Source: a virus. Taken from it: a stretch of DNA of 37,373 nucleotides. The position numbers and the translations under genes were made by a program. The stretch spans positions 1 through 37,373 of IMG/VR virus record IMGVR_UViG_3300046673_000059. The stretch is one strand, 5' to 3'. Within the stretch, counting starts at the first letter, position 1. Each line of letters opens with the position of its first letter. The notes under the pieces are model-generated. The model searched no databases. It saw nothing but the letters and a program-made list of their open reading frames with translations, and was not told the DNA's origin. Below, one piece after another: positions 1-37,373 of this stretch.

Positions 1-2
1 AG

Positions 3-137
3 AGGATGGCAGGCGAGATGCACGCTGCCGATGCCTTGATGGCCAAGAAGAACTACTCTTCCCATGAGCTGTTGGAACGCATCAAGGTGATGAGCGCCCG
101 CAAGCGCGGTCCCCGCAAAGGCTCACACCGTCTTTGA
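3..137 (+). CDS. C-terminal end of an unrecognised basic protein (5' partial)
   Basis: An open frame runs from the window edge to TGA at 135-137. The end is rich in Lys, Arg and His. ATG codons at 6, 18 and 39 could be starts, but none has a visible ribosome binding site, so it is more likely the 3' end of a longer gene cut by the window edge. I do not recognise the family. The next gene starts 70 bp downstream on the same strand. Confidence 0.4.
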   Translation, partial: RMAGEMHAADALMAKKNYSSHELLERIKVMSARKRGPRKGSHRL

Positions 138-207
138 GTGCGTTGGCCTTGATGGCATCGATACTCACGCGCGAATGCTGGGTGGGCGGACTTCGCTGGA
201 GGTTTTG

Positions 208-624
208 ATGAGCGCTCCCTTTCATTTGCCGATACCTTATGTCGCTGTCGCGAAATTTCGCGCTCGTCAGATTATGCCGGAGCCGCAATGCGATATGTGC
301 GGGCATGTTTGGACGGACGAGGAGCGCAACTTCGATTTTGTGAAGAGGCACATGGTTGCAGTTCATGGATACAAACAGGTAGCTCGCCAGGTCTTCAGAT
401 CGACGCCATGCGTTGCCTGCATCAAGCCCGGCCTTTATCGGGTGGGAGGCGTCGCATATTGTCTGGAGCATCGCGATCTGGCGGTGACACGGACAACACG
501 GCGACGGAATCTGCTGGATGGCGCACGAATTGAAAGGGAGAAGTTGTCGAGCGATACGGAGAGCCGTTTGCGAAAGAAGGATAGCCTGCATCGGCTGACA
601 TTGCGGAGGAGGTATAAACCGTGA
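208..624 (+). CDS. Small double zinc-finger-like protein
   Basis: This 138-residue protein is basic in its C-terminal third. It has two potential zinc sites. One is C28-x2-C31 with H48-x4-H53, spaced like a C2H2 finger. The other is C68-x2-C71 with C85-x2-H88. Nucleic-acid binding or a structural zinc role is possible; no named family is recognised. The ATG at 208 is chosen over an in-frame ATG at 175 because GGAGG lies at 198-202 with good spacing. The end overlaps the next start by GTGA, so the first three complete genes look translationally coupled. Confidence 0.7.
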   Translation: MSAPFHLPIPYVAVAKFRARQIMPEPQCDMCGHVWTDEERNFDFVKRHMVAVHGYKQVARQVFRSTPCVACIKPGLYRVGGVAYCLEHRDLAVTRTTRRRNLLDGARIEREKLSSDTESRLRKKDSLHRLTLRRRYKP

Positions 625-947
625 GCGAACATGCGTCGGGAACTTGCCGGTACTGCGGCTGCACAGAGGAACATCCCTGCAAGACGTATTCCGGCGGCGA
701 GAACGATACCTGCGGGTGGCTCTATGGAACGCTCCAAACGGTCTGCACGGCGCCGATATGCATTTCGAACTATGCGCGGGACAAGCGTGCGCTGGAACGC
801 GAGATCAAGGAAATGACTCGCAAAAAGGCGCCATGGGAGATAGAGGAGCTTATCCAGGAGAAGCGCCGCAAGCGCAAGCGGGAATCGCGGCTGCGGTGTA
901 AGGCGCGGAAAGCGGCCGAGGCAAAGCGGAAGGTGGCGACGGTATGA
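621..947 (+). CDS. Cysteine-rich small protein with basic coiled-coil-like tail
   Basis: The start is GTG at 621 with a strong GGAGGAGG at 605-612. The 108-residue product opens with C9, C12, C14 and C20, followed by C31, C42 and C47, which looks like a zinc-binding knuckle. Residues 50 to the end are helical, charged and Lys/Arg-rich, consistent with nucleic-acid contact. I recall short phage proteins with a similar Cys-rich opening but no assigned function. It overlaps both neighbours by 4 bp. Confidence 0.7.
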   Translation: MSEHASGTCRYCGCTEEHPCKTYSGGENDTCGWLYGTLQTVCTAPICISNYARDKRALEREIKEMTRKKAPWEIEELIQEKRRKRKRESRLRCKARKAAEAKRKVATV

Positions 948-1279
948 CAACCGTTATCAGGCTGATGTTGACGGGCAGCATTGATCGCGCACAAACGCCG
1001 GTTTTGCGGCGCATCAAGGGAGAGGAGATTTGGATGGCGCCTAGAGTGGTGATGGGAAGCGAGTTGATTGAGCCGCATAAGAGAGCGGTAGGAATTTGCT
1101 CGGCCTGTGGCGAGCATTGCCCAGGCACGGAGCGGTATTGCAGCCGCTGTGAGGATGAGATCGACGCGCTGCGAAAGCCGAAGCAAGTGAGCGATTGGCT
1201 GATTATGCTGGGTTCGATCTTGGGCTTTTTGGTCTTTTGCCTGCTGATGGCTGGGCTTGCAAAGCTGATTTTTGGATGA
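944..1279 (+). CDS. Zinc-ribbon protein with C-terminal membrane helix
   Basis: The product has 111 residues from the ATG at 944, which overlaps the previous stop (ATGA). A compact zinc-ribbon-like motif has C52-x2-C55 and C66-x2-C69. Residues 84-109 form one strongly hydrophobic segment, so the protein is probably tail-anchored with the ribbon in the cytoplasm. An internal ATG at 1034 has its own GGAG-type site and could give an 81-residue form that keeps the ribbon and the membrane segment. The function is unknown. Confidence 0.65.
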   Translation: MTTVIRLMLTGSIDRAQTPVLRRIKGEEIWMAPRVVMGSELIEPHKRAVGICSACGEHCPGTERYCSRCEDEIDALRKPKQVSDWLIMLGSILGFLVFCLLMAGLAKLIFG

Positions 1280-1314
1280 GGTATGTGCCGGCGATGAGCT
1301 GGTGGAAAGGTTGA

Positions 1315-1575
1315 AGACATGGGAAAGCAATCTGCACTTCTGAAAAGGAACAACGGTATGGCGCAGAAAATCGAAATGTTTCTGCCAGTAAAAGTGCTGG
1401 CTCTGTCGGCAAGGTTGCCGTTGTAGGACTCAGGGAGCGAGGCGGTAGGGTAATCGCTCATCCGGTCGCCAACACTGACAAGGAAGCCTTGCAGGGCGCG
1501 ATTCTTGAGCATGTGGAGATTGGCTCTCAACTCATGACCGATGAGGCTTCCGGGTACTCCGGCATCGCCGGTCTG
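1315..1575 (+). pseudogene. Remnant of an IS1595 (ISXO2-like) DDE transposase
   Basis: The frame has no start codon of its own. It encodes a stretch typical of ISXO2-like transposases: a lead-in rich in K, N and R, then VVGLRERGGRV, then LQGAILEHVE and the TDEASGYSG motif that carries the second catalytic Asp. The upstream part with the first Asp and the zinc ribbon is missing. So are the downstream motifs (the conserved VNHS-like and HTNG-type segments). After about 1575 the similarity stops although the frame stays open to 1827. It is a non-functional internal fragment; no terminal inverted repeats were recognised. Confidence 0.65.
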
Positions 1576-1828
1576 TTCTTCGCAAGGACTACTGCTTTCG
1601 AGTTGCTTCAAGGCTGCCCTTTCCTTAAGGCGGGTGAGGTTTTTTGTCGAGGTAATCTTTGCCTCACGGGTGGCCTTGAAAGAAACAGATACGCAGAGCG
1701 CATGTTTAAATACACAAAGACAAACCAAATCATCACTACGGCAGAACGAATTCTCTTGGATCGGTGGAAGATAACTTCCACAGGAATAGCGGCGGCTGGG
1801 AAGAAACGGCCAGAAACGGGGGCGTAAA
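1576..1828 (+). other. Unassigned stretch after the transposase remnant
   Basis: About 250 bp without a convincing gene. The + frame of the transposase remnant stays open to 1827, but its product is not protein-like and resembles nothing familiar. A long minus-strand frame also crosses here, but it continues antisense through the two upstream genes. The stretch may be scar sequence left by insertion and loss of the IS element. Composition is less GC-rich than in the neighbouring genes. Confidence 0.4.
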
Positions 1829-1996
1829 TTGAGAACGGAAGTCAAGTATATAATTCCCGAAAGTATCTATCCGGAGAGCTTGCGGACGCAGTCATTATCG
1901 CTTAACCAGGTTCGCGCCTATGGCTCTCTCCTTGGGCGCGAAATGCGCGGCGACTTAGGCAATGAGCAACTGGGCCTTCGGGCAGCTCGGTCCTAA
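1829..1996 (+). CDS. Possible small protein of 55 residues
   Basis: TTG at 1829 opens a 55-residue frame with a natural-looking composition and a run of G residues just upstream as a weak ribosome binding site. It contains a predicted helix and no cysteines. It ends 37 bp before the lysozyme start. No family is recognised. The non-ATG start and weak binding site keep confidence low. Confidence 0.35.
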   Translation: MRTEVKYIIPESIYPESLRTQSLSLNQVRAYGSLLGREMRGDLGNEQLGLRAARS

Positions 1997-2033
1997 TTGT
2001 TCGCCGCGCAACTTGAAAGATGGAGATAAGTGC

Positions 2034-2537
2034 ATGAAAGCTACACGTTTTATTTTGGCGTTGCTGTTGCTGGGATGCTTCCCCGTCCACGCGGAGCGGC
2101 CCTCTGGCTCACAGAGGGCCGCTGAGAGTGAGAGCTCTTTGCGGCGCTTTGTGATGATTGCGCGCTTTGAGGGGCTGGCGCTGCATGTTCACCGCGATGG
2201 CCGGGGCGCGGAGATCGGCTACGGCCATGAGCTGCTCGTCGGCGAGAGGTATCCGCACGGAATCAATGAGCGCCAGGCGTATGCGCTCTACCTGGTCGAC
2301 GTGGCTAGGGCGGAGAGCGCGGTGCGGCGGCTGGCTCCGCAGGCTAATCAGAATCAGTTTGATGCCCTGGACGACTTTACCTACGAGATGGGTACGGGCG
2401 CGCTGGCGCGCCTGCTGGCGCATGGCTGGGCACAGGTTCCGGCCGAGTTGCCGCGCTGGCGCCGCGTCAATCACCGGCCAGTGGCCAGCATCGCGGCTCG
2501 AAGGCAATTTGAGGTTGCGCTGTTTTTGAAGAAGTGA
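2034..2537 (+). CDS. Exported GH24 lysozyme-type endolysin
   Basis: A T4/P22-type muramidase of 167 residues that should cleave the glycan backbone of peptidoglycan. The catalytic Glu is E46 in FEGL and the Asp is D55, the usual nine residues later. The IGYGH block and the later QNQFDAL...GTGAL and RR..E blocks all fit family GH24. The Thr normally found before IGYGH is replaced by E60 and the loop is one residue shorter. Residues 1-20 form a Sec-type signal (hydrophobic core, VHA cleavage-like end). LLGC inside it could alternatively be a lipobox. The ATG at 2034 is chosen because GGAG lies at 2022-2025 and the signal starts exactly there. A second wall hydrolase is encoded at 9087. Confidence 0.85.
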   Translation: MKATRFILALLLLGCFPVHAERPSGSQRAAESESSLRRFVMIARFEGLALHVHRDGRGAEIGYGHELLVGERYPHGINERQAYALYLVDVARAESAVRRLAPQANQNQFDALDDFTYEMGTGALARLLAHGWAQVPAELPRWRRVNHRPVASIAARRQFEVALFLKK

Positions 2538-2546
2538 AAGGAAGCG

Positions 2547-3797
2547 ATGGGCGCGAAAACCGGGATTGAATGGACGGACTCCACCTGGTCACCGATCAGG
2601 GCGCGAGTCAGGATGGATGCGGCGCAGATCGCCCGCGAGAAGGGTTACAACTCGCTGATCGAGATCGCAACAAAGATGCGGGGCCGCGTGGGCCAGCACT
2701 GCGAGCATGTGTCGCCCGGCTGCGAGAACTGCTACGCGGAGACTAACAATCATCGCTGTCTGCCTTACAACGGCACCGGCCTGCCTTATGACCGACGCTC
2801 GCGGAATCTGGTCGAGGCGTTCGTGGATGAAAAGGCGCTGCTGCAGCCGTTGAAGTGGAAGACGGTTAAAATACATACTCCTGAATGTGATGCGTGCGCC
2901 AAAGAAAGCATGCGCTCTGAAGGTCATTATGGATGCAAATGCCCTGTGCGGCCGCGCCGCATCTTCGTCGAGAATCAGTCGGACCTCTTCGCGGAGTGGG
3001 TGACTGATGAGATGCTCGACTGCATCTTCGCGGTGACGGCGCTCTGTCCGCAGCATATCTTCCAGGTGCTGACTAAGAGGCCAGAGCGGATGCTGGCGTA
3101 TTTACAGGGGAAGATTGCCCTCCGGATTCAGATTCTTTTTCAGCATCACATTTCTACTGAGAAATGGGGGCGCAAAGCGGAGAAAAGCCGTGGCGTAAGT
3201 CTTGGCGCTCCGGTTGCATGGCCATTTCCCAACGTCTGGCTGGGCGTGAGCGTTGAGAATCAGGCCGCGGCGGATGAGCGGATACCGCTGTTGCTTCAGA
3301 TGCCGGCGGCTGTGCGGTTCGCGAGCTGCGAACCGCTGCTGGGGCCGGTAAGTCTGGAAGAACTTCCGAGCCACAGCGGGATTGGTCGGCATCTTGCTGC
3401 GTTCAGCAACTTTCGTGACAAATATGCAGATGTGAAAACGGGCATTGACTGGGTAATATGCGGCGGGGAGAGCGGACCAGGTGCGCGGCCCATGCACCCG
3501 GATTGGGCGCGCAGGCTGCGCGATCAGTGCGCGGCGGCCGGCGTGCCGTTCTTCTTTAAGCAATGGGGCGAGTGGACGGAAGTCGGTGGAGGGCCACCGA
3601 ACATTGAGCTTGTCAATGAAGAGCCTCCGATTGACAGCATGAATGCGGTCATCCACCTGAATGGTCACCGACCTGATTGCTTCAACAAGATGCATGACGG
3701 AGAGAGTTATAGGTGGATGTCGCGCATCGGCAAAAAAGCCGCCGGCGCGCTTCTTGATGGCGTGGAGCGTAAGGCGTTCCCGGAGGTGCGGAGATGA
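2547..3797 (+). CDS. DUF5131 (phage Gp37/Gp68 family) protein
   Basis: The 416-residue product shows the family's hallmark opening GIEWTDSTW, then C52-x6-C59-x2-C62-Y, the SDLF segment, the WLGVSVENQ block, the FASCEPLLGP block and the closing WVICGGESGPGARP and FFFKQWGEW motifs. The three-cysteine cluster has a radical-SAM-like look, but the reaction is not established for this family. An insertion around residues 108-133 brings C114, C117, C130 and C132, a possible extra metal site. The stop overlaps the ASCH gene by ATGA. Such proteins are common accessory genes in phages. The ATG at 2547 follows GAAAGGAAG. Confidence 0.85.
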   Translation: MGAKTGIEWTDSTWSPIRARVRMDAAQIAREKGYNSLIEIATKMRGRVGQHCEHVSPGCENCYAETNNHRCLPYNGTGLPYDRRSRNLVEAFVDEKALLQPLKWKTVKIHTPECDACAKESMRSEGHYGCKCPVRPRRIFVENQSDLFAEWVTDEMLDCIFAVTALCPQHIFQVLTKRPERMLAYLQGKIALRIQILFQHHISTEKWGRKAEKSRGVSLGAPVAWPFPNVWLGVSVENQAAADERIPLLLQMPAAVRFASCEPLLGPVSLEELPSHSGIGRHLAAFSNFRDKYADVKTGIDWVICGGESGPGARPMHPDWARRLRDQCAAAGVPFFFKQWGEWTEVGGGPPNIELVNEEPPIDSMNAVIHLNGHRPDCFNKMHDGESYRWMSRIGKKAAGALLDGVERKAFPEVRR

Positions 3798-4222
3798 AAG
3801 CTCTGAGCGTACGCGCGCCGTGGTGGTGGGCAATCCTGCACGGCAAGCCGATTGAAAACCGGGAATGGTATACCAGCGTGCGGGGACGCGTTGCGCTCCA
3901 CGCCTCTAAATGGTGGGGAGTCGAAGACATCTCGCTGGATTGGTGTGATGTCGAAGACATGGCGGCTGCATCGGGAATTGTGATACCAGAGCCGGATTGG
4001 GCTTGGATGCGATCAGTTGGTGGCAGTGTCGTGGGCTCAGTGGAGATTGTCGATTGTGTGCGGGAAAGCACCAGCCCATTCTTTGTCGGGAAATACGGTT
4101 TCGTACTTCGGAATCCGATTGCTTTTGAAACGCCTCTGCCATGGAAGGGATCGCTTGGATTCTTTGACGTTGATGACATGGATTTTTCTTCGGCTCGATG
4201 GAATCAGGAGCAGAACCAATGA
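3794..4222 (+). CDS. ASCH-domain (PUA-like) protein
   Basis: The 142-residue protein opens with MKALSVRAPWWWAI, HGKPIENREW and RGRVALHAS, the classic ASCH signature. ASCH domains have a PUA-like fold and are thought to bind RNA or modified nucleotides; the specific substrate here is unknown. The first 40 residues form the conserved core and the C-terminus ends with the usual G-x-L-G-x-F block. Coupling to the DUF5131 gene by ATGA overlap suggests a shared role in nucleic-acid processing. Confidence 0.85.
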   Translation: MKALSVRAPWWWAILHGKPIENREWYTSVRGRVALHASKWWGVEDISLDWCDVEDMAAASGIVIPEPDWAWMRSVGGSVVGSVEIVDCVRESTSPFFVGKYGFVLRNPIAFETPLPWKGSLGFFDVDDMDFSSARWNQEQNQ

Positions 4223-4551
4223 GTGGCATCGCGCTGATCCCGACGAAGAAGCACGCGCCGGCGAAGCGCGTGCGGCCGGATGATGGCGGCATTGAGTGGC
4301 ATGAGGAGCTGCACGCCTTCTTTTGCCGGGGCTGCCTGGAGTATGACGAGATTCGCAATCCGCACAGCCGCGAGCCGGATAAGCTGGCGGAGATCCACGA
4401 GGGTCTGATTATGGATCATACCGAATGCTGGGAGTTTGACGATCCGGAGATGGCAAAGCAGGCGCGGAAACATCGCAAGGAAAAGAAGCGCCGCGAGCTG
4501 CTGGCCGCGGGCGGCCTGGCGGCGCAGCGCGTGAGCTGGAGGGGGAGATGA
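4219..4551 (+). CDS. Small CxxC protein, unknown function
   Basis: The 110-residue product is charged, with C36-x2-C39 and H67-x2-C70 as a possible zinc site and a Lys/Arg-rich helix near the end. The ATG at 4219 is preferred over an in-frame ATG at 4198, because it has AGGAG at 4205-4209 and overlaps the ASCH stop by ATGA. I recall no named family. It closes a tight four-gene run that begins at the lysozyme. Confidence 0.65.
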   Translation: MSGIALIPTKKHAPAKRVRPDDGGIEWHEELHAFFCRGCLEYDEIRNPHSREPDKLAEIHEGLIMDHTECWEFDDPEMAKQARKHRKEKKRRELLAAGGLAAQRVSWRGR

Positions 4552-4554
4552 TGT

Positions 4555-4582
4555 AGGGAACAGGGAATAGGGAACAGGGAAG
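4555..4582 (+). repeat. Heptamer array AGGGAAC (4 units)
   Basis: Four tandem 7-bp units read AGGGAAC, AGGGAAT, AGGGAAC and AGGGAAG. The array begins 3 bp after the stop of the preceding gene and abuts a 5'-truncated HTH frame. The same unit recurs at 5354-5381 and in degenerate form at 14638-14655. Units of this type are a known class of heptanucleotide microsatellite in some bacterial genomes. Confidence 0.9.
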
Positions 4583-4741
4583 AAGATTGCCTGGCTGCTC
4601 GAAGAGGGCTTCACGAAGTCTTCACTTGCGAAACGGCTGGGTTATAAGAATGGCGCAATCCAATATGACCAGGATGTGATCACGGCCAGGAATGCGCGCA
4701 AGGTAGATCGGCTTTATCGAACGTTGAAGGTTGGCGGATAG
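4571..4741 (+). pseudogene. 5'-truncated helix-turn-helix phage protein
   Basis: The frame opens inside the heptamer array and ends at TAG 4739-4741. It encodes 56 residues including WLLEEGFTKSSLAKRLGY and a following basic helix with the pattern of small phage HTH proteins. The N-terminus that should precede the WLLEEG segment is absent. The only possible starts are ATT (4586) or CTG (4595), so it is most likely a truncated gene. If initiated at such a codon, the array's AGGGAAG could act as the ribosome binding site. It probably bound DNA in the complete form. Confidence 0.5.
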
Positions 4742-4819
4742 GGCTTAGGTTTCAAGCGACGTTTGATTGATGATTGTCCCACGCGACACGAAGAGCGACG
4801 GGCATGGGGGAGTACTGCG

Positions 4820-5941
4820 ATGAGCGCACGGGCGAGTGGATACATGAAAGCGCTGGCGGTCTGCCCGAACGGGGAGCGCATTACGCCACGGGAGAAGTTG
4901 GTGGGAATGGTGCTGGCCGACTCGCACCAGGATAAGGCGCGCCGGTTCACCTATCCGAGCGTGGAGACTATCGCTGAGGAATCTATGAGCGATCGGCGCA
5001 CCTGCCAGCGATACCTGTCCGCGCTGGAACGCAAGGGTGTGATTCGCAGGCTGAGGCCTTCGAACCAGGGACGCGGAGCGCAGGTTTTTTACTTCTTTCC
5101 GGCGTTGGAAGAATTGCCAGAAGGGTGGCAGGACGCCGCCCTTTCTGTGCCGGATGTTTTTTGTGATAAGGGCGGCGGAAGGGCGGCGGAAGGGCGGCGG
5201 AAGGGCGGCAATTTGCGCGCTGCTCTAATAGAACGCGCGCAGGAACGGGAACATGAACAAGTACAACAAGAACAACACCCCCCTACCCCCCTCGCGAGGG
5301 GGGAGAGCGGCGGAAAGGAAAACGACGATGCGAACGATAGGGAACGGAAAGACAGGGAACAGGGAACAGGGAACAGGGAACAGGACGCGGCTGGCTCCTA
5401 TGCGCCGGAAAAAAGCGCCGCGAGTGTGGACCTGGCGGCTATGGAAGTTCAGACGCCGGGATTGGAAGTTTCTGAACGGCAGACCGTGGGTTCGGAATTG
5501 GGCGACGGCGAAAGCGATTCGAAACGCGATGTGGGAAGTGCGCGAAGCGGTGTGGACGCTGGCGGCGAGACGGCTGAGGCAGGCGCGGATCTCGACGGGG
5601 TAGCAGATGAGCCGCTCGATGACCTGGAGATAGCGGTGACTGCGCAGGTGGTGATGATTGGCTGCGGCTGGACGGATGAAAAACTGAGGCCGATCATCGT
5701 GGCGCAACTTGACATGCAGGAACAAAGCGGCGAGGGGTTGGTGGAGACTTCGCAAAAAATGATTGCGGCATGGAAGCTCTACAAACAGCAAGGTTCACGG
5801 TTGCGTTTCAAGTGGGGCGCGCGAAAGTTTATCGGCGAGGGCTACTGGAGCAACTCAGAAAGCTGGCCCTGGGATGCGATGGTATTGCGTGAGGAACGGT
5901 TACGCGCAAACGCAAGAGTGGGCAGTTATACACCGCCATAA
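4820..5941 (+). CDS. Winged-helix replication-type protein
   Basis: A 373-residue protein with an N-terminal winged helix at about residues 22-80. It has ITPREKLV, then a YPSVETIAEE helix-turn-helix and the RYLSALERKGVIRR wing, as in phage primosome or replication initiation proteins of the HTH_36 type. The middle, about 110-260, is low-complexity and charged, and contains an 11-bp repeat, an 18-bp palindrome and a heptamer array in frame. The C-terminus (about 275-370) is a helical domain ending in a WPWD segment. The ATG at 4820 is chosen over 4763 because GGGGGAG lies upstream with suitable spacing. It probably binds the origin or loads a helicase; no ATPase or primase motif is seen. Confidence 0.65.
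   Translation: MSARASGYMKALAVCPNGERITPREKLVGMVLADSHQDKARRFTYPSVETIAEESMSDRRTCQRYLSALERKGVIRRLRPSNQGRGAQVFYFFPALEELPEGWQDAALSVPDVFCDKGGGRAAEGRRKGGNLRAALIERAQEREHEQVQQEQHPPTPLARGESGGKENDDANDRERKDREQGTGNREQDAAGSYAPEKSAASVDLAAMEVQTPGLEVSERQTVGSELGDGESDSKRDVGSARSGVDAGGETAEAGADLDGVADEPLDDLEIAVTAQVVMIGCGWTDEKLRPIIVAQLDMQEQSGEGLVETSQKMIAAWKLYKQQGSRLRFKWGARKFIGEGYWSNSESWPWDAMVLREERLRANARVGSYTPP
5170..5209 (+). repeat. 11-bp tandem repeat GGGCGGCGGAA (3.6 units)
   Basis: Three exact copies at 5170-5180, 5181-5191 and 5192-5202 are followed by a partial GGGCGGC. The array lies inside the linker of the replication-type gene. Since 11 is not a multiple of 3, each unit is read in a different frame, so gain or loss of a single unit would shift the reading frame. 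Confidence 0.9.
5286..5303. repeat. Perfect 18-bp palindrome CCCCCCTCGCGAGGGGGG
   Basis: The palindrome is symmetric around TCGCGA and lies in the low-complexity linker of the replication-type gene. It could be a protein-binding site or simply part of the repeat-rich insert. No role is known. Confidence 0.85.
5354..5381 (+). repeat. Heptamer array AGGGAAC (4 exact units) inside a gene
   Basis: Four exact AGGGAAC units sit in frame in the replication-type gene. Every three units encode a seven-residue period of Glu, Gln, Gly, Thr, Gly, Asn, Arg. A degenerate unit lies just upstream near 5340. It is the same unit as at 4555-4582. Confidence 0.9.
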
Positions 5942-5974
5942 GTTCCACATGGAACATTTGTTACACGTGGAACA
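5941..5974. promoter_or_regulatory. Two parS-like 16-bp palindromic sites
   Basis: Site 1 (5941-5956) is AGTTCCACATGGAACA. Site 2 (5959-5974) is TGTTACACGTGGAACA. Compared with the chromosomal ParB site TGTTCCACGTGGAACA, site 2 differs at one base and site 1 at two. They are 18 bp apart centre to centre and lie between the replication-type gene and the next gene. No parA or parB gene is present in the window. Confidence 0.5.
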
Positions 5975-5992
5975 CTTGGCAAGGAGGATAAG

Positions 5993-6280
5993 TTGAGTTA
6001 TCGGAAAGTAAAACAGGTTTCGAAGATTTGCGCGAAGGAAGATTGCGGCCTGCCGAGGCTGGGAAGGAATAGGTTGTGCCGGAAGTGTCAGAGCGAGAAA
6101 GAGCGCATTCGGCAAAGAAAGAAAACTGAGCCAGTCGAGCTGCTGGCGCGGGCGGTGCGTGAAGTGAAGAAGCGTCCGGGCATTATCGACCAGGGATTCA
6201 AGCAGCGGTTGGAAGAGCTGGCGTCGGTGGTAGCGGCGCAGATCAATGATTTCAATGAGAGCGCGCGGAGGGCCGGATGA
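5993..6280 (+). CDS. Small zinc-finger-like protein
   Basis: TTG at 5993 follows a perfect AAGGAGG at 5981-5987. The 95-residue product has C13-x4-C18 and C29-x2-C32, a four-cysteine zinc site, then a Lys/Arg/Glu-rich region and a C-terminal amphipathic helix. A DNA- or RNA-binding role is plausible. It ends in ATGA overlap with the next small gene. Confidence 0.7.
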   Translation: MSYRKVKQVSKICAKEDCGLPRLGRNRLCRKCQSEKERIRQRKKTEPVELLARAVREVKKRPGIIDQGFKQRLEELASVVAAQINDFNESARRAG

Positions 6281-6441
6281 GCGATGAGGCTCGAAAGCAG
6301 ATCAAGGACATAGCCGCGCGGATGATAGATTTTGCGGCGGTGCAGGCGAATGGCATGGTGGCGAGCGCCAGTCCGCGGCTGATAAGGAAATGGGCTGCTG
6401 AGATTAAAGCGGCATTAAAGCGGGATGCGGAGGCGGAATGA
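6277..6441 (+). CDS. Small helical protein of 54 residues
   Basis: The ATG at 6277 overlaps the preceding stop, and the stop at 6439-6441 overlaps the next start, so both ends are ATGA junctions. The product is mostly alpha-helical and contains no cysteines. No family is recognised. The double coupling in an otherwise compact run is the main evidence that it is real. Confidence 0.6.
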   Translation: MSDEARKQIKDIAARMIDFAAVQANGMVASASPRLIRKWAAEIKAALKRDAEAE

Positions 6442-6758
6442 CACGCTTTGTGGTGATTGAGACGTTGCGGCGCGGCAAGGTGATGCCGCCTGAGCCGCTG
6501 GATAAGATAGGCCAGATCATGGCAGAGCGGGCGTTGCGGGCCGAGGTGGATGCTCAGGTTTACGAGGACTGGGAAAAGCGAAGAACGGCACATATCCAGG
6601 AAGAGCGCGATCACAAGCTGCGAGTGGAAGAAGTATTTATGACGAAAAAGCCGAAGCGCGAACGAGTATATGTGAGCTTTGGAGCGAAGAAGATAAGTCG
6701 CGAAGATAGGATTGCATCTAAAATCAAGAATGCATATGGAATGGGGGGAGCATTTTAG
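6438..6758 (+). CDS. Hypothetical charged protein
   Basis: A 106-residue product translated from the ATG at 6438 in overlap with the previous gene. It is highly charged with a predicted long helix (about residues 20-75) and a basic C-terminus. No domain is recognised. It ends the run of coupled genes that starts at 5993; the following inverted repeat and the 6830 gene look like a separate unit. Confidence 0.6.
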   Translation: MTRFVVIETLRRGKVMPPEPLDKIGQIMAERALRAEVDAQVYEDWEKRRTAHIQEERDHKLRVEEVFMTKKPKRERVYVSFGAKKISREDRIASKIKNAYGMGGAF

Positions 6759-6768
6759 GATTGCAATC

Positions 6769-6795
6769 TTAGGGAATTACGTATTTACTCCCTAA
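6769..6795. promoter_or_regulatory. Inverted repeat, possible operator
   Basis: TTAGGGA (6769-6775) and TCCCTAA (6789-6795) form a perfect 7-bp inverted repeat with a 13-bp AT-rich centre. It lies in the gap upstream of the 6830 gene, where an operator would be expected. No T run follows, so it is not a typical terminator. Confidence 0.4.
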
Positions 6796-6829
6796 ATACA
6801 TGAGAGGCAGACGCCTCAAAGGAGACAAG

Positions 6830-7102
6830 ATGAAATATGAAGTTTGCCAAAAAGTGATGGGATTGGCTGAAACTAGCTGCGAACAGAACGACGAGCGCAA
6901 TAACGCCGCAGCTTGGAATGATGTCAATGCTAGAGTCTTCGAGCAAAAGTCCGATGCTGAAGTCTTCGAGCAAAAGTCCGATGCTGAAGTCTTCGAGCAA
7001 AAGTCCGATGCTGAGCAGTATCGCCAGCCGCTCATCAACAGCTACCTTTCCCGGTACGAACAGCCCGAATTTCCACAAATAAATAAAAAAAGATTTGCAT
7101 AG
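6830..7102 (+). CDS. Hypothetical protein with three 9-residue repeats
   Basis: ATG 6830 follows GGAGA at 6821-6825. The 90-residue product contains three consecutive copies of EVFEQKSDA-type units (the first with R in place of E), giving an acidic helical repeat, followed by a Tyr- and Pro-containing tail. The family is unknown. Its stop overlaps the predicted promoter at 7095-7123. Confidence 0.6.
   Translation: MKYEVCQKVMGLAETSCEQNDERNNAAAWNDVNARVFEQKSDAEVFEQKSDAEVFEQKSDAEQYRQPLINSYLSRYEQPEFPQINKKRFA
6935..7015 (+). repeat. 27-bp direct repeat, three tandem copies
   Basis: Copies lie at 6935-6961, 6962-6988 and 6989-7015. The first two are identical and the third differs only at its last base. 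The unit is nine codons, so the frame is preserved. Near-identity at synonymous positions implies a recent expansion. Confidence 0.95.
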
Positions 7103-7123
7103 TGTACCTTATTGCTCTATATA
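7095..7123 (+). promoter_or_regulatory. Sigma70-like promoter
   Basis: TTGCAT (7095-7100) and TATATA (7118-7123) are separated by exactly 17 bp and followed by AT-rich sequence. It lies at the end of the 6830 gene in a 179-bp gap and could drive the lysis and packaging genes from 7282. No terminator is visible upstream. Confidence 0.5.
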
Positions 7124-7281
7124 TATAAGCTAGATTGAACACATATCGGACGCTGGATTTGAAAAATGCGACCGAGAGATAAGAAATGCTAAGGTTTCTG
7201 GCGGCAGCAAGGCGATAGCTGCTGAAAGTAAAATTAAATAACGCGCGACCCGCGGATTCATGGTCTCCTGGAGTCGTACCC

Positions 7282-7596
7282 TTGTCTAAACAAATAAGTG
7301 CCATCCTTAGAAATGAGAAGAACGAATTTCTTTATCGACTCGAGAGTGATGAGCTTGCAGATATGATATGGCGCGCGGAGCAGGGAGAAGTCGAGCAACT
7401 CAAAGTGATGCACAAGGGGCGCATGCGACTTATATTTAGGCAAAAGTCAAAGCCGGCTAAACCGTCAAAATCAAAGAATAGCGAATGTGCATTGAACGAG
7501 GATGATGCACGCGGATTTGTGGGCGAGCTTGGACCTATCGATCAGTATCAACGCGAGCGATGGGCTGGGCATGGATTGATTCCCCGCCTTGTATAG
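7282..7596 (+). CDS. Hypothetical protein
   Basis: The product has 104 residues from TTG 7282, with a GGAG-like site about 9 bp upstream. The N-terminal half looks like a small alpha/beta domain and the C-terminal half is charged. I recognise no family. It is the first gene after the predicted promoter at 7095-7123 and lies just upstream of the lysis region. Confidence 0.55.
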   Translation: MSKQISAILRNEKNEFLYRLESDELADMIWRAEQGEVEQLKVMHKGRMRLIFRQKSKPAKPSKSKNSECALNEDDARGFVGELGPIDQYQRERWAGHGLIPRLV

Positions 7597-7661
7597 TGGT
7601 TGGCGATGGTTAGACGAGTGGCAGCAAGGATTCAATAAAAACTTTGTCAGTGAGGGCAAGT

Positions 7662-7871
7662 GTGAACCAAACTTCACAAACGATTCTGACAATCTTTGTG
7701 CAGATACTGATCGGCGTGGCGATAGTCGCGACGGTGCGGCAAAAGCTAGATGACTTGGTTGGTTGGGTGAAAGGCCTGGCTCTGGATGTTAAGAAGCTGA
7801 CCGAGGATTCGAAGCAGCACGAAGGCAGAATTGCGCGCATTGAAGGCTATTTGAAGATAACACCGGGATAG
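7662..7871 (+). CDS. Small membrane protein, holin- or spanin-like
   Basis: This 69-residue product has one hydrophobic segment at about 8-26 and a charged coiled-coil-like C-terminus (about 28-64). That architecture is shared by XhlA-type lysis proteins and by inner-membrane spanins. GTG 7662 has GAGGG just upstream; TTG at 7644 would add six residues. The position before the other lysis-type genes supports a lysis role, but the sequence does not decide which. Confidence 0.5.
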   Translation: MNQTSQTILTIFVQILIGVAIVATVRQKLDDLVGWVKGLALDVKKLTEDSKQHEGRIARIEGYLKITPG

Positions 7872-7886
7872 CGCGCGAACAATATT

Positions 7887-8024
7887 TGCCGCCCAACGCC
7901 GACTGGCGGCAGAAGCGCGGCGGCTGCCATGAGCCGCTCCTTTCGGCGGCGGTATGGTCTCGCCGATCTATCGCCGCCGTCCGCGCCATCATGCTTTATA
8001 TTCTTCGGCGGCCATTTCGGCCGC
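7887..8024. repeat. Row of four GC-rich hairpins
   Basis: Stem 1 is TGCCGCC 7887-7893 with GGCGGCA 7905-7911. Stem 2 is a GCGGCT/AGCCGC pair at about 7919-7936. Stem 3 is CGGCGGCG 7944-7951 with CGCCGCCG 7972-7979. Stem 4 is GCGGCC 8008-8013 with GGCCGC 8019-8024. All lie in the 193-bp gap before the 8065 gene. They could be a structured leader controlling that gene or a REP-like element. None is followed by a T run. Confidence 0.6.
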
Positions 8025-8064
8025 TGAGTGCTATTCACTGACAACCGCTTTGAAGGGGATAAAC

Positions 8065-8898
8065 ATGAACCCTATTCAGGCATTCCGGCTCTTTGAACTG
8101 TTCAAAAAGTTTGAGGCTGTCGCGAAAGGAAAAGGTAACTATATGACCAAGTTCTTGATGTATGTGCATCTTCTGGGCACGCTTGCCGCGACGCTCGGAG
8201 TGCCGACTCTGGCTCAGAATTGGCTCAATCAACCTGGTCACGCCACGTACTTTGTGATCGGCGTTGGCCTTTCAGTTTTGCTTCACACGCTATTGCCGTC
8301 GATCTTCGCCGCGCCCAGCGATGCCGCGCAAAAGCAGGCGGGGATTGGCTCGGGTGCGGGGATGGTCCTGCTGATGCTTGGCTTGAGCATGGCGCTTGCG
8401 CAGCCAGTGAAAGCGCAGGCAACCACAACCACACCCGCGCCAGCCGCATCCAGCCCGGTATTCACCGGCAGTACGGATGCCATCGGGATGCGTTGGAAGG
8501 GAGCCTGGGGAACCGGAAACCTGACAACTGAATCGTTGGACTTTCTCGACTTTGGCAAAACCAAGTCGCAGCATGTCTTTGTCGAGGGTCATGAGTTGAT
8601 CTCTTCAGCGGCCGGCTTTAATGCTTACACTGGCGGCCTGGCGATCACTCCGGACCTGACAAAATTACTTGCGAAGACCAATGTTACTCCAGCCAATTTG
8701 AGTGTTACGTTCAGTGCCTCGGTCGGCTCAGGCGTGCCAAATGCCGGCAACTCGCATATAGCTTTCCTGCTGGGCGGCGGCGTCAAATACAAAGCCACCA
8801 GCGCGCTCAGTTGGAACCCGCTTCAGGTGCAATGGCTCAGATACGGCAGCAATAACGCTCCAGTGATCAGCGGCGGGCTTTCCTACATCTTTAAGTAA
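8065..8898 (+). CDS. Three-helix membrane protein with large exported beta-rich domain
   Basis: The product has 277 residues from ATG 8065, which follows AAGGGG; longer in-frame starts upstream fall in the hairpin region. Hydrophobic segments lie at about 30-50, 62-83 and 97-116. The third ends in a signal-peptidase-like AQPVKAQA. After a Thr/Pro/Ala linker (118-132) comes a roughly 145-residue domain rich in Gly, Thr, Ser and aromatic residues, ending SGGLSYIFK, much like an outer-membrane beta-barrel end. Its place between the small membrane protein and the M15 peptidase suggests an envelope role at lysis, perhaps holin-like or spanin-like, or delivery of a surface protein. No family is recognised. 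Confidence 0.6.
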   Translation: MNPIQAFRLFELFKKFEAVAKGKGNYMTKFLMYVHLLGTLAATLGVPTLAQNWLNQPGHATYFVIGVGLSVLLHTLLPSIFAAPSDAAQKQAGIGSGAGMVLLMLGLSMALAQPVKAQATTTTPAPAASSPVFTGSTDAIGMRWKGAWGTGNLTTESLDFLDFGKTKSQHVFVEGHELISSAAGFNAYTGGLAITPDLTKLLAKTNVTPANLSVTFSASVGSGVPNAGNSHIAFLLGGGVKYKATSALSWNPLQVQWLRYGSNNAPVISGGLSYIFK

Positions 8899-8977
8899 TC
8901 AACTCTGCGCGGGGCATGGTATCGTGGGAGATCCGCGGTCGGCTTTATCACCAGCTCATGAAACACTCCGCGCAGGT

Positions 8978-9005
8978 CTCCGGCGGTGTTACCGCACCGC
9001 CGGAG
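8978..9005. repeat. Perfect 11-bp stem hairpin
   Basis: CTCCGGCGGTG (8978-8988) and CACCGCCGGAG (8995-9005) flank a 6-nt loop, TTACCG. It lies between two lysis-region genes and lacks a T run, so it may be an mRNA-stabilising or attenuating element rather than a simple terminator. Confidence 0.75.
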
Positions 9006-9086
9006 TGCAATGTCCACCTGGGGAACCCCGGCGGCATTCTGCTGCTTCGCTGCCGGGTATTTTTACCATTTGATTTAGGAGGATGA

Positions 9087-9539
9087 ATGAGCCAACTGTC
9101 GCCGCATTTTACGCTTGAAGAGATGTTATTTAGCAGGGATGCAACCATCTTCAATATTGACAACTCTCCAACTCCGGAGATTGTTGCTAACTTGACTTTA
9201 ATCTGTGCAGGGATGGAAAAAGTTCGAGAATTGCTCGGAAATCTTCCGATACACATCGATTCCGGCTATCGCTGCGAGCAACTCAATGTAGTGGTTGGAG
9301 GAGTTCCTAATTCGGCGCACCTTTCTGGTTATGCGGCAGACTTTATATGTGCGGCCTTTGGCGCTCCTTTGGATATTGTGCAGGCGATAGCCGCCAGCGA
9401 TCTGAAGTACGACCAGCTCATCCAGGAGGGGGGGTGGGTTCATCTTTCCGTCTCTCCCACAATGCGCCAGGAGATTCTGACGGCGCACTTCATCGGCGGC
9501 GTGGCGCATCGCGCAGTGTATCATAAAGGCATTTTTTAG
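9087..9539 (+). CDS. M15 family peptidase (D-Ala-D-Ala carboxypeptidase-like endolysin)
   Basis: A 150-residue zinc peptidase of the M15A (peptidase M15_3) type. The opening LSPHFTLEEM, then SGYR (59-62) and the NSAH...AADF pair supply H78 and D85 as zinc ligands. WVHLS supplies H119. D109 and E114 stand in the usual YDQLIQE motif. The length is normal for phage members, which cut peptide bonds of peptidoglycan. The start has a very strong AGGAGG at 9078-9083. No signal peptide is present, so a holin would be needed for access to the wall. It lies just upstream of the packaging genes, as lysis genes do in P22. Confidence 0.9.
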   Translation: MSQLSPHFTLEEMLFSRDATIFNIDNSPTPEIVANLTLICAGMEKVRELLGNLPIHIDSGYRCEQLNVVVGGVPNSAHLSGYAADFICAAFGAPLDIVQAIAASDLKYDQLIQEGGWVHLSVSPTMRQEILTAHFIGGVAHRAVYHKGIF

Positions 9540-9551
9540 TCAGCTAATGCC

Positions 9552-9809
9552 ATGGATCATGATGATTCAGCGCGCGAAGTGGCGGCGATGCAGTTTGCCG
9601 GCGGCCGATTGATCGCTGAGATTGCGGCGGAGTGGGAACGGGATGTAGCTTGGGTGGAAGAAGCGATTCGTCATGCGCTGCTGGAAATGATACCTCGATG
9701 CGAAGGCGGCTTGAAGATAGCGCGCGAGGAAGCGAGGGCGAGGAGGCGCGCGGCGGAGGATGATGAAGCGAATGCTTTGCGCGAGGCACAGGGCGAGTTG
9801 AAATGGTGA
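9552..9809 (+). CDS. Small charged protein upstream of terminase
   Basis: The product has 85 residues and is strongly alpha-helical. About residues 16-45 could form an HTH-like unit (GRLIAEIAAEW followed by another helix), and the C-terminus is Arg/Glu-rich. It lies directly before the small terminase gene, where phages often keep a DNA-binding packaging helper. The start has no good ribosome binding site. The family is not recognised. Confidence 0.5.
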   Translation: MDHDDSAREVAAMQFAGGRLIAEIAAEWERDVAWVEEAIRHALLEMIPRCEGGLKIAREEARARRRAAEDDEANALREAQGELKW

Positions 9810-9812
9810 TTT

Positions 9813-10439
9813 ATGATGACGCCTAAACAAGCAATCTTTTACGGAGAGTACATCAAGGACGGCAACGGCACGAGAGCCGCGATTGCCGCCGGATACCCGG
9901 AGAAGAGCGCCCACGTGGCTGCCGCGCGGATGCTGAAGAATCCGCAGATTGCCGGAGCGATTGCGGAATGGCAGCGGCGTACCTGCACAAAGCTGGAATT
10001 GACGGCAGAGCTTGTTCAGGGAAAAATCGTTGCGGTTCTGCGCGCTGATCCGAAGAACCTGTATGACGGCCAGGGCAATCGGATTCCTGTTCATCTACTT
10101 GACGACGTGACGCGGGCGGCGATTGCGGCGATCGAGGATGAGACGCAAGAATGTCTTGGCGATGAAGATGAAGAAGGAATAAAACCTCGGCTTGTGATGC
10201 GCAAACAGAAGTTGAAGCTGTGCGATGGATTACGGGCGGCAGAGCTGGGTGGGAAGTTGCTGAAATTGTTTACGGAGCGGGCGGAGGTTGTACACCGCTA
10301 CGGGCAACTGGGAGATGAGGATCTTGCAAAGCGTATCGATGAACTCGCAGCCAGCCTTGGATTTGCACCAAAGAATGAGATCCCTGGAAGAAATTCAGGC
10401 GATCAAGCAAGAGCAGGCGCGCCGGCAGAGTCGGCGTAA
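9813..10439 (+). CDS. terS: Terminase small subunit (Terminase_2 type)
   Basis: The 208-residue product begins with PKQAIFYGEYIKDGNGTRAA followed by AGYPEKSAHVAAARMLKNP, the HTH-containing signature of Terminase_2 small subunits, which bind the packaging site and recruit the large subunit. The acidic, helical C-terminus would form the oligomerisation region. ATG 9813 and 9816 are both possible. The gene overlaps the large subunit start by about 65 bp. Confidence 0.85.
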   Translation: MMTPKQAIFYGEYIKDGNGTRAAIAAGYPEKSAHVAAARMLKNPQIAGAIAEWQRRTCTKLELTAELVQGKIVAVLRADPKNLYDGQGNRIPVHLLDDVTRAAIAAIEDETQECLGDEDEEGIKPRLVMRKQKLKLCDGLRAAELGGKLLKLFTERAEVVHRYGQLGDEDLAKRIDELAASLGFAPKNEIPGRNSGDQARAGAPAESA

Positions 10440-11790
10440 GTTGGCGACCTACTATCCTGACAGTGGACCTTTGCGCCGCGAGCTCTACGTTAAGCATCTG
10501 GAATTTTTCGAGGCTGGGATTCGCTTTCGCGAGCGGCTGATGCTGGCCGCCAATCGCGTGGGTAAGACTGAGGGCGTCGGCGGTTATGAAACGGCGTTGC
10601 ACCTCACGGGCAAGTATCCGGAATGGTGGAAGGGTAGGCGCTTTAATCATCCCGTGAAATGGTGGGCAGCCGCTGACACTAACCTGACGGCGCGCGATAT
10701 TTTGCAGGCGAAGCTGCTGGGCCCGCTGCTCAAGCCTGGTACGGGGTTGATACCGGGCGATGACATCGGGCGCATGACGCGGCGCAGCGGCGTGGCAGAT
10801 GCGATCGATACGGTCTATATTCGGCATGTTTCGGGCGGCAACTCTCAGTTGGTATTCAAGAGCTACGAGGGCGGCGTAGAGGCATTTCAGGGCACAGAGC
10901 AAGATGGGGTTTGGCTCGATGAAGAGCCGCCTCTTGCAATCTACATCGAGGCGCTGATGCGCACGATGAGTTGCAACGGCATGGCGCTGCTCACGTTTAC
11001 GCCTCTGCTGGGCATGTCTGATGTTGTGTTGCAGTTTCTACCGGGCGGGCAGCTTAAGGAACGGGCAGACGGCACCAAGTTTGTGGTAATGGCCACATGG
11101 GACGACGCTCCGCACTTGAGCGAGAAGGCTAAGAGCGATCTGCTGTACAGCATTCCGCCATATCAGAGGGATGCGAGATCAAAGGGCATACCGCAGCTCG
11201 GCGCGGGCGCAATTTACCCGGTGCCCGAGGGGGATATTGCGGTCGATCCCTTTCCTATACCCGCGCATTGGCCGCGTGGGTATGGGATGGACGTAGGCTG
11301 GAACTTCACGGCGGGTATCTGGGGAGCTTATGACCGCGAGACGGAAACACTTTACCTCTATCACGAATACAAGCGTGGAGAGGTTGAGCCGAGCGTCCAT
11401 GCTCATGCTTTCAAGGCTCCTGGGGCGTGGATTCCTGGCTTCATCGATCCGGCGAGCCGCGGACGCGCGCAGGGGGATGGGAAGCAGCTACTGCACGACT
11501 ATCAGCAATTGGGGTTGAGGCTAACCTTGGCAGATAACGGCGTCGAATCAGGGCTATATAGTTGCTGGAACAGGATGTCGAGCGGTAAGATACGAGTCTT
11601 TAGCACGCTGAGCAGATGGTTTGAGGAGTTCCGGTTGTATCGGCGAGACGAAAAGGGCCGGGTTATTAAAACGGCCGATCACTTGATGGATGGGATGCGG
11701 TATCTTGAGAGTCGCATCCATCAGATGATTGTTGAACCTATAAACAAGGCTGCGGCAGGGCCGCGGCCTTCTTATACGGCATGGAGTTGA
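10375..11790 (+). CDS. terL: Terminase large subunit
   Basis: A 471-residue packaging motor from ATG 10375; an ATG at 10339 or 10288 would extend it within the terS gene. The ATPase domain has the Walker A-type loop AANRVGKTE at about 58-66, Walker B GVWLDEE at 178-184 and a coupling motif LLTFTP at about 205-210. The nuclease domain begins with GMDVGWN (D306), followed by D358 in GFIDPA and acidic residues D435/D439 near the end, an RNase H-like triad. The length is close to that of P22 gp2. Confidence 0.9.
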   Translation: MRSLEEIQAIKQEQARRQSRRKLATYYPDSGPLRRELYVKHLEFFEAGIRFRERLMLAANRVGKTEGVGGYETALHLTGKYPEWWKGRRFNHPVKWWAAADTNLTARDILQAKLLGPLLKPGTGLIPGDDIGRMTRRSGVADAIDTVYIRHVSGGNSQLVFKSYEGGVEAFQGTEQDGVWLDEEPPLAIYIEALMRTMSCNGMALLTFTPLLGMSDVVLQFLPGGQLKERADGTKFVVMATWDDAPHLSEKAKSDLLYSIPPYQRDARSKGIPQLGAGAIYPVPEGDIAVDPFPIPAHWPRGYGMDVGWNFTAGIWGAYDRETETLYLYHEYKRGEVEPSVHAHAFKAPGAWIPGFIDPASRGRAQGDGKQLLHDYQQLGLRLTLADNGVESGLYSCWNRMSSGKIRVFSTLSRWFEEFRLYRRDEKGRVIKTADHLMDGMRYLESRIHQMIVEPINKAAAGPRPSYTAWS

Positions 11791-11794
11791 AACA

Positions 11795-12001
11795 ATGGCA
11801 GTTTTGACGGCGGAAGCGCGGATGCATTTATCGGCGAAGACGTTTGGCATGCCGGCGGAGCGGAAGTACCCGATGCCGGATGCGAGCCATGCGGCTAATG
11901 CCAAGGCGCGGGCAACGCAGCGGCTTGAGCGCGGCCATCTGAGCGAGGCGGCGGCGGCGCGGATTAGGGCGAAGGCAAATAGGATTCTGGGAGGGAAATA
12001 A
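11795..12001 (+). CDS. Small conserved phage protein
   Basis: A 68-residue basic protein with a LTAEARMHLSAKTFGMP opening, then a KYPMPDASHAANAKARA motif and a helical end. I recall many short phage proteins with this layout near structural genes; their function is unknown. The stop overlaps the next start as TAATG. Confidence 0.65.
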   Translation: MAVLTAEARMHLSAKTFGMPAERKYPMPDASHAANAKARATQRLERGHLSEAAAARIRAKANRILGGK

Positions 12002-12150
12002 TGCCCTGGACGCCGAAACAGGTGCGGCTGCTGCTGAGCAAGTATTCGCCGCTAAAGCCTGAACAGCAAGAGAAGATGAAGGCCGAGTTGCATGCCAAAC
12101 CGGCAATGGGTCACGCCCGCAAGGGTAGCGAGGAGCTGAAAAAGTCATGA
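12001..12150 (+). CDS. Small protein, MPWT family
   Basis: 49 residues beginning MPWTPKQVRLLLSKYSPL and then KMKAELHA, a pattern I recall in small phage proteins of unknown role near terminase or portal genes. Both ends overlap neighbours (TAATG and ATGA), so it is coupled. Its N-terminus resembles the protein at 12856. Confidence 0.65.
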   Translation: MPWTPKQVRLLLSKYSPLKPEQQEKMKAELHAKPAMGHARKGSEELKKS

Positions 12151-12551
12151 AGAAACTGCTATGTCTGTTGTTGTTGGCTTTTGCACCGTTGGCGCACGCA
12201 GTCACCTGTGATCAATGGGCGGTGGGTTCCGATACTGCCTCTGGATTGACGCAGATTGTGGCGCTGCAGACCGGTAAAAGCGTCTATGTATGCTCGTGGT
12301 CTGTCACCACGGCGGTTACAACGGCGAATAGCGCGCAACTGCAATATGGGACCGGCAGCGCGTGCGCTACCGGCACTGGAAGTCTGAGTTTGATTGCGCC
12401 ACTCCAGGCAATTACCACTCAGACGGCCTATTCGTATTCCTATTTCTTGCCGGCGAATGCCAACTGGCAAACGCCTCTCAATAATGCGCTGTGCTTGAAT
12501 CTAGGCGCGGCTACGAATGTCAACTACCAAATCAACTATGCAGTGCAGTGA
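12147..12551 (+). CDS. Exported cysteine-containing protein
   Basis: 134 residues. MKKLLCLLLLAFAPLAHA is a textbook Sec signal peptide with cleavage expected after residue 18. The mature part is beta-rich and carries four cysteines in VTCDQW, YVCSW, SACATG and ALCLNL, able to form two disulphides in the periplasm. No enzyme motif is seen. It lies between terminase and portal and is coupled to its neighbour by ATGA. Confidence 0.65.
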   Translation: MKKLLCLLLLAFAPLAHAVTCDQWAVGSDTASGLTQIVALQTGKSVYVCSWSVTTAVTTANSAQLQYGTGSACATGTGSLSLIAPLQAITTQTAYSYSYFLPANANWQTPLNNALCLNLGAATNVNYQINYAVQ

Positions 12552-12559
12552 GGAGCCTT

Positions 12560-12856
12560 ATGGCAAAGAAGGTCATTCGCAGGATCTCGATTGAGCCGGC
12601 GGAGAATGGCGGCCACGTGGTGGAGCACAACTATAAACCGCAGCCAGCTCACAGTTCGAAGAATGGCATGGGGATGGAATATCCCGAATCGGAGACCCAT
12701 GTCTTTGGTCCAGAACAAGGACATGCCATGCTGGCGCATGTTGCCAATCACCTGGAGATCCCCGAGGGCGAGGAAAAGCCGGAGCATGACAAGAAGAATC
12801 TTGAGAAGATTCGCTCTTCCGAGAACAAGTTCATCGACAAGGAAGAGGCAGAATAA
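12560..12856 (+). CDS. Small charged phage protein
   Basis: 98 residues from ATG 12560 with AGGAG at 12551-12555. The N-terminal part contains a beta strand-like VIRRISIEPAENGGHVVEH and a central His-containing segment. The C-terminal third is acidic and basic in alternation, probably helical. No function is known. The stop is in TAATG overlap with the next gene. Confidence 0.6.
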   Translation: MAKKVIRRISIEPAENGGHVVEHNYKPQPAHSSKNGMGMEYPESETHVFGPEQGHAMLAHVANHLEIPEGEEKPEHDKKNLEKIRSSENKFIDKEEAE

Positions 12857-13017
12857 TGGCCTGGACCGCGCCGAAGATTCAAGCGCTGCTGCTGCGGACG
12901 CCTGCGCCAGCCGCCGCCAAGCCGCTGCGCGTGCCTATGGCCAACCGGCCGGCGCGCAGCCCTTCGCCGCGGGGAGTGAGTGCGGAGACGACCAGCGGTT
13001 ACGGGAAGAAGGGGTAA
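12856..13017 (+). CDS. Small Ala/Pro/Arg-rich protein, MxWT paralogue
   Basis: 53 residues starting MAWTAPKIQALLL, parallel to MPWTPKQVRLLL at 12001. The rest is Ala-, Pro-, Arg- and Ser-rich and likely disordered. It couples by TAATG to the previous gene and is followed 3 bp later by the next start. Confidence 0.55.
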   Translation: MAWTAPKIQALLLRTPAPAAAKPLRVPMANRPARSPSPRGVSAETTSGYGKKG

Positions 13018-13020
13018 GAA

Positions 13021-13620
13021 ATGCCTTTGTCTGAGGATCTGGAAAAACTAAAGAACGATCCCAACCTGGTCGCTGGGATGATTGCGCGGATAGCGCCGCG
13101 GATCAGGGACCACGAACACCTGACGAACAAGTTGTCAACGGTGCCGTTGGAGTGGAAGCAGATTGTCTATGACATTCTGAAGCCGAATCTGCGCTTTCAG
13201 GCCTGGCCGCTGCATCGCTATATGTCGGCTGCCGCTGACCGCGCGGTGCGGGAGATGCTGCCGACGATTCAGCAATGGGACGGGCTTCATGCGGAGGCAA
13301 CCGCTCGCGTGCAATCGCAGCAGGCGGAGGGCACTATCGAATCTGAATGGAGCCTCAACCCGCAAAAGGAAGTCTATTTCTCGCGTGAGATTGCCGATGC
13401 CGAAAGCGCAATCGCTGATGGGCTGGCCACAACAGTTCTGCTACTGGTTTGCGGTAAATGCACAGAGCGCGCGGAATTTCGCGGCGTCGGCGATGAAACG
13501 CCGGTTGCTGTGATGATGAAGGCGCGGCGAGCTGGCTGGATCTACGACAACACAGGCGATACGCCACGCGAGATTTGTCCAACATGTCCAACCTCACTTC
13601 GAAAGGAAACGATCCAATGA
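13021..13620 (+). CDS. Hypothetical protein with zinc-ribbon-like C-terminus
   Basis: The 199-residue protein is helical from about 1 to 135, then has C144-x2-C147 and C186-x2-C189, a likely zinc ribbon, in the C-terminal 60 residues. No family is recognised. Its stop overlaps the next start as ATGA at 13617-13620. Confidence 0.6.
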   Translation: MPLSEDLEKLKNDPNLVAGMIARIAPRIRDHEHLTNKLSTVPLEWKQIVYDILKPNLRFQAWPLHRYMSAAADRAVREMLPTIQQWDGLHAEATARVQSQQAEGTIESEWSLNPQKEVYFSREIADAESAIADGLATTVLLLVCGKCTERAEFRGVGDETPVAVMMKARRAGWIYDNTGDTPREICPTCPTSLRKETIQ

Positions 13621-14621
13621 AAAACGCTCTCTTTGCTTTATTGCTGTGCATAGCTTCGCTGGGCGCCCAGGCGCAGGGCGGTGGTACAGGCCAGGGATGG
13701 CCAACGGTGCTTTACTACACCAATTCTGTAGGGGGCACGATCACCGCAACCAACGCGAATTGTCTTGCTGTGGCGCAGACGGCATGTGTGTATCTGCAGG
13801 TGCCGCAGGGCGCGGCTACGGCCAGTATGGTGATCACAGGTACCTGGTCAGGAACATTGCAGTTTGAAACGACGCCCACTACGGCGATGAACTATAACCA
13901 ACTCGATTCTCTGGGTATGTGGACGAGCGCGGCCTCGGCGACAAGTAATGGAACCACTACGATCACGGTCGGCAATCAGACATGGGTTCGTGTGCGGGCA
14001 TCGGCATGGAGTTCAGGCACGGCGAACATCGTCTTAATCGTATCGACGAATCCCGCATTGCCGCCGTCTACGAACGTAACGCTGAGCCTTGCTCAGACCT
14101 TCACCGCGGCCAATACTTTCAGCGGTGGTGTGATAAATACCACGACTCCGATCCGCGACACTACACAGCAGGTGCTGGCAGCCGCCATGACCGCAACAAG
14201 CGCCGCAACGGTGGCTATCGGCTCTACAGGCTCGGGCAATGCTGCTTTTACCTGGCCGGTGACTGCGGCAAACTGGTATGACTTGCATTGCAAGTTTCCA
14301 GTAACCTTTGTTGCATCCGCGACGGTCAACTTTCAACTCTATGCTATTTCTGGAAGCCCAACCATTTCCTTTGTAAATACCGAGAGTTCCGGAAACACGG
14401 CTGGGTCGGCGGCATTTCAGGATGTATACACTACCGGCAGCTCACTGGCTACCACCACTACCACTACGGGAGCTCCGGGGGCGGTCAGCGAGATGGTCAC
14501 GGTTGATTTTCAATTCCTAAGCAGCCATTCAGGCAACATAGGTATTGAATTCAGCGGCAACACTACAAACAACGTCACCCTCCTCGAAGGCGGAAAATGT
14601 GGCATCACACAGATTAACTAG
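13617..14621 (+). CDS. Exported beta-sandwich virion-type protein
   Basis: 334 residues. A signal peptide spans residues 1-19, ending GAQA. About 57-145 forms a domain with CVYLQVP, ITGTWSGT, NYNQL, WVRVRASAWSSGTA, which recurs near the N-terminus of the tailspike-type protein at 31756. A later part (about 165-334) is Thr/Ser-rich with two more cysteines. The composition resembles phage fibres and decoration proteins. The gene lies just upstream of the portal. Confidence 0.65.
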   Translation: MKNALFALLLCIASLGAQAQGGGTGQGWPTVLYYTNSVGGTITATNANCLAVAQTACVYLQVPQGAATASMVITGTWSGTLQFETTPTTAMNYNQLDSLGMWTSAASATSNGTTTITVGNQTWVRVRASAWSSGTANIVLIVSTNPALPPSTNVTLSLAQTFTAANTFSGGVINTTTPIRDTTQQVLAAAMTATSAATVAIGSTGSGNAAFTWPVTAANWYDLHCKFPVTFVASATVNFQLYAISGSPTISFVNTESSGNTAGSAAFQDVYTTGSSLATTTTTTGAPGAVSEMVTVDFQFLSSHSGNIGIEFSGNTTNNVTLLEGGKCGITQIN

Positions 14622-14637
14622 CAAAGCGCAAAACGCG

Positions 14638-14655
14638 GGGAATCGGGAATAGGAG
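14638..14655 (+). repeat. Degenerate heptamer units GGGGAAT, CGGGAAT
   Basis: Two and a half heptamer-like units related to AGGGAAC end in AGGAG, which is the likely ribosome binding site for the portal gene at 14663. Confidence 0.5.
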
Positions 14656-14662
14656 TAAGGCT

Positions 14663-16747
14663 TTGATTAAAGACGATCCTCAACTCGGGACCAAGGATGA
14701 GGCGCTGCTGAAGCGTATCCGGCAGCGCTTCTCCTATGGCATGAACAAGTGGCGCCGCAACCGCGAAGAGGGCCAGTTGAACATGCGGTACGTGGCCGGC
14801 GACCCATGGACCGATAAAGACAAGGAAGCGCGCAAAGATCGCCCGACGGTCTGCCCGGATGAGCTGAATCAGTATGTCAATCAGGTTGTGAACACGGCGC
14901 GGCAGAACCCGCGCGGGATCAAGGTGGACCCGGCGGGCGACGATGCGACCGACAAGCTGGCCGAATACCGCGAGAACCGGATCAGGGCAATCGAGTATGC
15001 CTGCAACGCCTCTCAGGTCTATGTGAATGGCCTGCAGGCTGCCGTGGAGCGCAACATAGGCTACTGGAAGGTTAGCCGGGCTTATGTCTCCGACGAAAGC
15101 GATGAACAGGAAATTCTAGTGCTGCCGGTGCAGAATCCCGATGCGGTGCTGATTGACCCGGATTTCAAGGAATTGGACGGCAGTGACATCCGGTGGGCCT
15201 TCGAACTGGATAAGATTCCACTGGATGATTTCGAAATCGATTATCCGCGCGCCGAAAAGACGAGCTTTCAGGCTGAGGACTTTGGCGGCGATTCGGCGAC
15301 CGATTGGTACGATGGCAAATCGATCCTTGTGGCCTCGTACTGGGAGATTGAGAGGGAAGCCACTTCTAAGCGCGCGAAGCGGGTTGTGAGGCAGTACATC
15401 ACCAACGGCGCGGAGATTTTGAAAAAGGGCGCGGAGCAGCCTGGGCCATATATTCCCATCGTTCCCGTTTTTGGCAAGGAGCTCTGGGTTGATTACACGG
15501 GGACACCCGAGCGACTACTGATTTCGCTAATCTCGCTGGCGCGCGATCCGCAGAAGGCGCTGGCTTATGTAATGAGTTCGATGATTGAGGATGCTGGGCA
15601 GATTCCTAAAGCTACCTTCATCGGAGCGAAAGGGCAGTTTGAGTGTGATTCAGAGAACTGGGCACTGATCAACAAGGTCTACTTTCCAACGATACAATAC
15701 GATCCGGTTGTAGATGCAGCAACCGGGCAAGTGTTGCCGCCTCCGACGCGCGTTCAATTGACTCCGAACTTTCAAAGCTATGCCGCCGGCATTGATGTAT
15801 GCCGGCGGGCGATCCAAGCGGCGATGGGCGTGAACGCTCTGCCTACGGCGGCGCAGAGGCAGAACCAGAAGTCGGGCGTGGCTTTAGAGAAGATTCAGAG
15901 CGAGCAATCGATTGGCAGCTATCACCTGGTGGACAGCTACGACCGCGCGATCAAGCTGACCGGGCGCATCATCAACTGCTGGCTGCCCGAAGTTGACCTG
16001 GGCGAGACGAAGCGGCCGGTGCGGCTGGCGGACGGCAAGCACAGGCTGGTGCAGATCAATACCGACGCCGCGGTGATCGAGGGGGATCATGAGTATCACT
16101 TCCCGATCGCGGATGACAAAGGCCGCTATCAGGTCACGATTTCGAGCGGGCCGTCAAGCGAGAGTGAGAAGCAGGACGGGCGCGAGTTTGCGACGGGGCT
16201 TTTACAGAACCAACAGGAGCTGCAATTCCTCTCGCCGCAACAGCGAACGGCGATTCTCGCCCTGGGCGTGCGGATGATGAAGCTGGGGCCGCTGGGAGAC
16301 CAGATGGCCGATATTATCAGCCCGCAGAATCAGAACGCCCAGCAGGCGCAGCAACTGAGCCAGATGCAGCAGCAGGGCGCGGCGATGCAGCAGCAGCTTG
16401 CCGAGTTGAATGGGTTGGTGCAAAAGCTGATGCTGGAGCGGCAGGGGAAGGTGATCGAGATGCAGGGCAAGGCCGAGCAGGTGAAGATGCAGGAGGATAC
16501 CAAGCTCGCCGTGGCGCAGATCAATGCCAGCAAGGATACGAACGAGTCGATTGCCGACCGGGAGATTCAGGTCTACGAGATGCTGCACGACTCAGCGCAT
16601 GAGGTGGCAATGCAGGCAACCGATCAAGCGCATCAGCAAGGCATGGCTGCGCAGGCACAGGCGGCGGCAAGTCAGCCAGTCAGCCAGTCGGCTAGTCAGA
16701 CGCAGCCAGGAGCAGGCGGTACAGCTACTCCGCAGATTTCACAGTAA
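14663..16747 (+). CDS. Portal protein (P22 gp1-like)
   Basis: The 694-residue protein is close to the length of P22 portal (about 725). The N-terminal helical part contains WRRNREEGQLNMRYVAGDPW and the DRPTVCPDELNQYVNQVVN block typical of P22-type portals. The middle has the VLPVQNPDAVLIDPDF wing segment. The C-terminal 170 residues are Gln-rich and helical, as in the portal barrel. Start TTG 14663 has AGGAG at 14651-14655. It forms the dodecameric DNA gate of the capsid vertex. Confidence 0.9.
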   Translation: MIKDDPQLGTKDEALLKRIRQRFSYGMNKWRRNREEGQLNMRYVAGDPWTDKDKEARKDRPTVCPDELNQYVNQVVNTARQNPRGIKVDPAGDDATDKLAEYRENRIRAIEYACNASQVYVNGLQAAVERNIGYWKVSRAYVSDESDEQEILVLPVQNPDAVLIDPDFKELDGSDIRWAFELDKIPLDDFEIDYPRAEKTSFQAEDFGGDSATDWYDGKSILVASYWEIEREATSKRAKRVVRQYITNGAEILKKGAEQPGPYIPIVPVFGKELWVDYTGTPERLLISLISLARDPQKALAYVMSSMIEDAGQIPKATFIGAKGQFECDSENWALINKVYFPTIQYDPVVDAATGQVLPPPTRVQLTPNFQSYAAGIDVCRRAIQAAMGVNALPTAAQRQNQKSGVALEKIQSEQSIGSYHLVDSYDRAIKLTGRIINCWLPEVDLGETKRPVRLADGKHRLVQINTDAAVIEGDHEYHFPIADDKGRYQVTISSGPSSESEKQDGREFATGLLQNQQELQFLSPQQRTAILALGVRMMKLGPLGDQMADIISPQNQNAQQAQQLSQMQQQGAAMQQQLAELNGLVQKLMLERQGKVIEMQGKAEQVKMQEDTKLAVAQINASKDTNESIADREIQVYEMLHDSAHEVAMQATDQAHQQGMAAQAQAAASQPVSQSASQTQPGAGGTATPQISQ

Positions 16748-16815
16748 GCAACTTCGCCTCTCCGGCGTTAAGGGGAAATTTCGCTGGCCCGGCGTAAGGG
16801 CAGAAGGTGTGCGTT

Positions 16816-17916
16816 ATGGAAGCAACAGTTGAGACGGTAGTCGCGGAATCGTCCGCCGCAGAGACAACGACGCAAGCGGACTCGTCAACCGTAAGTTTTG
16901 AGCAACCAAAGTCAGGCACGCCGGAATATGCCGAATGGCGCACGACTGGCAAGCTCCCTGAGAAGAAACAACCGAAGGCGGACCCCGGCCCCGCTGACAA
17001 GGTGAAAGAGCCTACCTCCGACGCAGCCGACCCGGAAACGGCATCAAAACCGCAGGAGCAACATACAGGACGCAAGCGCAAGCCGGATGCCGAAGCGCGA
17101 ATCCGCGAGCTGACTGAGGAAAACCGGCAGCTCAAAGAGGAACGCGAAAAGGTCAAGCCCGCAGCCGAGCAGCCGAAGCCCGCGCAACAGGCGCGGGAGC
17201 ATGCCCTCACGCGCCCCAAGCCGACAAGCGACGCCAAAGGTTCCGACGGAAATCCCAAGTACGCTACATATGAGGAATATGTCGAGGACCTGACGGACTG
17301 GAAGGCTGAGCAGCGTGAGGCGATGCAGCAGCGCGATCAGGCGGAGAAGGCCTCGATGGCTGAGATAGCGAAGCAGCTGGAGAGCGCCCGCACCCTGTAT
17401 GGCAAAGAAGAGGCCGATAAGGTCATCTACCCGACCAATAAAGCGATCAGCGAAGATCAGGCAATCCCGGTTGGTGTTAAGGAGATACTGGGAGAGTCTG
17501 AAGTTTTTCCGCACATCCTTTTCACTATCGGAAGCGACCCGGATGAACTGGCCGCATTTATCCAGATGGCGAAGACAAAGCCCGGGAAAGCGATGCGCTA
17601 TATTGCGAAGGTCGAAAGCCTTATCGAAGACGAACTGGCTGGGAAGACTGCGGCTGAACCTGCCGCGGCTGCGACGATCCAAACCGGCAAAGATGCCGAT
17701 GGGAAGTTCACCTCAGCCGAAAAGCCTCAAGCTCCCGCAAAACGTGGCCCGGAAAGCACCCCACCGCCGCCTCTCGAAGTTGGCGGCCGGGGAGCCGGAA
17801 CGATGGATGAATCGGCCCGCGCGCTTTCCAAACTGAAGGACGGGGACTCAAACGCATTCCGCGACTATCTGAGAGCGGAAAACGCGAAGGAGTTGCGCCG
17901 CCGCAGAGGAGAATAA
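16816..17916 (+). CDS. Scaffolding protein candidate (P22 gp8 position)
   Basis: 366 residues, strongly charged and Ala/Glu/Lys/Pro-rich, with disordered N-terminus and helical middle (about 90-190) of coiled-coil character. A YAEWRTTGKLPE segment is one I recall from phage scaffolds. The position between portal and coat is the scaffold position in P22. Start ATG 16816 is preferred to GTG 16807. The basic C-terminus would bind coat protein. Confidence 0.7.
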   Translation: MEATVETVVAESSAAETTTQADSSTVSFEQPKSGTPEYAEWRTTGKLPEKKQPKADPGPADKVKEPTSDAADPETASKPQEQHTGRKRKPDAEARIRELTEENRQLKEEREKVKPAAEQPKPAQQAREHALTRPKPTSDAKGSDGNPKYATYEEYVEDLTDWKAEQREAMQQRDQAEKASMAEIAKQLESARTLYGKEEADKVIYPTNKAISEDQAIPVGVKEILGESEVFPHILFTIGSDPDELAAFIQMAKTKPGKAMRYIAKVESLIEDELAGKTAAEPAAAATIQTGKDADGKFTSAEKPQAPAKRGPESTPPPPLEVGGRGAGTMDESARALSKLKDGDSNAFRDYLRAENAKELRRRRGE

Positions 17917-17919
17917 CTA

Positions 17920-19170
17920 ATGGCACTAAACAATTTCACGAACACAACGCTAGTCTGCGCCGAGACTCTGAGAATCATGCTCAACAAGCTCGTCGTCGCA
18001 GATTGCTTTAACCGCACCGTCGAGCCTGAGTTCAAGAAGGAACTGGCCGTCGGCACAACCGTCTTCAAGAAGTTTCCGCAGCTCTGGATCCCGTCCGATG
18101 GGATGGGCTATCAGCCGCAGGGTATTGCGCGCCTGCAGACGCCTGTCACGCTGAACCAATGGGTGCAGATTGCTTGGGAGTGGGACGACTTTGAGACCGC
18201 GCTCAAACTGGAGCGCAGCGAACAGGAACTCAAGGATAACTACCTTGACCCGGCCGGCGCCGCGATGGCTCAGGAGTGGGATTCGCGTTGCGCGCTGTTC
18301 GCGAAGAACAACACATCTATGCTGGTGGGCGCGCTGGGAGTCGATCCCACGTCCGTTTCCACGTATTACTCAGCTCGCAACAAGCTGAAGCAAAACGCTT
18401 GCGGCGAAGGCCCGCTGAAGATGATCACCTCTTCAAGCGCGCAGGGAACTCTCGGCTCGAACGTAACCGCGATCTTTCATCCGGACAATGAGATTGAACG
18501 GATATGGGATACGGCCTATCTTGGCAAGCTGGCGGGCTTCAAATTCTTCGATTCGCAGTCGCTCTATTCACACACTGCTGGCACCTGGGCGGGAACCAGC
18601 GGCTATCCGATCACGAGCGGAGCGAACCAGAGTGGAACTTCGCTGGTGATTACCGCGAATGCTGGGGACACGTTCAATAAGGGCGACAAGTTCTCCATCG
18701 CCGGTGTGAACCAGGTCAATCCGATGACACGGCGCCTGGCTGGGCCGGCGTTCAACAAGGTCTTCACCATCACCGCGGACTACACGGCGGTGGGCGGGGC
18801 TGGAGCGGATACGATCAGCTTCTTGCCGGCGATCTACGGGCCTGGTTCGCAGTATCAGAACGTGGATGCGCTGCCCGCCGCGGGCGTCGCATTGACATTG
18901 TGGCCGGGTACGACCTCGCCGAACGGCAAAGTTGGGACATGCGCACTCGGGCTGCATCGCGATGCATTCGCCCTGGTCGGAACCAAGCTGTATGAACCGA
19001 CCTCAGTGGAAAAGCATGGGCAGATGCAGGACGACGACACGGGCCTGAGCATCCGCATGGTCATTGCCTGGGACCCGGTGCGATCGATGCGCATCAACCG
19101 CATGGATTCGCTGGGCGGCTTCGGCAACCTCTTTCAGGATCGCTGCGCAGTCGCAGTGGCGGCCAGCTAA
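17920..19170 (+). CDS. Major capsid protein (P22 coat, gp5-like)
   Basis: 416 residues (P22 coat is about 430). The N-terminal part (ALNNFTNTTLVCAETL, then FKKFPQLWIP) fits the P22 coat family, with HK97-like fold plus an inserted domain. ATG 17920 has GAGGAG at about 17907-17912. It is followed by a hairpin rather than a strong terminator. It lies directly after the scaffold gene. Confidence 0.85.
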   Translation: MALNNFTNTTLVCAETLRIMLNKLVVADCFNRTVEPEFKKELAVGTTVFKKFPQLWIPSDGMGYQPQGIARLQTPVTLNQWVQIAWEWDDFETALKLERSEQELKDNYLDPAGAAMAQEWDSRCALFAKNNTSMLVGALGVDPTSVSTYYSARNKLKQNACGEGPLKMITSSSAQGTLGSNVTAIFHPDNEIERIWDTAYLGKLAGFKFFDSQSLYSHTAGTWAGTSGYPITSGANQSGTSLVITANAGDTFNKGDKFSIAGVNQVNPMTRRLAGPAFNKVFTITADYTAVGGAGADTISFLPAIYGPGSQYQNVDALPAAGVALTLWPGTTSPNGKVGTCALGLHRDAFALVGTKLYEPTSVEKHGQMQDDDTGLSIRMVIAWDPVRSMRINRMDSLGGFGNLFQDRCAVAVAAS

Positions 19171-19186
19171 ACCCTACTCCATAATT

Positions 19187-19217
19187 CTGGCCGTCGCCCC
19201 TTATGAGCGGCGGCCAG
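19187..19217. terminator. Hairpin after the coat gene
   Basis: CTGGCCGTCGC (19187-19197) pairs with GCGGCGGCCAG (19207-19217), 11 pairs with one G-U, loop of 9. No T run follows, so it may reduce downstream transcription or protect the coat message instead of terminating fully. Confidence 0.5.
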
Positions 19218-19251
19218 GAAAACCGACAGAAATCAACCACGGAGACCAATC

Positions 19252-20229
19252 ATGAAAAGATTTGCAGCGGTATTGTCTTTCTTGGTGGTTCTGGGGAGCA
19301 TGGCGTTGAATGCCCAGACCATCCTGACCAACACGACACTTTCGACGGCGCTCACCACAACGAGCGGAACCGTCTTAACCCTCACCTCGGCCACCGGCGT
19401 CAACGCGCCGAATACGACCGACCCCACCAAGGCGACCTTTCTTTATATCGACCGCGAATTGATGGGCGTGACAGCCGTTAGTGGCACGACTATCAACGTC
19501 TCGCGCGGCGTGGCTGGGACGGTCGCGGCCAGCCATATAAGCGGCGCCGTTGTGTACGTGGTCCCAAACTACGAAGGCACATGGTTTCAGTTGCAACCTC
19601 CGCAGGGCTCCTGTACGCGCGGGCAGGGAATTGCGCAATATCTGCCGGTGCTTTCTGTCACCTACGGGGTTTTCTCCGATTGCAATGGCGGGCAATGGGT
19701 TAATTCCTTCACATGGTCGCAGACCACACGGCAGATCGGGCACTACCTTATGTCGCCGGCCTATGGGGCTTTGAATGATGGAGCCGCCCTCGGCACAAGC
19801 ACAGTTACGGTGGCGGCCGAATTGTACTGCACGGAAATCGATGTTCCAAACACAAAACTCTTTACCGGGCTCGGCTTCCATATGGGAGCCACGGGAAATG
19901 GAACGGATAAGTGGATCTCCGCTCTGTACGATTCAAGCGGCGTCCTGTTGGCCAATTCCGCATTGGCTGGAACCGCTCCATCGGGAACCAACTATGTGTG
20001 GGCGCAACTCCCGTTTACTTCACCCTATTTGGTGGTGGGTCCGAGTGTCTATTACGGCTGCTTTATGAGCAATGGAACCGGCGACTATGCGGACCTCATC
20101 AAGACGGCCTACGGGGAGTGGCAGTACACCTACAAGTCGGGATCGGCTGGAACCTTTGGCACGCTTCCGAGCTTCACCGCCCCCACTCAATTCACGACAG
20201 TCAACGGGCCTTTCCTGTATCTCTACTAA
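19252..20229 (+). CDS. Exported virion-type beta-rich protein
   Basis: 325 residues. A signal peptide of about 21 residues (MKRFAAVLSFLVVLGSMALNA). A domain at about 22-105 has Thr-rich strands and a LYIDRELMGV segment as in phage tail and decoration proteins. The later half has WSQTT and FTGLGFHMGATGNGT segments resembling surface-displayed beta domains. Cysteines in GSCTRG, SDCNGG, LYCTE and YYGCFM could form disulphides. It directly follows the coat gene. Confidence 0.6.
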   Translation: MKRFAAVLSFLVVLGSMALNAQTILTNTTLSTALTTTSGTVLTLTSATGVNAPNTTDPTKATFLYIDRELMGVTAVSGTTINVSRGVAGTVAASHISGAVVYVVPNYEGTWFQLQPPQGSCTRGQGIAQYLPVLSVTYGVFSDCNGGQWVNSFTWSQTTRQIGHYLMSPAYGALNDGAALGTSTVTVAAELYCTEIDVPNTKLFTGLGFHMGATGNGTDKWISALYDSSGVLLANSALAGTAPSGTNYVWAQLPFTSPYLVVGPSVYYGCFMSNGTGDYADLIKTAYGEWQYTYKSGSAGTFGTLPSFTAPTQFTTVNGPFLYLY

Positions 20230-20233
20230 GCCT

Positions 20234-20743
20234 ATGTCCATTCCTGAACCCTCTGCCGTCCGGCCCCACACACTCTACACATCGGGGCCGGATGGAAAAC
20301 TCAAGCCAGCCAGCAAAGAGCAGCGCGCAGCAGAGTTGTCCGCTGTCTATGGAGATCCAATGTCCACACAAGTACTGAATTTATCAGCAGGCGAGATCGA
20401 ACGGATGCGGCAGATCGTGAGCCAGGCCGACTCGCAAAACAAGAACGGGATTGCACCGATGGATCTCAACAACCCGCCAAAGGAGCCGTATCGGTATCAA
20501 AAATTTCCGATGATGGTCTATAACCACGGCAAGAGCGTGGCGGCTCACGACGAGGTGAAGGGCGTCAAGGTTGGCAATGTGATCACCAACGAGACGGTAC
20601 ACGTGCCGGCTAAGCTGGTTTCGACGATTGTGAACAACGAGAAGGAGCTTGAGAAGGCGCTGAAGGCCGGCTGGAAGGCCGAGCCTCCAGAGTTTCTCAC
20701 TCTCAACCCGCTGTCGATCGACGAAACGGAAGAGCAGAAGTAG
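20234..20743 (+). CDS. Hypothetical protein in head/tail-joining region
   Basis: 169 residues from ATG 20234. A second start at 20360 has a much better site (GGAG at 20351-20354) and would give 127 residues. The residues from 43 on contain a PYRYQKFPMMVYNHGK motif with a mixed alpha/beta core; no family is recognised. It sits before the gp4-like adaptor. Confidence 0.6.
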   Translation: MSIPEPSAVRPHTLYTSGPDGKLKPASKEQRAAELSAVYGDPMSTQVLNLSAGEIERMRQIVSQADSQNKNGIAPMDLNNPPKEPYRYQKFPMMVYNHGKSVAAHDEVKGVKVGNVITNETVHVPAKLVSTIVNNEKELEKALKAGWKAEPPEFLTLNPLSIDETEEQK

Positions 20744-20746
20744 GCC

Positions 20747-21508
20747 ATGACTCCCAACTCCATCACGGTCACAGCGCTCGATCTGATCTCGGCGGCAATG
20801 CAGGAGATCAACTACCTGGCGGCAGGGGAAACTGTGCCTGCCGATGACAGCGCGTGGGGGCTGCAAAAACTGCAGCGCCTGATCGACCGCTACAACGCGC
20901 GCGAGGCGATGATCTACAACGTGGGGTTTGAGCAATTCACGCTTGTACCAAACCTTGCGCCGCATACTATCGGGCCGACCCCAGCAGTGGGGCCGGCTCC
21001 GACTTTCATTGTCAATCAGCGGCCGGTGGATATTCCCAGCATCGGTGTGCAACTTGTCAGCAGCACGCCGGTGACTGAGGTTCCGCTCTACAAGATGACT
21101 CAGGATGAGTGGGCTGCCGAGCGCGTCAAAAACCTGACCAGCTCTTTTCCAACGAAGTACTATTACTCGCCCGACTGGCCGAACGGCAGCATTTTCTTTT
21201 GGCCAATTCCGACAGCGGTCAACAATGTGCTGATCCAGCAGCGGCTAGTGCTGGCGCAGGTCACCGCCTACAACCAGAAAGTCTCAATGCCGCCGGCATA
21301 TTGGGATGCGATCGTGTACCCGCTGGCGATCAGCTTTTGCCCGTCATGCGGAAAATCGGCCAGCCCGGAGTTGAGGCAGCTCGCGGCCGAGGCTCTCAAG
21401 GCGATGCAGACCAACAATATGAAATCGCCCAAAGGGACGACGCTCGATGCCGGGATGCCGGGAACGGGCAATGGCGGGTTCAACTGGCAGACGGGGGGAC
21501 CGGCCTAG
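20747..21508 (+). CDS. Head-tail adaptor, P22 gp4-like
   Basis: 253 residues, longer than P22 gp4 (about 166). The LQKLQRLIDRYNAR opening, YNVGFEQFTL, then WPNGSIFFWPIP and MPPAYWDAIVYPLAISFCP blocks match the gp4-like tail accessory family that binds beneath the portal and closes the capsid. An insertion around 68-105 accounts for the extra length. The stop is directly followed by the gp10-like start. Confidence 0.8.
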   Translation: MTPNSITVTALDLISAAMQEINYLAAGETVPADDSAWGLQKLQRLIDRYNAREAMIYNVGFEQFTLVPNLAPHTIGPTPAVGPAPTFIVNQRPVDIPSIGVQLVSSTPVTEVPLYKMTQDEWAAERVKNLTSSFPTKYYYSPDWPNGSIFFWPIPTAVNNVLIQQRLVLAQVTAYNQKVSMPPAYWDAIVYPLAISFCPSCGKSASPELRQLAAEALKAMQTNNMKSPKGTTLDAGMPGTGNGGFNWQTGGPA

Positions 21509-23095
21509 ATGCCACGCTTTGGGTTTGTGGGGCCGACATACGCGTCGCAATCGGTGCTTGCGGATAGCCAGCGGTGCATGAACTGGTATCCCGAGTCGAT
21601 TGAGAGCGGGCAGGGGAAGTCTCCGCTGGCGCTCTATCCCACGCCGGGGCTGAAGGCGGTTGCGGCGATTGCCCAGCCGGTGCGTGGCTGCCTCCCTTTT
21701 ACCTCCGGGCTGGGCAACGGCGCGGGGACGCCTGTGGCGGCTTTTGTGGGCGCCGGGAATCTTTACTTTGTATCGGCGGCGTTCGCTGTTACGAATATCG
21801 GGCCGGTGGGCAACGACTTCAAGCCGGTCTCGATGGCGGTGAACGGGAGCGCCGGCAACCAGCTCTGCATCTGCTCCGCGGGGCAGATTTACATCTATAA
21901 CCTGAGCGCCACGAAGCCATGCGGAGCCATCCAGCTTGCGCCTGGGACGCTGAGTGGGATGATGGGCGGATTGCAGGGGTTTGCGTCGAATGTGGTGTTC
22001 TGCGATGGCTACTTTGTGGCCTCCCTGGCAAACATGAATATGTTTCAGGTCTCCGCATTGGAAGACGGCACGACATGGAACCCGCTGTCTGTGCAGCAGG
22101 TGTCTGTTTTCTCAGAGAATATCGGCGGGATGCTGGCGGCCTACCGGCAGCTCTGGATCTACGGCCAGAACGGACATTCGCAGGTCTACTACAACTCTGG
22201 CGCCAATGCCTACACGCCTTTTGACGTGATTGGCGCGGGCGGCGTGGGATACATAGAAGAGGGCATCGACGCACCCCAGTCGCTGGTAATGCTGGACAAT
22301 GCGCCTTTCTGGCTGGGCGGCAACGCGAACGGCGCGGGGATGGCCTGGCGGGCGAATGGATATACGCCGCTGCGCATCTCGACTCATGCGGAAGAGAGGG
22401 CCTGGGCGAGCTACCCCGCAAAATGCAGCGACGCGGTGGGCTATAGCTACAGGGAGCAAGGACACAGTTTCTGGGTGCTGCGCTTCCCCAGCGCGAATAA
22501 CGGCTTTGGGGCGACATGGGTGTACGACGCGGCGACGCAGATGTGGCATGAGCGCGGGTACTGGAGCCAGAAGGGCTTTACCGGCTACAGCGCGCACCTT
22601 TCTACCTGCCATTGTTTTGCGTTTAACAAGCACCTGGTGGGCGACTGGAACAGCGGCAACATCTACGATATGTCCCTCGCGTATCTGGACGACGACGGCA
22701 CTCCAATCCGGCGCATGAGGCGCGCTCCGCATGTGGCCACCGAGCAGCAGTGGATCGACCATCACGAGTTGCAGGTGGACATGGAGGTTGGTGACGGGCC
22801 GATTCCGGCGCTGCTGGATGGAGCCGGAAATCCGCGCGATCCGCAGGTGATGCTGCGCTGGAGCAATGACGGCGGCCGGACGTGGGGCAATGAGCACTGG
22901 ATTGGCGCAGGGCAGGCGGGAGCCTACGAAACTCGCGCGCGGTGGATGCGGCTGGGCAGGGCGCGCGACCGCGTTTACGAACTTGTGGTGACCGATCCGA
23001 TTGCATGGCGGATTGTGGAGGCTTATTTGCGGGCGACTCCAGGATTCGATGCGCCGATTGACCGGCTGACGAAGATGTATGGGAAGATGAGCTGA
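21509..23095 (+). CDS. Packaged DNA stabilization protein, P22 gp10-like
   Basis: 528 residues. The start MPRFGFVGPTY and RCMNWYPESIESGQGK followed by LYPTPGLK are typical of the gp10-like phage stabilization family. The rest is beta-propeller-like with WIYGQNGHSQVYYN and WVYDAATQMWHERGYW segments. It plugs the portal and joins the tail spikes. TAG and ATG are contiguous with the previous gene. The stop is TGATG overlapped by the next gene. Confidence 0.85.
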   Translation: MPRFGFVGPTYASQSVLADSQRCMNWYPESIESGQGKSPLALYPTPGLKAVAAIAQPVRGCLPFTSGLGNGAGTPVAAFVGAGNLYFVSAAFAVTNIGPVGNDFKPVSMAVNGSAGNQLCICSAGQIYIYNLSATKPCGAIQLAPGTLSGMMGGLQGFASNVVFCDGYFVASLANMNMFQVSALEDGTTWNPLSVQQVSVFSENIGGMLAAYRQLWIYGQNGHSQVYYNSGANAYTPFDVIGAGGVGYIEEGIDAPQSLVMLDNAPFWLGGNANGAGMAWRANGYTPLRISTHAEERAWASYPAKCSDAVGYSYREQGHSFWVLRFPSANNGFGATWVYDAATQMWHERGYWSQKGFTGYSAHLSTCHCFAFNKHLVGDWNSGNIYDMSLAYLDDDGTPIRRMRRAPHVATEQQWIDHHELQVDMEVGDGPIPALLDGAGNPRDPQVMLRWSNDGGRTWGNEHWIGAGQAGAYETRARWMRLGRARDRVYELVVTDPIAWRIVEAYLRATPGFDAPIDRLTKMYGKMS

Positions 23096-23439
23096 TGGCG
23101 ATTGCGGCAAAACCTGTCTTTGCGGCTATGGGTTATACGGAGCCGAAGACCGGCGTGCTGACTGCCGGCGGCCAGCAGGCGCTGGCGCAATGGCATCTGG
23201 CGATCAACTCGATTCCTGTCTCAGTTACCGGCGAGCAGGCGCAAGGCGCTGGGACGGCCTGGACGCTGGCCAATACGCCGGCGGGAAATGTGTTGCTTGT
23301 GGGGGTTGGCGCGAATGGGCCTGTAACCCTGATCCCCGGCAAAGGACAGCCCTGGAATTACAGCATCGAGGGCGGCAATATCACCACGGAACAAGACTTT
23401 CAAGGAGTTCATGCCTCATATGAATATGCGCAGAGTTAG
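23095..23439 (+). CDS. Small tail-associated beta protein
   Basis: 114 residues. The N-terminal part contains GQQALAQWHLAINSIP and the second half is Gly/Thr-rich with beta character (WTLANTPAGNVLLVGVGANGP). It is probably a tail accessory protein by position. It couples to the gp10-like gene by overlap (ATG 23095) and itself overlaps the next gene by 29 bp. Confidence 0.6.
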   Translation: MAIAAKPVFAAMGYTEPKTGVLTAGGQQALAQWHLAINSIPVSVTGEQAQGAGTAWTLANTPAGNVLLVGVGANGPVTLIPGKGQPWNYSIEGGNITTEQDFQGVHASYEYAQS

Positions 23440-25540
23440 AAAAACAGCTATCAGCTTTCAGCTATCAGCTTTCAGCGCGCTTCTGGCGGCGATTTGCTGT
23501 GTGAGTGCGGCGGCGCAGGTAGCGGTGTCGCCGTGGAAGAGCCCGCATGTGACCTTCACGGATCAGAATGGCGTGGCGCTGGCGGGGGGGTGCGTCTTTA
23601 CCTATTCCGGAGGCACATCGACGCCGCTGGGCACGTGGACGGACTCCACTGGGGGCACGCTGAACCCTAACCCTGTCATTCTGGATGTGACGGGCAGCGC
23701 AAATATCTGGCTGGGGCCGTATACCTACAAATTTGCTATTTGGAGCTACGGCGGGACAAACTGCGCCAGCGGGGCGCTGCAATGGACCGTGGACATGGTG
23801 CCAGGGAACATCTTCAATAACACGACGGTGACCGGAGGGACGTGGACCGGGGGCACGATTACCGGCGCCACCATCAGTGGCGGAACGATCAGCGGGGCGG
23901 CGATCACCAGCAGCACGGTTGACTCCACGCCGATTGGGCAGACAACGCCGGCGTCGGGAGTGTTCACGAGCTTGGCGGCCAGCTTGAATTCGATGAGCTT
24001 CAGCTCGACGCCAGTGTTTGCGGCCGGCAGCTACGGCTATTTCACGATGACGCTGACCAACAATGTTACCTCGTCAAGCATCACCGGGGGCACGAACGGG
24101 CAACTGATCACCTTCGACCTCTGCCAGAACGGAACGGGCCAGGTGGTAGGAGGCATCACTACTGGATTCACGTTTGCGTGGCCGGCAAATTATACGAACC
24201 CTCCTGTTGTCAATCCAGCCTTGAACGCCTGCACCATCGCGACCGCCTTTTATAGCGGCGGCTTCTGGACCACGGTTTTTACGAGTCAGCAGTTGCTGGT
24301 GGGGAACTTCGATACGGTTCCCTACAGCGCGACGCCGATCTTTCCGGCGGCGAGCTACTCAAACTTCGCCATCACTCTGACTGGGAATGTGACCTCAAGT
24401 ACGCTGACTGGCGGGTTACTCGGCCAGTTGGCGACGATCTATGTTTGTCAAAATGGTACAGGGGGCAATACTTTTATATGGCCAACCAATCTTCTAAATG
24501 CTCCTACGGTCTCCAGCGGCGCGGGAACCTGCACTGGCGTGACAGCGGTTTATAACGGAATAAACTGGACGACGGTGGCCAGTTCCACGGCGAGCATAAC
24601 AACGCCACTGACGGGGAACCTTGATATTATTCCCTTTACGGCAACACCGATTTACTCCACTACCAACTTTAGCGTCTTTGAGATGACGCTTTCAGGGAAC
24701 GTGACATCAAGCACGATTTCCGGAGGGGTGCCAGGACAACTCATTGCGATCATATTGACGCAGGGATCTTCGACGACGACTGCGCCAGCCTCCGCGCCAA
24801 CCAGCACTACATTGACAAGCGGCGGTAATTTGCCGGCCACAACGACTTATTACACAAAATGCAGCTATCTTTTTGGAACTATTGAATCTTTGCCGAGCGC
24901 GGAAAGCAGTAAGATCACAGGCTCCGGATCAACCAATTCGATCCCGTGGACATGCCCTTCCTATGTAGGAGTCACCAGCTATAAGTTTTATATTGGAACC
25001 GGGACCGGAGGAGAGAATTATTATTTTCCCTCTACCAGCAATACCTATATTCAGCAGGATATTCCAAGCAAAGGCACGCCCGGAGTACCTTACACATCAA
25101 GCATCTACACGGTGGTATGGCCTGGAAACTTAATCAGTGCGCCGACTATGTCAACTGGTTATGGGGCGACAACGAGCTTGATTGCCGCATTCGATGGAAC
25201 GAACTGGATCACGCTGGGCAGCACGAGCTTTACCGGAACAACGCAGCATAATGTTATCGCAATCTGGACAGGCACCTCCGGCACATTGGTAGACGACAGC
25301 GAGGGAGGAAGCGGCTATCAAAGCAGCGCTACTAACTGGGGACAGACGATCTATGGAACCTATTATGTTTACTGTTCAACGACAGGCTGGCCAGCTGGAA
25401 GCACACTCGGCCAAAAAATAGTCTGGACAGCGATAGGTATTCCCTACAGCAGCACGCAGTTCACGTATGGAGTCGATAGTCCCACCATAAGCGCGGCAAG
25501 AGGTTCAACGGTAACCGTGACTTGCATGGCGGTGCAATAA
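23411..25540 (+). CDS. Exported tail fibre protein with tandem repeats
   Basis: 709 residues from ATG 23411 (AGGAG upstream). A Sec signal at about 8-35 is partly encoded by a CAGCTAT/CAGCTTT array. About 40-130 is a virion-attachment-type domain (VTFTDQNGVALAGG, TLNPNPVILD, DMVPGN). About 138-165 is a short Thr/Gly repeat (GGTWTGGTITG, then GGTISGAA). Three similar units at about 194-290, 303-390 and 407-605 share PFSATPI-type strands, the NVTSSxxTGG signature and a closing NWTT segment. The third is interrupted at about 452-567 by an inserted FN3-like domain. The C-terminus is a beta domain. Likely a receptor-binding fibre. Confidence 0.75.
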   Translation: MPHMNMRRVRKTAISFQLSAFSALLAAICCVSAAAQVAVSPWKSPHVTFTDQNGVALAGGCVFTYSGGTSTPLGTWTDSTGGTLNPNPVILDVTGSANIWLGPYTYKFAIWSYGGTNCASGALQWTVDMVPGNIFNNTTVTGGTWTGGTITGATISGGTISGAAITSSTVDSTPIGQTTPASGVFTSLAASLNSMSFSSTPVFAAGSYGYFTMTLTNNVTSSSITGGTNGQLITFDLCQNGTGQVVGGITTGFTFAWPANYTNPPVVNPALNACTIATAFYSGGFWTTVFTSQQLLVGNFDTVPYSATPIFPAASYSNFAITLTGNVTSSTLTGGLLGQLATIYVCQNGTGGNTFIWPTNLLNAPTVSSGAGTCTGVTAVYNGINWTTVASSTASITTPLTGNLDIIPFTATPIYSTTNFSVFEMTLSGNVTSSTISGGVPGQLIAIILTQGSSTTTAPASAPTSTTLTSGGNLPATTTYYTKCSYLFGTIESLPSAESSKITGSGSTNSIPWTCPSYVGVTSYKFYIGTGTGGENYYFPSTSNTYIQQDIPSKGTPGVPYTSSIYTVVWPGNLISAPTMSTGYGATTSLIAAFDGTNWITLGSTSFTGTTQHNVIAIWTGTSGTLVDDSEGGSGYQSSATNWGQTIYGTYYVYCSTTGWPAGSTLGQKIVWTAIGIPYSSTQFTYGVDSPTISAARGSTVTVTCMAVQ
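23445..23476 (+). repeat. Heptamer array CAGCTAT/CAGCTTT inside a signal peptide
   Basis: Units CAGCTAT, CAGCTTT, CAGCTAT, CAGCTTT and a partial CAGC run from 23445 to 23476. In the gene frame they encode TAISFQLSAFS, part of the hydrophobic core of the fibre protein's signal peptide. The same unit occurs at 31699-31724. Confidence 0.9.
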
Positions 25541-25650
25541 TGCATTCTTTCAGGATGCTGATTGATCCAGAGGAGATTGAAAAGGCGCTGCGCCCCGTCT
25601 TTGAAAAGAGCCTTGATATTTCCATAGGTTGCGATTGGCTGGTAATATGA
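25540..25650 (+). CDS. Very small coupled protein of 36 residues
   Basis: The start overlaps the fibre stop (TAATG) and the stop overlaps the next start (ATGA). The product has an acidic helix and one Cys. Coupling at both ends is the evidence; the function is unknown. Confidence 0.5.
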   Translation: MHSFRMLIDPEEIEKALRPVFEKSLDISIGCDWLVI

Positions 25651-26126
25651 ATACTCTTCTAATCCCCGGAAATGCTCTGCCACCGGCCAGTGAAGAAACA
25701 ATCAGGAAGATACGCCTAGTGGAAGATAGAATTAGGGAGCATTGTTTTCCTGTTGATATTCAGACGGAGCATATTCTCCATGGTGGGATGTATGCGCGCA
25801 CTGTTCGCCTGGCCGCAAATGTAATCGTCACGAATGTCATCATCAAAGTGCCCACGATGCTGGTTGTGAGCGGAAGTTGCAATCTGCTGGCCGGAGAAGA
25901 ATGGGTTCGGCTAGATGGATATTATGTGATACCCACGTTACCGGGAAGAAAACAAATTGTAGTGACGATCGAAGAAACGGACTTTACGATGCTCTTTCCG
26001 ACTCGCGCCAAAACGGTTGAAGAGGCCGAGGCGCAATTCTCAGATGAGGCGGAAAGCCTTTATTCGCGTACTCAGGGCGATGATCTGTATCTCATAACAG
26101 GAGTTGACCCATGTCTGGAATTTTGA
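25647..26126 (+). CDS. Cupin-like phage protein
   Basis: 159 residues. The block TEHILHGGMYARTVRL, then VTNVIIKVPTMLVVSG and a G-K-Q-x-V segment resemble a cupin-like beta barrel common in podovirus tail regions. The metal ligands are incomplete, so a structural or small-molecule binding role is likelier than catalysis. ATG 25647 overlaps the previous stop, and the end overlaps the next gene by 16 bp. Confidence 0.6.
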   Translation: MNTLLIPGNALPPASEETIRKIRLVEDRIREHCFPVDIQTEHILHGGMYARTVRLAANVIVTNVIIKVPTMLVVSGSCNLLAGEEWVRLDGYYVIPTLPGRKQIVVTIEETDFTMLFPTRAKTVEEAEAQFSDEAESLYSRTQGDDLYLITGVDPCLEF

Positions 26127-27097
26127 TTGCGGGCGGCCTAGCCGCAGCCGGTACTTTGGGCTCCGGATTACTGAAGTCCAGCGCGGCGAAAAAAGCCGCA
26201 TCGACACAGGCTGATGCCGCTACCAAGGCTGCTCAGATGCAGGCCGGGCTTGGTGAGGAATCGCTAGGCGTCGAGGAAAATGAAAATCAACAGAATAACG
26301 CGAATGAGGCTCCCTACCTCCAAAGCGGCGCAAATAGCCTTGCAACGCTTGATTACCTGATGGGAGTGGGAGGATCTTCCTCTGGCGCAACCATACCGGG
26401 GTCTACACTTAGTATTCCAGGGTCTACCGGCTCAGTTTCCATTCCAAGTTATACCTCGCCTTCGGGCACAGCAAATACCGCTCTGGGCGCCTATGGCTCG
26501 CTGATGAAAGGCTATGGAGGCGGCGAATTCCAATCTCCTACCGCTGAGCAAGCCCGCCAGACGCCCGGTTATCAGTTTGCGCTCAATGAGGGTGAAAAAG
26601 CGGTGCAGGCGGGAGCCTCGGCGCAGGGCTCGCTGCTGACTGGGGGAACGCTGAACGCGGAAAACCAGTTTGCGCAGGGAATGGCCGACACTAACTATAA
26701 CACCACCTACAATCAGGCGCTACAAAACTACAACATGAACTACAATACCTGGGCGAACCAGCAAGCGAACCAATTCAATCGCCTTTCCACACTTATCGGA
26801 GGGGGTCAGACCGCGGCGCAGGAATTGGGTTCGACGAACACGGCAACGGCAAATCAGGTTGCGAATACCTTGAGTAATACCGGACAGCAGGTGGGAGCGA
26901 ATATGAATAACGCTGCCGCCGCAACCGCATCCGGCTACGTTGGGAGCGCCAATGCGCTGGGCAGCGGCATCACAGGAGCGACCGGAGGCCTGAGCCAGAT
27001 GATGATGCTGAATCAGCTGATGAATAGCAACGGCTCCGCTAAAAATATGAACAACATGTTCAGTGATTCAGCGAACGCGCTGAATGGAATAGGATAA
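26111..27097 (+). CDS. Ejection-type protein, P22 gp7 position
   Basis: 328 residues with a hydrophobic Gly/Ala-rich N-terminus (about 1-22), then Gln/Ala-rich helices and the SPTAEQARQTPGYQFALNEG block, which I recall in phage DNA-transfer proteins. The last third is Asn/Gln/Ala-rich and low-complexity. It is the first of three consecutive genes of increasing size, as are 7, 20 and 16 in P22. It could insert in the host envelope during DNA delivery. Confidence 0.65.
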   Translation: MSGILIAGGLAAAGTLGSGLLKSSAAKKAASTQADAATKAAQMQAGLGEESLGVEENENQQNNANEAPYLQSGANSLATLDYLMGVGGSSSGATIPGSTLSIPGSTGSVSIPSYTSPSGTANTALGAYGSLMKGYGGGEFQSPTAEQARQTPGYQFALNEGEKAVQAGASAQGSLLTGGTLNAENQFAQGMADTNYNTTYNQALQNYNMNYNTWANQQANQFNRLSTLIGGGQTAAQELGSTNTATANQVANTLSNTGQQVGANMNNAAAATASGYVGSANALGSGITGATGGLSQMMMLNQLMNSNGSAKNMNNMFSDSANALNGIG

Positions 27098-27101
27098 CGC
27101 C

Positions 27102-28880
27102 ATGGCAACCATACCACTTCCCGCGCTTCATACCGAGCCTGTTGCGCCGCCGCCCAACCCACTGCAGATGTATGGGCAGTTAATGGCCATTAAGAACGCG
27201 GAGCAGGAGCTGAGCCAAAGACAGGCGATGGCTCCAATTCAGCAGGAGCAGGCTCAGCAGCAGGTGCAAAGCGGTCAGCTTGATGTCGAGGCAAAGCAGC
27301 GCGCGGCCGCTAACGAGAAGGCTATGAGCGCGACAATGAAGGAATGGGCTGGCGGCGGATCGGCGCATGGCTCAGACGGGAGTGCAACTGGCGGCGCACC
27401 AAGCGAAGCACAGCCCGCAGTGCAACAAACAGGAGCATTTAGCAATCCGGAGACCGGCGAGCAATTGAGCGGCGGCACACCTCTCACTGTGAAAGGTCCA
27501 TCTGGGGCAGGCAAGCAGGGAGCATCTGCAAGAACCACGCCGAGCTACGATGACCTGATTCCGCTGGCCATCAAAAATGGCGCATCTTACTCTACAGTTC
27601 AGGCGCTTCAAGCTCATGTGCTGGATATAAAGGCGAAAGCCTCCACGATTGCGAAGGATGATGCTCAGGCGGGATCAGCCAGAGCTGAAACCATGATCAA
27701 GAACAACGGCATGATCACCGACGCCATGAACGGGGTGATGAGCTTGCCGGACAATCAACTCCAGGTGGGCATTCTCAGGGCCGCGCAGGAATTGTATGGG
27801 AAGGGTATCTTCGACCAGCAGCACCTGCAACTGGCGCAACAAGTTGCGCAACTCGCGCAGACCGATCCGGATGCGGCACGCCATCAACTCAATGTCCAGA
27901 ACATAAGCATGGGGGCGTTTTCAAAGGAGCTGGAGAATGCAGGGAAGCAACTCGGCAATCAAAAAGCGCAAGGGGAGGCGACTTGGCGCGCAGATAACAA
28001 TATGCCGGCGGGAGTCACGCCCGAAGAAATGTCTTTAGCTGCATATCAGAAGGCCAATCCAGGCAAGACGGCGGCGGATTATACGGTGTGGAAGGCTCAC
28101 AACTCGCCTGTGATGATGATGAACAACATGGCGAACGGCATGGCGGGCGGTCCCAATGCTCCGCAAGCGCCAGGCGGCGGCATTGACTGGGGAAAGATCG
28201 CTGGGCATTATGGCATGACGCCCACAGCTTTCGATCAGCAGGCCGAACAGGCTGGGATTGGGAAGTTTCCGCCTATCGGGCGCAGCGCGAACGCTATCGC
28301 GATGAACCGCGACCTGATGAATCGGTATGGCGAACTACACCCCAACGCCTCAATTCCGCAAAACTCCGCTGAATACAAGAGCGCCTCCGCATCGCTGAGC
28401 AAGCTGCAAACAAACTTCTCTCAGGTACAGGCTTTCGAGGGAACGGCGGATAGGAATCTTGACTTGCTGATGCAGGTTGCCGCGAAGATTCCGGATCTTG
28501 GTACGCGCTTCGCAAATATCCCCCTGCGGTCGATCAATGCGCAGATGATTGGCACTGACAATATGGCGGCCTTCAAAACCATATTGAACACAAGTCAGAC
28601 TGAAACTGCGAAGGTGTTGAACTCCGCCAATGCGAGCGGCATCTTGTCTGATAGCGCCCGGCATGAGATGCAAGAGATCATTGACGGAAACCTGCCTTTC
28701 AGCGCACTGGGCGCCTCGCGCAACATAATAAAACAGGAGTTTGGAAACCGCAGTCAAGCCTATCAGGATCAGATCAATTTCCTGCAAAATCAACTGAAGA
28801 GCCCGGGCGGCGGAGGGGCTGGCGCGCAGCAGCAGACGGGAAATAATCCATTCTCATCCTTTGGAGGGAGTACCCACTAA
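27102..28880 (+). CDS. Ejection-type protein, P22 gp20 position
   Basis: 592 residues. The N-terminal 80 residues are Gln/Ala-rich coiled coil. A Gly/Ser linker follows to about 150, then helical regions through to a Gly/Gln-rich end. No enzyme motif is seen. Length and order fit an internal ejection protein (P22 gp20 is about 470). The stop overlaps the next start as TAATG. Confidence 0.6.
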   Translation: MATIPLPALHTEPVAPPPNPLQMYGQLMAIKNAEQELSQRQAMAPIQQEQAQQQVQSGQLDVEAKQRAAANEKAMSATMKEWAGGGSAHGSDGSATGGAPSEAQPAVQQTGAFSNPETGEQLSGGTPLTVKGPSGAGKQGASARTTPSYDDLIPLAIKNGASYSTVQALQAHVLDIKAKASTIAKDDAQAGSARAETMIKNNGMITDAMNGVMSLPDNQLQVGILRAAQELYGKGIFDQQHLQLAQQVAQLAQTDPDAARHQLNVQNISMGAFSKELENAGKQLGNQKAQGEATWRADNNMPAGVTPEEMSLAAYQKANPGKTAADYTVWKAHNSPVMMMNNMANGMAGGPNAPQAPGGGIDWGKIAGHYGMTPTAFDQQAEQAGIGKFPPIGRSANAIAMNRDLMNRYGELHPNASIPQNSAEYKSASASLSKLQTNFSQVQAFEGTADRNLDLLMQVAAKIPDLGTRFANIPLRSINAQMIGTDNMAAFKTILNTSQTETAKVLNSANASGILSDSARHEMQEIIDGNLPFSALGASRNIIKQEFGNRSQAYQDQINFLQNQLKSPGGGGAGAQQQTGNNPFSSFGGSTH

Positions 28881-31081
28881 TGGCTACCACGATGCCCATG
28901 TTGGCCCCGGATGGAACTAGCGGGGAAATCCCTGTCGCACGGATCGGCGATGCGCTTAAGGCCGGATTCAAGCAGGCTGTGGCTATGGTTGCGCCCACCG
29001 GCGAATCAGGCTGGATTCCCAGTGATCAGGTTGAGGCGGCAAAGGCGAAGGGCTTTGACGATTCTCCGCAGACGCTTATCCAGGCGCAGCAGAAGCTCTT
29101 CGCTGCAGGCAACAAAAACGCCGCGCCTGTCTATAACTACCTGGTGCATAGCGGCCACGCAAAGGTGAATGCGCAGGGCGGACTTGAGCCCATGGATCAG
29201 ATGGGTCCGCAGCCAGGCTGGGGCGAGCAGGCGCTGTCTCTGATCAAGCACCCGCTGAACTCGCTGGAAGAGGGCGCGCAACCTGTCTCACGGCCGCGAG
29301 ACGCCAGCGTTGGAGAGATGGCCACGGCGGACGCGAATAACATAGTGGCCGGCGTGACCAATGTTGTCAGGCATCCGGTGCAGACGTCTGAGAGTGTTTT
29401 AGCGCCAGTCGCTGACCTTGTGACGGGTCCGTTTGAGAGTATGGCAGGCGACCCCAACGCCTTCTCTCACATCAAGGAACTGGCAGCCGGTGTGGCTGAC
29501 CTGCTGCAACATCCCTCACCTGAGAAGGCTACTTACGCTCTTGGGCAGGCGATTGCAACGGCGGGATTGATGAAGGGCGTTGGGATAGGCGCCGAAGCCG
29601 GTGCGAGATTGGTGCCAGAGGGTACAGTGCCTGCGGTTGGGCATGCTGTGCGTAGCTTGCTCGCCGGGGACGTGAATGAGCCGATTCCGGGAACTGACGT
29701 GACGCCGGCGGCGCGGTATGCCTCGATGAAGGATATGGGCATCCAGCCGAATGCTGCTGAGGCTACGAACTCGACGCCCCTAAAAATGGCGGAGTGGATG
29801 AATGAGGACAGCCTAACCTCTGCGCAGACCTATGCAAAGGCGCGGGGTAAGAATCTGGAGGCGCTGAACGATTACACGAATAATGTATTGGATAAGATGT
29901 CGCCGAAGGGCGCGGAGGAGGGCGGCGCGGCTGTGCAGCAGGGACTGCGCAACGCGCAGGTAGGCTTGCAGAATGATGCGGCTGAGGGCTTCTCGAAGCT
30001 TGATCGTGCAGTGGGCACCCGTAGGATGTCAGGAGGGACGCTGCAGGAGACCGCGAAAAATATCTATGATGCGAACGCGGATTACTATAAAGCTCACCCT
30101 GAGCTGGTTCCTGGTAACGCATGGAAGATTGTGAAAGACCTGGCCGGAGCGGATAGTGACTTCCAATCACGCCCGATGAGCTTTGGCGAAGTACATCAGC
30201 TCCGGAGTGATCTGCTGGAGCTGGTGCGTAGCAACCCTGACATCGTGACGAACCAGGCCGGCGGCTGGCTGAAGCAACTGGCGCAGGCTGCGGACCAAAC
30301 GATAACCTCTGGAGCAACGGGTCTTTCGCCGGCAGGAACGCAGGTATTCCGGGACGCGAACGAGGCGTGGGCAAACATGAAGGGCACCTATGATAACCCT
30401 TCGCATCCGTTCTATAATGCCGTTCGCACACCGACGCCCTCAAATCTGGTCAAAGGTATCGGGCAGACGCCGGAGATGACGAAGGCGCTCACGGACGCCC
30501 TGGGCCCAGACGGGATGGGACCTATCCAGCGCGGAGTGGCTGAGAACCTGCTGCGCACGACCAAGGAAGGCGGCTATAACTTTAAGACCTTCCAGGGTCA
30601 ATGGAACAAGCTGAAACCCGCATACCGCGATGCGCTGTTTACGCCTGAGCAGCAGCAGCAGCTTGCGGACATTGGCAATGCCGGGACAGTGCTGCATGAT
30701 GACATCAACCCTAGTGGTACTGCACATCTGGGACAGAAGATGGGTGAGATGGGCGAGGCTGGCTCAGCGATCGGCGCAGCGGCTCTGGCGCATCCGCTTC
30801 CCCTGGCCGGAACGGTAGCTTACCATGCAGCGCAGTATGCACTGGGTAAGCTGATGAACGCGCCGACATTTGTGGACTGGCTGATGCGGGAGCGGGTAAC
30901 TCCCGCACTTACAGCGGCGCAAGCGAGTGGTGGTGCATCGACAGGACGGCTGATTCCGGCGGCGGTGGCCAGCGGAGCGATGGGTAGTAGGACCGGACCG
31001 GACGGGCAGCCTAACTTCTACTCGGATGAGTATCTGCGTTCAAAGGCGGCGTTCGATGCCGCACGAAACGCTGCGCAGTAA
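28880..31081 (+). CDS. Ejection-type protein, P22 gp16 position
   Basis: 733 residues, the largest of the three. The N-terminus has a repeated short motif with GESGWIPSDQV, of the kind seen in phage internal proteins. The centre is helical and Ala-rich with a coiled-coil region at about 300-480, followed by a segment of hydrophobic helices (about 620-670). The C-terminus ends in a charged stretch. No lytic domain recognised. Its 3' end is overlapped by a minus-strand gene. Confidence 0.6.
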   Translation: MATTMPMLAPDGTSGEIPVARIGDALKAGFKQAVAMVAPTGESGWIPSDQVEAAKAKGFDDSPQTLIQAQQKLFAAGNKNAAPVYNYLVHSGHAKVNAQGGLEPMDQMGPQPGWGEQALSLIKHPLNSLEEGAQPVSRPRDASVGEMATADANNIVAGVTNVVRHPVQTSESVLAPVADLVTGPFESMAGDPNAFSHIKELAAGVADLLQHPSPEKATYALGQAIATAGLMKGVGIGAEAGARLVPEGTVPAVGHAVRSLLAGDVNEPIPGTDVTPAARYASMKDMGIQPNAAEATNSTPLKMAEWMNEDSLTSAQTYAKARGKNLEALNDYTNNVLDKMSPKGAEEGGAAVQQGLRNAQVGLQNDAAEGFSKLDRAVGTRRMSGGTLQETAKNIYDANADYYKAHPELVPGNAWKIVKDLAGADSDFQSRPMSFGEVHQLRSDLLELVRSNPDIVTNQAGGWLKQLAQAADQTITSGATGLSPAGTQVFRDANEAWANMKGTYDNPSHPFYNAVRTPTPSNLVKGIGQTPEMTKALTDALGPDGMGPIQRGVAENLLRTTKEGGYNFKTFQGQWNKLKPAYRDALFTPEQQQQLADIGNAGTVLHDDINPSGTAHLGQKMGEMGEAGSAIGAAALAHPLPLAGTVAYHAAQYALGKLMNAPTFVDWLMRERVTPALTAAQASGGASTGRLIPAAVASGAMGSRTGPDGQPNFYSDEYLRSKAAFDAARNAAQ

Positions 31082-31223
31082 TCTTCTGCTGGGCAATTTG
31101 TTTAGCCTTTTTGTCTTGACGTCGGAAGTATAGCCAGGCGCACCAGATTGGGATATTGAGAATAACCAATCCTATCGTAATTACCCGGAAGATAAAATCG
31201 AAAATTGCAAGAATCTGATGCAT
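31011..31223 (-). CDS. Small single-helix membrane protein
   Basis: 70 residues on the minus strand with an unusually strong AGGAGGTGA just upstream of the ATG. The N-terminus is hydrophobic (about 4-33: IFDFIFRVITIGLVILNIPI and on), followed by a basic RRQDKKAKQ tail, so it should be an inner-membrane protein with its tail in the cytoplasm. It is the last gene of a three-gene minus-strand run, and lies next to the large ejection-type gene, the position of sieA in P22. It overlaps that gene's 3' end by 71 bp. Confidence 0.65.
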   Translation of the reverse strand: MHQILAIFDFIFRVITIGLVILNIPIWCAWLYFRRQDKKAKQIAQQKITAQRFVRHRTPPLNADTHPSRS

Positions 31224-31226
31224 GGT

Positions 31227-31424
31227 TCACCTCCTAAGGGTGGCGGGTTGGGGCGCAAGGGGCGCGTAGAGGTACTTGTAGGCGGCAATGGTGGCGGCGC
31301 GGAGGGCTGTGGTGCGCTGGAAGTGGACTCCGTGGAGCTTTTCACCCTGCTGGCCCTTGCAGGGGCGGCTGATATTGGCGCGGCAAACGGGGCACGGAAC
31401 CTGGTAATCGCGGCGGGTTTTCAT
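31227..31424 (-). CDS. Small zinc-binding protein
   Basis: 65 residues on the minus strand from ATG at 31424, with AGGAG upstream. C11-x2-C14, C22 and H34 (in a GVHFQR segment) match a known short phage/bacterial zinc-finger pattern with a PCPVC start. The stop lies 3 bp from the next minus-strand start. A regulatory role is possible. Confidence 0.65.
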   Translation of the reverse strand: MKTRRDYQVPCPVCRANISRPCKGQQGEKLHGVHFQRTTALRAATIAAYKYLYAPLAPQPATLRR

Positions 31425-31449
31425 GGGTTTTTCTCCTATTGAGAGTATT

Positions 31450-31653
31450 TCACGATTGCGCTGTTGTGTCAAGAGGAAATCTACGAGTTTTGCGCTTGGC
31501 TGCCGGGAGCTGGTGGGCTGGGCAGGCGGCGCGGCGCTCGCGGGCGGAGCAGAGTTTGCCGCATTTGGGGCAGTTGGACATGACTTTCGGGTGGCCTTTG
31601 AAGGTTTTACGCATGGCGGCCAGGGCGGCGCCGGGGCTGAGGGTTTTTCTCAT
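31450..31653 (-). CDS. Small basic zinc-binding protein, first of the minus-strand cassette
   Basis: 67 residues with C28-x2-C31, C35, C44 and H47 and a basic surround, likely a zinc-binding DNA or RNA contact protein. ATG 31653 is exactly where the predicted promoter would start transcription, so the message could be leaderless; no ribosome binding site is visible. ATG codons at residues 14 and 25 are alternatives. Confidence 0.55.
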   Translation of the reverse strand: MRKTLSPGAALAAMRKTFKGHPKVMSNCPKCGKLCSARERRAACPAHQLPAAKRKTRRFPLDTTAQS

Positions 31654-31659
31654 GCCGTC

Positions 31660-31688
31660 ATATTAGCGCAGATGTGCGATAGAAGCAA
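31660..31688 (-). promoter_or_regulatory. Sigma70-like promoter for the minus-strand cassette
   Basis: On the minus strand TTGCTT (31688-31683) and TAATAT (31665-31660) are separated by 17 bp. Counting from the -10 box, +1 falls on base 31653, the A of the first ATG. Confidence 0.6.
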
Positions 31689-31698
31689 GTTTTGAAAC

Positions 31699-31724
31699 CA
31701 GCTTTCAGCTGTCAGCTTTCAGCT
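31699..31724 (+). repeat. Heptamer array CAGCTTT (3.7 units) before the tailspike gene
   Basis: Units CAGCTTT, CAGCTGT, CAGCTTT and a partial CAGCT. It sits between the divergent minus-strand promoter and the tailspike-type start at 31756. The unit is the same as at 23445-23476. Confidence 0.9.
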
Positions 31725-31755
31725 AAAACAAAACCGACGAACGAGGGTAAAGATC

Positions 31756-34700
31756 ATGATGAAACGGACCTTTGGAGTCCTTGCGATGGTGTGCGCGATG
31801 GCCGGCGCGCTGTGCTCTCAGAACACTACGACTTTTGGGAATATTGTGGCCATGGGAGTGCCCTGCGGAGCGGTCAATTGTGTTTATTACCAGTTGCCGG
31901 CGAGCACGCCTTCGGTGGCGATCGCGGTAACGGGGACATGGAGCGGCACAATTGAGATTGCGACGACGAGCGATCCAACAGCAAATTACGGCAACCTGAG
32001 CACGCTGGCCTGGACGGTGCTGGCGACCGAGACGGCGAACGGGAGCTGGAGCGCGTCTACGAGCGGGGTGATCTATCTGCGGGCTCGAGCGACGAGCTGG
32101 ACAAGCGGGAGCGCGCGGGTGGCTATGACGAGCTCACAAAACTGGACAATCCCGTTGCCTAATCCGCTTTTTTCGGGAACCGTAACGGCGAATGGCCTGC
32201 AGGCTCCAGATGGAGGGTCGGGATCAAATTGCTGGTATACAAATGGATCGAGCGGGGCATGTGGCAGCGGCGGCATGACCTATCCCGGAGCTGGTATTCC
32301 GCTCTCGACGGGCAGCGCATGGGGTACATCATTGACAGCGCCGACTGGTGCGCTCGTTGGAGCTGGGCAGGCAAATACTTATACGTCTGGTTTACAGGAC
32401 TTATCCGCTGTTACAGTCAAGTTAGGAGGAATATCCGGGCCGATTTCTGGCCCGTCAGCTAGTTTTGGCACGATCAACAATACCTGCATGGCCGATCAGC
32501 AGGCGGGCGCGGACATGGGCGCGAAGATTGCCGCCTGCAACGCGGCTTTGGTTGCTCTGCCTATTCCTAGCGGAGGGATCATTGATGCGACTGGCTTCCA
32601 GGGAGTGCAGACAGCTTCTTCGGGTTTCACCGTGGGGCAGCGTTCATCGCTCAATTCCGCTCCGTATGCAAGCGTGACGCTGAAATTAGGGACCGTTCAA
32701 CTCACAACTGGAGATACAATCCACATGGGTCCAGGTTCGTACATCCAAGGAACGGGATTTATAATCAGCCCATCGAACCCCGAATCATATAGTTCGCAAA
32801 TTATAGGGAATACGTCTGGAAAGCCCGTTATCGATATGATTGGGACTCAGGCATCGAGTATCAGGGGCGTGAGCATTGTCGGAAGCTGTGTTACATCTCC
32901 CACTACCGGAATCACCGTTGCGCGCTTGAATTTAACCAATGGCTATCACGAGGGCAACGAAATCAAGAATACCTCAGTAACAGGCTGCTTTAGCGGGGCA
33001 GCGGTATATGTTGTGGCGACAGAGGTTTTTACAGTAGATCGCCTCTTTGTTGACGTGCAGGGAGGGGGGGCAAAGTACGGGCTTGACATTTCGCAAATCG
33101 ACAATCTTGGCCTTGGGATGTTTCAAGCTGTAGGAGCGACGATGATCGCCGGGAGTGTGACAAATACTTGGGTTCAGTACACGGCAAGTGGGGTAGCGGG
33201 TTCCGCGGGAATCTATTTTGGAGGCGGAGGCGCTACGCGGGAATGGAATTTTGAAAACGACTATGTGGATAAAAGCGATACGGGCGCATTTGTCGAAATC
33301 GAGACAAACCAGATATTGAATGGAGTGACATCTTTAGGTTCAATGGGTGGTCCAAACTATTTTACAAATGTGGATGGCGAGAGGGAAGGTGGAACGCCTA
33401 ACACTGGATTTTGGATTCATGGCACTCAAATAGGGGGTCAGCCCGCTAGTATTCTTCAACTGCGCATCGACGGCATATCTATCATGCCCGCTACGAATAA
33501 CTACATAGACGCAAGCACGGTTACACTGGAAGATGCGCATATTTACGCCGCGGGATTTGCTTCTGGAACCGGCCCCGCCATTTTTGGAACTGTGTCAAAC
33601 TCCGAGCTGTATCTGCCTTTCGTCATATCGACGATCGGCAATGCGTACAATTCAGACCTGACAGGCGGAGAAACTCAGTTTTGCGGAACATGCTCTCTAA
33701 CGGTGACGGGCTACAACACAAGTAGAATACACGCAGCCCAACAGTTGCCCAGTTATCCAATTACATACAATTATCCGCAACTGCACAACGCTTCCGTGGA
33801 CTATATCAACGGAATCTCCTATGATGCGTCTAATCTTACTAATCCCTCCAGTGCGCCCTCTGGAGTGCCCTTAACGACTGGTGGCACTATACCAATAAGT
33901 AATTTTAATTACGCTCAGATTGTGGCATTTACAGACAACTTATGCACCGTTGGACATACATTGCCGACGGCAATATCTTCCGCCGTGATAACCACAACCG
34001 CAGTATCTTCGATCTATTGGTCATGGCCGCCCACTCCCAAAGCACAGTGCTATCAGGTGTGGTCTTGCCAAGGGTCTGGTTGTACGCCAATATATTACTT
34101 CACAAGCACGCAGAATACCTATAATCAGACAGCACCCGCATCATCAGGAACGAGCGGAACACTGCCTGTAGCTAATACCAGCTCCGGTAGCTATCAAATC
34201 AATGGAGTCCCAGTGCTACAGTCCGATGGATCTACTACTTACATAAACCCAGTAAACAAGACTACCGGAGAGGTTGAATTTAATTTGGGCAGCCCTTGTT
34301 ATGGGTATGTCCCGGCTTCTGCTAATACACCGGCTGGTTTCACATGCGGCGTAGCAAACTTAAATGGGACACTGCTTGACTATAGGCTCCTTGGCGCATA
34401 CGGGACTCCGACAATAGATAAGTACGTGCAGTTGAGCGATGGAACGGGCGTTACTAATCACATGGCGGTGTATGACGCGAATCATGGCTTGACGGACGGC
34501 GGCTCGGCTCCCAGCGGCCAAGTGGCTGCGAACCTGGCGAGCTCCGGGGCGACGGGAGTAACAGGAATCCTTCCAGGAGCAAACGGAGGCACTGGCGTAG
34601 CCAACACCGGAATAACTGAGACGTTCGCCGCGAATTTTAATACCACCGGAACAGGCGCGCCGACGTTGGCTTTTCCCGCAACGACCTCTTACACTTATAC

Positions 34701-35172
34701 GCACCCGGCTTATACGGGGACGATACTAGAGGAGACGGCCTCGGACACAACCACAACCCACGTCTGTCACGCTACGGCAACCACGGGTGTATGCACATTC
34801 AGCGCCGTAGTGTCTGCGGACTTGCCATCGCAGTACAAAATATGGACTTGTGAAACAGGCTTGGGAGATGGCCTGAATGCCTTCACGTCCGGCACCTATC
34901 ACCAGCATTTCTGTGTGAACAAAACTGGCGGGACGGTGACGATCACGGGAGTCTCCTGTTATGCCGATGGCGGGACGCCTACCCTAAATGCTTCAGGGAC
35001 CACTCTCGGCGCACTGTTGACTGGGGCTGTTACTTGCACGACAGCCACAGCCGGAGCAGCCGGAACACAGAGCGCGAATGTCGCGCTGACGAATGGTGAC
35101 GCTATCGACTTCACCTTTGTATCTGGCAGCACAGCCACACAGACCAATTGGGTGGTCACGGGGACTTATTGA
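31756..35172 (+). CDS. Exported tailspike-like protein (1138 residues)
   Basis: ATG 31756 (or 31759) follows GAGGG. A signal-like N-terminus spans about 1-21. About 42-127 is a domain shared with the protein at 13617 (CVYYQLP, VTGTWSGT, NYGNL, YLRARATSWTSG). Around 236-650 the DQQAGADMGAKIAACNAAL opening and repeated short beta turns suggest a pectate-lyase-like beta-helix, as in phage depolymerase tailspikes. Around 700-800 are FN3-like strands. Near 944 a GANGGTGVANTG motif marks a fibre shaft, and the C-terminus (about 1010-1138) is a Cys-containing beta domain. Catalytic residues cannot be assigned. Confidence 0.75.
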   Translation: MMKRTFGVLAMVCAMAGALCSQNTTTFGNIVAMGVPCGAVNCVYYQLPASTPSVAIAVTGTWSGTIEIATTSDPTANYGNLSTLAWTVLATETANGSWSASTSGVIYLRARATSWTSGSARVAMTSSQNWTIPLPNPLFSGTVTANGLQAPDGGSGSNCWYTNGSSGACGSGGMTYPGAGIPLSTGSAWGTSLTAPTGALVGAGQANTYTSGLQDLSAVTVKLGGISGPISGPSASFGTINNTCMADQQAGADMGAKIAACNAALVALPIPSGGIIDATGFQGVQTASSGFTVGQRSSLNSAPYASVTLKLGTVQLTTGDTIHMGPGSYIQGTGFIISPSNPESYSSQIIGNTSGKPVIDMIGTQASSIRGVSIVGSCVTSPTTGITVARLNLTNGYHEGNEIKNTSVTGCFSGAAVYVVATEVFTVDRLFVDVQGGGAKYGLDISQIDNLGLGMFQAVGATMIAGSVTNTWVQYTASGVAGSAGIYFGGGGATREWNFENDYVDKSDTGAFVEIETNQILNGVTSLGSMGGPNYFTNVDGEREGGTPNTGFWIHGTQIGGQPASILQLRIDGISIMPATNNYIDASTVTLEDAHIYAAGFASGTGPAIFGTVSNSELYLPFVISTIGNAYNSDLTGGETQFCGTCSLTVTGYNTSRIHAAQQLPSYPITYNYPQLHNASVDYINGISYDASNLTNPSSAPSGVPLTTGGTIPISNFNYAQIVAFTDNLCTVGHTLPTAISSAVITTTAVSSIYWSWPPTPKAQCYQVWSCQGSGCTPIYYFTSTQNTYNQTAPASSGTSGTLPVANTSSGSYQINGVPVLQSDGSTTYINPVNKTTGEVEFNLGSPCYGYVPASANTPAGFTCGVANLNGTLLDYRLLGAYGTPTIDKYVQLSDGTGVTNHMAVYDANHGLTDGGSAPSGQVAANLASSGATGVTGILPGANGGTGVANTGITETFAANFNTTGTGAPTLAFPATTSYTYTHPAYTGTILEETASDTTTTHVCHATATTGVCTFSAVVSADLPSQYKIWTCETGLGDGLNAFTSGTYHQHFCVNKTGGTVTITGVSCYADGGTPTLNASGTTLGALLTGAVTCTTATAGAAGTQSANVALTNGDAIDFTFVSGSTATQTNWVVTGTY

Positions 35173-35173
35173 T

Positions 35174-35950
35174 ATGAAGAAGATCACAGCACTTCTCACC
35201 GCAGGAGTATTCTGGCTCTGGATGATCGTACCTGCGCCAACGCAGACGATGATTGTGGGGAAGCACCGTGTTACAGCGGCAACCGGCCCAACTTTGATTG
35301 GCCGCACCTATTGTGCGGATGCATATGTGTCCAGCGAATCTACCGCTACCTGCGGCGGGGGCGGAGCCTTGACTACCAATGTGGGGGATGTCATTGTTGT
35401 GAATTGCAGCGCAACGGGATATTTGACAATCACCAGTATAAACGCCTCCGACAGCAAGAGCAACAGTTATACTCAGGGAACCTTTGAGCAGCCTGGATTA
35501 TATTATTACTCCAATCAGCAACTAAACTATTCAGTCGTCTCATCGTCAGGGTCAACAAATTTCATTTGTATAACAGCTCCTACGAATACGGTGCATATAT
35601 CCATGACAGTGATGCAATATCGTGGCCTCGCGGGAACATTGAATACTTCTCTATTTGGCAAGAACGGGCCAAATAGTTCCGCGTTTTTAACAAGCGCATT
35701 TACTACCACGGCAAGAGCGCTGATTGTGGCGTGTGCCGGAGCCGGACAGGCGGGTGTGTGGACTGCGGGAAATATCGGCGGCAGTGCTGGAACGCTGGTC
35801 GGCGTATCTGGAGCGACACTCGGCACCAGTTCTACAAACGCCTGCGAAGCACAAATAGCTAGCAGCTCGATCTCTTCTGGCACAGCGGCAATGACGGCAA
35901 CCGGCTCTTTGGGTGATTATGGTTATGGGGTACTGGCGTTCAATTACTAA
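35174..35950 (+). CDS. Exported adhesin-like tail protein
   Basis: 258 residues. A signal-like segment (about 1-25) is followed by an Ig-like beta domain with YCADAY and TATCGG cysteines, NVGDVIVVNC and INASDSKSNSYTQ, then YYYSNQQLNYSV and an MQYRGLAGT strand. The pattern resembles surface beta proteins with a DSxxNxYT motif. It starts 2 bp after the tailspike stop, so it may be a companion or branch protein. Confidence 0.65.
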   Translation: MKKITALLTAGVFWLWMIVPAPTQTMIVGKHRVTAATGPTLIGRTYCADAYVSSESTATCGGGGALTTNVGDVIVVNCSATGYLTITSINASDSKSNSYTQGTFEQPGLYYYSNQQLNYSVVSSSGSTNFICITAPTNTVHISMTVMQYRGLAGTLNTSLFGKNGPNSSAFLTSAFTTTARALIVACAGAGQAGVWTAGNIGGSAGTLVGVSGATLGTSSTNACEAQIASSSISSGTAAMTATGSLGDYGYGVLAFNY

Positions 35951-35990
35951 GGCGGGGCGGCGAGGCACTACGAGTACGAGGAGCGATGAA

Positions 35991-36200
35991 ATGGTGCAGG
36001 CAAATGCGATTACCAGAGAAGAATTCCGCGAAGCGCATGAGGCGGTCAAAGCAGACAGTACGAGGCTGGACAGACAAATGAATGGGAACGGACAGCCCGG
36101 AATTAGGAGGCCGCGATGTGGCCCCTGGTTTGGAAGTTATGAGCTTTTATTCTGCGAACAACTGACAACCGATAATTGTTTTCCGAAGGAAAACTCATGA
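35991..36200 (+). CDS. Possible small helical protein
   Basis: 69 residues from ATG 35991 with GAGGAG about 8 bp upstream. The first 32 residues (ITREEFREAHEAVKADSTRL) look like a genuine helix; the rest is less protein-like. An overlapping ORF starts at ATG 35986 (31 residues). A strong TTAGGAGG at 36103-36110 precedes ATG 36116, which is closed after 8 codons, as if a further gene had been damaged. Confidence 0.4.
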   Translation: MVQANAITREEFREAHEAVKADSTRLDRQMNGNGQPGIRRPRCGPWFGSYELLFCEQLTTDNCFPKENS

Positions 36201-36478
36201 CTGCGCATGATCTCATCGACAGTATCTTCTCACGGCCGCAGGAAGGCGTCGCCGGTAACATGCGCAGGATCACGCCCCAGCAGCTCAAGTATCTGCGCGA
36301 TCTGATTGACGCCGATCCGGAGGGGGCGGCGGTGATTGGCGGCTCAATGGGATCGACGGTCTGGATGCCAAGCGGCCGCAATAAGTACATCATCACAGAA
36401 GACCCCACAGGCGGCCACAAGCACACCCTGGCGCGGCTGAATAATCTGCGGCCGTCAGATGAGGGGATGCTGTTCTAG
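36197..36478 (+). CDS. Conserved hypothetical protein
   Basis: 93 residues from ATG 36197 (GAAGGAAA upstream), overlapping the previous stop by ATGA. The segment ITPQQLKYLRDLIDADPEG followed by a WMPSGRNKYIITED region is one I recall in small bacterial proteins without known function. An alpha/beta fold is likely. Confidence 0.6.
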   Translation: MTAHDLIDSIFSRPQEGVAGNMRRITPQQLKYLRDLIDADPEGAAVIGGSMGSTVWMPSGRNKYIITEDPTGGHKHTLARLNNLRPSDEGMLF

Positions 36479-36542
36479 CTTTGGAGCTCCGGGCTGGTTT
36501 GATTCCGGCGCTCGATGTACTCAGCAATATTCAGAAGGAAAT

Positions 36543-36908
36543 ATGGATTATGCCGCCGGGGGTGTAGGGGGTAAGCTGGCAAAAGATGTTCATGCATGGG
36601 CGCTTGAGAATGGCGGCAATCCACTCTTGCGCATTGCGCTCTGCGGCTACGAAGAGCGACCTTCAACTCCTCTTTCAACCAGTATTCCTCGGCGAGAACA
36701 ACTGGCGGCAGCTATTCGTGTGCAGCAAAAGCGAGCAGCCCGGAGGGCAAATGCCTCCTTGGCTTTGGCCCGGCCCTATTACGCACCCCCGGTTACAGTG
36801 CTCAGTCATTCGGAGATCCACTATCTGATCGACAACAATTCGAGGACCATCGCCAGTCTTGCCGATCCTCGCATCGCCAGTGCGATCGCCGACTTCCTGA
36901 ACAGCTAA
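36543..36908 (+). CDS. Chimeric protein starting with a methyltransferase-like fragment
   Basis: 121 residues from ATG 36543 (AAGGAA upstream). Residues 15-39 (KDVHAWALENGGNPLLRIAL, then CGYEE) match the segment that precedes the C-terminal part of phage adenine-specific DNA methyltransferases. The WKA..GGYGN and RERIWFSPHC blocks that should follow are absent. Instead the frame continues with an unrelated Arg/Ala-rich stretch and a helical end. No catalytic motif remains. It is a gene fusion or a remnant. Confidence 0.5.
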   Translation: MDYAAGGVGGKLAKDVHAWALENGGNPLLRIALCGYEERPSTPLSTSIPRREQLAAAIRVQQKRAARRANASLALARPYYAPPVTVLSHSEIHYLIDNNSRTIASLADPRIASAIADFLNS

Positions 36909-36933
36909 CTCAACATGAAAGGCAGGACTGGCT

Positions 36934-37155
36934 ATGTCCTATAGACCAGAAGAACTCAATGCATGCCTTGAGCAGTGTGCTCGTGAATTGCCCGCGGGTT
37001 ATCAGGTAACGATCGCTGTCGAGTTCGAATCAGGGTCGCTCAACCTGATCGGTCCTGACGGCGAGAACATCGAATATCCCTCCAATCACGAGTACGGTCT
37101 TGCTGAAGATGCCATGGACGCTCTGAACCACGCAAAGGAGCTTGCCAGTGGCTGA
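36934..37155 (+). CDS. Small hypothetical protein
   Basis: 73 residues, acidic, with a helix at each end and a central beta-like segment (YQVTIAVEFESGSLNLIG). AGGCAGG lies upstream of ATG 36934. No family recognised. The end overlaps the following start. Confidence 0.55.
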   Translation: MSYRPEELNACLEQCARELPAGYQVTIAVEFESGSLNLIGPDGENIEYPSNHEYGLAEDAMDALNHAKELASG

Positions 37156-37360
37156 TGCAGTCTGCACGTTCATGACAATCGAAGAGCAGCTTGCGCTGTT
37201 GCTGAGTGGTGCTCCCGATCCACGGCTTCCCCGCGGATCGGTTGGTTGGTATGAGACTGCAACGGGCTGTTGCGGTGACCAGATACTGTTCGACAAACCA
37301 TTAACCGGCTGGACAGAAGTGCTTTGTCGAAAGTGCGGTCATTTCACGACAGTCAGGTAG
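37148..37360 (+). CDS. Small Cys-rich protein
   Basis: 70 residues from GTG 37148, with GGAG at 37137-37140 and ideal spacing; TTG 37142 or ATG 37172 are alternatives. C41, C42, C60 and C63 (CRKCGH) form a possible zinc ribbon. The product is complete. No family recognised. It overlaps the preceding gene by 8 bp. Confidence 0.55.
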   Translation: MADAVCTFMTIEEQLALLLSGAPDPRLPRGSVGWYETATGCCGDQILFDKPLTGWTEVLCRKCGHFTTVR

Positions 37361-37373
37361 CTCATAGGGGATT

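Follow-up and report, generated by a model that had tools for sequence, protein, structure and literature searches.

Structural module and signal-bearing genes of the window

An IMG/VR virus record of 37,373 bases is analyzed here and called the window. Its + strand has a structural module with the P22-type genes in order (portal, scaffold, coat, hub, ejection), and Xanthomonas phage PBR31 has this gene order too. By this gene content the window is a P22-like podovirus, of soil type and with relatives in Acidobacteria. Genes are named by their start positions, and the following members of the module carry no signal peptide:

14663..16747, + strand: P22-type portal (PF16510, E 8.7e-95)
16807..17916, + strand: scaffold protein (phrog_8865, E 6e-12)
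17920..19170, + strand: P22-type major coat protein (PF11651, E 2.7e-18; phrog_283, E 2e-49)
20747..21508, + strand: head-tail adaptor-like protein (phrog_12985, E 5e-31; phrog_637 head-tail adaptor, E 6e-4)
21509..23095, + strand: tail hub or packaged-DNA stabilisation-type protein (phrog_578 head closure Hc3, E 7.5e-89)
25644..26126, + strand: short-tail-fibre-like protein of 160 aa (phrog_12032, E 1e-7)
26111..31081, + strand: three internal or ejection-type proteins (26111, 27102 and 28880) with zero cysteines

Within the last group, 26111 matches phrog_598 (DNA ejection, E 7e-16), and 27102 and 28880 are internal-type proteins by position and composition. By PHROG comparison, no signal-less adhesin candidate was recognised in the window except 25644, which could serve as a cytoplasmic receptor-binding protein. 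Predicted signal peptides (SP) are found on the following genes, the lysozyme being the seventh and belonging to lysis:

2034..2537, + strand: lysozyme with a cleavable-looking Sec signal, MKATRFILALLLLGCFPVHA (PF00959, E 1.6e-17; phrog_7 endolysin)
12147..12551, + strand: SP protein of 134 aa, signal MKKLLCLLLLAFAPLAHA at 12147-12200; mature part small, Ser/Thr-rich, with 4 cysteines
13617..14621, + strand: SP protein of 334 aa, signal MKNALFALLLCIASLGAQA at 13617-13673; mature N-domain a beta-sandwich 'VTGTWSGT' tail domain
19252..20229, + strand: SP protein of 325 aa directly 3' of the coat gene, signal MKRFAAVLSFLVVLGSMALNA at 19252-19314; mature start QTILTNTT, four invariant cysteines
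23411..25540, + strand: tailspike-like protein, Sec signal at 23411-23518 (scored from the in-frame ATG at 23420); 10 mature cysteines
23519..23818, + strand: predicted tailspike head-binding (virion anchor) domain of 23411, with an extra cysteine pair, GCVFTY / TNCASG (AF2, Foldseek, HMM)
31756..35172, + strand: SP tail fibre- or spike-like protein of 1138 aa, signal MMKRTFGVLAMVCAMAGALC at 31756-31815; 22 mature cysteines
35174..35950, + strand: protein of 258 aa with a borderline signal, MKKITALLTAGVFWLWMIVPAPTQT; 6 mature cysteines

The mature part of 12147 is 43% identical over 53 aa to L012_9522, a protein of the signal-bearing tail cluster, and the N-domain of 13617 carries a cysteine pair (C49/C57) among the 4 cysteines of its mature part; neither protein had a match in GenBank phages at the limit used. 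Position and composition suggest that 31756 is a spike, as it occupies the tailspike position after the ejection genes, in the same order as in PBR31. The bodies of 23411 and 31756 gave no Pfam match.

Elsewhere in the window, the product of 7954-8898 has hydrophobic N-terminal segments followed by another signal-like stretch (final residues LAQPVKAQ), and its C-terminal part closes with GGLSYIFK; it resembles a small outer-membrane barrel and is a possible envelope or exclusion protein. A small ORF at 6800-7102 contains three in-frame copies of VFEQKSDAE, and remnants of CAGCTTTCAGC / CAACTGACAACTG-type repeats, which we take to be of a kind present in Acidobacteria genomes, lie inside or adjoining reading frames at 23411-23510, 31700-31760 and 36150-36200.

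Scoring and calibration of the signal peptides

Signals were scored using our own von Heijne-type weight matrix combined with rules for the n-, h- and c-regions, and the scorer was calibrated on E. coli genes. Among 43 annotated genes of E. coli K-12, it called 9 of the 11 exported proteins and none of the 32 others, and shuffled N-termini of the window proteins were called in 1.3% of trials. Against this background, the comparison that a preliminary description of the window had named, signals arising by chance are ruled out. Passing scores were obtained for 12147 (13.2), 13617 (11.7), 31756 (8.6) and 19252 (6.1); 23411 (6.6) combines an ideal h-region and an AxA site with a long n-region and passes from the in-frame ATG at 23420, and for 35174 (2.5) the n/h region is good and the c-region weak. 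The rest of the structural region went uncalled (terminase, portal, scaffold, coat, 20747, 21509, 23095, 25644, 26111, 27102 and 28880).

The preliminary description had assigned Sec signals to six proteins of this region. Five of them have strong signals of Sec/SPI type, with a basic n-region, a hydrophobic h-region and small residues at -3 and -1, and that of 35174 is borderline. No lipobox match was found in any of the six, nor any Tat consensus in their N-termini by inspection. Starts and frames had been read correctly, with ATG starts for 12147, 13617, 19252, 23411 and 31756, and for 35174 an ATG internal to an ORF listed from 35093. Several cysteines are indeed present in every mature part (4, 4, 4, 10, 22 and 6, in gene order); the CxxxxC-like spacing ascribed to them is wrong for five of the six proteins, occurring only in 31756, twice.

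Conservation of the signal in the 19252 family

Relatives of 19252 were found at 14 viral loci and on one MAG contig, every one of them with an export signal. All 14 viral orthologues have a hydrophobic export-type N-terminus (13 canonical, that of L014 divergent); the signal sequences differ from one another and are followed by an almost invariant mature start, QTILTNTT, and the four cysteines are invariant across the family. The viral set is partly biased, since of the two patterns used in the search one fell within the signal. Less biased support for signal conservation is provided by loci selected through their portal only (L018, L023, L024, L025, L026, L027, L028 and L031), each of which has a signal-bearing member of the 19252 kind downstream of the portal. 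The N-domain matches PHROG tail proteins (E 2e-10), and a fold search with 19252 returned weak matches only, with no confident one. We consider the signals to be real and kept by selection while the sequences diverge, in 19252 and likewise in 23411 and in 13617/31756.

Predicted tailspike head-binding domain of 23411

Over their first ~95 residues, annotated tailspikes and tail fibres from P22-like phages match the mature N-terminus of 23411. The PBR31 tail spike is one example (45% identity, E 3e-13), and its N-terminal part is called the apparent virion-binding domain in the literature (PMC10975493). Foldseek matches of an AF2 model of the domain (pLDDT 86.8) were the cyanopodophage Pan3 tailspike, the tail machine of Pam1 and the P22 tailspike head-binding domain, and a profile HMM of the domain matched PDB 7eeq, 'Tailspike head-binding domain', at E 1.4e-10. 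On these models the anchor is a tailspike head-binding domain of P22/Pam1 type, and 23411 is the sole member of the set with a demonstrable virion-anchor fold.

Viral contigs were scanned for this domain with a mixed alignment and the pattern PL[AVS][GF]Gx[VL][FY][TS]Y, in which the position of the first cysteine may be any residue and no part of the signal is included. The scan comprised 96 rows, 12 with a signal and 84 without; in the latter, from 8 GenBank phages and 76 IMG/VR rows, the head-binding domain starts the protein. 23411 differs from a cytoplasmic tailspike of the ordinary kind in having a signal, which is absent in the 84 other copies. The cysteine pair was present in 10 of the 12 signal-bearing copies vs none of the 84 signal-less ones, and the two signal-bearing exceptions (L135 and L136) sit in Acidobacteriota genomes. 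By the tree, the signal arose once or twice, so the coupling is conserved in a clade and does not represent many independent events; independent-pairs tests of the coupling were not significant for this domain or for the second tail domain, there being too few origins. The fold residues are kept in the signal-bearing copies, with 24 invariant columns.

The second tail domain

The N-domains of 13617 and 31756 are 36% identical and constitute a beta-sandwich unrelated to the head-binding domain. Viral-contig scans with the single proteins 31756 and 13617 gave no matches, and the domain was scanned likewise with an alignment. Signal-bearing copies have at least two cysteines, and 16 of the 17 unique signal-less copies do not; closer inspection of two rows first read as carrying a cysteine pair without a signal (L168 and L173) showed hydrophobic N-termini that the scorer had missed. 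As judged from these alignments, the second tail domain repeats the coupling of signal and cysteines.

Cysteine parity

Parity was counted in complete genes from viral loci. An even number of mature cysteines was found in 69 of 78 signal-bearing proteins, as compared with 230 of 502 others; all six window proteins are even, as are 36 of the 39 members of the largest signal-bearing tail-protein cluster, in which the cysteine number ranges from 2 to 26. Among homologous pairs with unequal cysteine numbers, the difference is even in 260 of 305 signal-bearing cases vs 1935 of 4763 without a signal. When one random member was taken per cluster, the excess held at a clustering E of 1e-30 (0.80 of 44, p about 1e-4) and was not significant at E 1e-3, where only 18 clusters have cysteines. 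Gain and loss of cysteines in pairs suggests that the mature proteins fold in an oxidising compartment. The pattern is the one expected from disulfide bonding and is evidence for real export that does not depend on the signal predictor.

Putative host and distribution of the domains

In GTDB the 19252 family matches one contig only; it comes from an uncultured Acidobacteria MAG and also carries a signal-bearing tailspike and the second domain. A 6.4 Mb Acidobacteriota contig contains a prophage-like region in which internal-type proteins are followed by a run of three signal-bearing tail-type proteins, with 8, 2 and 24 mature cysteines, and then a lysozyme-like gene. From the MAG contig and two prophage-like regions, we infer that the host phylum of the window is Acidobacteriota. 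Each query was searched in 396 Acidobacteriota genomes: the full-length 19252 family was found in one and the 13617/31756 domain in one, both on one phage contig, and the 23411 domain only on that phage contig, in two prophage-like regions and as two weak matches.

Signal-bearing proteins were also encountered in other settings. Loci L143 and L144 (contig C8 of genome G395, about 571-576 kb) form a prophage-like region of another kind in an Acidobacteriota genome. It encodes a tail-fibre-like protein of 1534 aa whose signal peptide is strong, so phages other than P22-like ones may share the trait. The ten GenBank P22-like control genomes contain only two structural-region proteins with a signal, PBR31 orf035 and P26218 15489-15998, with two mature cysteines each; at L035 (24674-25483) and L039 (15489-15998), in two proteobacterial P22-like phages, one signal-bearing protein with two mature cysteines adjoins the tailspike gene.

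Proposed assembly route and alternatives

The export originally proposed for these proteins is strongly supported by signals that are conserved while diverging, by the coupling of signal and cysteine pair in two unrelated domains, and by even cysteine numbers. We regard it as highly likely that the window's tail and adhesin proteins are exported, and phage tail and adhesin proteins of this kind are very probably both exported and disulfide-bonded. Masking of receptors or superinfection exclusion had been put forward as a possible purpose; the placement of a virion-anchor domain directly after the signal suggests a better fit with exported virion adhesins.

According to the route we propose, the tail adhesins 23411, 31756, 13617, 12147 and probably 35174, together with the post-coat protein 19252, would be made as Sec pre-proteins and exported by Sec during infection, signal peptidase would cleave their signals, and Dsb-type enzymes would form disulfides in the periplasm. 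DNA-filled capsids would be finished in the cytoplasm without the exported proteins. The exported lysozyme would then open the cell, and periplasmic spikes would bind the tail hub of released heads, completing the virion outside. Such late mounting is plausible because P22 particles have been completed in vitro from heads and tail parts, as indicated by the title of Israel et al. 1967, cited in PMC3741392. We lean slightly toward this full route, from Sec pre-proteins through periplasmic folding to the joining of heads at lysis, and we hold the chances to be evenly balanced that a lineage of Acidobacteriota tailed phages practices two-compartment virion assembly, with cytoplasmic heads and periplasmic disulfide-bonded adhesins joined at or after lysis.

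The main alternative is that these proteins, once exported, remain in the envelope or medium, where they would bind surface polysaccharide or break it down, prevent superinfection or keep progeny from sticking to debris, with another protein, e.g. 25644, acting as the virion adhesin. Room for it is left by 25644 itself, which resembles a short tail fibre and has no signal, and temperate tailed phages do carry envelope morons, e.g. lambda Lom and Bor. A host precedent exists in Pantoea stewartii WceF, which is exported (Tat signal), combines a P22-tailspike head domain with a beta-helix, and acts on exopolysaccharide (PMC7949094). We nevertheless judge it unlikely, though deserving of serious attention: the anchor domain is conserved in signal-bearing copies down to its fold residues, which favors mounting on the virion, the gene order is that of virion genes, and three to six such proteins per genome are many for exclusion. 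A division of labor, with 19252, 12147 and 35174 as envelope or exclusion proteins and only 23411 and 31756 as virion spikes, would accord with the virion-anchor fold being demonstrable in 23411 alone and with the weak fold matches of 19252; it appears improbable, given that 13617 shares its N-domain with 31756 and that the N-domain of 19252 matches tail-protein families.

The suggestion that the phage had captured host secreted domains, and carries them as cargo, is highly improbable. The signals and even cysteines are like those of host secreted proteins, but the domains are those of phage tail and virion families, and their near-absence from the 396 Acidobacteriota genomes outside the phage contig and prophages leaves host capture unsupported, and we reject it on this ground. 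It is just as doubtful that the hydrophobic N-termini are non-coding or vestigial, arising by chance or from misplaced start codons, with the true start at the mature N-terminus. GTG codons do occur near the mature start of 23411 in the window; however, other signal-bearing copies of its domain have no conserved start codon at that point, the hydrophobic reading frame is retained in 14 of 14 members of the 19252 family, cysteine parity speaks for export, and none of 32 non-exported E. coli proteins was called.

Relation to known systems and implications

Exported proteins encoded by tailed phages are familiar as envelope morons (lambda Lom and Bor, T5 Llp), which are outer-membrane proteins or lipoproteins without virion-anchor domains; 23411 has a tailspike domain instead. 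Filamentous phage coat proteins are virion proteins made with signal peptides, but they assemble in the inner membrane during extrusion, and the window belongs to a DNA-packaging tailed phage. The tailspikes of P22 (gp9), Pam1, Pan3 and PBR31 are like 23411 in their head-binding fold, and their phages like the window in having a P22-like module with portal, coat and hub; these known tailspikes start with the head-binding domain and have neither signal nor cysteine pair, in contrast to 23411, in which a Sec signal comes first and the mature cysteine count is even. Among phage proteins, the signal-peptide and SAR endolysins use host Sec (PMC6116005); the window lysozyme 2034 is one of these lysis enzymes, whereas the six proteins are of the tail region. 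WceF, although exported with a P22-tailspike head domain as is 23411, is a bacterial gene with a Tat signal acting on a biofilm glycan, unlike the several Sec-type proteins encoded in the phage structural module here. Reports of Sec signals on tailspikes of tailed phages were not found in the open-access literature searched, and we claim no priority.

Since signal-bearing and signal-less versions of one anchor domain coexist, the question is directly testable. For annotation, such genes can be misfiled as host secreted proteins. Assembly of tailed phages is taught as a cytoplasmic process; were tailspikes exported and only afterwards mounted, some of it would be extracytoplasmic. Receptor-binding proteins could then be shared among virions from the same or neighboring cells, and disulfide chemistry would be usable for adhesins that are stable in harsh, acidic soil.
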